Assembly: GCA_963281255.1 (NCBI GenBank)
Contig: OY725499.1
Coordinates: forward strand, 1,806,096 to 1,870,095
Source: Aphrocallistes beatrix
Taxonomy: Eukaryota > Porifera > Hexactinellida > Sceptrulophora > Aphrocallistidae
Length of the DNA stretch: 64,000 bases
Reading direction: 5' to 3'
Every line of letters starts with the position of its first letter. The stretch's first letter is position 1. Shown here one piece after another: positions 1 to 64,000 of this stretch. The notes beneath the pieces are model-generated. The model was not told the DNA's origin and searched no databases. It saw nothing but the letters and a program-made list of their open reading frames with translations. Position numbers and translations under genes: made by a program.

Positions 1-1318
1 TAAGCAAAACTTAAGTTTAAGCAAATACTTCACAACTTGTACTAATCTTAGTTCTACACAAAAATTCTACCTTAATAACATTTAGAAGTAGGCTTAAAAC
101 AGCTTAGACTGTTGCGTTGCGCAATGATATGATGACTAATCGAAATTTTGACAACGGATATATGTACTTTGATGCCATGTTTATATATGCTGGTAATACA
201 TTCTTAATGCCTATCCTACATGGTTAACGATTTTAGGCTAATCGTGCATTAATCCATTCGGCTATTACCGCATCCTTGGTTATTTTACTGTGAGGTATTA
301 TTAGAGTAGGCTGTGTGAGCCTTATAAATTGGCAATTGCTTAAAATGGTAAATTACACTAAATGAGCCTATTTCAAATAATTTTACTCATCCAGAAGGCC
401 TCCCTTATATGTAAAATTCACACAAAGCTTTGCAGTGAGGTTCAAAATATGAATATGTATATATTCGTAGAAACTGGCAGGGATTCCAGAACTGGCAAAA
501 AAAGTTGTACGGATTTTTTTGCCAACGCAAAAAAAATCCGTACAATTTTAACGTTTACTTGCTAATTTATTTTTTCCTCCATTTTAGATTTAGTTTTACT
601 CACTCACTACTTTTTTTTTACTTGCTACTTATTTTCTGACCGGCATTTAGTTGGCGCGAGGGGAAGAAATTATTGATCGTGTAGTATAAGACCGAAATGA
701 GTGTGCATCGAACGATTTGCAGAAATATTTGAGCATTTCAGAATCAGAACTTTCTTAATTTAACCATGTCCATTTCAACAAGGTGTCCGGAAAATTTACT
801 TGCTACTTTTTTTTGCTCGCCATCCAGAATATTTACTTACTACCTTTTATTTTACTCAAAATAAAAAGGTAGTAAGTAGCAAGTAAATACCTGGTAACTG
901 GAGGGATAATATTTTTGAAAAAGTCGATTGCAGATATTTGTTTATCTAGATCCGAATTCGAAGAAGCTGATTGAAAAGAAACTACCTAGCTCCAAAAACG
1001 CGTGAAAATATCTCGAACCTTTGCTATATGCCTTAAATAACTCGAAGTCATCTCATTATACACCATATTCATAAGTTCTAAAATTACATTGATTCCAAAT
1101 TAGATATTGTCTCCAGAATCGATCGACCTAAGTTGCAAAATTAAATTTGCTAAAAGGAAAATTTCTTCTCTGCAGAGTGACCAATAAGTCTGATGCTAGC
1201 TTTATTTGGTATAAAATTTCTTCGACTAAAAAATCCTAATTATTAAGATCTTTTGACAATGTAATGGAAATGGTCTAGTCACTTTAGATGGGTTAATAAA
1301 AGGAAAAATATACATATA
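1..1318. repeat. gene-free repeat debris at left edge
   Basis: No convincing gene is seen. About 475-535 resembles 63574-63620: both carry a short inverted motif around gtacggattttttt and ggcaaaaaaa. About 560-890 has inverted ends based on ttacttgctac and agtagcaagtaaat and looks like a small MITE. A relative lies at 56400-56600, sharing the stretch around aagaccgaaa and cgaacgattt. About 140-290 is a diverged relative of 16865-16985. Confidence 0.4.
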
Positions 1319-2079
1319 CAGGGTGGTCCATAAGTTCTGTCCCAAGCTTCATTAGGTACAAAATTTTTTATACTCAAACAGTCTTAGTTATTATGGTCTT
1401 TAGAGATTGTAATTCAAATATTCTAAATGATTTTATAAGATTTTTCGAGTCTAAGAACTGGAACTGTGTTTTGTATGGTGAGTTTTGTGGATAAAATATG
1501 TGTCCTGGCTCGCAGCGAAATTCGAGAATCAGGGTCACTGCTTCTGTAAAAAATGTCTCTATAATCGATGTTCCATGACGATTTAGCACCAGATACCTTT
1601 CACTCATCATGGAAATATTTCACAAATCCATTGAATGCAGAAACGAGAAGTTATTATTTAACGAGTTCAAATTAGGTACATTTTGCAAAATCACCCAAAA
1701 TGGCACTTTTTTTCACATCACTAAAAATCTGATCCAAATGGTTCTCAATATACACTGATCTAAACGTCCTATATTTCTACAAATTTAGAGTGTTCGGGGA
1801 AAATGTGAGAGCTAATTTGTCCTAGAATTTAGAGACTCTAGAAATAATTTGAAAAGCAGTGGGCCTTGATTCTCGTTTTTCACTGCGTGTCAGGACACAT
1901 TTTTTCTCTACAAAACTCACAATACAAAACACAGTTCCTGGTCTTAGACTCGAAAAATCTTTTGAAGTCATTGAGAATATTCGAATTACAATCTCTAAAG
2001 ACAATAATATCTAATATTGTTTGAGTATAAGAAATTTTATACCTAATAAAGCTTGGGACAGAACTTATGGGCCACCCTG
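1319..2079. repeat. foldback MITE, Tc1/mariner type
   Basis: Inverted ends start cagggtggtccataagttct on the left and close with agaacttatgggccaccctg on the right. TA stands on both sides (1317-1318, 2080-2081). The two arms pair over roughly 200 bases each (1319-1535 with 1855-2079), leaving a loop of about 300 bases. Short open frames inside are by-products of the arms. No transposase is present. Confidence 0.75.
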
Positions 2080-2195
2080 TATTTGCAGGGAGTGATGCGT
2101 TTGGGTAAAAATAATGACATTATCACCTGTTTATGATATATAAGACATACAAGTGATTACGTGAGCCTGCAACTGCATTAAATTTATAATCTTTT

Positions 2196-2513
2196 TGACG
2201 AATTTTGAAAAATATGTCAGACTAGCTTCCAATGGTGAACATACGGATTTTAGGGGGTGTAGAATTCAAATACATAAGTTGAACTAATATGATTAATTAT
2301 TTGATTACTTTTGTTAACAATAATTCGATAAAGTAAACAAATTCTAAAAATAGTCTGGAGGCTTTCATTCAAAGGTTGACACTGGTTGTACGGACGTAGA
2401 TTTCCATTAGATACACAAAGTAAACAAATACAAAATATGGGAAACTTGCGATATCCCAAGGCCAAGATGATGCCGCGCAGCGCAAGTGAGGGAAGTGCAC
2501 TTGCATGGCATAT
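2196..2513 (+). repeat. decayed Helitron-like copy
   Basis: Diverged relative of 9801-10856. It has the block gactagcttccaa, then a gggtgtag stretch, aagtaaacaaat, and a final cgcgcagcgcaag motif that is a worn form of the 3' hairpin in the better copies. The hairpin is largely mutated and the 5' end is not visible. Confidence 0.5.
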
Positions 2514-2775
2514 TAAAATTGGTCGAGTTTGGAGGCATAAAAAAATTAACTGTTTCACATCAGTCGTTTTCAAGAAAATTGGGACGGGAGGCAGCATATT
2601 ATCTTGAATTCATTCAATTTGTATTAGTATGTATAAATGAATAGGTTCACTAAGATAAGTCTTAGTAAAATAAACAATTATTTATCAAAATACAAAGCGT
2701 TGTAGTAACCAGCCTCAAATATTAGTCTGTCGCAGCTAATTAAATAGCTAGTTGGTAATAAAATACAACTAATAT

Positions 2776-4078
2776 CATGCTGTTCAATAAGTCTTGCGGG
2801 TTATACTATATTTCGCTATTTGTAACAGTAAACCAATCTGTTTAATATATAATTTCAACCTTATATCTTAGCTTAATTCACTGAATATCTTAGCTTGATT
2901 GAATAAAAACTTGAAATTTCTGATCAATTCATTCACATGTCACTTCAGCATACTGGTAAAATTATGGCTTCCAAGGATGACAATTTTAACCTGAAATGGA
3001 GGGCTTGCGTTGAATTTCTCACAAAACTCCGTATCCAGCCAGTACTCATCTACAACGAGTTGTATGAGATATTGTGCATGGATTGCCTCTCCAGATCTAC
3101 GGTAGAGCGATGGGCTGCACGATCTCTGTCTGGAAATACAGACGTCACAGATCTACCTCGGTCTGGAAGACCAGTGTCCGTCACCACCTCAGGAAATGTT
3201 GCTCTAATCGAGAGTACAGTCGTGGAAAATAAGTGTATTACAATTGATCAGTTAGAGCAGGGTATGGAGATCTCATCGGGGGCCATTCATTCTACTCTGA
3301 CTACTCAGCTTGGATACCGATCGAATTGCTGGAAATGGGTCCCCCACAACCTCAGCGATCAGCAAAAACTTTCACGCGTGAATACGGCCAAAAAACTCTT
3401 GGAAACCTATGAGAATTGTGATCCTAGACGTCTAGCAGAAGTAATAACCGGTGAAGAGACTTGGGTACTGTATATTATTTAACACCTTATAGCAGCGTAT
3501 AATTAGCGATTATGGGTAAAGGGGACGAAAGACAGGCAAAAATTCCTAAGCCCGACTTCAGAAACCGAAGGTTATGAACACGATTTTTTCAATAGTGGTA
3601 GAATTGTCCTGCAGTAACCTTGTGAGTGGTAAGACAGTAAATGCCACGTTTTTACAGAGAAAGTGCTCCCAAACTCGCCCCAAGGCTAAAATAAGAGGAA
3701 TCAAATTATTAATTGATAACGCTAGTTCGCAAACAGCCAAGCTCACCAAAGTTTTCTTGGAAGCAGAGGGGTTAGATTTACTTCCTCACCCTCCATACTC
3801 ACCAGACCTAGCTCCCTGTGATTTTCCCCAAGCACAAAATCTACCTTCAAGTCAAGGAATTTGTCTCGAGACAAACCCACGGGACGGCCCAGTACCAGTA
3901 CTTCAAAACCATTCCCGAAGAAGAGTACAGGAGTGTGTTTATAAAATGGGTGGATCGATTAAAAAAGTGTGTAGCAGTAGGAGGAGATTACTTCGAGTAA
4001 ATAATAAGCTAAATCGGATTCTATAGCGTTTGTTTATTATTTTATGGCATGACCCGCAAGACTTTTTGAACGCCCTAA
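2776..4078 (+). mobile_element. mariner element, decayed
   Basis: About 1.3 kb. The ends read tgttcaataagtcttgcggg (left) and cccgcaagactttttgaacg (right), an inverted pair of about 25 bases. Most of the interior is one transposase remnant. A deletion derivative of the same family lies at 24480-25045. Confidence 0.8.
2964..4000 (+). pseudogene. mariner transposase, frameshifted
   Basis: Mariner transposases cut and paste their own element with a DDD triad. I place the start at 2964 (protein begins MASKDDNF), since the same start is kept in the copy at 24856. The N-terminal paired helix-turn-helix runs from there, with the STVERWAAR stretch and the linker GRPVS. Frame 1 breaks at 3480 after TGEETWVLY, where the family normally has TGDETW, so the first catalytic Asp is Glu here. 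Coding resumes near 3574 with LLIDNASSQTAK (second Asp) and HPPYSPDLAPCDF (third Asp of the D34D spacing). It then shifts frame near 3820 and ends in VGGDYFE, the usual mariner C-terminus. At least two frameshifts plus the lost first Asp make it inactive. Confidence 0.85.
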
Positions 4079-4272
4079 TATATTAGACGGGCGGAGATTA
4101 AAATTGGGACATCAACAAGAATTTTATCTCACACGGCCTTATTTAAATTCATCTTTAAAATCATCTTAAGGAGTTATATAGTTATGAAAATGCAAAACTG
4201 GTGTGTTAACGAATCGATCGTCTTTTTGTTTATACTCGTATACTGGGGTAAATGATAAATTGTCTTTATATA

Positions 4273-4710
4273 CACCAACCGGACAAAATTATTTCAACAT
4301 TTGATTCTTTCCCATACAAATAATACTAAATGGGTCTATTCATGGAGAGGGTTACTTCTAAATGGTATGATATACAGCTAATCGGATTCCAGATTCGAAT
4401 AATACGCATTCGAATTAGTCACAGGTTAATTTTTCTAATTAATCATTAATTACAAACTATTTGTAATTATCAATCAGTGCCACCTTATGCCACATACACA
4501 CATTTTTACCACTATACATGATAGCAATGAATTTACCTATGGTGGCTCAGGCTGATAAGATTGTTCATTGAGTTGAGTAATTTATTAGTTATGTTCAACT
4601 ATGACTAATTCGAATGTGTCGATTTCGCACCTGAAATCAGATTTTTAGAATCTCTTTGAATTTGAATGTATTTCTCTTGATGAAAATATCCGATTTAGTA
4701 TTATTTGTCT
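4273..4710 (+). repeat. Tc1-type MITE, right end lost
   Basis: Begins caccaaccggacaaaa after a TA and follows the same internal order as 58880-59358 and 8045-8634 (catacaaataatactaaatg, then a palindromic middle). The closing inverted end is not recognisable; similarity fades near 4710. Confidence 0.55.
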
Positions 4711-4814
4711 TCTAGTTGTAGCATCAAGTACTTACCCCCTCCCTTCTGAAGTCAGAGATCGAAGCAGAGGTTAGAAAAGGTTTAATAATGGTAAATATAT
4801 ACATTCAATTTATA

Positions 4815-5860
4815 CAAGCGCGCTTCGCTTGGTTGCGCTGCGCGGCTGGCAGACACTTTGTGTCCGCCAGAGGCGCCCTTTGATCGCTTGGGGTCACATT
4901 GATTAATTACAAGGGAGAATACATCTCTAAACATGTATATCTTACTGTTAAAATCGATATATCACTCAAAAATAATTAAAATTGTTAATTTTAAAAACTT
5001 TAATGCGTAATGATAACGTCAGATGAGTCATCATTTTTGATGACATTAATATACACATTCTATTAAAATTTCAGCTTTCTATCACCTAAAAAGGCTGAGT
5101 TATAGTAAAAAAACTGAAATTTCAAATTACAAAAAGGTGGCAATGACATTTTCGTCTGAGCTCAGAACTTAGTGGAGCCATAGCCAAAAGACTCCCACAT
5201 GCCAAAAATCACTTTCTATGCCTAGCAGTTTCTTCAATCAATTCGTTACATATATATATATATATATATATATACAGGGTGTCTCAAAAGTTCTGCAACA
5301 AATTTTGCTAATGTATTATACATAGATAAATAGATCGAACATCCGATACCTCATTTTAATCAAAAATAGTGAGGATTATCTTAATTATTTGGCATTCCAA
5401 TGGCCTGTATTTCTTAATTTATTTGCAATGATGGATCATATATTTCATTGTCTCTTAAAGAATATTTTTCAATATAAAATCTCACATCCCAGCTACATTT
5501 TATGGCTATACCTTAAAAAGACTCGTTCTTATCGAAGATTACTGCTACATGAATCAAAAGTAATAATATTATTTTAGTATTATGAATCAATTACAGAATA
5601 TACAAGTAGAAGTGATTGATGTAATATTTCATTAGAAAAATAGTGATCTTCAAACTTAACACTTTTGAGCTCCAAATTTTTGAGGAATTAGTATGTAATT
5701 ATATAAAATTTTATAAGAATCTTTTTTGCGTAATGAGTTGGGCTCATTTCTATGCTAGAAGGGTGCTAGATTTCATTTATGGGGGCTAATTTGGAATACA
5801 ATAAAGTGATCTTAGTCAAATTAACAAAGTAAAATTGGTTGTTGCAGAACTTTTGAGACA

Positions 5861-5894
<34 letters not shown>

Positions 5895-5926
5895 AAATAC
5901 ACATTAATCGAGTTTTAATAGTAAGG
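4815..5926 (-). mobile_element. Helitron-like non-autonomous element
   Basis: The left edge (its 3' end) is the hairpin caagcgcgcttcgcttg followed by a GC-rich block. The right edge (its 5' end) is the complement of ccttactattaaaactcgat. The body between 4900 and 5248 matches the complement of 59370-59760. There are no terminal inverted repeats and no obvious target duplication, and copies share a 3' hairpin, which is why I call it Helitron-like. No Rep/helicase is present. The MITE 5275-5863 sits in its TA repeat. Confidence 0.5.
5275..5863. repeat. Tc1/mariner-type MITE in a TA repeat
   Basis: Ends are cagggtgtctcaaaagttct and its near-complement closing at gagacactct, about 25 bases inverted. 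It is embedded in a (TA)n tract that is continuous on both sides, so the target TA is present but not distinguishable. The small open frame at 5389-5577 has no family resemblance and is ignored. Confidence 0.65.
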
Positions 5927-5929
5927 ATA

Positions 5930-6852
5930 AGTTGCAGTTCGCTTTATTGTTTTGTAATTATTTCATCGTTTTCAGCACTGTTTGAAAGGTAGAAATCCAA
6001 ATTATTTCAGTTTAAAATGCTATATAAATTTAGATAGAGCTAGTAGTTGATTTGCGACTAATAAATGTATTTGTAATGATAATTTTTGTGGTTTAAAATG
6101 CATTCCAATTCTTCATTGAATACACACTATACGTTTAGTGAAACTAGAAGAGCTGTGCAACATGTCATTAGAATGGCATTTGGAATGCAGTATGAATGCT
6201 CAAATAGGCTGTTTGACTTTGCTTTTTTAAAATACTTATACCAAATGTTTGTCCAGTATCTCAAAATCGGACAAGTACTCGTTTTTTAATTAGCTCGAAA
6301 ACTTTTTTTGCCGTTTTTTGCCGTAAATACTGAATGATTTTACATTAAACTACTGATAATTCTCTTTAATATTTAAAAGGTTTTAAGTGACTAAAGGTGG
6401 CGAACCAATCAAATTTTTCAATTTAGATAAATCTTCTACCCCAAGTTTCCCCTAATTTGGTTTAATGTTAAGTGTGTGGAATAGTCATCGCATCCATATC
6501 ACTTTTGCCATATTTTCTATTAGATTTAGGTCTGGCGAGCTACCTGATCAAATACCTTTCTCCCAGAACGAAGGTATATTATTTTTTAACCATTCTTGAG
6601 ACTTTTTCGAGTGATGGGCTGGTGGACCATCTTGTTGGAATATTGAATTGGACATATTGTGTACCATCTTTCTCTGGATAGTGGATCCTGTTTTTCGTTT
6701 TCTTTTATGTAAGAGTCTTCTTCAGAACTTTGTTTACGTAGCAATCTGCAGTTACTGTTTGTCCAGGATCTATCATGTGCAAATCGGAGACAGCCTGGTA
6801 AGAAATCATCCATTAAGTCCTGTCCGATTTCAAATAATATTGAACTTGTATA
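5930..6852. other. no recognisable feature
   Basis: AT-rich sequence. Short open frames on both strands near 6472-6942 overlap each other without family motifs, coding bias or splice signals that I could support. Confidence 0.4.
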
Positions 6853-6929
6853 TACGAGGGTCACTACGAAAGTTTCTGGACTAATATAGAAATAATTAAG
6901 ATAAACACTACAGATTTTATATCTTTTCG

Positions 6930-7820
6930 AAGTATTATCCATAACATTCTAGGAAACGTTTAATCGCTTTAAACCATTTATTAACGTATTCCGACCATAT
7001 TTCGTGAAGAGCATTCAAAAATACACATTGATATGTCCGACTTATCAGGACTTGAAAAATACCTCCGTCTTAACTTTTTATTGGCTAAAGAAAACAGAAA
7101 AGGTCATGAGGGGCAAAGTAGGAAAAATAAGTGGGATTGGGGAACACTGACTCCATTTCCTTCAAAAAGTAGATAGTCTTTGCGGTGATATGTGCTCATT
7201 GCGTCATTAAGAAGCCAGAATTGCACCTTCAATACTGTTCTTGGATTCCCAATCTCTCAAGAATGAAGCACACTGAGTGTGTGAATATCGAAATATCAAT
7301 TGGCAGTCACGGTCCTTTGTTCCTGAAATTGAATATAAACAATCTGACCCTACTTGGAAAATAAACTGGACACCATTTGCATATCGACGCGAGAGCGGTG
7401 GAATTTTATGGGAGCAGCTTCACCAGGTGATACCGATATACTAGATCGAGTTTTGTCTCAGGATAATAATGATAGATTAATGATTCATGACCAGTGCAGA
7501 TATCATAAACATGTTTTGAATAGCCTTTGTCTTACTAAATAATCGAAAATGTCCACCCATTTCTCTTTTTGAGCAAATGATAGTTGCTGCGGGATTTAGC
7601 GGGTTGAAAAATTACTCAAGTCTAAATACTTGTGTTAAATCTTATTCAATACAGTCGATGAAATGCCAAGTTCCTCCTCTATCTCGGTGTAAATTAATTG
7701 TGGATCTGCACCCACTAATCTCTTTACTGCCTTAAACAACTCTTCGTGGAGAGCCGGTGAAGGCAGTCTAGGCCGCAGTTCGACTAGAAGTGAGTCTCTT
7801 GCTAAGTATAAATTAAGCAA
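6930..7820 (-). pseudogene. mariner transposase remnants
   Basis: Minus strand 7820-7635 encodes a linker and second helix-turn-helix (RPRLPSPALHEELF, then a helix around TEIEEELGISS), matching the N-terminal DNA-binding half of mariner transposases. About 7060-6930 encodes a C-terminus-like stretch with WFKAIKRF and YFEKI, typical of mariner ends. The catalytic middle between them is not readable, with many stops. It is a fossil of the element at 6855-8723. Confidence 0.6.
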
Positions 7821-8044
7821 ACCAACTAAAAACTGCTAATCTTGAAAGAGAAACATCTCCAAATGTTCTCAACAAAGTTAATGAGATTCTCAGACAAAAT
7901 ACACTCTCTTGTAGCCATATAAAATTATCGGTCTAAAACCTCATCTTTCAATCTCCAGGCAATATATGAAATATTCCGAAAGCATACATAATTGAAGTAG
8001 CACCAAATCCGTAAACTCTAGGTATAGATTTGAAATTTGATCTA

Positions 8045-8634
8045 CACTAACCGGATAAAAGTATTTGTACACTATATTCTTCCCCATACAAATAGTACTA
8101 AATTGATCTTTTCATGAAGGGAAGAGTATTCAAACTCTAAGAGCTATTAAGAGTCTGATTTAAGATTCGAAATCTTCACATTCGAATTAGTAATAGTTGA
8201 AGATTTCTAACAAATTGCTCAACTCAATGAGTAAAATTATCAACCTGTGACACAAGGGGTAGTACATCACCATCATGTATAGTGATAAAAAGGGACATAT
8301 GTAGCACAAGGTGGCAGTGACTAATAATTTCAAATAATTGGGAATTAGTAATTGATTAGAAATTTCCTACAATAACTAATTCGAGTGCGAAGATTTCGAA
8401 TTTGAAACCCGATTAGTTGTATCATTTACCGTTTCGGAGTTTTAACCGTAGAATGCACAGAGGGGACACAGTGTCCCCGATATCGCGGATGTCTCCCAGC
8501 CATTTTCTATGGCACCGAAGCCAGAAGCCATATAAATGCTGGGCATTCTACAGTTAATCTTCATGAATAGACCCATTTTAGTATTAAATGCACGTAAGAT
8601 AATGAAGTGTGCAAATAATTTTGTCCGGGTAGTG
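8045..8634. repeat. Tc1-type MITE with inner insertion
   Basis: Inverted ends cactaaccggataaaagtat and complement of caaataattttgtccgggta, flanked by TA at 8043-8044 and 8635-8636. Same family as 58880-59358, which lacks the 108-bp insertion at 8446-8553. The interior is itself strongly palindromic. Confidence 0.75.
8446..8553. repeat. piggyBac-like MITE in TTAA
   Basis: Bounded by TTAA on both sides (8442-8445 and 8554-8557), with ends ccgtagaatgc and gcattctacag. The uninterrupted sibling sequence at 59270-59285 carries a single TTAA at this spot, so the insertion and its 4-bp duplication are directly visible. The inner part (gatatcgcggatgt, agccattttctatgg) is shared with 22095-22199. Confidence 0.75.
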
Positions 8635-8725
8635 TATATGTTTGGCTCTAAATAATTTCCGATTATTGGAATGAAATCTATTCGAAAAGTGTGCTAGTCC
8701 AGAAACTTTGGCAGTTACCCTCGTA

Positions 8726-9800
8726 ACGATCACGTACACAACGCCCAGCAGCACCCTCTTTCGGTCCTGGCGGGATCTAGAACTGTCTTCATCGGTAACT
8801 TAACGTTTAGAACAACATACGTGTACATGCATATTAAGAATCTATTTCGAACGATAATATAGTTTCAAGCATCAGTAATACAAGAAGTAACGTATACATT
8901 GAAAATAACTGTTCGATTTCGAATCTGAAATCAGATTATTCATTCTTACTATTAAAACTCGATTAATGTGTGTATGATCGAAACACTCTTTATAAGCAAC
9001 ATTATTTATTACTCTTTCGGAAAGACAATGTCCTATGTTGTTCCAGGCTGCAAGTTCAAATATAAAAGTGAAGCAGAATATCCATCTGCTTTTCATTTCC
9101 CATCGAGGGTAATTCCACGCCCACGGAAAGACTGGGAAGCAAACACGCAAATGTAAGTTTTTATAATTTCTGTGTTATACGTATTAACTGTTTGTCACAT
9201 TTACACTTCTACTCACCGTTTAGGTATGTATACATTATTTCAACCAGATGACATCGAGAGAACCATTATCTACAATGACGGGCTTCATACTGGTACAGTT
9301 TCCAGGATAGTATAGCTCTAAAAAAACTTCAGTACCCAATATAATTCCCCAACCGTCCTTCCGATCTTTTTGAATGGAATTCCAAGCCTAAGAGACGTTC
9401 TTTGGATTACAATGAACGATTGCTGATGGAATCTACCTAATCTAAGAGCATAACTTCAACGAATAAAATGTAGATAAGTTCTTAGTTAGTTCATTTTCAG
9501 ATCTTCTTTCTTAGCCACCTCGACCCAGTGTTTCCCGTCGAGCGCGTTAAGCACGCTATTTAGCACGCTTAGCTTGTCAAATAACGTGAATTTGTGAAAT
9601 AATGCAATTTACTCGAATAAATCGCACAAAAATTGCTAAATTTAACGCGCTTTCCAATAATCCTGAGGGAAACACTGCCTCGACCTACGAAACGCCTGGA
9701 TAGCTCATGTGTCCAATAACTATTTATTATTTTTCATTAAGAAAATTATTTCAGAAACCCATATTTACAAACAGGTTCGAATACAAAATGATCCATTATC
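8726..9800. other. gene-free stretch with one Helitron-like 5' fragment
   Basis: 8943-8972 is an isolated copy of the ttactattaaaactcgattaatgtg end seen at 58841 and 59899. Nothing else in this stretch could be assigned. Overlapping short frames at 8872-9156 on both strands are not convincing. Confidence 0.35.
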
Positions 9801-10856
9801 TTATATATTAAAATGCTAGGATTTTTTTTGTGTGTTTGTCCGAATTGATTGAAGAATTGGGAAGTCGTAGGGGTGTGAAAATTTGCATGTAGGTGTCAAA
9901 TGATATACCTACGATTAAGTTCTAAGATCTAAGCGAAATTTTCACACCTCTGCAAAAAAATGGAAAACAATTTTTCGCACCTTTTCTAAACAAAATAAAT
10001 GACTACACTATTACAATAGAAATCATTGTACAAGTACGACACTACAATAAATAGATCGTCATTGTTATTAATACAAAGCCACAACTTATGTTTGATATCT
10101 TAAATGTATTATAGTGTATGGCAATAAAAAAGATTATCTGCATATTTTCACACCTTTATATATATATTTTCACACCATTTGATGAATTTTGAAAATAATG
10201 CTAGAGACTAGCTTCCAACGGGTGACTTGGGGTTTTCAGGGGTGTAGATTTCGAATATCATATTTTCAGATGTATATGATAAATTATTTGTTTACTTTTG
10301 TTTACATTAGATACATAAAGTAAACAAATCTCAAAGATATGCTAGAAACTAGCTTCCAACGGTTGACATGGGGTTTTCAGTGGTGTAGATTTCGAATATC
10401 ATATTTTCAGATCGAAATGATAAATTATTTGTTTACTTTTGTTTACAATAGATACATAAAGTAAACAAATTACAAAAATAGGCTAGAGACTAGATTCCAA
10501 TGGTTGACATGGGGTTTTTAGGGGTGTAGATTTCGAATATCATATTTTCAGATCGATATGATAAATTATTTGTTTACTTTTGTTTACAATAGATACATAA
10601 AGTAAACAAATTACAAAAATAGGCTAGAGACTAGCTTCCAACGGTTGACATGGGGTTTTTAGTGGTGTAGATTTCGAATATCATATTTTCAGATAGAAAT
10701 GATAAATTAATCGTATACTTTTGTTTACAATATGCATATAAAGAAAAAAATTCCCAAAATAGGTTAGATTGAGCAACTTCAGGCGCCCGCAGGGAGACTC
10801 TGCGGACACGTAGTGTCCGCAAGCCGCGCAGCGCAAGCAAGCGAAGCGCGCTTGTA
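9801..10856 (+). mobile_element. Helitron-like element with internal tandem repeats
   Basis: The 5' end is ttatatattaaaatgctagg followed by a T run, tgtgtgtttgtccgaattg. The 3' end is the hairpin caagcgaagcgcgcttg then ta. The two ends differ, there are no inverted termini, and other copies (15462-16672 reversed, 63699 onward) keep both the order and the ends. No protein is coded. The middle is built of four tandem units (10192-10750). Confidence 0.55.
10192..10750 (+). repeat. four tandem units of about 140 bp
   Basis: The block agactagcttccaac, then tgacatggggtttt, then gtgtagatttcgaatatcat, then aagtaaacaaat recurs with starts near 10206, 10346, 10487 and 10628, a period of about 140-141. 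Units differ by a few substitutions. The inverted copy at 15540-16260 carries a smaller number of the same units. Confidence 0.8.
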
Positions 10857-10882
10857 ACTGAATAAAACATCATTTCGGCTTA

Positions 10883-11073
10883 TATTGTCAGATATCTACT
10901 TAATTGGGTCACTGTTTAATCGGGTCAACCACTTAATCGGAGCACTTTTGGCAGGACCGGAATAGCTCTCACACATAGAAGCTAATACAACATATTTTCG
11001 GCTAATAGTGTTCTCTGCTTAATCTGGGCAAAATGTCCTCTGACCGATGTGACTCTATTAAGCAGAGTCGACT
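10883..11073. repeat. pogo-like MITE fragment
   Basis: Repeated cttaatcgggtca-type motifs, ending in attaagcagagtcgactgta, resemble pogo/Tigger-type ends such as those at 51269 and 48564. The matching left end is not visible, possibly lost next to the Helitron-like element. Confidence 0.35.
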
Positions 11074-11079
11074 GTATTT

Positions 11080-12302
11080 CTTATTGTCAAATTTCGGAGA
11101 GTGAACGTCGACTTCAATTATCCAAACATCGCACTTTTTTTCGATTAAGCAACAATCCAATAATCCTAGTATTGGACTTTTAATTGGGACTGTGTTTCAT
11201 CTCCTCGCCCGCATCAATAGTTAGCTACCGCATATATTGTCATCTTGGGATCAGTATCCCATTCTATTTCAAGTACAGGGAATTTGTTGCTAGAGATTGA
11301 GTTACATAGTCGATATATCAGCATTTCAAAATATACTGATGGCTATTGATACTCCAATACGTGAATTGGATGTTTGTAGCCAATTATACATCAAATTATC
11401 AGCCTTGATTATATTATAAAATAATGAGATAATGGTCATGATATAACGCCTGCACGCATCCCCACTGAAGGTCTTTTTAGAATTGAAACAACTTTACGAT
11501 TAATAGTAGTCATACTAGCTCTTAAAAAATTTTTCCAGAGGATTTTAATAAAGAAATATATTAATATATTTTGATTTTGAGTTTGTTACAAATGAAATAA
11601 AATATATTGCTGACCTGTATTTGATTATTCAAAAATTGAGTACTAAATAACGTCGCTTGGGTGTGCAGTTTCCTCTAATACAAAAAATATAACCTATTTA
11701 AAAACTGATAAACGATGTAACTATAAAGTGGGGTTCACTTATGTATCCATATATTGTTGTTAGTGACTGCGTTACTATTATCCATAAAACTTTCAAATTG
11801 ATGATTTTGAAGTTCTTCAAAACAATTTTATCCCGCTTCAACTCGTACTAAATTACTAGTATTAATTTTAATCATAGTTGAAGACAATGGATTGATATGT
11901 GGAGAGAGAGTTGTGTTGTTGTGATGTTTGAAGATGGGATATATTCATAAAAATTGTAAAACCGTGTGTAACCGTATCCTCGCTAAAAAATTAGGAATTA
12001 TAATGCTCTAATGTCAAAAACAGATAACTATAAACTTCAAAGGTATAATAATTCTTCTTTTGCTTAGGTATGCTGTGACAAGACCCGATAAAAGATGAAG
12101 ATAAGAAAAGTGATGTCTCACGGAATAATGACAGTTTTGATCTTCCTTAATCTTATAATATTAGCTTCTCTTCATAACATCCCTCAGTTTACTAAATTTA
12201 ATTCATGTAATTCACCCTTTCAATAATGAAAATTCGTACTTAGTGTCTAATTGTTAGTCTTGCTATGATGTGCTATGAATCTATTTCGAATGTATTATGT
12301 TT
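11080..12302. other. no recognisable feature
   Basis: AT-rich, no open frame of note, no inverted ends or tandem structure that I could support. Confidence 0.4.
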
Positions 12303-12310
12303 GTTTGGTA

Positions 12311-13351
12311 CATAGACTCCTTTAAGTAAGGACTGTAGGCGTTCAATCAAGGGTCCTGGAACTTGGGTCCATTGTGTATTATTGTTGAATAGGAAGTCGT
12401 ATTTTTAGAGTCCATTGGTCATGATGGCTTACCTCAACTATGTGTGGAATGTGAGTTATGTGGTTTTTCACACCTGTTTTTCACAGATTTCAGATACATT
12501 TTGGCAATTTTCTGACCTGTTTTAAGCACATTTTAAAGCGTTATTAATGTATGATTTTCGAAGATAATCAAGGTAGGAATGGGTTAATTCGAAATATTTG
12601 GACATTTCAAATGGAATGTTGCTACATTCCAGCGTTGCTATGGAAACGTATGTATACCATTTGAGCCGATATCTTGAAAACCGTTACAGTTAGACAGTCA
12701 AATTTAACTATATTTGATAGATAATAGGTTACTTTCTATTCCTAATACATTTATAACATTAAATCTTAAGGTTTTCGAGATATGGTGCAATTTAACAAAT
12801 ATGATTCATAAAATATATTGCACCATATCTCGAAAACCTTAAGATTTAATGTTATAAAATGTATTAGGAGCTAATAGAAAGCAACCTATTACTTATCAAA
12901 TATAGTCAAATTTGGCTGTCTAACTGTAACGGTTTTCAAGATATCGGCTCAAATGGTATACATACGTTTCCATAGCAACGCTATAATGTAGCAACATTCC
13001 ATTTGAAATGTCCAAATATTTCGAATTTACCCGTTCCTACCTTGATTATCTTCGAAAATCATACATTAATAACGCTTTAAAATGTGCTTAAAACAGGTCA
13101 GAAAATTGCCAAAATGTATCTTAAATCTGCGAAAAACAGGTGTGACAAACCACATAACTCACATTTCACACATACATAGTTGAGGTAGGCCATCATGACC
13201 AATGGACTCTAAAAATACGACTTCCTATTCAACAATAATACATCTCTCATGTCTAACCTGAGCGGATTACGGGATATCAATAATACACGATGGACCCAAG
13301 TTCCAGGACCCGAGATTGAACGCCTACAGTCCTTACTTAAAGGAGTCTATG
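12311..13351. repeat. long foldback element with 8-bp target duplication
   Basis: Ends catagactcctttaagtaagg and its complement at 13332-13351. The duplicated target GTTTGGTA is perfect at 12303-12310 and 13352-13359. Arms of about 480 bases (12311-12790 and 12815-13351) pair almost throughout, leaving a very short loop; the right arm carries a small extra stretch near 13240-13290. The 8-bp duplication suggests a hAT- or MULE-type transposase in trans. One arm of a relative is at 22046-22594. Confidence 0.85.
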
Positions 13352-13590
13352 GTTTGGTAATTAAAATTGAACTTATTATGATGATAAACGCTCATTGATT
13401 AAATGCTTAACCTTTTGAACCCAGTGATATTAATTTAATAAGTGTGGTGTAGAAGAGTATATCAATTAGAAAGCGAATAAATGTTAAATTGACAATTAGT
13501 GAATAATTCACTTAGCTCGTTTAACCAATCCATGGTCTAGAAATTATAGTTGGCGCCATTGCCTTAGTGTATTAGAATGTTATGCTACAA

Positions 13591-13801
13591 CTAACCAGTT
13601 AGAAACGCATCATCTGGAAAATCATCTAAAAACAAGTCCATTTTTAATTCTTGAGACTCAAACGTGATTTCCTCTCTGCTAGGAATATTTTCAAAAGCTT
13701 GATTTACCTCGAGATCATTCTGAGCAGTTAAAATATCAAGCCCTTCCATTCCACTATAAGCATATTTATCTGAATTAGTTAATGATCTCTTTCCAAGAAC
13801 T
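13591..13801 (-). CDS. cadherin-like protein, last exon (cytoplasmic tail)
   Basis: Minus-strand exon opening after TTATTTTAG at 13802-13803 and closing at stop TAG 13593-13591. It codes for about 69 residues, joined to the previous exon by a phase-2 junction that makes Arg: AG at 22667-22666 plus A at 13801. The peptide starts VLGKRSLTNSDKYAYSG and ends in an acidic stretch, DLFLDDFPDDAF. No enzyme or known binding motif is visible; as the tail after a membrane helix it would face the cytosol. An unbroken frame amid decayed repeats and matching phases across three exons support a real host gene. Alternative view: a chance ORF, which the phase match makes less likely. Confidence 0.55.
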
Positions 13802-13859
13802 CTAAAATAAAATGAAAGTTTATTAATGTGAATATAATCAATAAAAAGAACCACAGTGA

Positions 13860-14277
13860 ATATATATCAAAATTAACAGACTTAATGATTGATAACACTG
13901 GTCGCTAATTAGTGCTCAAATGGTATAGAGTTTGGATTTATGTAAGAAAGGAATTAAGTTTTTCAAATTGAATCAAACAAAACAAAAATACAAGGTATGG
14001 TCCAGCAAACCTTTCTGATAGGACCTAAATAATAACGGTAGGCAAAACAAGACAAAGGCACTAGGTAAAAAGAAACTAATAATTCATAATAATATATGCT
14101 TCTTTTAGACTAGGTAACGTTCTACTACATATAAGGTCTAACCGACTTACGGATTTTGGACTAGAGTTGCGGTGGAAAATGGTCGAAATAATACATGAGG
14201 TTGGTAATATTTACGAAAAATTTAATAAATTTCAGAGCCGGTTTAAGGACACTTATTAAACTCGCTCTGAAAATAAC
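13860..14277. other. no recognisable feature
   Basis: Presumed intron sequence of the cadherin-like gene; no repeats or frames that I could identify. Just outside the gene, about 13500-13575 resembles 43511-43576, the right part of a Tc1-family element. Confidence 0.35.
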
Positions 14278-15264
14278 TTAGGGCATTCAAAAAGTTCACA
14301 TCCCAAATATGTATCTCAAATGATAGTGAAATATAATATTTTCGATTTGTACATTGTATTCCTTAGGGGTCAGTTTCCAATTTGTTTATTGGTTTATTTT
14401 AAAAGGAAAATTATTGTGGTTCCTACACTAGATTTTTGTAGATCGGTTTAAGGTAGTCCCTTTCAACGTGATTCTTTGTTTCCCTTTGATATACTTCAGT
14501 TCTGAGCAAATTAAATTTAAAACTGATCCCTCTATCGAATTCTACGCATCAACCAACAAGTTCTCTAAAGTATTCTTTTAGGCTGAGGGAATAATGTGTT
14601 TAGAAGCGGCTTACTACTGCTACTTTTGTCCCACTTTTTAAGTTGAGAAAATTATCCCAAAATCCACTAAGAGTGGGATGATCTTTTTTCAACACGAGCA
14701 ATTCTTTTGAACACCTCCCGTTTACTTTTACAGCATTGGTTCTTAATTATTTACCGTTAACTGGGGGGACTTTGGCCCTAAGAGGTGACTTTGTCCCATA
14801 ATAGCAATTTTAATAAAATATACTCCAACTTAGAAATACAGCAGTTTAAATACCTTTGGATATATTGAGAGTTTCATTCAACATATTTGCAGTGTGATTA
14901 CATTGATTCATAAGTTTGAGTATATTTTATTAAAATAGCTATTGTGGGACAAAGTCACGTCTTAGGGCCAAAGTCGCCCCAGTTTACGGTAACCTTTTAA
15001 TGGTCTTATTTTACGATTTTCACAATTTTTAATCCCCAAATTTAGTCTTAAGCCATTTTCAATGAGAAGATTCCAACTTTTCGACACTACTCTAAACCAC
15101 ACAAAAATCTAATGTAGGAACAACAATAAGTGTCCTCTTAAAATAAACCAATATATAAATTGGGAGCTGATCCCCTAAGGAATATAATGGACCAATCGAA
15201 AATACCCTATTTTCACTATCACTTGAAATACAGATATAGGATGAGAACTTTTTGAATGCCCTAA
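14278..15264. repeat. foldback element with mariner-like ends
   Basis: Ends ttagggcattcaaaaagttc and complement (gaactttttgaatgccctaa). The outer arms pair over about 180-200 bases (for example ggtcagtttccaatttgttt against its relative near 15155-15175). The terminal motif tagggcattcaaaaa is the same as the end of the mariner derivative at 24480, suggesting mobilisation by that family. A second foldback sits inside. Confidence 0.7.
14751..14992. repeat. inner foldback MITE
   Basis: Near-perfect hairpin: 14751-14833 (ttaccgttaactgggg, then actttggccctaaga, then gactttgtccca) pairs with 14918-14992. The loop is about 85 bases. It lies inside the loop of 14278-15264, so it is the younger of the two. 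Confidence 0.75.
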
Positions 15265-15461
15265 GTATGCATATTCCAGTGTTACCATGGAAACATATCT
15301 TTGTCAGTTGAAGTCATATATTGAAAATCGCAATACCTAAGCATCCAAATTTGATTCTATTTGATAGCTAATAGACTATTTCCCATTAAGCCGTGATATA
15401 ATCTCTACCTCTATATAAAATGTTCTCTGAGTTAATAGACGAATTAGCATTTTTGGTCAGA

Positions 15462-16672
15462 CAAGCGCGCTTCGCTTGCTTGCGGACACTACGTGTACGC
15501 AGAGTCGCCCTGTGGGCGCCTGGAGTTTTTTTCCTTTATATATATATTGTAAACAAAGGTCAACGAATAATTATTCATATGGATCTGAAAATATGATATT
15601 CGAAATCTACACCCCTGAAAACCCCATGTCAACCGTTGAAAGCTAGTTTCTAGCCTATTTTTGTAATTTGTTTACTTTATGTATCTAATCAGGGTTTCAT
15701 TTAGGGGATGGCGAGGGATGGCTCCCGCCATCCCTTGGATCTCATTCGCCATCCCTTGACATCCCTTGAAATGTTGGAAAAAGTTAGTTTATTTTGTATA
15801 ATATTGAAACACAAAAACTGAAACTTCACAATAAAAATAATGACCTAATGTACATGCACTGTCAGTACTACTAAATGTAAGTAAGCAAAATACTAAAACT
15901 TTTAACAAGCCACAAACGCTTTTGATAATGCAAATATTCCACAAAGCTACAATTTCAGAAAAATGCATTTTTGCTTCACAGATTGTACTAGATTCGATCT
16001 GAGACCCTAACCCTTCATATTTCCAGGGGGAGGATGCTCCCAGACAACCCTATCTCACGCAGTTACGGCCTCGCCACCCCTTATTCCTCAATACCCAAAT
16101 TTTGCCATCCCTTGAGTCAATGTTTAAATGAAACCCTGCTAATGTAAACAAAAGTATACAAATAATTTATCATATCGATCTGAAAATATGATATTCGAAA
16201 TCTACACCCTTAAAAATCCCATGTCAACCGTTGGAAGCTAGTTTCTAGCATCATTTTCAAAATTCGTCAAATCATGTGAAAATATGTATATACAGGTGTG
16301 AAAATATGTATATAAAGGTGTGAAAATATACAAATAACCTTTTTAACTGCCATACACTATAATATATAATTGAGACATTCATATAAGTTATTGTTTGAAG
16401 TATTAATTACAATTACAGCCTACAATATTGTCGTATAATGATTTCTATTGTGAGAGTGAAGCCGTACATAGTATTGTATAGAAAAGGTGTGAAAGATTTT
16501 TCCATTTTTTTTGCAGAGGTGTGAAAATCTCGCTTAGATCTTAGAACTTAATCGTAGATTCACCATTTGAAACCTACATGCCAATTTTCGTATATCTACG
16601 ACTTGCCAATTCTTCAATCAATTCGGACAAACAAACAAACAAACAAACAAAATCCTAGCATTTTAATATATA
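15462..16672 (-). mobile_element. Helitron-like element, reversed copy
   Basis: Hairpin end caagcgcgcttcgcttg on the left and the complement of ttatatattaaaatgctagg on the right, so it runs opposite to 9801-10856. It keeps the tgtgaaaatatgtatata stretch and parts of the 140-bp units. It is enlarged by the insertion 15690-16138. Confidence 0.55.
15690..16138. repeat. MITE with cagggtttcat ends and CTAAT duplication
   Basis: Ends cagggtttcatttaggg and ttaaatgaaaccctg. CTAAT flanks both sides (15685-15689, 16139-16143), while the homologous spot near 10303-10312 (complement) has it once. The interior repeats ccatcccttg several times near both ends. The ends resemble 57060-57264, but that one has an 8-bp duplication, so the duplication length differs within what looks like one end family. 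Confidence 0.7.
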
Positions 16673-17530
16673 AGATTTGGTGATTAGTCGAATAACTCGT
16701 AAGACCCCAAATAACCAAATTTGTTCCTATAGGAAACCTGAAATGTACCAACATTCCATGAAAAATCTCAAGTTTTTCGCATTCACCTATTCACAGCTCA
16801 GTTCTATGCCAAAAATTCATATTCAAAACACTTAAAAGTGGCCTCTTTAAACTGCTTCTGAACGGATGAGTACTTTGATACCATATCTATATTTGCTGGT
16901 AATAAATTCTTAAGCTCTTTTCTGCGTGGTTCATGATTTTTGGCTGCTCATGTATCATTTCATACATCTTATATCGCATCCCTAGTCTAAATCTGCAAGT
17001 TAGGTTTTATATGTAGTAAGCTATGTTTTATATGTAGTAAGCTAGGTTTTATATGTAGTAAGCCAAGGATCATCATAAATCTCCAGCTATTCTAGTGATC
17101 ACATGACTGTATAGGTCCTTAACAACAGAATGATAGTATATTCAATTAGAAGTGCAAATTATATTACGTATTACCTAATAGAAGCCTTTCAAATAAATTG
17201 GATTTGAAAGTCTGTTACGGTTATCTAGATGCAAAAGTTTATAGATTTAGATACCCCCGAATCCATGCTGATATGTTCTCAGGGGGTTTACAATCTGGGT
17301 GAGGTGCTAAACCTACTGATAGTTACTGACTGTGGTGTATGCGGCATGTTTGTATGCATATGATAGAGTGTTACAGAGAAAAACTTGGCTAACAGTAGGC
17401 AAGAAGATAGCACCTGACTTAACTATACCTTTAAACGAGATGATATCTTTAGTGCTTTCAACTCACTAAGATTCTGCAAGAGTGTAGGCTCAGATTACAT
17501 TACCGAAGCAATGTAATTGAGAGTAAAATG
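16673..17530. other. gene-free; short repeat of ttttatatgtagtaagct
   Basis: Three tandem copies of a tttatatgtagtaagct-type unit lie near 17005-17062. About 16865-16985 is related to 140-290. Otherwise nothing recognisable. Confidence 0.4.
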
Positions 17531-17532
17531 CA

Positions 17533-17603
17533 AATGACTAGAGCGAGGTTAGAACCCGTGACCTCTTGGTAATCAAACGCCCTAACCACTGCACTATCCA
17601 AGC
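17533..17603 (-). repeat. tRNA-derived SINE head
   Basis: Read on the minus strand it has an A-box-like tagtgcagtggttagg followed about 30 bases later by a B-box-like ggttctaacct (complement of 17546-17556), the internal RNA polymerase III promoter pattern of tRNAs. The acceptor ends do not pair and the anticodon arm is poor, so this is a tRNA-like SINE or tRNA fossil, not a working tRNA. Confidence 0.5.
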
Positions 17604-17619
17604 AGATAGTCAGCGATCA

Positions 17620-20030
17620 TGGAATTGAGGTCTGTCGTCAAGCAATTGAAATGGTAGCAGGAGGCCTGACACGAAAAGAAACTGCTGAAGGCTTCAGCAA
17701 GGTTCACTCGGGATTGGAAGAAAGGATTTTGGCAAATATCTCTGAGGAATTTTGTATGAATGATTGGATGAAATGAATTATAATTTTAAACATTTAAAAG
17801 GTCTGGACGGAACTGTAACTACCATGCTTGAAAACCTGGATATCAGTATCCCGAATAGTGCTAAAATAATAAAATGTAGAAAATAGTGGATATTTTGTAA
17901 GTAAGCAAATCGAGACAGTATTGGTTACAAACAAAAAATATTTTGTATTGTATGTAATATACTACAATATAACCGGCCATTATTTTTGTTACACCTTGTA
18001 TACACCTTGTATATATGTACTTATTTAAAGACACCTCTCCCAAGCTGGATAACAAGATATATCAGCATGCTTCCAAGATCATATATTTTTTAAAAAAATC
18101 CTAGGATTAAAAGTGATTATTAACTAAACTATAGAAAATCCATTGATATCTAGTAAATATTGGTTTATTAGTATACACATACATAGGTGTCGTAAATCTC
18201 ATGACTGGTCTTTTGGGCAGTAGGGTCACGCTAATCCGGGGCCGTGAAGATCGGGCTGTTTAATCAACTCGAGGATATGGGATCCCTTCTGGGCTACCTG
18301 TGGCCACCGGGTGACCGGGTAGGGTTTCGACTCCTATGTTTGCAGAAAACTGATGTGTGGGACACAAGAGTATTTTGTGAATGGGTCGTGTATAAAATCG
18401 AGTCCCAAAAGAAAATGCCAAATTTTCAAATCCACCCTTTTAGAAAGACGGTAGTAGCAAATATGCCTTAAATCATTAACCACGCACAACAGAGCTTAGG
18501 AATGTATCACCAAAATATATAAATATGCAATATGTTATATTTGTGACAAATTTAGCGATTTTCAGAGGTCATTTAAGGGCACTTCTATGTGTTTTATTAT
18601 TGTTATTTTTTTGGAACAGAACTGAGCTGTGAATAGGTTGATGTGAAAATTTGGAATGTTTTCATGAAATGTGCCACATTCCAATGTTGCTATGGAAACG
18701 TATTTTGGACAGGTAGGGCAGTGCTTCTCAACCTTTTTAGTTGCATGACACCTTCAAAATTGTGAACGTTTTGAAGAACCCTCCTTCCTATTTGTTGAAA
18801 ATCTCGTAATAGCAACATAGAATATAACATCAAAAAGGCTCAATTGTATTTAAGATCCTTAAATCTAAAGACATAAATTTGAGCATTTGTAGCTAATTAA
18901 ATTATGTTCCGCAGTGATATTTTGACATGGGGAATCGGAATAAGACATGAAATTGAATTAGGAATAAGATCTAAACAAGGTCGGCGGAAACAGCTGTGAA
19001 GTGGTCAGGCCCATGGCTTCACAATCACGTTAGTGGTCAGACTAGAGTTGGACTCGGGTTCGGGTCGGGTTCAGGTTGTGCTAACACAATACAGATTCAA
19101 ATTATGGGTCAGGTTATGAAAAGTGAGGTCGACTCTAACCCTGGTCAAGCTCTCTAGGCATTTTAGTATAAAACCTCAACAAAAGTGGTCAGGCCATGGT
19201 CTGAATGACCTGACCGCTTCTGCCGGGCTTGCTAAACTATTCGAAGTAGAGAGAAGACCCGAATCTGGCTAAGTAGGAATAAGACCTAAAACTGGCTAAG
19301 TGGGAATAAAACCTAAAATAGGGGAAAGAGAAAGTGAGCCTTTTGGAGAGTGATATGTATTAGAGCCTAGTGAAAGGTAGTATTTTCGTTAAGGGGGTAC
19401 TGTGTGGCATTTTAGGTATAATTTGTACTTGGCAGGCTTTAGGTCTTATTCCTACTTTAAATTAAGTCTTACTCCGGTGACTCCATGACAAACTGGTAAT
19501 AAATATCCAAGTATCAATAGTTCTAATCCCTCAAGTCAGTTCGAATGAATTATTATTATAATTTATGCCACTGTCATAAAATAATAACAGATTACAATCA
19601 ATACATTGAATTACTAAGTGATGTTTTGGTTGCATTTCGCTGAAAATTTGCAATACAGATGTAGGGTATGCATAAAATGAGGATATTTGATTAATGCAAA
19701 TACAACAATCAGGGTCGCTTATTATGAACACATAGGCCACGAAATTATGTTTATAATAAAATAACTTCATTTTATGCAAACTTCCCTCAGTTCTCTATTT
19801 GTGAATCAGAATTTATCATGTTCATATTAGGCGGATGATATCAATTACGTAAATACATCTTGATATATGAATATGAATAAAATTATCATTAATAATATAC
19901 GCATAAACCGTATCAATAATAAATTATGTACGTGTGAAGGTACAAAATAATACGATGTAGTAAAAGAAGGGCAAGTCGAAATATGAAGAAAGATAAGTTA
20001 GATGAAAATAGAATATAAGAACGATAGTGG
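17620..20030. other. gene-free stretch with MITE traces
   Basis: 18713-18740 (cagtgcttctcaacc) looks like a hAT-type end, but I could not find its partner. About 18640-18700 shares the attccaatgttgctatgga block with the foldback arms at 12640-12650. 19150-19480 repeats taagacctaaa- and ggtcaggcc-type phrases. The open frame at 18244-18471 has no family resemblance. Confidence 0.35.
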
Positions 20031-20036
20031 ATAATT

Positions 20037-20940
20037 ATTCGAACTACACATACTAATTAGCTTTGAAGGAAGTTTCCAAATATGTTCGATGAATACTATT
20101 GGACTTTACAATATGGATGGCATCTTCAATGCTCTGAATTTCCTGAAATAAGATATTTGAGCAAGTTAATCCTTCTTTTCCCAAACACTCTGTTGAAGTT
20201 GGTGGCTCTTCTGCCTCTGAATTATTGCTCTCATCTTTATCTTCACTATTTACAAGAAAACATCATAAAATTGAAGGGTAGGAGTAGAAATAATATCGCT
20301 TGACCTGGTTACTAGTTGGTCATCGAACGAAATGTAGTTATTTATTAAGACATCATTAGAAAGTAATCCTGATTCTACTATATGATCCCAAATTAGATCC
20401 AATTCAGTGAACGAAAAGGGTAGATCGGTTGGTTGAGCATTATTCTTTTGAAGTCTGCATGGTGAAAACAATTAGCAATACTATGTGAAGATGGTATCTG
20501 ATACCAAGCGGTATGTATGAAGTTTATCGCATCTAGTAAATTTACCGAAAATTCAATATTAGCATCAAAAGAATGGATTCTTTTTCAGGTGAGGAGACGA
20601 CGATAATTTCCTTCGAATTGCTCAATCACACCAACATCCATTGGCTGTGTTTTAGAAGTAGTATTCTTTGGTAATCGTAACAATTCAATGGATTATTTGA
20701 ACCATTGCAATAATTTGACTCCTACCTCTTGAAATCCATTATTACGAAACCTCTTAAGATATCTAAAATCACCACTGCGTATTCGGGGAATAATCAAGTT
20801 TCTGTTCGTATAAATTTGAGAAATTGTACTCCTAGCCACTTCAAATATTTTAGCGAGTTGGAATTGAGAGCACAGTGTGTTATTTCGTGCTTATCACTAT
20901 CGGTTAGATCCTTTCGTTTAAACTTTTTAGACATGCGAAA
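20037..20940 (-). pseudogene. pogo/Tigger-like transposase, core deleted
   Basis: Minus strand about 20932-20795 encodes an N-terminus beginning MSKKFKRKDLTDSDKHEI, as in the CENP-B/pogo helix-turn-helix region. Near 20690 coding resumes directly at PKNTTSKTQPMDVGVIEQF, the conserved motif just before the last catalytic residue region of pogo/Tigger DDE_1 transposases. It then runs through a HTAWYQIPSSHSIANCF stretch to an acidic tail with EAEEPPTSTE, stopping at 20037. The central DDE part, over 200 residues in the family, is missing, and there are in-frame stops (for example after NYRRLLT). It is therefore a deleted, non-functional copy. It lies in the last large intron of the cadherin-like gene. 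Confidence 0.75.
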
Positions 20941-21156
20941 TAAAACTGAAACAAAATCAAATTTGCAGTTAATACTAGAGGAAAGCGATGAGAAATACTT
21001 GTATATGAATGTGTGTGCCAAGAGCCTATCAGATCACATAATTAAAACAACCTTGGTAATTCTTGTGTTGATTTTAGATACGTGGGTATGTGCTACTTGG
21101 GGGGTAAACATTAATCATAACTTTGTTATGCAAAATATGTCATGTATTGTACGCGT

Positions 21157-21295
21157 GTCAAAGTACGTTAAAGCGTGTCAAAGTGCGTTGAAGCGTGTCA
21201 AAGCGCTTTGAAGCGCGTCAAAGCGCATTTAAGCGTGTCAAGCACGTTAAAGCGTGTCAAAGCGAGTTGAAGTGTGTCAAAGTGCGTTGAAATGT
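21157..21295 (+). repeat. minisatellite, about 18-bp units
   Basis: Seven or so units of a cgtgtcaaagtgcgttgaag type in tandem, with a few bases lost in some units. Confidence 0.85.
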
Positions 21296-21624
21296 TACTC
21301 CATGGCATGCAGGATAGGTAAAGAGAATATAATGTAGCGTTGAAGTTGCTAAATGAGCGGATTCGAAAAATCATGTGGGAAACACTGAATGTACGTAGTT
21401 AATAGTAATGTACATACCGTATGTATATACGTCGTACATACTACGTGTAGGACTTATGGTTTATAATGAATGAATTTTTGCTCTGATATTATTTTCTTTG
21501 ATGTGAACTAAAGAGTTCATAATAAAAGAACTATTATTTATTAGTTGTTTAATGTGAACTAAAAGTTCATATTAAATGAATTTTTGTTCATATTAATCAT
21601 ACCTAAGTTGACTAATTCACGACC

Positions 21625-22044
21625 ATTACTCAGCCATTTTAAGTGATAGAAGGCTGGAATTTTAATATAATGTGTATATTAACCTAAGACTACCGAAATG
21701 TACCACCACAGTGGTACAGCTTTATGACTTCTTTCCCATTGAAAAGGGACGGAGACATCCGAGATATCGCGAGTTTTCAAATAATCTAGGGTTAATAAAT
21801 CTCACATATGATACAACTATCAAAATGATGACTCATCATTCTGTTATGACGTCACCATCACGCATCAAAAATTGACAAATTTTGCGATTTTTCGAGTGAT
21901 ATCGAAGGTGACAGTATGACGAACGTAATTAGAGATGTTATCTAACCTATAATTCATCATTATGAGCCTAGGCGGCCAAAGGGCGCCTCTGGCTGACACA
22001 AAGTGTCTGCCCGTCGCGGAGCGCAAGCAAGCAAAGCTCGCTTG
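21625..22044 (+). mobile_element. Helitron-like 3' half
   Basis: Matches the 3' half of 58841-59830: from actcagccatttt and agaaggctgg through the tatgacgtca block to the GC-rich segment and a worn hairpin ending agctcgcttgt. The 5' end is not visible. Interrupted by the TTAA MITE 21683-21791. Confidence 0.5.
21683..21791 (+). repeat. piggyBac-like MITE in TTAA
   Basis: Flanked by TTAA at 21679-21682 and 21792-21795; ends cctaagactaccg and aataatctaggg. The sibling Helitron-like copy near 59590-59600 lacks it. Inverted relative at 22095-22199, only about 300 bases away. Confidence 0.75.
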
Positions 22045-22045
22045 T

Positions 22046-22594
22046 TATCTATCAAATACAGTCAAATTTGAATGCCTAACTGCAACGGTTTTAAAATTAG
22101 ATTACCGAAAAGTTGCGATATCGCGGATGTGTCCAGCCATTTTCTATGGGAAAGAAGTCATAAAGTTGCACCACTGTGGTACATTTTGGTAGTCTTAGAT
22201 TAAAGATATAGGCTCAAATGGTATAAATACGTTTCCATGCAACGCTAGAATGTAACAACATTCCATTAGAAAATATCAATTTTTCGAATTAACCCGTTCT
22301 TACCATGATTATCTTTGAAAATCAACATTAATAACGCTTTAAAATGTCCTTAAAACAGGCCAGAATATTGCCAAAATGTATTTTAAATCGGTGAAAAACC
22401 ACATAACTCACATTCCACACATAGTTGAAGTCAGCCAACATGACCAATGGATTGCAAAAATATGACTTCCTATTTTACAATTATAATCTCCCGTATGTAA
22501 CTTGAGCGGATTACGAGATATCAATAATACACAATAGACCCAAGTTCCAGTACCCGAGATTGAACGCCTACAGTCCATACTTAAAGGAGTCTAT
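22046..22594. repeat. half of a foldback element
   Basis: Corresponds to one arm (12890-13351) of the foldback at 12311-13351, ending gaacgcctacagtcc and aaaggagtctat. The other arm is absent. Carries the TTAA MITE 22095-22199. Confidence 0.65.
22095..22199 (-). repeat. piggyBac-like MITE, inverted copy
   Basis: TTAA at 22091-22094 and 22200-22203. Reads as the complement of 21683-21791 (shared accacagtgg, gacttctttcccat, gatatcgc). Inserted in a foldback arm whose uninterrupted form is at 12930-12945. Confidence 0.7.
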
Positions 22595-22665
22595 AACTGT
22601 AAATGATAGATACATAGTTGGTAAAATACTAAATTACATATAAATATTCATTTGGATGAACAAAC
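22595..22665. other. start of last cadherin intron
   Basis: Minus-strand donor GTTTGT lies at 22665-22660, directly after exon end 22666. Confidence 0.45.
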
Positions 22666-22847
22666 CTTTGATAAATTGATAAAATATTAGCGATACAGCC
22701 GCAGAGAAAGAGAAAAGCACAAACTGCTAGAATCAAGAAAAATTGGATACTAGGCTCAGAGAGCTGAATTTGGTTTGCAATTACAGAGGAAAGTCTGTCA
22801 ATATTACCGCCACATATTGCTTGAAGTTCAAGAAAATTGTCATCAAT
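22666..22847 (-). CDS. cadherin-like protein, transmembrane exon
   Basis: The exon opens after TTTTAACAG at 22848-22850 and ends AG before GTTTGT. It is 182 nt, phase 0 in and phase 2 out. The peptide starts IDDNFLELQAICGG, then an amphipathic stretch SSVIANQIQLSEPS. A hydrophobic helix of about 22 residues follows (FFLILAVCAFLFLCGC and on through IANIL), then IYQR at the cytosolic side. One membrane pass just after extracellular repeats is the layout of classical and non-classical cadherins. The phase matches both neighbours (57716 upstream, 13801 downstream), although about 35 kb and 9 kb of repeats separate them. I infer the join from splice phase and content only; transcript data are not available here. 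Confidence 0.6.
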
Positions 22848-22850
22848 CTG

Positions 22851-24150
22851 TTAAAAGAGAAGATTAAAAATTAAATATTATACGTAGAGATTCAAATTTT
22901 AAAGTCATTCAGCTGCTTATGAAAAAACAACCATATAATTAATAAGTAATCAATATCAGGTGTTAGTGACACCTCGAAATTCGTTAAAATACCCATCGAC
23001 TAAATGTTAAGTTGAAAACGTGGAGAAGTTGTTTACAACGCAACCAACGCTTGCTCATAACCAATTTATAGGACTTTTCATCGGTATTTACAGTCCTAAA
23101 ATTAAGTATAAACAAAATTTATCATTTTAATACTTTTATTTAACCATGAATGTGAGTAACAGAAGGACAGTTAGGACCTGTAAAATTGTTGTTTAAGGTT
23201 GCTGTTGGTCCTGCGCGCTCCGGGTCATTAGTGGGCGGCGACCCTGTATGTATAAAATCAAAAGATTAAGCTACTAAAAAATTTTAGGGAACAAAACTAA
23301 CTCAGACAAATCACAATTAAGATCAAAATTCGGAGAATTTTTTTTATTTTTAAAAATGCCTTTTTGGGTAATGATTACATTTTAACACTCGTAAAATCAC
23401 TCTTGGTGCTTTTGGAGGTCGAATATCTGTTTTGTTTCGGTGCATAACACAGCGAGTTTAATGCTATCTTGATTCCCTCGATGAGAATTGATACCGAATT
23501 GTCCCTATCTTCAAGCCTTGTGTATAGGGTGGAGAATATTAAATTTAGAAAGTTCTTGAACCAAAAATGGATATACACGTAGTTGAATTTTAAAAATCGA
23601 CTATCACAGCAAAATTAACCGTAATTGGTTGTCTCAATATGCAAGTCGTTTTTCAAGGATAAACAAGGCCGATAAGGTCAACAGGAAAATGTGAAAAGTC
23701 TACTTATACCTTGTAAGAATTTAATTTTTCTTTAATTTGATTTTCTATGCCAAAATGTCAAGTACTACGCTTTTTCCAAATAATAGACGTACTTGGTCCC
23801 AGAAACGTGAAGAGTAAATATTTTAAAATTCCAAACATTAACAGTGGGGCACGAAACCTCATTTTGGTGGTATTGACACTTTTTGTTGATAATAGAGTAT
23901 AAACAAGTATTATTGACCTTTAGGTTATCGAACCTTTTAAATGGATTGAGATTATCTGAAATGCTTCAGATATCCAAATTATGACGTCATTGCAGTTATG
24001 CTACAATTCCCAAAATATTAGTAAAATAGAATACGTATATCCAAGATAATGAGATGTTCAATCATCTTCTGGCAAGATAAGCGAATTTACAAGTTTTTCT
24101 TGGTCACTAATATCCTCAATTAAATAACACGCTAGCGTCTGGGACTGATT
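22851..24150. other. intron sequence, no recognisable gene
   Basis: AT-rich. The frame at 23375-23578 (minus) has no family resemblance. The stretch around 24120-24150 leads into the end of the RAG1-like fossil; its left terminus could not be fixed. Confidence 0.35.
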
Positions 24151-24152
24151 CC

Positions 24153-24477
24153 TTACCCTTCTTTGAGTAAAAGGAGTGGGTCGCTCTGATACAGCAACCG
24201 GGTAAAAACATCTTTAATATTATCTTCAAAGCTGAACTTACGAGATAAACGTCCTCTATATCGACGGATCAACTTATTACTCGCTTCAAGACCTTCTAGT
24301 GATAATTGTTCCAGCACTAATCCATTATTGAAACAAGAAATTATGTCTGGTGCGTGTGCTAATACCTTGTGTAGCGTTTGTGCAATATTAGCCCAAGGAA
24401 ACGTTTTCAAAATTAGTAGATAGAGTTTCCGGCACACGAGTGCTAGTTCTTCCGTGTCTATACGACGTCCACAGTTA
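24153..24477 (-). pseudogene. RAG1/Transib-like transposase, C-terminal part
   Basis: Third segment of a split fossil (see 49205-50281 and 25048-25562). The minus-strand peptide carries TLHKVLAHAPDII, then LSLEGLEASNKLIRRYRGRL, then DNIKDVFTRLL and SDPLLLL. In RAG1 and Transib transposases the corresponding region holds an HK-LAH-P-II helix followed by an E-G-x-E-x-x-NK motif that includes the last acid of the catalytic triad; both are visible here. Frame is open from about 24465 to 24153, ending in a stop. The mariner derivative 24480-25045 separates it from the middle segment. Related unclassified Transib-like families share these motifs, so the exact family is uncertain. Confidence 0.7.
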
Positions 24478-24479
24478 TA

Positions 24480-25045
24480 CTAGGGCATTCAAAAATGGAT
24501 CGGAAACCAAGATGAGTAGTCAGAATGGAATGAATGGCCTCCGATGAAATCTCCATACTCTGCTCTAACTGCTCGATTGTTATACACTTATCTTCCCTGA
24601 CTTTGCTCTCGATTAGAGCAACATTCTCTGGGGTGCTGACGGACACCGGTCTCCCAGATCGAGGTAGATCTGACACGTCTGTATTTCCAGACTGAAATCG
24701 TGCAGCCCATCGCTCGACCGTTGATCTGGAAGGGCAGTCCATGCACAATACCTCCTGCAACTCTTTGTAGATGAGTACCGGCTGGATGCGGAGTTTTGTG
24801 CGAAACTCAATGTAAGCTCTCCGTTTCAGATTAAAATTGTCATCCTTGGAAGCCATAATTTTACCAGTATGTTGAAATGATGTGTGAATAAATTGATCAG
24901 AAATTTGTAATTTTCATTCAATCAAGCTAAGATTTTCAGTAAATCAAGCTAAGATATATGGTTGTCTTATAGATAAAAATTGATTTGTTTACTATTATAG
25001 TTTGTGAAATATACCATGACCCGCAAGACTTATTGAACGACCTAG
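24480..25045 (-). mobile_element. mariner deletion derivative
   Basis: Element of 566 bp with TA on both sides (24478-24479, 25046-25047). It encodes the N-terminal part of the same transposase as 2964-4000 (start at 24856, about 125 residues of paired helix-turn-helix). It then runs straight into the opposite terminal repeat (tagggcattcaaaaa) at 24495. So the catalytic part is deleted while both ends are kept, a typical non-autonomous derivative. It could still make a DNA-binding fragment, but that is only a possibility. Confidence 0.8.
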
Positions 25046-25047
25046 TA

Positions 25048-25562
25048 CACTCTCAAGATAGCTCCAAGGTAAGTATGAATCAAAAGGATAGCTTTTTGTA
25101 ATCTGTATGTATCGTTGAGTACCCAATATAAGAAATCCTTCTCACTGCTCATTCTTTGCACAAACAACGCCTGGCTACATTCAAGTAGTGGAGGTTCCCC
25201 CTTGTGAAGATGCAAAATCAATTAGAATATTTATTTTTTTTCTCAGTAATCCGCAGACATAATTTCTTGCACTTTTGACCTTCACTGAACTCGGTGACCA
25301 TGTGCAATTTCCACCATTTAGATGACCGATTAAGCCCATGAACCAATTAAAACAAATAAAAATAGATAAGCGTGCAAAGGTGTACTGGGAATTATATCGA
25401 TATCAGATAAAGGAACATGCGTGAGATCAAAACGTTGATCGCTAGTTAGAGAGAGAAATTCTTCCTCATTGACTTCCTGGAAGAGAACCTTTGGCATCGC
25501 CGATAAACCTGTTTATTGGAAAACCATCGCTGACTAAGTCTACATCGTGAATCTGTTTGAAT
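25048..25562 (-). pseudogene. RAG1/Transib-like transposase, middle part
   Basis: Reads on the minus strand from 25562 down: KQIHDVDLVSDGFPINRF, then after a frame change EVNEEEFLSLTSDQRFDLTH, PLSDIDIIPSTPLHAYL, FNWFMGLIGHL, TWSPSSVKVKSA, and later IDFASSQGGTSTT. This order fits the segment between the CxxC zinc pair and the HK-LAH motif in the RAG1/Transib superfamily. At least three frameshifts and several stops are present. The upstream piece lies across the 23.6-kb insertion at 49205-50281, and the reading frame runs on if the insertion and one target copy are removed. Confidence 0.65.
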
Positions 25563-25570
25563 GTACCAGT

Positions 25571-26375
25571 ACGAGTGTTATGTTGGCTTAGTATCCCACT
25601 GAGCACACTTGAAGTGTAAATTTGAGAACTTTCCCAATGTCCGATTTGGATAAATTCGGTGTTATTGGAAAGAGGAGGAAGCGACGTTTATGAAAATGTA
25701 ACATTCTATTTTTTCACCTTTTAGTTGATAAAATTTTATAGTCGAACCGAGCACAGCCTCAACCAATAATTTTAGTAGTTTATCTCAAAAATTATAATTC
25801 AAGAGCTTGCACTCATATTTCTGAATAACCGACGTTTATGCAGTTTAAATTTCATAAGCATTCAGTTAAGTTCGGACGTTTACCCCTCCTGATAGTATCA
25901 GAGTGAGCATGCTTTAAGCTCTGATTTTTCAATATATTCAAGATGTAATTCCGCTGGATGTATTATTATTGATAGAATAGACACGGACGTTTTAAGAGAC
26001 GTGATTTGAATCGTCTAAATTCATTAGTTTCTTAGGACAACCTCATCAAAGTTCACTAAAAATCCGAAATTTTGAATGCTGACTTCTGGCGACTTTTCCT
26101 ACATTTTTATCTAGCTTTCAGGGTTAATACTCCATCAAAGTATTCTTTATTACCTTATATCTTATTTTAAATAATAAAAACATAGGGCTGCTAATCGATT
26201 TTTTGAAATATTCCATTTTTAATCCATCCATATTCGAGCATCTTCCACAATAGGAAATTGTATTCCAGCAACTCTATACTGTATACACAGAAGTGATTGT
26301 ATAAAGATAAGACTATTAACTAAAGTGATACAATGACTGTCTTTCTTGCTTGAAGTTATAGTTCCAATAATTTTA
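25571..26375. repeat. left terminal inverted repeat of the MULE-like element
   Basis: Matches, inverted, 49024-49196, 48225-48563 and 37184-37516 taken in that order. The right arm is broken by two later insertions (48564-49023 and 37517-48220); the left arm is whole and serves as the empty-site reference for both. Confidence 0.8.
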
Positions 26376-26616
26376 CTTTACTTTTAATCTTATAATTAGA
26401 ATACTTGACAGGTAGTCCTGACTCCTGATTACAACATCGATGTTTTACACTGCAGAATTACGTAGGTATATAATGCACTCATTTCGAAACTTTGAGAAAT
26501 CGCTCATATTTACGAACATATCTTATTTATTATATTGACCTTTTACTAACATCTGAAATCGTGTTTATTTTTTTGATATTTTTTTTATCATTATCACATC
26601 ACCATTAACAAATTTA

Positions 26617-28919
26617 TGGAACATTCATACAAAGGTAAGTGAAAGATGGAATGTTTTGGAGACTTTAGATAATTTTTGATCTTAAAATGTTTTAGATCTC
26701 CCTAAAGATCTTTCCAAGCTTGTCAGTGTCTTGACTGAGAAATAATCTACTTTTGATGCACTGCAAAAGAAATTAGCTTTCCGTGGAGACTCATTATGGA
26801 GTGAACTGTCCAAATCAAATTATGGTCGGAACAGACAAGGTTTGAGACATAAACTTTATCTCAAGTGGAAAAATAACTCGCATAATATTCGGGGAATTTT
26901 GGAGCGCCACCTCTCCCCCACTAAGACTAATGATATCTCCAAAGAATTAAATGATGAAAGACTTGAGGTATGTATTCGTATGGATTTGCTTTCTAATGAA
27001 ATGAGAACTTCCCTAATATATATCTTCAATCGTCCTGAGGGATATTTGTGTTAGGATCCAAGAGAATGATTCGACAGCTAAGTTATTTTCTAGTGAATTA
27101 GATTGGGAGTCGATCGAGAACGATTTATACGATGATAATTTGTTAATTGTTTACTCCTCTGTCGCATCTGAATTGGATGTATGTATATACTGAACTAAAA
27201 GAGAAATTTCAGGGGTTTGATCTTGATTCTGAATATAGCATGGTAAAGTCATTATACAACGTTTTTATTAATTGTGAAGCTAAACTGTGGGTTGATGGTT
27301 GTATTTTTCATGGTTGTAATGAACTACTAGATATTATTCCAGGGTTTGTTCAATTTACTGATATAAATCTAGTTAATTGCTGTGAGGACTTCACATCTAA
27401 TATATTAAATAGATTTAGTGATAAATTGATAGAACGAAGTACATTGGTTGTAATGTGGATCGTATCTACATTACAGTTAAACAATGAGTTAAGGTGTAGA
27501 TCAATAGGTAATTTGTTTGATAAAAATCACGTTTTGTTGAGTAGTGACATGCTTTCAGAATTCGTTACTTGGATACAAAAATTAAGAAAAGAATTTCATA
27601 ATCATGGTGTTGAGGTTTTGAGATCTCTATATACCGAATGTTTAGTAAAATTAGAGAAAGATTTGTTTTTAGATGTTTCTTGTCCTCATAATGTGCCTAT
27701 CCCCTTATTGGGAAATGAAGAATTTGAAATAGATCTTATTGATTCCTGCAACAATTCAATATCTTTGCAGGAATCAATAAGATCTATTGACAGCCATGAC
27801 CAATTTACTGGTGAATTTTATCTTGATAATGGAGAATGGAACAGCATTTACTATACAGATGTCGAAGGTAGAGGTCGACTTAACAGAAACTGGACTAATT
27901 TAATTTCAAATAAATTTTCCATAGTAAATTCTTTTTGTGTACTTAAGTTTAAAAATTATTGGATTAAGAAAAATTCTAGTCGAAAAGTAAAATCTTCATT
28001 TTTTCAAGCCTCTGCAGTTTGTAAATTCTCTAATTGTTACAGTTTTTATTTCACAATTGAAGATGATGTTACATCACTAGATTATGTATAATAATCCAAT
28101 ATACCAGTGCATTATAGGTGTGAAGGTATTTTTTCTTCAGAACACTCAGATGGTATGACGAACTATGCTCGTCATTTATCTTGTAGTGAAAGACAAAAAA
28201 TGGGGGAGAATTTAATGCAAAATACTACTACGAATACTTTTCATTAGCAGGTTAATAGTGTAGATAATTTTTTAGAATTTAATAATGGTAATTTTAATAA
28301 TCTAAAATCACAAAATTGTTTACGTTAAATTAAGTCAAAAACTAGATTTTCAAACAATGATATGCTAGATATTATTGCCACCCAAAAATATTTCCGCTTA
28401 CTCCTACATGAAGGTTTGATCCCTGGATATATACAATATATCGCACAAGAACCATATGTCATTAATTTATATTCACAAAAACAGATAGATGTTTTAAAGC
28501 TTAATAAAAAACAAAAAAATGTTCTGAATTTGGATGCGACTGGATCTTTAATATTTAAACCGCCATTTTGTTCGAATATAATATTTTACTATGCGCTAAC
28601 ATTGCAGCACCCCGAATACCGCACTAGTCCTGTACCTATAGCTGAAATGATCAGTAGCAATCATGGTGCAGCTGAAATTACTCATTTTTTAAATAAATGG
28701 GTATTAACTAGTAAGTTAATAATGAATAGAGAAATAAAGATCGTTCAAATCGAATTGGATTATAGTTGGGCCATGATGCACAGTGCATGCATTTCATTTA
28801 ACAAAATAAATGTTTTAAGCTACCTTGATAAGTGTTGGGAAGTAGTAAATAATGTCAAACCTGAATTTAGCTTTAGTACAGTCCTTCATCTTTGTTCTGT
28901 ACATATTATGCATCGTATA
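26617..28919 (+). pseudogene. MULE-like DDE transposase, N-terminal and central part
   Basis: A short first exon from ATG 26617 appears to splice (GTAAGT at 26636) to an acceptor after TTTTAG at 26694; the join restores an Asp codon in frame. The body has a long helical N-terminal domain (26842-28091), then GIFSSEHSDGMTNYARHL and LSCSER-type residues (28110-28190), then the core. VLNLDATGSLIF (28524 on) gives the first acid and VQIELDYSWAMMHS (28745 on) the second. In-frame stops occur near 27052, 28089, 28246 and 28326. The frame is cut at 28919 by the Tc1 and resumes at 30259 without a shift. The family pattern (NLDATGS, then a D-SW motif, then an SNAxxEN motif) is one I know from uncharacterised animal transposases. 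The assignment to the MULE superfamily is inference. Confidence 0.6.
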
Positions 28920-30258
28920 CAGGTGGTTAAGAAATTGATGTCCCTTTTTTGAAATCAAATAAGATTATTAATTAACCAAATTAATCGTGTTTTAGCTTCA
29001 AATTCTCTTTCTACATACTGTAAATAATAGAATTTATATTCATTCTAAAAAGTGTTGATACAAAAAAATCATTTTGTTCAAATATCATTAGTTCTCATAG
29101 ACTAGAAATAATCATGGTCAAAGAAGTAACTCTAGCCGCCCGTACACGTGCAGTTTGCATGATAGAAGCTGGAATTTTTATTAAAAAAGTTGCCAAAGAT
29201 ATAGGGGTATCTGTCCGTACCATTCGGCGTTGGTTGCTGAGGTTCAAGGCTGGTGAATCACTACAGAACAGGGGGGGGCCGTGGAAGAAAAACGTCCGTC
29301 ACTATGGTGCCCAAAGTGGTCATTGCCAAGACAATCGGTAAAAAAATGAAATCCACAAGACTTATCTCCAGGAATCTTAAATCTAAAGGGTTTTCTATCT
29401 CCCACGTGACGGTACACACGTATTTACGCAAAAATCTGAAAGTTCGATCATTCAAACCTCAGGTTCAACCCAAATTGACGGAAAAACAGAGGACAGCTCG
29501 CCTAAAATTCTGTAATGAGAGAAAGAATTGAACAATTGAAAACTGGCAGAGGGTTTTATTCTCGGATGAGTCCGCCTTCGAGTTATTTCACACTCCAAAT
29601 AAGCAAAACGACCGAGTTTGGGCAAAATTAAGTGTCAATGTCCCCCCGACTGAAAAGGTCAAATTTCCTGGAAAGGTCATGGTGTGGGGTGTGATGTCAT
29701 ATCAAGCACTCTCACACCTCCACATAATCCCCAAAGGGCAAACTATGACATCAGAATACTGTGTAGAAACAATATTGAAACAATCTCTAACATCCACTAT
29801 GCTTCGAACGAGAGATTCAGGGACTATTCTGGAGAAAAAAATGTTGCCAGAAAGGTCTAAAGCGATATTTCAACAAGATGGGGCCCCAGCACATACCTCT
29901 AAGAAAAGCCAGGAATGGCTAAAAACAATATACCGGGATTTTGGACTAAGGATATATGGCCTGCGAACTCGCCAGACTAAAATTCTATTGAAAACGTCTG
30001 GCCAATTTTGCAAACCAAGCTAGATTCAATGGAGCGTGCAACAAACCTAAAAATGTTAGAAAATCAACTAATTGAAGCCTGGAAGGAATTCTCACCAGTG
30101 ACCCTAGAGAAACTCATAGCGGGGATGCCTTCTCGCATTAAAAAATGATTTTAATTAAATGGAGATTACATAGGAAAGTAAATAGTACACCTTTCTAGTT
30201 TGCATTATTGTAGTAATATGTATGGTACAAAATGGGACATCAATTTCTTAACATCCTG
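28920..30258 (+). mobile_element. Tc1-like element
   Basis: Ends caggtggttaagaaattgat and atcaatttcttaacatcctg, TA at 28918-28919 and 30259-30260; 1339 bp. Inserted inside the transposase gene of the MULE-like element; removing it with one TA restores the reading frame exactly. Confidence 0.9.
29114..30146 (+). pseudogene. Tc1-like transposase, frameshifted
   Basis: N-terminal helix-turn-helix from MVKEVTLAARTRAVCMIEAG with a homeodomain-like second half (VAKDIGVSVRTIRRW) and the linker GGP in place of GRP. A frameshift follows near 29275 in a run of nine G's. Then come VTVHTYLRKNL, a TAG/TGA-broken join near 29530, FSDESAFELF (first Asp, 29566 on) and FQQDGAPAHTS (second Asp, 29870 on). A further shift falls near 29960, where the motif before the final Glu (NSIENVWP in a shifted frame) lies. 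Length without breaks would be near 340 residues, normal for Tc1. Breaks at a homopolymer make this a fairly young copy. Confidence 0.8.
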
Positions 30259-31270
30259 TAAGTTATAATATAGATAAAAAATTTAAAATAGAAAATAAAA
30301 TTAAAAAAGTAATATTACATGCTATTGGTACAATGGTTAAGAGTAATAATATGGAGGAGATAAAACTTGTTTTTGAGTCTCTTTGTCATTTATTATACAG
30401 CGAAGTGAATTCTTCTTATGTAGGAGATGGTCTAGTTAATTCAGAGAGGTTAATAAAGGGAGAGATAAAAATAGACAGTTTCCATCCTGAAACACTTGAT
30501 GAGGAATCGATAACGAGGGAAATTTGTGAAACATACAAGAAAAAATAGCCTTTTGGAAGAGATTTTGATAATATTTTTAATACATGCCTAAATATGATTA
30601 AGTTAGCACCTCAAAATGAAAAAAAGATTACTAAAAAGATTAAAAATGCATTTTATTATCCAGAAATTCTTGACTATTTAATGACTTATTATTTTCCTTT
30701 GCTTCCCTTTTGGACAGGAATCATTTTAAGCAAGATTAATGATAGCACAACTGATAGTAACGCCATTATTGAAAATTGTTTTAGAATTGTAAAATATTCC
30801 ATTTTCAAATCTGAAACTAATATTAAAGCTGGAGACTTTATTCGTACGATATTTACTCATATTGATGATAGATTAGCAACTTTTAAATTTGTATTTCAGC
30901 CCTTGGCAGATAAGGTGTTCAAGTCTAAAAAGAGGCAGTATGAAGTAATTAACGAGGAGGAATGTCAGGAAGAATGGGGGAAAAGAAAAAAACTTAGGCG
31001 GAGTTACATTAAATCAGTTCCTAGTAAAAAAATAGAAAAAGTATTCGATAGTTTTAAGGTTGGTTTATTTTCTGTTCCAAATAAAAAGAAGAGGGTATCA
31101 TCTATAGTGAATTCAGGGGCTAAGAAAGCTAAAATTGATGAATCTCTTGAGACACAAGTAGTTCTTCCTCAAGCTGATATTGAAATACTCACTGACTTAG
31201 ACGTTTTAGCAGTCGTTAATTTAGACTTCTTATTACCACCATTCAAACCTTTGTCAAGTCTTGGTAAAAC
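30259..31270 (+). pseudogene. MULE-like DDE transposase, C-terminal part
   Basis: Continues the frame of 26617-28919. Contains ESLCHLLYSEVNSSY, one in-frame TAG at 30546, then FPLLPFWTGIIL and TTDSNAIIENCFRIVKYSIF. The SNAxxEN(W/C)FR motif holds the likely third acid. It is followed by KAGDFIRTIF and a basic, low-complexity tail (KKRVSS, GAKKAKID) that could be a nuclear signal. The end is cut by the MITE at 31270-31727. Apart from the TAG the frame is open for about 340 codons, so decay is light. Confidence 0.6.
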
Positions 31271-31727
31271 TAATGAAAGTATTTGCACACTTCATTATCT
31301 CACGTTGATTTAATACTAAATGGGTCTATTTATGAAGATTAAAACTCCGAAACGGCAAGTGGTACAACTAATCGGGTTTCAGATTCGAATTATTATTGTA
31401 GGATATTTCTAATCAATTATTAATTCCCAATGTTTTCAAATTATCAATCACTGCCACCTTGTGCCACATTTGTCCCTTTTTATCACTATACAATTATGGT
31501 GATGTACTACCTCTTGTGTCACAGGTTGATAATTTTACTCATTGGGTTGAGCAATTTATTAGAAATATCCTACAATAACTAATTCGAATGCGAAGATTTC
31601 GAATCTGAAACCCGATTAGTTGTATCACTTACCGTTTCGGAGTTTTAATCTTCATAAATAGACCCATTTTAGTGTTAAATCAACGTGAGATAATGAAGTG
31701 TGCAAATACTTTTGTCTGGGTACTGTA
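31270..31727. repeat. Tc1-type MITE, left tip worn
   Basis: The right end caaatacttttgtctgggta then ctg matches the family at 58880-59358. The left tip is mutated, but the arm from agtatttgcacacttcatta onward is present. Interior palindromic. Inserted in the 3' part of the MULE-like gene. Confidence 0.65.
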
Positions 31728-31809
31728 GAAGTATGCAAGGAATTTGGGCTTCACTTTGTGAAATCAATAACTACGTACTACATATGAAAACAGTAACAAC
31801 AAAATATTT

Positions 31810-31958
31810 AATTTGAATGAATTAGTTCCTATATCCACTTATCAAGTACCGAAGGATGGGAATTGTCTATTTTCATCTCTCTCTTATTTAATTACTGGTA
31901 CTATTGATTATTATCATAAATACGTATTTGAACCCAACCCTGCCATACGTGAACAATG
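31810..31958 (+). pseudogene. OTU cysteine protease, N-terminal fragment
   Basis: Encodes VPKDGNCLFSSLSYLITG and then YYHKYVF, ending at a TGA. D-G-N-C-L-F followed by a Ser/Leu helix is the hallmark of the OTU (ovarian tumour) protease fold; the Cys codon at 31864-31866 would be the nucleophile. The catalytic His part is not clearly readable in 31960-33050. It lies downstream of the MULE-like transposase within the same terminal repeats, so it probably belongs to that element as a second domain or gene. A role in removing ubiquitin is the family function; here it is a fragment. Confidence 0.65.
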
Positions 31959-31959
31959 A

Positions 31960-33052
31960 CTCTAGCATGTCTATACAGATACTGGTGTATGGAAATTTCT
32001 AGACCGTCTCTATATCAGTGTTCACTTGTAGACATCCAACACCCCTATTCATTACGATATTTATACCAGTATAGGTTGCTCAAGGTAGGCTTCCCTAAGT
32101 GCAGATTTATAATGGGATTTGTCTGGTTTGGGGCTCAAAATTGGAAAAGGCGTACTTCTGATAGCCTTCCACAGTTATGGTCGGAGTAAGATTAGAGGGA
32201 GTTTAATAATTTTTCTAAGCCCCATAAACCCCATAAACTTTGCTTAGTAATGGCGAAAATATATATACTCAAATCATTTGTTGCAGAAGAGTAAACATTA
32301 ACATTTATTACGTGTAAAGGATTCTGGCTGACTCAAATCCTAGTTCACAAAGTACATATAACTATATTAAATTGTCGTGGATTCTAACATAACAACGCCC
32401 ACTACAAACAATATTAGAAAATAAAATTTTCTATTGAAAGCAATTCCAATGAATACAACCTCAGTACCATCAGAAGTTTCATATCAGGAGTTGGTCTAAT
32501 TTGAAAGATATTTTTGTGCTTCTTTTCAATATTTTTTGTTCTGATTTATATTATATATTTTACATTTTTGGATAATATATTTACCTATGTTCTTTTTATA
32601 ATATATTTTTATTGTTTTATTATGTATTTTGTATGTATTATTTGTTCTATTGTGTATGTTATAGCCAGGAGTCTCACTATCCTTAGGTGCTACTAGTAAA
32701 AAAATGATAAAAACTGGTTCTAGTAGCTCGTTACATTGCCTTCGAATTAACCCTCCAGTGGGAAGTGAGCTCGTACCTGGCCAAATTAATGTGTATTCTT
32801 TGTGGATTACAAACATTAAAATTATATACTTTATTCTATTCTCCTTTGGAATGTTTCCCTAACTGTGATCCGAGACCCAAAAAGCGAAGTATTATGGTAA
32901 TTGGGATCATTGTCCTTCATAAAAGCTAGAATGGCTTAAAGAGATTGGGGAACATTATTATTTTCTACAAATGATAACATTAAATCCTATTTAAGCTTGA
33001 GACCTTCATAATTATAAAGATATCGCGGTCGAATGCAATAATATATATTTAG
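31960..33052. other. decayed tail of the MULE-like element
   Basis: May contain the rest of the OTU region (a GVWKFLDRLY stretch near 31985), but stops are frequent. Very AT-rich at 32520-32680. No clear feature. Confidence 0.3.
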
Positions 33053-33054
33053 TA

Positions 33055-34378
33055 CGAGGGGGGGTAGAAAAGTTCCCGGAAATTATTAAGGAAATTTATA
33101 ATTGGACTTGGATATTTTAATGTATTGTTTATTATTTTTCAACATAATCTCCTTTAACTGCTGAAACACTTTTTCCAGCGTTCCACCCAACCTGCATATG
33201 AACTTTCGTACCATTCTGGAGGAGTACCGCTGACCCACTGATATACAGCACTTCCAATCGCAGACCTAGAGCTATAATGGTTCCCTTTCAAATTCCTTTT
33301 CAGTGTAGGGAATAGTGCGAAGTCGCTAGGTGCCAGATCAAGTGAATATGGTGGATGGGGTAGTATTTCAAAGTCTAGTACATGAATCTTTGCGATTGAC
33401 TTGTGTGCAGCATGTGGTCTTGCATTATCCATGTGGAGCAAAATCACCTTCCTGATCTTTCCACGCCGTTTTTCTTTAATAGCAGGGTGTAATTTCTCTA
33501 TTAAAATGTTGATAAAGTAGTCACTGTTGATTGTTTGTCCCTTTGGCAAGTAGTCTACTAGTATAACTCCTTGGATATCCCAGAATACGGACGCCATGAC
33601 CTTTTGTTGCGATTTATCAACTCTAAACTTCTTCGGGGGAGGACTGCTGGTGATCTTCTACTGAGAACTCTGCTGTTTTGTCTCTGGATCATAGAAATAA
33701 ATCCAAGTTTCGTCCATAGTTATTATTCGATCGAGAAACTTCTTCTGCTCAGCGTTGTACCGTCGAAAGGTATCCTCACTTATTTCCATGCGGACACGTT
33801 TCTGATCATTATTAAGCATTTTAGGGACCCATATAGCAGATACTTTATTATACTCAAGACTTCGTGCAAAATTTCAACAATACTAGGCCTTGATATCCCT
33901 GTACACTCCTCCAAAAGATCCAAAGTGATTCTTCGATCTGCTTGAACCATTTCATCTATTCGATTGATGTTTTGCTGAGTAACCGAGGTTATTGGACGAC
34001 CGCTCCGTTTGTCATCTTCAAGGCTTATTCGGCGAGAACGAAAAACGTTCAACCCAGTCATATATGGCGGTTTTCCCTAGAGCTGCATCACCGTAAACAG
34101 CTTCCAGCCGTTTTACTATGTTAGAAGCATTCTCACCTTCGCTAACCAGGAACTTTATTACGGCTCTCTGCTCAAACTTAGAATTTTCAATCAGTGGTTT
34201 TGAAGCCATTGCCATCGTGGGGTGATATTCTAGAATTGAGAAACCGGAGAAAATTTTAACCATGTTACATTTTAAAAAGTACTCGTTAGTGACAATTATA
34301 TCATAGAATTTGTATTGTGGGTCATGTTAAATACCTCTCTACGAGCAAAATTTCGGGAACTTTTCTACCCCCCCCTCG
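33055..34378 (-). mobile_element. mariner-like element, third family
   Basis: 1324 bp, ends cgagggggggtagaaaagtt and inverted copy, TA at 33053-33054 and 34379-34380. Transposase on the minus strand. Among the best-preserved termini in the window, so relatively recent. Confidence 0.9.
33154..34263 (-). pseudogene. mariner transposase, frameshifted
   Basis: Starts at 34263 or at an inner Met (34212, MASKPLIENSKFEQRAVIK). The first helix-turn-helix ends YDWVERF, then after a shift SGRPITSVTQQNINRIDEMV and a second helix-turn-helix. The strand then reads through a broken segment (33780-33600) into VILLHMDNARPHAAHKS (second catalytic Asp) and ILPHPPYSLDLAPSDFALFP (third Asp). It ends WVERWKKCFSS at 33154. 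The first catalytic Asp (the TGDETW equivalent, in the complement near 33700-33720) is readable as DETWIYF. All three acids are therefore present but in different frames; at least three frameshifts. Confidence 0.8.
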
Positions 34379-34730
34379 TATATTAGGTATACTTTAAAAG
34401 ATTCCGATTTCTTAATTAAGGATTCAAAATAGGTATATTTAACCTTGATCAAATTTGGTTAAAGGTACTCATGTTTTGGATGAATTAGGAATACCATTAC
34501 ATACTTACATGTAAACATGAGCCATAATAAAAGCGTTTAATTTCGTGGGACATGGCGAGACGCATTAGGAAAATATTATACAAATAATTTTAAAAAAAGC
34601 GGGACACTTGTGGAAATTAGAAGACTAGGTCCAGCCAAAAAGGGACAATTGGCAAGTATGCCATTAGAGCATTACAGTAAGTAATTTTCGATGGCATGTA
34701 TGAATAAATAATACAACTTAATCTCTAAAG

Positions 34731-37020
34731 CAGTGATTCTCAAAGTGGGCCGTAGAGCCCCCCAGGGGGCGCTGAAAGGTTGTTGGGGGGTGCTATAATG
34801 TAAGGGGGCGCTGGGGAGGCGCTAATGTGTTTTGTTAGCAATACATCTACGATACTTGAACCAAAAATGTGTATTCCAGAATATTGATGGTCAATCTTTG
34901 AAACAAATTTCAACATTCACTGTGGTTGTTAGAGCTAGACAGTACAATAATCACTGTCAATGGTTTCCCATGACTAAACAATACAATGATTAGTAATTTA
35001 CACTGTCAATGGTTTCCCGTGACTAATTAATACAATAATTACACTGTTGATGGCTTACGGAATCATAACAAGTTGACCACCATGTTGTTTTTTCAAAACA
35101 AATATAAAGGTCACCGAGTGAGTAAATTATTCTCAATCACAGAAAATGAACAGTAAAAAGAAATGTAGACAATATAGTGCTGATTATATAAAATATGGAT
35201 TTGTTAAATCTCCAAGCAATGAACAACTCCCGATGTGCCTACTTTGCGAACAAGTTTTTTCTAATGAAGGAATGGATCCATCAAGAATGATCGATCATTT
35301 GAAATCGCGTCACAGTGACAAGAAAGATAAAGATGTAGAAGTTTTCATTAGCTTGAGAGACAATCGCTGTTAATGTTCAGAAAAGTGGACTCACAAAACA
35401 ATGATGGCTTGATTGCATCGTATAACATTTCGCTACTAATTGCTAAAGCTGGAAAGTCACATACAATTGGTGAACAACTTATTCTGCCCGCAATCCAGGA
35501 AGCACTTACCACTGTCATGCATACGGACGGGCGTAGTCTGATTAAGTCAACTCGATTGAGTGACGAGGCGAATACATAGTATGATGGCTAATGACATCGA
35601 GAAAACAATCTACGATATTCTTAAAACGACAGAATTTTCGCTTCAAATCGATGAATCCACAATGCCAGGTAACGAAGCACTGGTCCTAGCATATGTCCGC
35701 TTTATTCAGGAAGATAATTTGGTCGAAGAAATGTTGTTTGCTAGACCTCTTTTGACTGATTCAAAATGTGAATCCATTTTCAAAATTTTGGATAATTTCT
35801 TCCAAAAAAGAAATCCCCTTTTGTAATATTATTGCGTGTGCCACAGATGGGGCTCCTGCTATGGTCGGCCGACATCGTGGATTTATTGCATAGTTTAAAA
35901 ATGCTGTTCCTAACGTTTTCGCCGTACACTGCATCGTTCATCGAGAACATTTAGTAGCAAAACCCTTAGTCATCGCCTACACAACTCTTTGCATATCGTC
36001 ATAACAGCTGTCAATAAAATAAAGTCTTCTGCACTCAAGGACAGAATATTTCGCCAACTCTGCCATACTAACGAAATGGAATTCGAACGTCTGCTTCTAC
36101 ACACCGAAGTGAGAAGGCTTTCAAAAGAAAAATGTCTCTGCCGGTTTTACAGCTTATTTGACACCATTGTAGAAATCTTACAGGAGGACAATCTGGAGCT
36201 AATGCAGCTTGTTCTATCGACAAAATCTGATATCGCTTACATAGCTGACTTATATGAGAAGTTTGACACAATGAACCTGCAAATACAAGGCAACATGGTC
36301 ACTCTAGTCAAATGCAAAACCATTGTTAGCTCCTTTATTGGGAAGCTAAAGTTATTTAAACAAAACATTGGTCGACGGGAATATTATCAGTTTCCTCGTT
36401 TAACAGAGCTCAATCTTATAGAGGATGACTTACTAGCTTACTGCGAACATCTCGAAGTCCTTAAAGAGGATATGATTACGAGATTTACAGATTTGCTAGA
36501 ACTTAAACCACCTGATTGGATTATTGGTCCATTTAGTGTGGACATTGATGAAGTTTCACTAGAATTGCAAGAAGAATTAAGCGATATGCATAACGACTAA
36601 AAAGATGGGTTATGAACGGTTTTGGTCGGAAATGTCAACACGAAGCAAGTTCCCAAATATGTGGAAGGTGGCGAAATTGCTGACTTTGGCGTTCCCTGCA
36701 TCATATCTCGTGGAGAGGGGTTTTAGCGCCGTTACCCAACTGTTAACAAAACAGAGAAACAGGTTGGATATTCCAAAGAGTGGTGATTTACGATTGCTTT
36801 TAACAGATATGAGGCCAAACGTGAAAAAAATTATTGAAGAGCATCACACACAAGTGCACCCCCTTCGCATTGATTTATAAATTATATTCTATAAACACAC
36901 TTCTATAATTAAAATTAGTACAAAAATGACAAAATTTTGGTTAGGAGAAGGGGAGGGGGCGGTGTCGACAGTAAAATCCTGATTAGGGGGCGGTGTGCTA
37001 AATTAGTTTGAGAAACACTG
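34731..37020 (+). mobile_element. hAT element, ZBED5-like
   Basis: Ends cagtgattctcaaagtgg and ctaattagtttgagaaacactg-type right end, with a perfect 8-bp duplication CTCTAAAG (34723-34730, 37021-37028). 2290 bp. GC-rich subterminal gggggcgct motifs are repeated near both ends (34770-34820; 36950-36990). Inserted in the right part of the MULE-like element. Confidence 0.9.
35146..36880 (+). pseudogene. hAT (ZBED5/FAM200-type) transposase, frameshifted
   Basis: N-terminal BED zinc finger: CLLCEQVF then HLKSRH (C-x2-C and H-x4-H). Core: SLQIDESTMPGN gives the first Asp (35643 on). ATDGAPAMVGR gives the second (35850 on), in a segment with a stop at 35893. A helical domain follows (35989-36600). 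The C-terminal dimerisation block (36605-36880) has FPASYLVERGFSAV then KQRNRLDI, the hATC signature with its Glu. Breaks occur near 35370, 35575, 35825, 35895-35980 and 36600. The intact length would be near 570-600 residues, usual for this group. Transposition role is by family; this copy is dead. Confidence 0.85.
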
Positions 37021-37080
37021 CTCTAAAGCTTTAAGTCAAGAATTGTATTAAATACTCTCTATGGATTTATTCAATCTTAT

Positions 37081-37365
37081 ATGAGTAGTACTTACGTATT
37101 TTTCGAAGTCATTTATATTAAGCACACAGATCTAATAAAAACTAATTTTAGAAAGCACACAGACTTTAAAAATGTGTTAAGTAACATTATTGGAACTATA
37201 ACTTCAAGCAAGAAAGACAGTCATTGTATCACTTTAGCTAATAGTCTTATCTTTACACAATCACTTCTGTGTATACAGTATAGAGTTGCTGGAATACAAT
37301 TTCCTATTGTGGAAGATGCTCAAATATGGATGGATTTAAAAAATGGAATATTTCAAAAAATCGAT
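37081..37365 (+). pseudogene. unidentified reading frame at the right end of the MULE-like element
   Basis: Open frame of 95 codons beginning MSSTYVFFEVIYIKHTD and ending NGIFQKID. From about 37184 it lies in the inner part of the right terminal repeat, so its complement is also present at 26200-26375. It could be the C-terminal piece of the element's own gene. I do not recognise a domain. Confidence 0.3.
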
Positions 37366-38611
37366 TAGCAGCCCTATGTTTTTATCATTTAAAATAAGAT
37401 ATAAGGTAATAAAGAATACTTTGATGGTATTAACCCTGAAAGCTAAATATAGGAAAAGTCGCCAGAAGTCAGCATTCAAAATTTCGGATTTTTAGTGAAC
37501 TTTGATGAGGTTGTCCTGTTGCGTGGAATTCTGAGACACTAGTGTTATAGAACTATGGATTGCGTAGAATTTTGAGACTGGGTTCACTAGCTACGTATAT
37601 AATCTCAATATTATTAATTCATACCCAAGATTTCACTTGACCTGATTTTTTGCTTCCATTATGCCCCTGTTATTAATATAAAACTTGATTCAGCTCCAAA
37701 AGAACCATAAATGAGGGGTGTGGGCCGGTGATATTCTACATCATAACTAATTATGTCGATTGTATATATCCCAGTCATTCGTAATCAATACCCTTACACC
37801 TGAAATGCTGATTGAAATAATGACAATATACAGTACCCGGGCAAAAGTATTCGACCACCACGAAAACTTCCATACAAATAGTATTAAATTAGATCTATTC
37901 AAAAAAGGAACATGTACTCAAACAGTCGAAAATTCTCTGTTTTTTATTTCAAATTCGTAATCTACACATTCTAATTACTCATAATTGAGAGTCTCAACTC
38001 AATTATTTGTTCTTATGTAGAAAATTATCAACCTCTGACACTTTGTGTCACTAATCGCCGTCATATATAATGGCTGTGACTTGGGACAAGTAGCATCAAG
38101 TATCAGATGTTGATATTAATTAAATTGGAAGTTAGTAATTAAGTTGACGATCTCAATTATGAGTAATTAGAATGTGTAGTTTACGAATTTGAAATAAAAA
38201 ATAGAGTATTAATAACAGTTTGCGACATACAGTTTGTCCCATAATTTTGTGACAAAATCGTTTTTGTTATTGAACCTCTAAAATCTACGAATACTTTCCA
38301 ATAGTATCATTTTTTAGTTTTATTTGATCATATCATAGCCTACTTCAATAAGGCCTTTTCACTGAACAATTTTCCATGGTACCAGGGATAAGATAAAGTG
38401 GATTTTCTTACGCACCCATAATATGAATAAATAATTTTTGTTCCAAATCTAATTCATCATTTGTTTGATGTGCATAACTATATGAAACTAGTCTACGTTC
38501 CAATAAATTATATATCAATGTTATGACCATTTTCTTTCTCTGCTATATGGTTCCTTTTAACTTTTACGTTGTATTTGTTCTTGAATGTTAGCTCTCAACT
38601 GTTTCTATACA

Positions 38612-39960
38612 TATAAGGATGCGCCACGCAGCAAAGGGGCAATGGGGAAGCGGGATAGACCTACAAGGAAGTATCCGGCAAGCCAATTCCCTAAGAAGGG
38701 TCGGTGCTTTATTTGCGACTCGGACAGGCACTTTATGGCCCAATGCCCGGAACGGCACTGTGCGAAATGTGGCGAAAGAGGACACGAGGTCCGCTATTGC
38801 CCACATACACGAAGTCGAAGAGGGGTATTTCAGGCCACGACATAGCATGGTGTTGTACATGAGACGGCGGTTGTGGTACCGGTTAAATGGAACGGCAAAC
38901 CCATCAATGTAATGATGGACACAGGGGCGGATCCTTCGGTGGTGGACAGAGGCATCGTACAAAAGATGAATATCCCTTACAGCACAAAGTACAGTCAAGT
39001 GTATGGGCTAGGGCAGACAGCGCTTGCGGTCTGTGGTACGGCCTGCGTGGCGATAGATGTGGGGGATGGTCGACCACTAGAACACGAAATCGAAGTACTC
39101 CATACTAACAATAGGGTGGTTATATTGGGGCGAAGGTTCCTCGCGCGCTTCAAGAATACTACTTTCGATTGGGAAAACATGAGAGTTAGGCTAGGTGGTT
39201 GTTGGAAAACCTCTTTAGCTGCGGCACGCGGGGGATACACGGCGACTAGAGCAGAAATTATGCAGACTGAGATGGGAAAGGAGGGAGATAGCTTGGAGGC
39301 CAGGTTCGATATAAACCCGAAACTATCACCGCGAGAAGAGACGGCCATATGCAAGGTGCTGTCGAGATGGAAAGACGTTTTCGCGGAGAACCTGAAGAGC
39401 CCGCGGGAAATTGGAACCGCGGAACACGTTATCACTCTTCTGGATGAGCGGCCGACCAGAAGCCGGCCGTTGCGTGTTTCTCCGGAAATTGAGGCGGAGG
39501 TATCCAAGCAGATAGATGAAATGCTCGAGAATGGGATCATACGTCCCTCTTCTTCCTCTTGGGCGAGTCGAGTGATCTTAGTGAAGAAAAAGAACGGGAC
39601 CCATCGATTTGCCGTAGATTACCGGGATCTCAACGATGTGACGAAGCGAGATGCCTATCCGATGCCGGATCCCCGAGATGTTTTCGATCGTATGGGAGGG
39701 GCAACTATATTCTCTACACTGGATGGGGCATCCGCATACTGGAGCGTGCCTGTGAAGGAAAAGCATATGGAGTTCACTGCGTTTGTTTCAACGCACGGCC
39801 AGTTTGAATTCAACCGCATGCCTTTTGGATTGTCAAACTCACAGACTACCTATCAGCAAGATGTACACGCATTTGTTGATGACACATGTGTCCACTCGCC
39901 CAGTTTCGATACGCACCTGGAGCATTTGGATGAGGCTCAGTTGGCTATTCTAAAAATTGA
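38612..39960 (+). pseudogene. Ty3/Gypsy gag-pol fragment
   Basis: Remnant of an LTR retrotransposon. Two CCHC zinc knuckles of the nucleocapsid (CFICDSDRHFMAQC and CAKCGERGHEVRYC), then one in-frame TAG at 38843, then in the same frame an aspartic protease (MMDTGADPSVVD) and the front of reverse transcriptase (RFAVDYRDLND, FNRMPFGLSN). FVDDTCVHS follows the TTYQQ motif almost at once: the usual residues between them, around 25-30, are deleted in frame. Coding stops at 39966; RNase H, integrase and both LTRs are missing. The segment is clearly richer in G and C than everything around it, with sharp edges. Described only as a fossil; it cannot transpose. Confidence 0.85.
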
Positions 39961-40529
39961 AAATTGAGGATGAAGAATGTGAGGATTGGGCTTTTGAGTG
40001 TACTGATTGCTGTATTGACGGAGATATGCTACGTTGTATTTTAATGCCTTCAAATAACTGTTTACTCAACAACAAGGCCAAGAATATTACTTCTACCACC
40101 TCTTGTCCCAAAGATACTCAAAGGAAGATACTTAAACTTACCTCTAATTAATATATGTATATATATATACACTTATATATTTATGTAGTATTCCTTGTCC
40201 GTCAACTAAATTATGCCAGCAGTCAGTAACATCATTATTGTGGGGTAGAGGATGTATAATTACACGATATTAAATATATCAAAATGATATTGTGTTAAAT
40301 TTCATTGTATTAAACTCGACTTTATCTTATCCCTGGTCTAAAGTAGCGAAATGGCCTGTATGTAGTAGGCTATGATCATATATAGTTTATAGACCCAAAA
40401 CGAGCATATTTCTTCTGACATTATATAGTATTTCGATTTATGCTTACTAATTGGAACTATGACGTCATCTGAATTTATTATTTTTCTAAATGATAGAATT
40501 TGTACTCTATTCCACCTCAAATTTTCTAA
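39961..40529. other. sequence between Ty3 fragment and Tc1 gene
   Basis: Holds a short frame (39957-40151), AT microsatellite near 40154-40185, and the inverted copy of the left Tc1 arm at 40318-40380. Confidence 0.4.
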
Positions 40530-41513
40530 ATGGCACAGCACTCCAAGAGACATCAAATACAAACCTTATTGGAAGCAGAAAAGTGTTCGATAGCAGAAAT
40601 CGCCAATCAGGTGGGCGTTGCGCGCTATACTGTCTATCGTTTAAAAAACCGCATCGAACAAAATGAGCCTCTTGTTCACAAGAAGGGGGGTGGTAGACCG
40701 GCGAACAAATGTGATAAGATCAAATACAGCTGCGCAAAATACATCCAGCATGATGCTCAAAAACCAGTGAGAGAGATCGCATCAGAAATTCATAGTAAAA
40801 GTGGGATTAGTGTGTCTAAAAGTACCGTCCACAGGTGTCTGAAAGGGATGGGGTATTCGAAACCTTATTTAACAAAGGTACCCATGTTAAGCGAGAAAAA
40901 CCGCTTGAATCGGATTGAATGGGCGAAGAGAAACAAAGGGAGGAGATGGTTTCGTGCTGTATTTAGTGACGAAGCATCATTTTGGCTCAGAAGTGGTCGA
41001 GTTCGCATGTGGACAAAAGGAAGCCAGAAAAAGGTCCTCCTCACGGTAAAGCACTCTCCAAAGATCCACATCTGGGCTGCGTTTTCAGCTATGGGTACAT
41101 TCCCATTGTGCATTTTTACTCAGAATCTGGATGCTAAATTTTTCGTACACATTCTAAAATGGCACTCGATCGATCAAGCAAGAGCTTTTCATGGAGACAG
41201 TTGGATTTTGATCCAAGATAACGACCCAAAACACACATCACGATTGGCGAAGTCCTGGATGGAAGAAAACATACCAAAAAATCGGTTCGATTGGCCCAGC
41301 CAGAGCCCTGATTTGAACCCCATAGAAAACATATTCGGTTGGATGAAGCACAAGCTTCAACGGATTGAAATCTCTTCCATTAACGATCTGAAGGCACATC
41401 TGGAAGAGCTCTGGGAATCTATTACCCCAGAATTTTTAGAGCCATACTATAGATCAATGAAGCGAAGATGCGAGATCGTGATAGAAAATGAGGGCTATTC
41501 TATCAAATATTGA
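40530..41513 (+). CDS. Tc1-like transposase, intact frame
   Basis: 327 codons without a break, the normal length for Tc1 transposases, which cut the element out and insert it at TA. Residues about 1-55 form the first helix-turn-helix (IAEIANQVGVARYTVYRLK). Next is the linker GGGRPANK, then a second helix-turn-helix (VSKSTVHRCLKGMGY). The DDE core shows FSDEASFWL (first Asp, about residue 149), ILIQDNDPKHTSR (second Asp, about 235) and SPDLNPIENIFGWMK (Glu, about 270), the DD34E spacing of Tc1. Start chosen at the first Met before the helix-turn-helix; no competing upstream Met. The only intact transposase in the window; whether its own ends are functional is unclear. Confidence 0.9.
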   Translation: MAQHSKRHQIQTLLEAEKCSIAEIANQVGVARYTVYRLKNRIEQNEPLVHKKGGGRPANKCDKIKYSCAKYIQHDAQKPVREIASEIHSKSGISVSKSTVHRCLKGMGYSKPYLTKVPMLSEKNRLNRIEWAKRNKGRRWFRAVFSDEASFWLRSGRVRMWTKGSQKKVLLTVKHSPKIHIWAAFSAMGTFPLCIFTQNLDAKFFVHILKWHSIDQARAFHGDSWILIQDNDPKHTSRLAKSWMEENIPKNRFDWPSQSPDLNPIENIFGWMKHKLQRIEISSINDLKAHLEELWESITPEFLEPYYRSMKRRCEIVIENEGYSIKY

Positions 41514-41544
41514 TCACATATGTTTAATATATCTTTCCACCAAA

Positions 41545-42290
41545 TATGATAACTCATAGCATTCTATATACTAAGGCAATGGCACTCACCAAAAAATTGG
41601 TACCATGGATTAGTTAAATACTTCAATCCTAAAACCGCTAATTAAATAACTGTTATTATCAACTATATAATTATCTCATATTGTGAGTTCATGGTTGTTT
41701 AAATATTCATTTTGAAAATATTATGTAACCACAATATTTATATTTACTTCACATACAACACTAGTGTATTGCAATAATGTATTATTTTGCTGCATATTAT
41801 TTCTATTACTCATTTATAATACCTCACTTGACAACACTAATTGCATAAATCATTATTTGGACGAGATGTCGTCTCGCGCCTGACTCGACTTCCAATTACA
41901 GAGGAGTGGAACACTTCATGAAGTTTTTCAATTTCCCAAAGATGGTGCTCTTCGTGAAAATGGTATCGAGCCATTCCAAGACGTGTGAATACTACCAGAA
42001 CAACAAGATCCCGGGTGAGTGTTTTCTTAAGTAATGTAGTTAATTATTCTAGAATCATGCATATACATACTCAAGTTGGGTAGAAACAATTGACTGAATT
42101 TAAAAGACTAAGAAAAAGTGTTGCCTTCCCCAAATTTAGTAAATGCAATCCTCGTTACTACAAAAACGTGGGCATAAGTACCTTTTTTAAAATTCGGATA
42201 AGTGCAATTTATCTAAACGTGCTCCAAATTAATATCAGAATTATCTAAACGTGCTCCAAATTAACATCGGGACATTTCGCCTTTCCAACC
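41545..42290. other. right flank of Tc1 gene, possible exon near 41919-42014
   Basis: 41545-41640 is the inverted copy of 43490-43590. About 41919-42014 encodes MKFFNFPKMVLFVKMVSSH and continues to KIPG, followed by a good donor (GGGTGAGTG), so it could be an exon of an unknown gene or captured host DNA. No partner exon was found. 42125-42290 has repeated atctaaacgtgctccaaatt phrases that look like the start of a pogo-type MITE cut by the gap. Confidence 0.3.
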
Positions 42291-42293
42291 TGA

Positions 42294-42493
42294 NNNNNNN
42301 NNNNNNNNNNNNNNNNNNNNNNNNNNNNNNNNNNNNNNNNNNNNNNNNNNNNNNNNNNNNNNNNNNNNNNNNNNNNNNNNNNNNNNNNNNNNNNNNNNNN
42401 NNNNNNNNNNNNNNNNNNNNNNNNNNNNNNNNNNNNNNNNNNNNNNNNNNNNNNNNNNNNNNNNNNNNNNNNNNNNNNNNNNNNNNNNNNNNN
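42294..42493. other. assembly gap (200 N)
   Basis: Run of 200 N. The flanks cgcctttccaacctg and caggttggaatggcg are near complements, so the gap probably hides the loop or array of a foldback MITE. A length of exactly 200 suggests a placeholder size. Confidence 0.9.
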
Positions 42494-42700
42494 CAAGCCT
42501 GCTGGTTGTCAGGTTGGAATGGCGAAATGTAATTTTGGCCCTTAAGATTTCCATTAGTCAACTGCCGGACTGTTAGCTTATATCATGGATAAGAACAGCA
42601 TAGACCAGAACTAAACTGTTGAGTTCTTGAAATTCGTTAATGATGTTTAGAAAATGTTCAATGTGAATTGGGTAGGGAAGAATAGTCGTTTAACGACGAT

Positions 42701-42846
42701 CATAGGCGTAAGGATTTTGTTTTTTTCACGGTTAGCTGGGGTGGCGAGATTTGTAAACATATCAAACTAATGTGACATGCCACCCCAAGTCAACATTTAG
42801 GTTTGGGTGGCACGCTACCCCTGCCACTCCTGGAGTTACGCCTATG
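42701..42846. repeat. hAT-type MITE
   Basis: 146 bp, ends cataggcgtaa and ttacgcctatg, flanked by ACGACGAT (42693-42700) and ACAACGAT (42847-42854), an 8-bp duplication with one change. Inner gggtggc and gccaccc stretches add to the fold. Confidence 0.7.
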
Positions 42847-43194
42847 ACAACGATGTATCTGCATCCTCAGCAGAAATTTAAGAGATTTATTCTGGCCCTT
42901 CCCGTACACGTACTAATATTATTCATTTGGCATGTGATACTATGGAACTAGAACCTTGTACACTTCTAATAAAGTTAAGACCTCTATATAATGCACTAGT
43001 ATTGAAACAAGAGAATAGTAAACTGGCTAAATTCAAGAACTAATTTAATATATTCTTTGTTTATTTAGTCGACTTCACAGACTGTAGAAGTCCGGAATGT
43101 GTGACTATATCCTATTGTAAGTCTGGAGTGCGATTGTTCCTTAGTACCTTGTTGAAGTAAATCGTTCCCTTATGATGCCTCAAGTCTCAGGTCG

Positions 43195-43315
43195 GTCAAG
43201 TCAAGTCAAATCTGTCCCTCAAGCTAAGTCAAGTATGTCCTTCAAGCTAAGTCAAGTCTCTCTCAAGCTTAGTCAAGTCTCTCTCAAGCTTAGTCAAGTC
43301 TGTCCCTCAAGTCTC
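43195..43315 (+). repeat. tandem repeat of gtcaagt/ctcaagctta
   Basis: About six imperfect units of the aagctaagtcaagtc and ctctcaagcttagtcaagt types. Confidence 0.75.
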
Positions 43316-43843
43316 AATATTGTGATTAACTATTCTTTTGATATTTTGTATGTATTAAGTATTAAATAATTCGACTATGTGCATTAAAAACCAAATAATA
43401 TATCTCATTCCAATTGTTCTGATATAATAGTTAGTTTGTCAGGGTGGGTGAATGCCTAAATTGATGGAAAATTGAAATATCTACAATATTAAAATTATTG
43501 GTTTTGAAGTATTTAACCAATCCATGGTACTAATTTTTGGGTGAGTGCCATTGCCTTAGTATATAGAATGCTATGGATAACTATATCTCATTTAGATAAC
43601 CGTTTAAGACAATTTAATTACTTTTGTCTAGTGTCACAATAATTATGGGACAAACTGTATTCCTTTATAAATAGACCCACTTTAATACTATTTGTATGGA
43701 GGTTTCTGTGGTGGTCGAATACTTTTGTCCGGGTACTGTATGTGGCAGCTAATTATTGATGCGGGCAGTGGGGCTGAAACAAGTTTTCAGCGGCCTTATA
43801 AGAATGTATTTGATGTTATGTGCTTTTTGCCTTAGAATTATAA

Positions 43844-46800
43844 ATGGATCGTTTGGAGTACGTCCGAAGATTTGAATTCTTAAAACATGGAAAATATCCA
43901 GATGGATTTTCCCGTCAACAGAAGTGGAACTTCAAGAGGAAGTTGACCAGATTTTTCGTATCTGAGTCGGACATCAAGGTGAGTACGATCTAATAATTCT
44001 GGTATTTACGGTTTATTCAAAGATTTTTTAAAAGCGAATAGAAAATATTCTAAAATATAGCTGCTTGACCGGCTACTGACCTTTATATTTATTAATTTTA
44101 TTTAATAAATTAATTACCATATTAAGATATTGTCAGTTAAACGCTCAATTATTTTAATTTCTGAAAAAACTTGACCTGTTCCAAGTATAAACATTTCCGA
44201 ACGAATTTTCGTCTTGGAGTATTTTATTAAAACATATTTGTATATCGTTTTTAATTGTATTAATTAATTACAGAGAGAGATAATAGATGAACAGGAGAGA
44301 GACTTCCAGGTTCCATCCCGTGATGATATCCCGAGTATATATTGGAAAAATATCATGACCATCTTTTACATCCTGGAATGAATTCCACTGCCCAATCAAT
44401 TCAGCAGCGCTATTACTGGATGGGGATGTATACAGAGATTGTGAACTACGTGAGTTTGGCATATTATTAATGACGAGTCTTTCACTTTCATTACTAATTA
44501 ATTAATTAAACAAAATTAATCAACCATTGTATACTAGGTAAAAACTTGATGCTTGCCAGCAAAATAAAGCTTTGCCACCTCAGCCACAGAAAAAGTTACA
44601 GCCGATCCTCCTCCAGAGAGGCCGTGGAAGCACATAGGGATTGATCTCGGATGTGATCTCTCTCCAAGTCCAGATGGTTACAAACACATTCTCGTTACCG
44701 TGTGCTACTTGAGCAAGTATGTAGTGGTGCGACCTCTCAAGACCAAAACCGCCGATGAAGTAACCGAAAATCTGAAGGATATATCTCGATGTTGGTGTTC
44801 CAGATATTATCCAACACGATCAAGGCAAAGAGTTCACTAGCAATGTAAGCTATGATTTTGTAATCATATATGTAGAAGATAGGATAGGATAGTCATAATG
44901 TTTTACCCCCTTTTAGATTTTTCAGCAATTTCATCAGAAGTTAGAAGTTGACAACCGCAGTACTCGTGCCTATCACCCGATGGCAAATGGGTTGGTCGAG
45001 GCGATAATAAGATTTTAAAATCGTATGTGGTAGTATTTCATCCATTTATAAGTTAATTAATTATCATTATTTAATGATGCATTAAATTCTAGCAAGTTGA
45101 ACAGGATGACCTTTCAGACTGGGCAACATTGGTCTACTCCACTCAAGCCTGCAGTCTTATGCATGAACTCTACTTTTAAGAAGTCTCACTCATCTACTCC
45201 ATTTCAGGTTATGTGGGGACGAGAATCTAAATACGAAAATTTAGTCTCTGATATATCTAAGATCAAAATAGGTCCTGATGAAGACTATGAACTAGAAGAG
45301 GCAATTTTATCCGAGACCTTACCAGCACAGGAGGAGTGCGAAATGCTAGATACCTTTTCCCCTCCAGAAGACCACCTTGAATCAATTCACCTCCTGAATG
45401 AATCAAGGAACAATACCCAGAAACGTTGAAATGTCTTGATTATATCAGAGCAGCTAAAGCAGAAGAGGCAATATGATAAGAAAGTCAACGAAAAGAGGTA
45501 TGCTACTCTTTTATTATTTACACTAACATAGTTCATATTGATTATCATTTTTAATACGTGTGTAGGTGCAAACTTAAGTAAGGGGACAAAATCCTATTCA
45601 CCAACATGCCTAAATTAAAACAGATGCCCAACACTAAAAGTCAGGGTAAATTTTTGGGACCTTTTACAGCGTCTAGAATTACTGACAGTCATGCTATCAT
45701 TTCAAAAGAAGAATTAAATTCCAAAAGAGATAAGAAAGTACCCATCCACATCACACAACTCTATTACGAGCGTCAAGAAATTGATAGTAGACTCTCTATT
45801 ACGAAATCTACGGAAAAGAGGAAAGTTGATCTGACATCTGATAGCCGAGAGACCAAAAAAATGAAGCTTTCACAAGTATGTTCAATATTTCACTCAATGC
45901 ATCATGATATGATTTGCTTATTTGCCCTTCTTCTCTAGACCCCACACATTGAAATTTGGGTTTACAAGTGAAGCAATTCATAATCATCTCTCGAACCTCA
46001 AGGTGATTTGAATAGTTATTTGATTGTAAAGTAATCATCTCATGATTTGTTTCCATGACTTGTTTCATAAGAATGCTGACGCCATACTACTATTTTTTCA
46101 TCGAAATTCTTGTACATGTTTATTTTAACATTATCACTAGACAAAATAATTGTGCAACTGTATGTTGTGAGCTTTTCATGAGAATCATTTTTCTCAATCA
46201 CTAGATTATTCTCAAAGAAAACTTGAGGAGAGGTACTTTCATGACACCCTTACATGAAGATCTACATAGGAAACTGAATAGATTCCACCATTACGTCCCC
46301 AATATCCTCATTTTTAAGTTTCTTAAGGACTCGAACGCGGATCAGTTGATACTTTTTGATCATTTAGTAATTGCAAATTCTAAAACTTATGATTTAAAAT
46401 AACATATTGACTTTAGAAGAAAGATATCAGGGAAACTGTTCTGAGCTGGACTTCAGATTTATATCCAGAATTCGGAGATATTATGGCTGCTAAATACGCT
46501 GAGAAAGTACTTTATGGAGTTGTGAGTTATATTTAATAAATTGTGTCCAGATAAAATGCATAAAAATAGTCTAATGTATATCAAACTATTCTATGAATTC
46601 ATATTTTATAATTCGAATGACTACGTTTTAAAATTTATATTATAATATTTATACTTTAGGCTATCCAGTATTTGAGTTCCATTCTTTGGGATTCATTCCC
46701 TGACAACTCGAAATCCAGAAGCCCGGGGATTCCTAGCTCCAGTCCTAAAATCCAAGTTCTTTCAGAAGAGTGGCTAAGAGAGAAATGCGATTTATATGGA

Positions 46801-47350
46801 CTCAAATTCGACTCTCTAATTCGGCAACCCGGTAACCTCGCAGGCCAACCACATAGCTGTTATCAACCATGGGAGATCGAGAGCATAGTAGGTGATGGCA
46901 ATTGTTTGTACAGATGCCTAGCGAAAGTCTTTACTGGCAAAGAAGATAACTATCCTCAAATCCGTAAAATTATATCTCATTTTATCGCCTCTGAAGGAAC
47001 AACGAAACTTGCCTGGTACTTCAAACAAAAAACAAATAACCCCATGTGACTACCTTCTAGATGAGAATCCCTGTCATCTTAATGGAATTTGGGGAAGCGA
47101 TGTGGAAATAATGACGGCCTCTTGTATCTTCAATGTGGATATATATGTAGCGACCAATAACAATCAAGGAAGCTCGCTTATTCGAGTTGTTAGATGGAAC
47201 CTGCATAGAGCCACTGACAATCCTGAAGCAGCCATCTACATCCAAAATTTTAATCTTCATTATGAACTTCATTATGAAGTCATCTCAATGATAAACTGCA
47301 CCACTCCTTCTTATGGAAACATACCCGGAGATGTTCAGACTCTTGACTAA
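43844..47350 (+). pseudogene. Ginger-like transposase: integrase plus OTU protease, multi-exon
   Basis: Exon 1 (43844-43978) starts MDRLEYVRRFEFLKHGKYP and ends at AAG/GTGAGT. Exon 2 (about 44275-44449) has the zinc-binding HHCC start, YHDHLLHPGMNSTAQS then QQRYYWMGMY. Exon 3 (about 44538-44846) has DACQQNKA (the Cys pair), then the integrase core HIGIDLGCDLSPSPDGYKH (first Asp) and IIQHDQGKEFTSN (second Asp) before GTAAGC. Exon 4 (44917-45016) has RAYHPMANGLVEA (Glu). Then TPFQVMWGRESK (45097-45429) and a chromatin-type SH3-like tail, GKFLGPFTASRIT (45606-45880). After an exon at about 46417-46518, the last exon (46660-47350) carries an OTU protease: VGDGNCLYRCLAKVF (Cys 46903-46905), WGSDVEIMTAS, and NLHYELHYEV (His). 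Several single-base frameshifts (for example near 44325, 44620, 44790, 45005, 47010) disable it. Exon edges are my reading of splice signals. Confidence 0.7.
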
Positions 47351-47930
47351 ATAGCTTCTTCACACTTTACTGTACGGACTCGGTGTTTACAAACAAACAA
47401 TACTATACGGACTACGTGTTTACATATGGACCTAGTTGGCAACTAGCCAGCCTGATGAGTCTTAGATAGACGAAAGGCCCGTATTTTTTCCGATGATAAT
47501 AGCATTAATTTAACAAATAACACAACACATATCTTCAAGCTAAGAGGAGAACATTCTGATTTGTAATTAATGGATGCAAAAAGTATTTCGATGTCTCAAA
47601 ATTATAACGCAGTAGACACTTTACAAGTTAACTTAACGACAGCACGATTATCTGATTTATTGCAATATATGAGTGTTATGAAATCATGTACTGCCGATTG
47701 CTAAACTACTAAATAACCAACAATATAATTCCTTTGTAGTAAATATCTTTATATTTTATTTATTTGGTAAAATAAACATTTTTATATGTATTTTATTTAT
47801 TTATTATTAAACATGTTCACGTTCTTCCAATTATCTTGTAAAATACACTCTAGAGGAGGGTTTGATTTAGATATTAGGATAGCCTGTATTAAAATAATTG
47901 ACACTAAATATAATAGAATGTCTCAAAATT
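47351..47930. other. 3' untranslated and subterminal part of the Ginger-like element
   Basis: No gene. Two phrases (actgtacggactcggtgttt, then actatacggactacgtgttt) repeat at 47369-47425. Confidence 0.45.
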
Positions 47931-47933
47931 CAT

Positions 47934-48150
47934 AATAAATTTAATAGAATGTCTCAAAATTCTACGCTCGCTATCTGCATTATAAATTTAATAGAAATGT
48001 CTCAAAATTCTACGCTCGCTATTTGCATAATAAATTTAATAGAATGTCTCAAAATTCTACGCTCGCTATCTGCATTATAAATTTAATAGAAATATCTCAA
48101 AATTCAACGCTCGCTATTTGCATAACAAATTTAATAGAAATGTCTCAAAA
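47934..48150. repeat. subterminal repeats of the Ginger-like element
   Basis: Five units of about 48-50 bases (aaatttaatagaatgtctca, then aaattctacgctcgctat) leading into the right terminus. The core gtctcaaaattctacgc is also in both termini, so these look like multiplied transposase binding sites. Confidence 0.75.
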
Positions 48151-48224
48151 TTCTACGCAATGCATAGTTCTATAACACTAGTGTCTCAGAATTCTATGCG
48201 TCTCAAAATTCCACGCAACAGTCC

Positions 48225-49196
48225 TAAGAAACTAATGAATTTAGACGATTCAAATCACGTCTCATAAAATGTCCGTGTCTATTCTATCAAATAATAATAC
48301 ATCCAGCGGAATTACATCTTGAATAGATTGAAAAATCTAAGCTTAAAGCATGCTCACTCTGATAACTATCAGGAGGGGTAAACGTCCGAACTTAACTGAA
48401 TGCCAACTTTGCCAACCTATAACTCACAAGAAATTTGGAATTTTCTTATGAAATTTAAACTGCATAAACGTTGGTTATTCAGAAATATGAGTGCAAGCTC
48501 TTGAATTATAATTTTGAGAGGAACTACTAAAATTATTGGTTGAGGCTGGGCTCGGTTCGACAACAGTACACCCTCGCTAATCGGAACCTCGCTAGTTCGT
48601 ACCCTCGCTAATCCGAACAGCGAGGGTTCGGATTAGCGAGGGTTCCGATTAGTGAGGGTTCCGATTAGTGAGGGTTCCGATTAGTGAGGGTTCCGATTAG
48701 CGAGGTTCCGAACAGCGAGGGTTTCGGATTAGCAAGGGTTCGGATTAGCGAGGTTCCGAATAGCGAGGGTTCCGATTAACCTAACTATTCTCCACGAACT
48801 AATGGAACTGGCAGCGAAAAAGAGGATAAGCAATATAAAGCAAATGAACTTGAATGACTTTTTCTAGCCTTAATGCATTACATCATGTATAGTAATATGT
48901 ATGAAACAACATAACCGTATACGTATTTCAATATTCTGGGTTATAAAAATAGGTTCTTCAACTAATCGGAAAGATTTTTTCTCTCCTTGGTACAGGGCTG
49001 TTCGGATTAGCGAGGGGGTACTGTATAAAATTTTATCAACTAAAAGGTAAAAAAAAAGAATGTTAATACATTTTCATAAACGTCGGTTCCTCCTCTTTCC
49101 AATAACACCGAATTTATCCAAATCGGACATTGGGAAAGTTCTCAAATTTACACTTCAAGTGTGCTCAGTCGAATACTAAGCCAACTTAACACTCGT
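48225..49196. repeat. right terminal inverted repeat of the MULE-like element
   Basis: Outer part of the right arm, pairing with 25571-26037 of the left arm; interrupted by the pogo-like MITE 48564-49023. The inner part of the arm lies at 37184-37516, on the far side of the Ginger-like element. Confidence 0.8.
48564..49023. repeat. pogo/Tigger-like MITE with amplified end motif
   Basis: Ends cagtacaccctcgctaatcg and cgaacaga-type inverted right end (ggattagcgagggggtactg). The right TA is kept at 49024-49025; the left copy is now AA (48562-48563). The left arm of the host element has a single TA at this spot (complement of 25740-25746). 48590-48780 repeats the end motif (gttccgattagcgaggg) about ten times. 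Confidence 0.8.
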
Positions 49197-49204
49197 GTAG
49201 CAGT

Positions 49205-50281
49205 GCAGAACTGGCAGGATGCACCTCCAGCACCGCTATGAATGTGGACCATTTTACCATCTAACTGCGAACGTAAATATCTACGGGAGCATGATGCCCA
49301 TTATTTAGATCCAACCCATTTTTTTATTAACATCTATTTCCGTGTTGATCATCATTTTCATTAAAAAACTGGCATTTGCTGATTTTCTGTGCTAGTAGTG
49401 CAATTGGCAGGATCGAAAAGGGAGAAATAGGTACAGGACTTTTCCAGAGAGTGTTGCTATGAATATCTGAAATCGTTATCACTTTGAAACCAAACAGGAG
49501 GAAATTATTAGTTGAGATGTCCGGATGAGAGGTTAATTGATAATATACACGATGGGATCCTGACCCATCTAGTCCGTCAGAGATACGAACTTGTAGTGGC
49601 TGTTTAGAATTATCAATCGAGATATTCGCTAAAATTCTATTAACCGTATGAGTGAGTAATGCTGTATGGTATGCCTATGCCAACTGAATAGCCTTCTCTC
49701 TCCACAAAATGAATATCATCGACTAAACTAATTTGGTTATGATGAAGAGCTACGCTATTGTAACCCGGAAGAGTAATGGATTCTGTCAATAAAACACGCC
49801 ACAAATCAAGATATTTCAACTAGCCTATTTCTAGAGAGTACAACAAAAAAGCTGATGCGTCCAGAGACAGTTTGCAATTGAGGTTCCCGAATGTTCCTGT
49901 ATTGATGATCTCTTTCATCGCTTTTGCAGTGCAATTGTCGTGCTGTTCCAGTGAATAAAATTTTAGTAGGTAGATAGCTATTGTTTTAGGAGTAGAATCC
50001 TCATGTTGAGCAACAGCTTCAACGTGCGACCCAAGCTCAGCTAGTCGGTTACGAATGGACCTATTCTGCAACTTGCGAATGTGCTTTACATGTTTTCGAC
50101 TGAAATATTCCTTGAATTCAACTGTCGGTTGAGAAGTTTGCAATATGTCGATGGAGAAGTCGCAGTCTGAGGATTGAGGGAACTCACTATGTAATGGATT
50201 TATGGAAGGTGTGCAAAAATGCAATTGGTACCAGCTCGTTAAGTCAGAACTTCTTACATAGACTAGTCTCTCCTTCTTCAT
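49205..50281 (-). pseudogene. RAG1/Transib-like transposase, N-terminal and first catalytic part
   Basis: Minus strand from Met 50281. An open stretch of 153 codons includes KHIRKLQNRSIRNRLAEL and LSLDASAFLLYSLEIG, then a TAG, YLDLWRVLL and LPGYNSVAL: the pre-catalytic region of the superfamily. After a shift come VRISDGLDGSGSHRVYYQL, NNFLLFGFKVITI, LWKSPVPIS and ILPIALLAQK. In RAG1 a D-G-x-G-D motif followed by an F-F/F-x-V strand and a P-x-P-N-S loop marks the first catalytic Asp, and the same order is seen here. Next are a QLDGKMVHIHSGAGG stretch and CQFCTAT, the CxxC of the zinc-binding region (CTLCDAT in RAG1). The gene is cut right there by the element 25571-49196 and continues at 25562. 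At least four frameshifts or stops. No RAG2-like gene is visible. Confidence 0.7.
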
Positions 50282-51266
50282 ATCGGAGAATTTCCTACGA
50301 AAATAGTCCGATTTAGCTTCTTCTAATCCATATTTCTAAATGAACAAGCGGGAAATATCATATAAAGGTTTAGTCAGAGTTGGAGGTGAAGAAATGATAT
50401 GCTTCTTCGTCGTTAATCGTTATACTAATTTCTAATTGCTAATCAACCATAAAATAAAATTCGGAATTTTTTTATCTAATTTTTAATGGATTTAACGGCG
50501 GTCAATTGGGAAAACATTCTAATGGTTATTAGGGTAAACTTGGGTAGGGCAGGAAATCATTTTATTAATTCGAAATCGACTACTCAATAATAGAATATCA
50601 AAGTTTCAACTCGCAACAATAGGCAAAATTAGTACTGATACTTTAAGAGATGATGAAAGAAAATATAATTCATAAAAATTACAATGGTTTCATACTAAAA
50701 ATTATTTGCATCTCACTGTACATTATTGTTTTATTTATGTATTGCATCTTAAAGAGAGCTCAAAATAGTAGAAAATTGATAGCCATAATCATGCCTTGAC
50801 TCAATTTTCGTTGAATAGGAATTTGAATTCCAAACTCAGCTTTTGAACACTAAGAATTTCTAATTTTATCTATTTTGGTTACTTCACTTTGGAATGCCAA
50901 AATTAAAGAATAAGAGTGTTTAAACCAAATAGTTTTGATGAACTTATGGGTCCTAATATTATTAGAATATGGTAAACACCTTTTTAGATAAATTGAAGAG
51001 TATGAAATTTAATGCAACTCATCGTGATTAAATCCTTGTTATCATCCAAACTCAGAAGATCCTCTTAATCAAAACGACAAAGAATTGTTCCTCATCAGAA
51101 TGACTGGTTTTCTAAATATGTTTTTTCCAAAAAGGATATCTTAGTGCAGTTATGACGCTTTAAACAAAAAAATTATTATCGTGATACTTTCACAATATCA
51201 AATTCCAACATTCTTTTGGGGAAAAAGTAGGTTTTTGAAGGTTTTCTAACTTTGATTAATTACTTG
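50282..51266. other. no recognisable feature
   Basis: Probably contains the 5' end of the RAG1/Transib-like element, but no terminal repeat or CACWGTG-like end could be fixed. Otherwise AT-rich intron sequence. Confidence 0.35.
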
Positions 51267-51268
51267 TA

Positions 51269-51553
51269 CAGTCGAAATCGGGTTATTTTGACACCGGGTT
51301 TTTTTGTCCCATTGGGTTATTTTGTCGTCAAGTCAGTGTAAAAATTGTTTTATTCATAATTCAATTATAAAATAATCGGATTTTTTTGTCTTCGGGTCAT
51401 TTTGTCTTCGGGTTATTTTGTCTATCGGATTATTTTGTCTATTAGTTTATTTTGTCTATCGGGTTATTTTGTCTACCGGGTTATTTTGTCTATCGGGTTA
51501 TTTTGTCGTTTTGGCAGTGCAATCAAATGGACAAAATAACCCGATTTCGACTG
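51269..51553. repeat. pogo/Tigger-like MITE with internal array
   Basis: Ends cagtcgaaatcgggttattt and inverted right end, TA at 51267-51268 and 51554-51555. Between 51380 and 51505 the phrase tcgggttattttgtcta repeats about seven times; this phrase is part of the terminal repeat itself. Confidence 0.85.
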
Positions 51554-51705
51554 TATATGCAAAACATCCCTAATAAAGCGTTTGTGTGTGTGCCTGTTTT
51601 CTTGCAATGTCTACTTGCCTGTAAACTCGTTACTCATGTTCTAAAGGTTTTGCGAAAGCGGCAGGGAAATCACACTTAACCTAAAGGGGAAAGCGGAGTA
51701 GGGTG

Positions 51706-51917
51706 AATTGTCAAAACTGGAACAAGGCCGAATGATCGATCAATTCGGAGCTAGAGGAAGAATGATGTTAATTTTTTAAGCAAAACATATATTTAGCAAG
51801 TTAGTAACTTGTTTATTCCAGTATTACACATACAAATTATTCGACAATCTCTAGTTTTGAAAAATCGGTCTTATTCCAGTCTTGAAATAATTCGGCCTTA
51901 TTCCAGTTTTGACAATT
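51706..51917. repeat. small foldback repeat
   Basis: aattgtcaaaactggaacaa at the left and ttattccagttttgacaatt at the right. Right-half phrases (ttccagtcttgaaataattc) recur at 52825-52885, so a related, diverged copy lies there. Confidence 0.55.
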
Positions 51918-51919
51918 CG

Positions 51920-53230
51920 AATTAATTGGCTCAACAAGCTGATGAGGTTCATCACAATATTCCTCGAATTGTTTTAAGACCATGTATGAATTTTGCGATC
52001 CGGGATTTGAGGCTGGCATTGGTTGTTCTTCTGTGTTCTCTACAATTCCCATTCATCAGAGAAAAAGGAAGCCAAGCCTTCAATTCCAGAATTTCCAGGG
52101 ACTATAGTGGAGGGGGGAACAGAAACAGCCTCTTGAGAGATATTGTGACTGGATTATAGAACCCAAGTCTCATACAAAATAGCCAACAGCTCTTTCATCT
52201 GATTGTTGCTAATTGTTGCTTGAAAGAGGGAGCTACAGGGTCCTTAGTAGTGTGTGAGACAATTGTTAGTTCGAGATTGATCTTAGATTCGAAGAAGTTT
52301 TCCTGCTTTAAGATGTTATTATAGTTTGTTTGGTAATTTACCATCACTAACATACGACAAAATTTTCTGAAACCGTATTCTTTATGGGTAAACATGTGTG
52401 CACTCTACCTCGGTGACACAGCAACAAAGGTAGAAAGCAACTTGTTGAAGTGTCTCAGTCGATAACGCTGCTGATTGTATTGGCACGACGGTGGTTCTAT
52501 ATCACTGATTCCTTAGCTTTTTGTGACAACCTAATCTGTGATACTACTATTCTTCTAGCCTCTTCAAATTACTGGCTTCTTCATTTGCCTTAGCTTTTAC
52601 AGCCTGTTCTCGCTCCGCATTCTTGAACCTCGCTTCCGCAGGTGCTCCTTGAGATTGCTAGGAGCTTTCGATGTCTTTGATTTGAAGCTACAAGGATCAC
52701 CACAGGTTATTACAATTCATTCAAACGACTCACCATTCTTTCCAAAAAAATTATACACCGCCGAAGACCTTTTCCTGCCAAAGTCTTAGTGAGTAGAATT
52801 GTTAATTTGGCATTTTTCCAATCATGGAATAATTCGGCCTTATTTCAGGCTTGAAATAACTCGGGCTTTTCCAGTCTTGAATTCGGCCTTATACCAGTTG
52901 GAAAATACGCGTTTTTCAGTCAACCCCTTGAAGGTTAGAATCGCAGACAGATCGTGCCCCGCACTCACAATTCTATATTCCCCCGACGGGTTTTTAGTTG
53001 CAAATGGTTTGTCAAGGAAGAAGATAACATCATTTTAAATATATTTCAATCAAATGTTGTAACTAGTAGTATATTTCTAAAGATCTCCGAGAATTGGGAC
53101 AATATTTTGTATTGTTCAACATACTATAATTTTATAAGCTAATAGAAGGTTATCCATTATACCTATCAAAGATAATTAAATTTAAGCTATCATAATGTTC
53201 ATGTTATGGAGTAAATTAAGACGAATATAT
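51920..53230. other. no recognisable gene
   Basis: Overlapping short frames on both strands (51926-52159, 52195-52395, 52799-53142) without family motifs. 52810-52900 relates to the foldback at 51706-51917. Confidence 0.35.
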
Positions 53231-53236
53231 ATATAT

Positions 53237-53739
53237 CAAGGTTGAAACCGCTTCAACCAAATACCAATTTAACCGAATAATGGGTAGACCAAATAATTTG
53301 GTTAACCGAATAATGGTCAAACCGAATAATTTGGTCAACCGAATAATTTGGTCAACCAAATAATACTTGATTATATTTTTGCATAAATGTTTATATATAT
53401 ATTTATACAAAAATATATTCAAGTATAAGTAAGCCTATTATATTTATTTGTGTTCGGACCACTTCTTGTAAGAATATGTGATTATTGTGTTGGGAAAGCA
53501 TGCAAATTATTTGTTTGGCTAAATATTCAGTTGACCAAATTATTCGGTTGACCAAATTATTTGGTTGACCAAATTATTCGGTTGACCAAATTATTTGGTG
53601 GACCAAATTATTCGGTTGACCAAATTATTTGGTTCTCAACCGAATGCCAAATAATGATATTTGGTTACAAACCAAATATCAATTATTTGCAAATAATATT
53701 TGGTTAAACCGAATAATCAACTATTCGGTTTCAACCCTG
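53237..53739. repeat. foldback MITE built from attatttggttgacca units
   Basis: Ends caaggttgaaaccg and cggtttcaaccctg inside AT repeats. The left arm (53270-53365) has units like accgaataatttggtcaacc; the right arm (53515-53640) has the complement in about eight tandem units. Very high pairing potential. Confidence 0.8.
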
Positions 53740-53759
53740 ATATATATATATAAATATTT

Positions 53760-54390
53760 TAGCACTTTTTAACCTGCGGTTGGCTTGGTGTTTTTTCTAT
53801 TTATAGTCAGAACTTGTATGGCTTACCCGCCCAAAATGGCTTAAAACGGAAATGACGCTACAAAAACACCTCGCCAAGCGCGGGATAATTATTGACAGTT
53901 CTTTTCTAAAGGATTTCATGTTTAATTTACTATATGGATATCCTGGAAAATATTCAAAATGAGCAGTATGTACTTGTATTAAAGGTTTAGATGAACATTA
54001 TTATATAAATGATATACCTGACGAATAAGTTCAAAGTGAGGGACGAGGCTTAGTATAGAATCTGTTATCTGAAAGCTATAAAAGCTTACAACAGTCTCGT
54101 TAAGCAGGATAGTAGAACCTAAAATACTCTCTTGAATAGTTGAAATATGAACCTAGAAAAGTAGAGAAATAAACATGGGAGATCAGAATTAGATTTAAAA
54201 TATTCGTCAATAATTAACTACCATAAAATAGCCTACTAAAGATAATTTCCGCCAAAAAACTCTTTCCATGGATGAAATGAAGGCGAAATATTTATATCAC
54301 TTTCAATAATCCTTACAATTAAAGCTCGATTAATAGGGTGCTCCAAAAAATTGGAAAGTTTGAAACTTGTACACTATTCAAATAGCTTCC
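53760..54390. other. no recognisable feature
   Basis: Plain AT-rich sequence without supportable frames, inverted ends or tandem units. Confidence 0.4.
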
Positions 54391-54391
54391 A

Positions 54392-55032
54392 TTGATCACC
54401 AAATATTCACCCATAAAAATTTAAGCAATTTGGAGATGATTTAGTAGTGGCGCAAGACAGGCTCCCTCTCGTGCAGATTTATAATGAGATTAGTTCGGGT
54501 TAGGGCTTAAAATTGTAAAAGGTGTACTTCTGATATGCAAAGAAACTAGTAACTTATTATCAGCAAATAATACATTTTAATGTCCTAAAACCTACCGTTT
54601 CGGAGTTATTGGTGAAAACAGTTGAGACAGCCTTCGTTCTTCTAATTACAAAATGTCCCAACTGTTTTGATGAATATCTCCGAACCGGTAGATTTTTAGT
54701 CATTAAAATGTATTATTTGCTGATATAAAGCCACCTTCAAAAATATCAAAAGTACAGTTACTAGCTACTTTGCATATCAGAATTACGCCTTTTGCAATTT
54801 TAAGCCCTAACCCGGACAAATCTCATTATAAATCTGCACGAGGGGAGCCTACCTTGCGCAACCACTAAATCATCTCCAAATTGCTTGATGTTTTTATGGT
54901 GAATATATGGTGATCAAGGTAAACAATTTGGAGAGTGTGCTATTAAAGATTGTTTACCTTGATCACTATATATTCACCATAAAAACATCAAGCAATTTGG
55001 AGATGATTTAGTGGTCGCGCAAGGTAGGCTCT
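54392..55032. repeat. foldback repeat plus a third partial arm
   Basis: 54392-54640 pairs with 54655-54917 (shared agcaatttggagatgattta, gcaaataatacattttaatg). A third partial copy of the arm tip follows at 54958-55032 in the left-arm orientation. Confidence 0.75.
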
Positions 55033-55038
55033 AAATTA

Positions 55039-55413
55039 CCAAAAGATCTCCGATCCGATCACGATCCCCAAAAAGATCCTTTCAATAATAGCCAGAGGAC
55101 TATCATTTTTTGTACAGCTCCTGGAAGATGCTTTATGGCATGGACGGCGTGCAATGTCCGTCCGTCTGCGGCAGCCTGGGGCGTACTTAGTGCTTAAGTT
55201 AGTATTCAAACCATAAAACGCAACAAAAAATATATTTAATCAACATAAATTTCAACACTTTCACCTCCAACTTGGGGACTAAAAAGAAAAAGGATCGGAT
55301 CGAATTCAGTAAAAGTTTAGATCCGATCCTACTTTTAAAAAGGATCGTTGATCCGATCTCGATCCTCAAAAAAGGATCGCGATCCGGATCTTTCGATCAT
55401 GGATCGAAAGATC
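55039..55413. repeat. GATC-rich repeat
   Basis: About twenty GATC tetranucleotides, clustered at both ends (55044-55080 and 55293-55413) in phrases such as ggatccgatc and aaaaaggatcg, with a GATC-poor middle. Inverted organisation suggests a MITE. The short frame at 55272-55505 only reflects the repeat. Confidence 0.7.
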
Positions 55414-55429
55414 CTAATGCCCTAATAAT

Positions 55430-56820
55430 TACTCTCTATCTGATAATTAGGGGAAATTTTAAAATAACAAAATTTTGGCAAATGAAGTTTAGCAACCTTC
55501 AGTGATGATAGTATTCTTCACCAGCATTAAATTTGCATAAATTTTAAAAGTAGCATAAACAATATCTGGAATAATTTCGAAATTGAATATTCTCACTTTC
55601 CTACGGTATCAAAGATATTTTTCTAAATTTTGCTTACAGAACACCTTGAATAGGAGTACACTCCAAGATAATTTACTCTGAATACAATATTTCGTTTGAA
55701 AGTGTTGAAAACATACATTTGGAATTTTTGGCAAAAACAACTAAAAAGTTTTAGCTTAATATTACAAACTTCGGTAATAATCGGTTTTTATTCCTATATA
55801 CAAATTTAGGATAGATTTAATTGCTTTGTTAATAACAACGACAGTGTCGTACAATAATTTCTACGTGAGAGTAAAGCCATTTATATTGTAGAATAAATCT
55901 TACATATTCGAATACTAAAAGAAGACTCATCATTTGAGTAACGGATAAATTATACCGAATAAAATTAATCTTCACAAAAGTGTAAGAAATTGTTATTTTT
56001 CGACTGAAGAACTAAACATTTCCATATTTAATTGTGAAATTTTCCGTTTAAAGCAAAAGAATATTCGTTGTATTCGTTTCAGCCCTAAATAATATATTAG
56101 ATAGATATATATTTGTAAATAATTTCATTAATAAGCTTTGAGTAAAGATTGTGTATATAAGATTGTAGATCTGAGTATTCTGTCGATCTGAAGTCTATTT
56201 TAATGGGATAAATATGAAAAGGATGGCACGCTTCTGCTTGACATTTTTCGCATGTATGTGGTATATCGGGTCACGTTCTATGCGGTTAGTCATAATCATC
56301 CTGAACAAGGTTAAATGAAAAAAATATTTTCCATATACAGAAGCCTTAAAACGAAATTCAAAATTTTGTAAAGAAATCTGGTTCAGAGATTATAGAGCGT
56401 ATAATCTAAGACCGAAACGAGTGTGTATCGAACGATTTGTAGAAATATTTGAGCAATTTCAGAATTTATAATCTTCTTAATGTTAACTGTGCCAGTTTCT
56501 CGAGGTGTCAGGAAAATTTGCTTATACCTTTTTCCCTCATATAGTATATAAAAAGGTAGCAAGTAACAAATAAAAAAAGTAAATCTAAAGAAATACCTGA
56601 TCTGATTGATATATATATTTGATGAATTCTAAATACATTTTTGAGTGTTACTGCCAGGTAGGATTTATAAAAAAATAGTCTAATCCTGGGTGGGGACAAA
56701 AGTTAACTTTCGGGCAGCAGTGAAAGTTGAGCCGACTTGGCGGGCCGTAAAGTTACAATCTGATACCATGATAATATATAATTAAACGTTACAAGATGCA
56801 TTTCATCCAGTATTTTAGAT
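55430..56820. other. no recognisable gene
   Basis: 56400-56600 is a copy of the repeat at 560-890. About 55790-55930 weakly resembles the cgacactacaatag part of the Helitron-like copies. Nothing else. Confidence 0.35.
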
Positions 56821-56822
56821 TA

Positions 56823-57444
56823 CAAGCGCGCTTCGCTTGATTGCGCTGCATGGCTGACGGACACTGCGTCCACCAGAGGCGTCCTTTGGACGCCGAGGCT
56901 AATAATGATTAATTATAAGGTAGATGACATCGCTAAATGCGTCTGTCTTACTGTTATGATCGATATCACTCGAAAAATCACTAAATTTGTCAATTTTTGA
57001 GGCGTAATGATGACGTCATAACGAAACGATGAGTTATCATTTTTGGTTATAGTTGGAGTCAGGGTTTCATCCAGCTTTCCGAAGTCATACGCCTAAATGG
57101 GCGCCACCATTTTTCTACGCGCCTAGACTCTGAATTTTTATACATGTTTTATGCCACGCGCCAAAGTAGGCGTATGCCGCGCGCCTAAATCATACGCCTA
57201 ATTATGATCCATGGGATCAAATACGCGCCTCTAGGCGCGCCCAGTACGCCTGGATGAAAGCCTGGTTGGAGTATAGTAGTATATGTGAAGAATATTAATA
57301 TGCACATGCCATTAAAATATCAGCCTTCTATCACCTAAAATGGCTCATAGTCGAAAAACTGAAATTTCTAATTATAGAAAAGGTGACAATGACGTCATAA
57401 TTCCATGATGATTCGAAATTTTCTTCTGAGGTCAGAACTTAGTA
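56823..57444 (-). mobile_element. Helitron-like 3' part, reversed
   Basis: Begins with the hairpin caagcgcgcttcgcttg and follows the complement of 59440-59830 (tcactcgaaaaatcac, tatgacgtca phrases). The 5' end is missing. Holds the hAT-like MITE 57060-57264. Confidence 0.5.
57060..57264. repeat. hAT-like MITE with 8-bp duplication
   Basis: Ends cagggtttcatccag and ctggatgaaagcctg. GTTGGAGT is perfect at 57052-57059 and 57265-57272. The inside repeats tacgcct/ggcgcg phrases (catacgcctaa, aggcgcgcc), which fold back. Confidence 0.85.
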
Positions 57445-57715
57445 TAATGGTTCATATACATCTACAAATCAATATAAATACTGGTAAAGTTAATGAATTC
57501 ATTTAGCATCCAGGGATTAGTGGAAATAATCAATCTCAAAATTCTTGAGATGACCACTTGTATATAAATATATAATAGGCTAAGTACAATTTATTGAGCA
57601 CGTGAAGTATCTGTTTCTAACAAAGGATTAATTAGGCAGACTGGATAATGAACAAAAAGCAAATTCTAGAATGTTAAAAGTCATACAATGAGAGAGAGCA
57701 TGTACTTGTATTTAC

Positions 57716-58010
57716 AATTGTTATAACAACCTGAAAACCAGTTATTGTTCTTAATTTTTGAAGTAGATCATCAATGCACAATCTTGTATTTTCAATCGAA
57801 TCTGATATAAAAATATGAAAGACATATAATTCACTAATGACGCTGACAATAACATTTTCATTTGAAGTTAGAGAATTATTAGTTGCTTGATCGGAAGCAG
57901 AAACAGCAAATTGGAGCACTTCTCCAACTCTGCCTGTAAAAATTGTATTCGTAAGTATTATACCAGTTATTTCATCAACTAAGAAGTCCGAAGTTCCAGA
58001 GATAGAGTAT
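57716..58010 (-). CDS. cadherin-like protein, end of an extracellular repeat
   Basis: The exon opens after TTTTATAG at 58011-58012 and ends at ATT before GTAAAT (57715). The first base completes the Arg codon from the previous exon. It reads YSISGTSDFLVDEITG, then VGEVLQFAVSASDQ and ENVIVSVIS. This is the second half of a cadherin repeat: the Y-x-I-x-G strand, F-x-V/I-D-x-x-TG, then F-x-V-x-A-x-D, then V-x-V. After it come about 45 residues (VFHIFISDSIENTRL, KLRTITGFQVVIT) resembling the membrane-near domain of non-classical cadherins. Cadherins are calcium-dependent adhesion proteins at the cell surface. The phase-0 end joins IDDNF at 22847. Upstream repeats must lie beyond this window or in exons I could not see. 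Confidence 0.7.
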
Positions 58011-58188
58011 CTATAAAATCAATAAAAATAACTATACAAAAATATAAAATAATTATTCACACAAAAATAAGAAAATGTAATCTTTTAAATAACTGTAGTT
58101 AGTGAATTCAAATCAACGCGAACCCTAAACACATAGCCTTAGTTATAATATAATGCTACTTTCTAAAAAGCACTGGATAGAAACATAC

Positions 58189-58213
58189 CTTTTCCGAATG
58201 CTGGTCCCTAGAG
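58189..58213 (-). CDS. cadherin-like protein, possible 25-nt micro-exon
   Basis: Bounded by a pyrimidine-rich acceptor (TTTTTTTATCAG) and a strong donor (AAAAG/GTATGT). Reads LGTSIRK in the phase that joins to YSISG in the next exon; a few residues before the Y-x-I-x-G strand are expected at this place in a cadherin repeat. The short length makes the left edge uncertain; it might be the end of a longer exon, although stops upstream argue against that. Confidence 0.4.
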
Positions 58214-58840
58214 CTGATAAAAAAATTTTCTTTTTTTGGATTTAAATCAGATTTTTTTGTTTTTTATTACTTTTTGCAATCCATTTCACATCTTGTCATA
58301 CTATTTTGTTAATAAATCCACAATATTGAGAATCAGATAGCTTAATACCATATTATCAATTTAATTTTGCTTGAATTCAACATGTTTATGATTAATTGCA
58401 ATAGGAAAATGTAGAAGAGAAAATTTAGTAAAGTTTTATTTAGAGATAGATTGAGCATTCTGTAGATAAAAAATATCTTGGTCGCCCTATCGACTCTAAA
58501 TCTATTCTTTATGTTGGAATGTATATGGCCAAATGTTGAAAATATCCGCTCAACTCCTGCGCTAGATGCCAGAGCTGATTAATTTAATTTTTGATATTAA
58601 GAAAGCCATTGATAAACATTGATTACAATAATATGTGTGATCATCATAGTTCGAATAGAGTCGGGTCTCGTTAATACAAACCAGGGAACCTTCGAAACTT
58701 GAAAGTATTATTCGGAATTCGTATTACCAGAAGTTAATTGCATGCATTTGTACAGACTGGGGAATCAAACTTTGTTCTCTTTAACCGGTATTTTGCCTTA
58801 TCAGTGTTCGTATTAGCGAGAGGCTACTTTACCTTATTAT
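58214..58840. other. intron sequence, no recognisable feature
   Basis: Upstream intron of the cadherin-like gene. The phrase gttcgtattagcgaga near 58806 resembles pogo-type ends but has no partner that I could fix. Confidence 0.3.
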
Positions 58841-59830
58841 CCTTACTATTAAAACTCGATTAATGTTTGTGTATATATACACTAACCGGACAAAAGTATT
58901 TGTACACTATATTCTTCCCCATACAAATAGTACTAAATTGGATCTTTTCATGAAGGAAAAAGTATTCAAACTCTAAGAGCTATTAAGAGTCTGATTTAAG
59001 ATTCGAAATCTTTACATTCGAATTAGTAATAGTTGAAGATTTCTAACAAATGGCTCAACCCAATGAGTAAAATTATCAACCTGTGGCACAAGAGGTAGTA
59101 CATCACCATCATGTATAGTGATAAAAAGGGACATATGTGGCACAAGGTGGCAGTGATTGATAATTTGAAATAATTGGGAATTAGTAATTGATTAGAAATA
59201 TCCTACAATAACTGATTCGAATGCGAAGATTTTGAATTTGAAACCCGGTTAGTTGTATCACTTACCGTTTCGGAGTTTTAATCTTCATGAATAGACCCAT
59301 TTTAGTATTAAATGCACGCAAGATAATGAAGTGTGCAAATATTTTTGTCCGGGTAGTGTATATATCTGTAACGAATTGATGGAAGAAACTGCCTGGCACA
59401 GAAAGCTGATTTTTGGCATGTGGGAGTATTTTGGCTATGGCTCCACTAAATTCTGAGCTCAGACCAAAATGCCGACTCATCGTGGAATTATGACGTCATT
59501 GTCACATTTTCAAAAGTTAAGCAATACAGTTATTCGAGCATAACTCAGCCATTATACGAGATAGAAGGCTGAAATTTTAATAGAATCTGTATACTAACAA
59601 AAATGATGACTCATCACTTTGTTATGACGTCATCATTACTCATCAAAATTTTAAAAATTGACAAATTTGGTGATTTTTGTGCGATATCGATTATAACAGT
59701 ACGACAGACATATTTAGAGATGTTATCTCTCTTATAATTAACCAATGTGACCCCAGGCGACCGAAGGGAGCCTCCGGCGGACACAAAGTGCCCGCCAGCC
59801 GCGCAGCGCAAGCAAGCGAAGCGCGCTTGT
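58841..59830 (+). mobile_element. Helitron-like element, complete copy with MITE
   Basis: 5' end ccttactattaaaactcgat, a short TA tract holding the Tc1-type MITE 58880-59358, then aacgaattgatggaagaaac and a body with repeated tatgacgtcat phrases. After a GC-rich segment comes the 3' hairpin caagcgaagcgcgcttg then ta. Best reference copy of the second 5'-end subfamily. Confidence 0.55.
58880..59358. repeat. Tc1-type MITE, reference copy
   Basis: 479 bp, ends cactaaccggacaaaagtat and its inverted partner atatttttgtccgggtagtg, TA on both sides. Interior nearly palindromic around 59095-59110. Relatives at 4273, 8045, 31270 and 37831/43738. Confidence 0.85.
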
Positions 59831-59935
59831 ATGATTTAAATCATGATTTTCATACAGAGGAGATAAATCATAATATTTTTAGTTTGTGGAATATACATCC
59901 TTACTATTAAAACTCGATTAATGTGTATTTATATA

Positions 59936-60911
59936 CAGGCAGCCCTCGCCGTTCGCGGGTTTGCCATTCGCGGTTTCGACTATTCGCGGAAATTTTTTTG
60001 AGTCTTGTTTTGCTATTCGCGACTCGTTCCCTCGACTATTCGCGGTTTTCGTTACTCTCTTCAGTAGTTTCATGGGCTACCATAAGTCCATAACCTTATA
60101 CGTATCTCCATATTATCCTGGCAATAGCATTTACTGTTTCTATTGCTCTATACCAGTGGTTCCCAACGGGGGCTCTACCGCCCCCCAGGGGGCGTTTGCT
60201 TTCCTCAGGGGGGCTGGAGAGGAAGGGGGCGTTATGGGGAAGGTTGAGAAGGGGACACTGAATGAGAATTATTGTTATATATGTAAATATCATTGTAACA
60301 TTGTTGTGTTGCTCAATTACAAGCTGCCCACAAAATTATTCATCAATCAGAATATATCCAATGTATTATATCTCAGTTTTGGATCAACAGTTACAGATGG
60401 CTTCTTAGCGAGGTATTATAAAAAAGGATTATACTCTGACTTAATAAGCAATGAAGTATGGGGGCATTCTGAAAGTTTCAAGCACTTTAGGGGGCGTTAC
60501 AAAGAGAAAGGATGGGAAACACTGCTCTATACTAATACTAGACTCTATTGTTTCTACGTATACTTATAATTTTCTACTAAATAATTACATCAAGCATAAA
60601 AGGAAGTTGGTTGGTGATTGAAAGGCTAGACATTACTATTTAGGTATGGTACTTAGGTTTGCTACTAGGGGATGTATATCTTTTATTTATCACTTCATTT
60701 ATTATTACCATTTCACTTGTGCCAGTGTTTGTATCAGTATTACAGCTTAACTATTGAATCAATAACGTATTTAGCAAACAGTATCTAGCGTCGTTTTTAT
60801 AATCTAGGAACGTAACCCTACGATTCTCATTGAACTAACGTCTTGCCGTTCGCGATTTTGCCATTCGCGGCAATTCTCAGGAACGTAACCACCGCGAACG
60901 GCGAGGGATAC

Positions 60912-60914
<3 letters not shown>
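59936..60914. repeat. pogo/Tigger-like MITE with ttcgcgg motif array
   Basis: Ends caggcagccctcgccgttcg and inverted right end (cgaacggcgagggatacctg), TA on both sides. Near both ends the motif attcgcgg repeats (59938-60045; 60845-60900). The centre is non-coding apart from the hAT-type MITE at 60154-60524. Confidence 0.8.
60154..60524. repeat. hAT-type MITE
   Basis: 371 bp, ends cagtggttcccaacgggg and aggatgggaaacactg. CTCTATAC is duplicated perfectly (60146-60153, 60525-60532). Subterminal ccccccagggggcg and tagggggcgttac blocks resemble those of the hAT at 34731-37020, which may be related. Confidence 0.9.
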
Positions 60915-60976
<62 letters not shown>

Positions 60977-61264
60977 AGATAAGAAAATATGTAACATAAG
61001 TTTATTAAAAGTTTATTAAGCACAGCATAAGAGAATAACTTTCGACCTATATCTATGATCAGAATAAATGTTATGGGTAAATAAGAAATGTCATGGGAGC
61101 CTCTATGAAATTCAATGAGTATGAATGTGAACAGTAGGACAGATGTATTTTGAGATGTTGTCTACATTAATATTAATCAATGTGACCCCTGGCGCCAGCA
61201 GTGCGCCTCTGGCGGGCACATAGTGTCCGCCAGCCTCGCAGCGCAAGCAAGCGAAGTGCGCTTG

Positions 61265-63260
61265 TACTATATAACATAGCTAACTTTTGAAATAAGCAGC
61301 AAGTGTACTATTATTCTCCACAACGGATTTAGGAAAAAAATTGGCACAAGAGGGAGAACATTCATGCGCAGATGAAATTACAATATTTTTTTGATCTACA
61401 CATCGTAATACAAACGTGCCACTTATGCCTTTAATTATCACTCAAAAAATATCCAACTTATAATCGAAAACTCGACTAATATTAATACGTATTTACAATG
61501 AGATAAATCGTCTCAAATAATATGTAGTGTTTCAAATTTAGTGAATCTTGTTACAGTATTTATCATTGAATGCATACTAAGTTTAGTCCAGGGTCAATCA
61601 AAAAAAATATATTAACACCCAAAATAAATTCTGAACAAAACCAAATATCAATGAAGTTAGTCAAAAGCATCCTTGAAACACATCAAAAGTCCAAGAAAGA
61701 GTTTCAGAAGACAAATTTTTGACGATGTCCAAAAATCCGATTCTTGGTACAATTTTCTTTGGAATTGTTTAGAATCGGTGATATTAACTAATTAGAGATT
61801 TTCCAAATCGGATAATCCGTTCAAAAGTTAAAACCAAATAATTACGCAATACGGACAAAATTTCCCCATTTAGCGGTCCGTTGAAATAACATAATTTAAA
61901 ACTATAACTGCTAGAGCTTAGCTTTAATGATTAAAAACTGCAGGAACAGCAGTTTCCTATACCTTGATAATACTATATTTAGAGCTAAAATCTATGGATT
62001 ATGAGATAGCCCTTTCCAAATGCAGAAAATTGCCGAAATTAGAGTGATTTTTTTTGAAATTTCTCAAAAAAAATTCTGAATTGATTCAAAATAAACGTCA
62101 ATGGTTCGAAAATGTACTGTGCCGTTTTATTATTGATGTTAAAGCTCATTATTATTGATTTCAAAGATTAATACCCATACTTTTTGTTGAATATACGATG
62201 TCATTTTCGTACAATATTAATAGGAATAGTTCGCTATACTTTCTAAACTGAGTCGATGCTGCTCGTAACATAATTACTATATAACAACCAGAGATATAGT
62301 ATTACTTTCACTTTCAGTTTATGGTTTATTTTTGCTATATAGGCTGCCCTCGGCTGTTCACGTATTTACCGTTTCCTCAATTATTTTCCGTTATAATTGG
62401 CGTTATATAGCAATAACATTACAGCTATTTCCAATCCTTTAAATTATGATCATTCATGCGGTAATAATCACATAATGTAGGTAGGTCTTAAACCTAGGAA
62501 ATTAATCTCTCTGGTTTTCATTAACTATTAGTTTCGCAGCTCGTGTTAATTCTCGTAATCGAGAACACCGACAGTAGGGCATCATAATAAACGACATCTT
62601 CCTCCCCTCAGCGGCAAGAATTTGGACAGCAGAAATTCCAAAGTTTTACACTGAGTATATTTAGCATCACCCCTCTCAACTTCATAGAGGTCATCATGCG
62701 CGAAGCAACCTTTTTTAATGCAACGAAGTTGTACTGGTATGTATGTCGAAATGTTGAAAGCAATTTCTTTACATCTTGTGGGTTGAATTATTCCATGCGG
62801 CTTCGTTTGCAACATGTGTGGCGACTTTACATTCAGAGTAAAGTTATCGGTTGATCATTTTAATTTGTTAATGCTTCCTAATGAATAAGCTGTAGTGCAT
62901 CATATCATAATATCAAGGGAATTTGGTGGGAATGGATAAATCTAATGGAAACAGGGGGAAATCCCAATCTACATTTCTCAACCATAAATGCATATCTTCA
63001 ATCAAATTATCATATCAAAAGTTTGCAACATCACTCTAGTCCGAAATTACGAAAGTAAATAACGTGGGTCGATTCATTCGGACCCTTAGAGTGACGTTAC
63101 AAACTTTTACAAATTTCCTAATAAGGTATTTAAAGAATAAGAATATCAAAGAGATATCCCAATATGCCAATAACTTGACCATGTAGCACCACCCATGCAT
63201 CTCGAAACTCCGCCCCAATACATAGTGAATATAGTCTGCCACACGTACTGATCAAATAAA
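61265..63260. other. no recognisable gene
   Basis: AT-rich. A minus-strand frame at 62582-62815 (MLQTKPHGIIQPTRCKEIAF and on) has a Cys-rich spread, but I do not recognise a family and no splice partner is visible. Confidence 0.3.
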
Positions 63261-63285
63261 TCCAACTGTGCTTAAATATACTCAC

Positions 63286-63405
63286 TTGGAATTGCAGCGC
63301 CAAATGTCGTTATTACATGTCGATAATTTCCAAAAAGGTTTTCAGAGTTACTATGTTCGCAAATAAGAAAGCGGTAGACATAGCCGAGAAGGTTACTCAA
63401 AAAGA
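63286..63405 (-). other. possible exon of an unknown gene
   Basis: Minus-strand open stretch reading NLLGYVYRFLICEHSNSE then GNYRHVITTFGAAIP, closed by a good donor (CCAA/GTGAGT at 63285). Function unknown, acceptor not fixed. A plus-strand frame at 63408-63656 (PREALVNYFQRYLPAL, NPSDIVAAITDLF) lies next to it and could be an alternative coding fossil. Confidence 0.2.
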
Positions 63406-63698
63406 TTATGGTTTTTGAAAAATCCTACCAAGCCCCAGTCCATCGTTCCTCATCACTTGCCTCTCATCCACGGGAAGCTCTAGTGAATTATTTTCAACGC
63501 TACCTTCCAGCTCTCATTCGTACTGACCATAACCCCTCGGATATAGTCGCGGCTATAACCGACCTTTTCTCAGGGATTCCAGGACTGGAAAAAAATAGTT
63601 GTACGGATATTTTTTTGCCAACCGTTCAAGTCTTATGTGCAATATACAAACTATAGAATATCTATATTTTGCTGAAATTTAATTGAGTGTAATGAATT

Positions 63699-64000
63699 TT
63701 ATATATTAAAATGCTAGGATTTTTTTTGTGTGTTTGTCCGAATTGATTGAAGAATTGGGAAGTCATAGTGATATGAAAATTGGTATATAGGTGTTAAATG
63801 ATATGACTACGATTAAGTTCTAAGATCTAAGCGAAATCTTCACACCTCTGCAAAAAAAATGGAAAACAATTTTTCACACTTTTTCTATACTAAATAAAGG
63901 ACTCCACTATCACAATAGTAATCATTGTACGACACTACAATAGATCGTCATTGTTATCAATACTTCAAAGCCACAACTTATGTTTGATATCTTAAATGTA
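63699..64000 (+). mobile_element. Helitron-like element, 5' part (cut by window end)
   Basis: Starts ttatatattaaaatgctagg and follows 9801-10100 closely (tgtgtgtttgtccgaattga, cgacactacaatag, cttatgtttgatatcttaaa). It runs off the right edge. Confidence 0.6.

What the first reader, a model, noticed from the sequence alone, without database searches (positions are those of the whole stretch)
24153..50281. RAG1/Transib-like transposase fossil cut in two by a 23.6-kb transposon
Seen: minus-strand pieces at 50281-49205, 25562-25048 and 24477-24153 carry, in order, D-G-L-D-G, a CxxC-TAT zinc pair, HKVLAHAPDII and EGLEASNK. Known: RAG1 and Transib share these landmarks (D-G-x-G-D, CTLCDAT, HK-LAH-PEII, EGNESGNK). 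The break falls just after CQFCTAT and the frame resumes with FKQIHD once the insert and one 8-bp target copy are removed. Inference: one ancestral gene, with close kin to RAG1 rather than a generic DDE protein. Whether it is Transib, a RAG1-like (RAGL) element or an unclassified sister family is open.
Basis: partly seen in the sequence, partly recalled or inferred. Interest (0 to 1): 0.8.

Follow-up and report, generated by a model that had tools for sequence, protein, structure and literature searches.

The report
Broken Transib transposase, twice interrupted
This is a dead copy of what is most likely a Transib jumping gene, a distant cousin of the antibody-making enzyme RAG1, cut in two places by younger jumping genes; such relics are an expected find in invertebrate genomes, though this one keeps a RAG1-like length in one region that is worth checking.

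Summary
Three minus-strand pieces (50335-49197, 25562-25046, 24477-24058) belong to one degraded transposase gene. It is interrupted by a 23,626-bp transposon (25571-49196; target copies ACTGCTAC/ACTGGTAC) and by a deleted mariner between TA copies. The frame continues across both joints. A frameshift-tolerant alignment of the joined DNA runs colinear with HzTransib: score 160, 101 of 362 identical, best of 12 shuffles 53. By sequence the nearest solved protein is HzTransib (E 2.2e-12), then lancelet RAG1L (7.9e-5), then RAG1 (0.0041). The DDE triad and zinc ligands are present. Identity is 26% to HzTransib, 21% to RAG1L and RAG1. No RAG2 match, RAGL zinc tail, or terminal repeats above chance were found. 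Verdict: most likely a Transib fossil, a new member of a known kind, not a RAGL element. Loose end: the zinc-binding region has RAG1-like overall length (111 residues; RAG1L 112, RAG1 114, HzTransib 81), but no sequence similarity above chance there. Only one Transib reference was available, and the window's own genome could not be searched.

The parts
49197..50335 (-). Transib-like transposase, piece A: N-terminal core with LPGY, first catalytic D (GLDG, codon 49569-49567), WxxPxPxS, second catalytic D (DGKM, codon 49261-49259), CQFC zinc pair
   Evidence: frameshifts near 49645 and 49263, stops in EIG* and RC**KNG
49197..49204 (-). 8-bp target copy ACTGCTAC, still part of the gene
25571..49196 (.). 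23,626-bp inserted transposon; terminal inverted repeats in seven blocks, 25571-26037 against 48222-49196, each 93.5-100% identical; 472 of 490 bases identical over all blocks of the alignment; right arm interrupted at 48562-49023 and 48404-48445
25563..25570 (-). second 8-bp target copy ACTGGTAC (1 mismatch)
25046..25562 (-). piece B: zinc-binding region with two candidate positions for the active-site His (DLTH and PLHAY), LID...GGT and ARR stretches; at least two frameshifts and several stops
24480..25045 (-). internally deleted mariner, TA copies at 25046-25047 and 24478-24479; its 151-aa open frame 24458-24913 reads out past its end
24058..24477 (-). piece C: HKVLAH, EGLEASNK with catalytic E (codon 24287-24285), SDPLL, then a frameshift and a tail LACYLIEDISDQEKLVNSLILPEDD with TGA at 24060-24058

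Best explanation
A dead, single-gene Transib transposase copy. When intact it would have cut its own ends and pasted itself elsewhere with a RAG1-type DDE RNase H domain (inferred from the family; HzTransib is the solved relative). It decayed by frameshifts and stops, and took two later insertions: a deleted mariner at a TA, and a 23.6-kb long-repeat transposon with an 8-bp target duplication, so that its two ends now lie about 26 kb apart. Shown: the gene, its decay and the two insertions. Inferred: the mechanism, and that it was a Transib rather than a near relative.
For: phmmer against PDB sequences: HzTransib 6pqn E 2.2e-12, first of 20 rows; next BbRAG1L 7.9e-5, then 15 RAG1 rows from 0.0041 to 0.19; 3 rows are unrelated proteins. 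Frameshift-tolerant alignment of joined DNA: HzTransib 160, 101 of 362 identical, colinear across both joints, 12 shuffles 30-53; BbRAG1L 102 (31 of 76) and mouse RAG1 98 (33 of 74), C-terminal block only. Catalytic D, D, E and the CxxC and HxxxxH columns are shared by all four sequences. Shared with HzTransib and not with BbRAG1L/RAG1: first-D to second-D distance 104 and 101 against 112 and 110; LID-to-GNxAR distance 17 and 17 against 10 and 10; SDPL. Joints with target copies and restored frame.
Against: No Transib termini: no CAC(A/T)(A/G)TG heptamer in the upstream flank searched, two downstream ones without a partner; the best CAC...GTG pair with an exact 5-bp duplication had 8 of 16 identities, reached in 57 of 200 shuffles. 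Overall length of the zinc-binding region is RAG-like, 111 against 112, 114 and 81 in HzTransib, and GNxAR-HK is 80 against 82, 85 and 69. 26.2% identity to HzTransib equals the average that PMC9435367 gives between RAG1L and Transib (26.22%) and is below its average within Transib (34.28%), though decay of the gene lowers it. One Transib reference only.
Confidence: 0.78

Rival explanations
1. A RAG-proximal Transib lineage (the 'Subgroup I' of PMC9435367), keeping the RAG2-contact region of the zinc-binding domain that other Transibs have lost. This is a sub-case of Transib, not its opposite.
For: CxxC to LID/LNL is 111 residues (BbRAG1L 112, mouse RAG1 114, HzTransib 81) and GNxAR to HK is 80 (82, 85, 69). 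EGLEASNK shares 6 of 8 letters with BbRAG1L EGNEAGNK, 5 of 8 with mouse EGNESGNK and 5 of 8 with HzTransib EASEARNK, so this is a slight lean at most.
Against: In the CxxC-LID interval, shuffled versions align as well as the real order in 372 of 500 (mouse), 284 of 500 (lancelet) and 222 of 500 (HzTransib) trials; an earlier cut of the interval gave 381, 78 and 294 of 500. In GNxAR-HK the figures are 168, 21 and 18 of 500, so HzTransib does no worse than lancelet. The type-1 tail motif is absent in all three frames. Lengths rest on hand-chosen frames in a decayed gene, and which His is the active-site one is ambiguous (CxxC-His 54 or 69; HzTransib 34, BbRAG1L 64, mouse 68).
Confidence: 0.17
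2. Remnant of a RAGL transposon (RAG1L of a RAG1L-RAG2L pair), of which PMC9435367 reports fragments in ecdysozoans (section 1 part 1 read).
For: Same superfamily; RAG1L and RAG1 hits in the C-terminal block; RAG-like zinc-region length.
Against: 21.4% identity to BbRAG1L and 20.7% to mouse RAG1, which share 37.9% with each other; HzTransib itself has 24.6% and 23.5% to them, so the fossil is no closer to RAG than HzTransib is. No Cx2Cx3GHx4C tail. No RAG2 match better than E 1.1 in the window, with a recalled mouse RAG2.
Confidence: 0.06
3. A Chapaev-type transposase, which PMC4411706 counts as a distant clade of the same superfamily.
For: Not excluded directly: no Chapaev sequence was held.
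Against: Colinear 26-28% identity with HzTransib over the catalytic region, while the paper (section 6 read) calls Chapaev transposases only distantly related to the other Transibs.
Confidence: 0.03
4. Chance resemblance in non-coding DNA or an unrelated DDE gene.
For: Many frameshifts and stops; only one of four pieces has a Pfam match.
Against: E 2.2e-12, score 160 against at most 53 in 12 shuffles, frame continuity at two independent joints.
Confidence: 0.01

Closest known systems
HzTransib (Helicoverpa zea Transib transposase, PDB 6pqn)
   Same: Colinear from TVNRI to SDPL, 96 of 366 to 101 of 362 identical; same catalytic D, D, E and zinc ligands; LID-to-GNxAR distance 17; SDPL. The chain is named 'DNA-mediated transposase'; that it is HzTransib is recalled
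   Different: The fossil has 30 more residues between CxxC and LID and 11 more between GNxAR and HK; EGLEASNK in place of EASEARNK; termini not found
BbRAG1L of the lancelet ProtoRAG transposon (PDB 6b40)
   Same: Catalytic and zinc residues; similar overall length of the zinc-binding region
   Different: 77 of 359 identical, 21.4%; no CTT zinc motif; no RAG2 match
Vertebrate RAG1
   Same: Pfam PF12940 match of the C-terminal piece, E 5.5e-6; N-terminal core alignable, 1 of 500 shuffles as good
   Different: 79 of 381 identical to mouse RAG1, 20.7%; here a broken gene among transposons

Membership tests
Transib | DDE transposase core colinear with a known Transib | tested here: met
   (one Transib reference)
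Transib | Less than 22% identity to RAG1/RAG1L (PMC7204232) | tested here: inconclusive
   20.7% and 21.4%, but HzTransib itself scores 23.5% and 24.6% on the same alignment, so the published limit does not carry over to it
Transib | Terminal inverted repeats starting CAC | tested here: inconclusive
   none above chance; ends may be lost or decayed
Transib | 5-bp target site duplication | tested here: inconclusive
Transib | Transposase is the only gene, no RAG2 partner | tested here: inconclusive
   no RAG2 match in the window (recalled mouse RAG2, tblastn); intact copies not seen
RAGL / ProtoRAG | Cx2Cx3GHx4C motif in the C-terminal tail | tested here: not met
   no CxxC in any of three frames, 24180-23800
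RAGL / ProtoRAG | Linked kelch-PHD RAG2L gene in convergent orientation | tested here: inconclusive
   best tblastn E 1.1, scattered; the 165-aa plus-strand ORF 20714-21211 has no Pfam match; a wider Pfam scan did not run; a decayed RAG2L could be missed
RAGL / TransibSU | More than 30% identity to RAG1 core (PMC4411706) | tested here: not met
   20.7% to mouse RAG1
Transib Subgroup I (PMC9435367) | alpha11-alpha12 region retained in the zinc-binding domain | tested here: inconclusive
   length RAG-like, sequence not above chance; position of these helices not checked in a structure
Transib Subgroup I (PMC9435367) | Type-1 C-terminal tail | tested here: not met
   taking the type-1 tail to be the Cx2Cx3GHx4C motif of RAG1L, and if the tail is not lost
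Chapaev | Groups with Chapaev transposases in a tree | not testable with these tools
   no Chapaev sequence held

The most novel reading that the evidence does not exclude
The fossil belongs to a RAG-proximal Transib branch that keeps the RAG2-contact region of the zinc-binding domain but has a Transib-type catalytic core and no RAGL zinc tail: a combination that fits neither Transib subgroup as described, and so a possible intermediate between Transib and RAG1.
Probability: 0.12. Interest if true: 0.55.

Novelty: new member of a known kind. Interest (0 to 1): 0.24.

Why it matters
As a Transib relic it adds one host copy to a widely spread superfamily and little more. It would matter if intact relatives showed a Transib-type core with a RAG-like zinc-binding domain, because the order of events between Transib and RAGL (Transib gaining RAG2, or RAGL losing it) is openly discussed in PMC7204232 and PMC9435367 (passages read).

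Tried and rejected
Element ends: local alignment of the flanks gave a 17-bp inverted match, score 14.5; CAC...GTG pairs with a 5-bp duplication were no better than shuffles. Relatives: viral contigs with the C-terminal piece and alignments A1 and A2, genome contigs with A1 and A2, HzTransib by tblastn in plasmids and phages: none found. These collections hold viral, prokaryotic and plasmid DNA, and the pattern searches need conserved stretches, so this says nothing about animals. Bacterial Transibs reported by PMC9435367 were thus not recovered. RAG2: recalled mouse RAG2 by tblastn, best E 1.1. No tree was built: with HzTransib, BbRAG1L and RAG1 as the only references, the unrooted quartet is the same under both hypotheses. 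The superfamily of the 23.6-kb insert is not settled: no Pfam match for three whole ORFs at E up to 0.1 nor for two pieces at E up to 10; a single-sequence AlphaFold model had mean pLDDT 43.8 and was not searched. Rfam at gathering scores and ARAGORN found nothing. Host species not determined.
Full report
What is there. On the minus strand, three pieces of coding sequence lie in order at 50335-49197, 25562-25046 and 24477-24058. The pieces are decayed: in piece A the frame shifts near 49645 and 49263 and stops occur at EIG* and RC**KNG; in piece B the frame shifts near 25476 and again later, with several stops; in piece C it shifts after SDPLLLLKEG, before a tail that ends at a TGA at 24060-24058.

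The two interruptions. The large insert is 25571-49196, 23,626 bp. It is flanked by ACTGCTAC (49197-49204) and ACTGGTAC (25563-25570), one mismatch in 8, and its ends are inverted repeats, 472 of 490 aligned bases identical over all blocks. Removing it and one target copy restores CQFCTATFKQIHD. The second interruption, 24480-25045, is an internally deleted mariner between TA copies at 25046-25047 and 24478-24479; removing it with one TA restores LGAILRVYNCGRRIDTEEL. Two independent joints with target copies and a continued frame make one ancestral gene the sensible reading.

What it is. phmmer of the joined translation against PDB sequences gives 20 rows at E up to 10: HzTransib first (E 2.2e-12, from a C-terminal stretch with 7.9e-8 and a middle stretch with only 0.23 of its own), then lancelet RAG1L (7.9e-5), then 15 RAG1 rows (0.0041 to 0.19); 3 rows are unrelated proteins (0.039, 1.2, 1.3). 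In Pfam, one of four single pieces matches RAG1 PF12940 (E 5.5e-6, 25.2 bits, cut-off 25); the other three match nothing at E up to 10, and the joined protein scores 22.3 bits, under the cut-off. tblastn of the three references against the window hits only piece C: HzTransib 8.2e-11, BbRAG1L 2.6e-7, mouse RAG1 1.9e-5. Because the joined protein involves choices by hand, I aligned the raw joined DNA to each reference with a frameshift-tolerant local aligner. HzTransib gives 160 (101 of 362 identical) over all 377 residues held, crossing both joints; 12 shuffled versions give 30 to 53. BbRAG1L gives 102 (31 of 76) and mouse RAG1 98 (33 of 74), C-terminal block only; their shuffles reach at most 42 and 44. 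On the four-sequence alignment the fossil shares 96 of 366 letters with HzTransib (26.2%), 77 of 359 with BbRAG1L (21.4%) and 79 of 381 with mouse RAG1 (20.7%); HzTransib shares 24.6% and 23.5% with these two, and they share 37.9%.

Catalytic residues. The alignment puts GLDG with the first catalytic Asp, DGKM with the second, EGLEASNK with the Glu, and CQFC and HKVLAH with the zinc ligands. The numbering D600, D708, E962 is recalled; counting from D600 along the mouse sequence gives these columns. H795 is named as an active-site residue in PMC7204232 (passages read). For that His the alignment program chose DLTH, while I had first taken PLHAY, 15 residues on; I cannot decide between them. So the relic still spells the DDE triad, although the frame is broken many times.

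Transib or RAGL. PMC7204232 (abstract and passages read) says Transibs share less than 22% identity with RAG1/RAG1L and that essentially all invertebrate RAG1L tails carry Cx2Cx3GHx4C. PMC4411706 (abstract, section 3 part 1, sections 5 and 6, and passages) gives more than 30% identity of TransibSU to RAG1 and says known Transibs encode one protein only. Here identity to RAG1/RAG1L is 21%. The 22% limit cannot be applied strictly, since HzTransib itself exceeds it on my alignment; what can be said is that the fossil is no nearer to RAG than HzTransib is. No CxxC occurs in the tail in any frame, and no RAG2 match was found. Shared with HzTransib and not with BbRAG1L or mouse RAG1 are the shorter first-D to second-D distance (104 and 101 against 112 and 110), the 17-residue LID-to-GNxAR distance (10 in the others) and SDPL. 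Transib is thus the best label. Its termini and target duplication could not be found, and 26.2% to HzTransib is no higher than the average between RAG1L and Transib in PMC9435367 (26.22%; within Transib 34.28%), though decay lowers the figure.

The loose end. From CxxC to LID/LNL the fossil has 111 residues in my reading, against 112 in BbRAG1L, 114 in mouse RAG1 and 81 in HzTransib; GNxAR to HK is 80 against 82, 85 and 69. PMC9435367 (section 1 part 1 and passages read) reports that a RAG2-contact region of the zinc-binding domain is kept in Transib Subgroup I and lost in Subgroup II, which includes most previously known Transibs; that HzTransib is one of these is my inference. The fossil's lengths would fit Subgroup I; the lack of a type-1 tail would not. 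Sequence does not decide: in CxxC-LID, shuffled versions do as well in 372 (mouse), 284 (lancelet) and 222 (HzTransib) of 500 trials, and with the interval cut at PLHAY in 381, 78 and 294 of 500; in GNxAR-HK in 168, 21 and 18 of 500. In several of these alignments the free end gaps let the pieces slide apart, so the test is weak. The N-terminal core aligns to the RAG1 N-terminal core with 1 of 500 shuffles as good, or 2 of 500 with looser gaps; the paper says both Transib subgroups have such a domain, so this does not discriminate.

Changes on checking. I lowered the Subgroup I rival from 0.20 to 0.17 and the novel case from 0.13 to 0.12, because the position of the active-site His is ambiguous, and raised RAGL from 0.05 to 0.06.

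What could not be done. The window's own genome was never reachable (14 identical requests), and the collections that answered hold viral, prokaryotic, plasmid and phage DNA, where no relative was found. The host is therefore unnamed; the crowd of mariner, Tc1, hAT and gypsy-like pieces suggests an invertebrate animal (inference).

Verdict. A real fossil, well read by the first stage, and ordinary in kind: most likely a dead Transib transposase cut by younger transposons. Interest is low to moderate, kept above the floor by the mixed spacing pattern.

Noticed in passing
window 25571-49196: The 23.6-kb insert has about 470-bp terminal repeats, an 8-bp target copy, split ORFs at 27147-28952 and 30252-31313 of which the parts scanned had no Pfam match, and an OTU-like protease split over 46660-47350 (Pfam OTU E 0.095 and 0.014, below cut-off). 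The motif order recalls a Mutator-like transposase (recall, untested); PMC6446971 (passages read) lists the Mutator family Phantom in crustaceans and arthropods with 8-10 bp target copies and 18-613 bp terminal repeats. Superfamily open.
   Followed up: partly
window 29532-30023, 33154-33657, 36581-36880, 38846-39967, 40530-41513, 44568-44840: Nested inside the insert: a DDE_3-like piece (E 0.032, below cut-off), a mariner piece on the minus strand (Transposase_1 E 1.3e-18), a hAT end (Dimer_Tnp_hAT E 9.4e-5), a gypsy-like protease-RT stretch (RVT_1 E 3.1e-13), an uninterrupted 327-aa Tc1-type frame (DDE_3 E 1.6e-17) and an integrase-like piece (rve E 0.043, below cut-off).
   Followed up: partly
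window 2907-3482 and 24458-24913: A mariner open frame at 2907-3482 begins much like the deleted mariner inside the Transib gene, so this mariner family has at least two copies in the window.
   Followed up: no
window 48570-48770: Block of repeated CCTCGCTAATCCG-like units and inverted copies interrupting the right terminal repeat of the insert.
   Followed up: no
window 42294-42493: 200-base run of N (assembly gap) inside the insert, so the insert's length is only as assembled.
   Followed up: no
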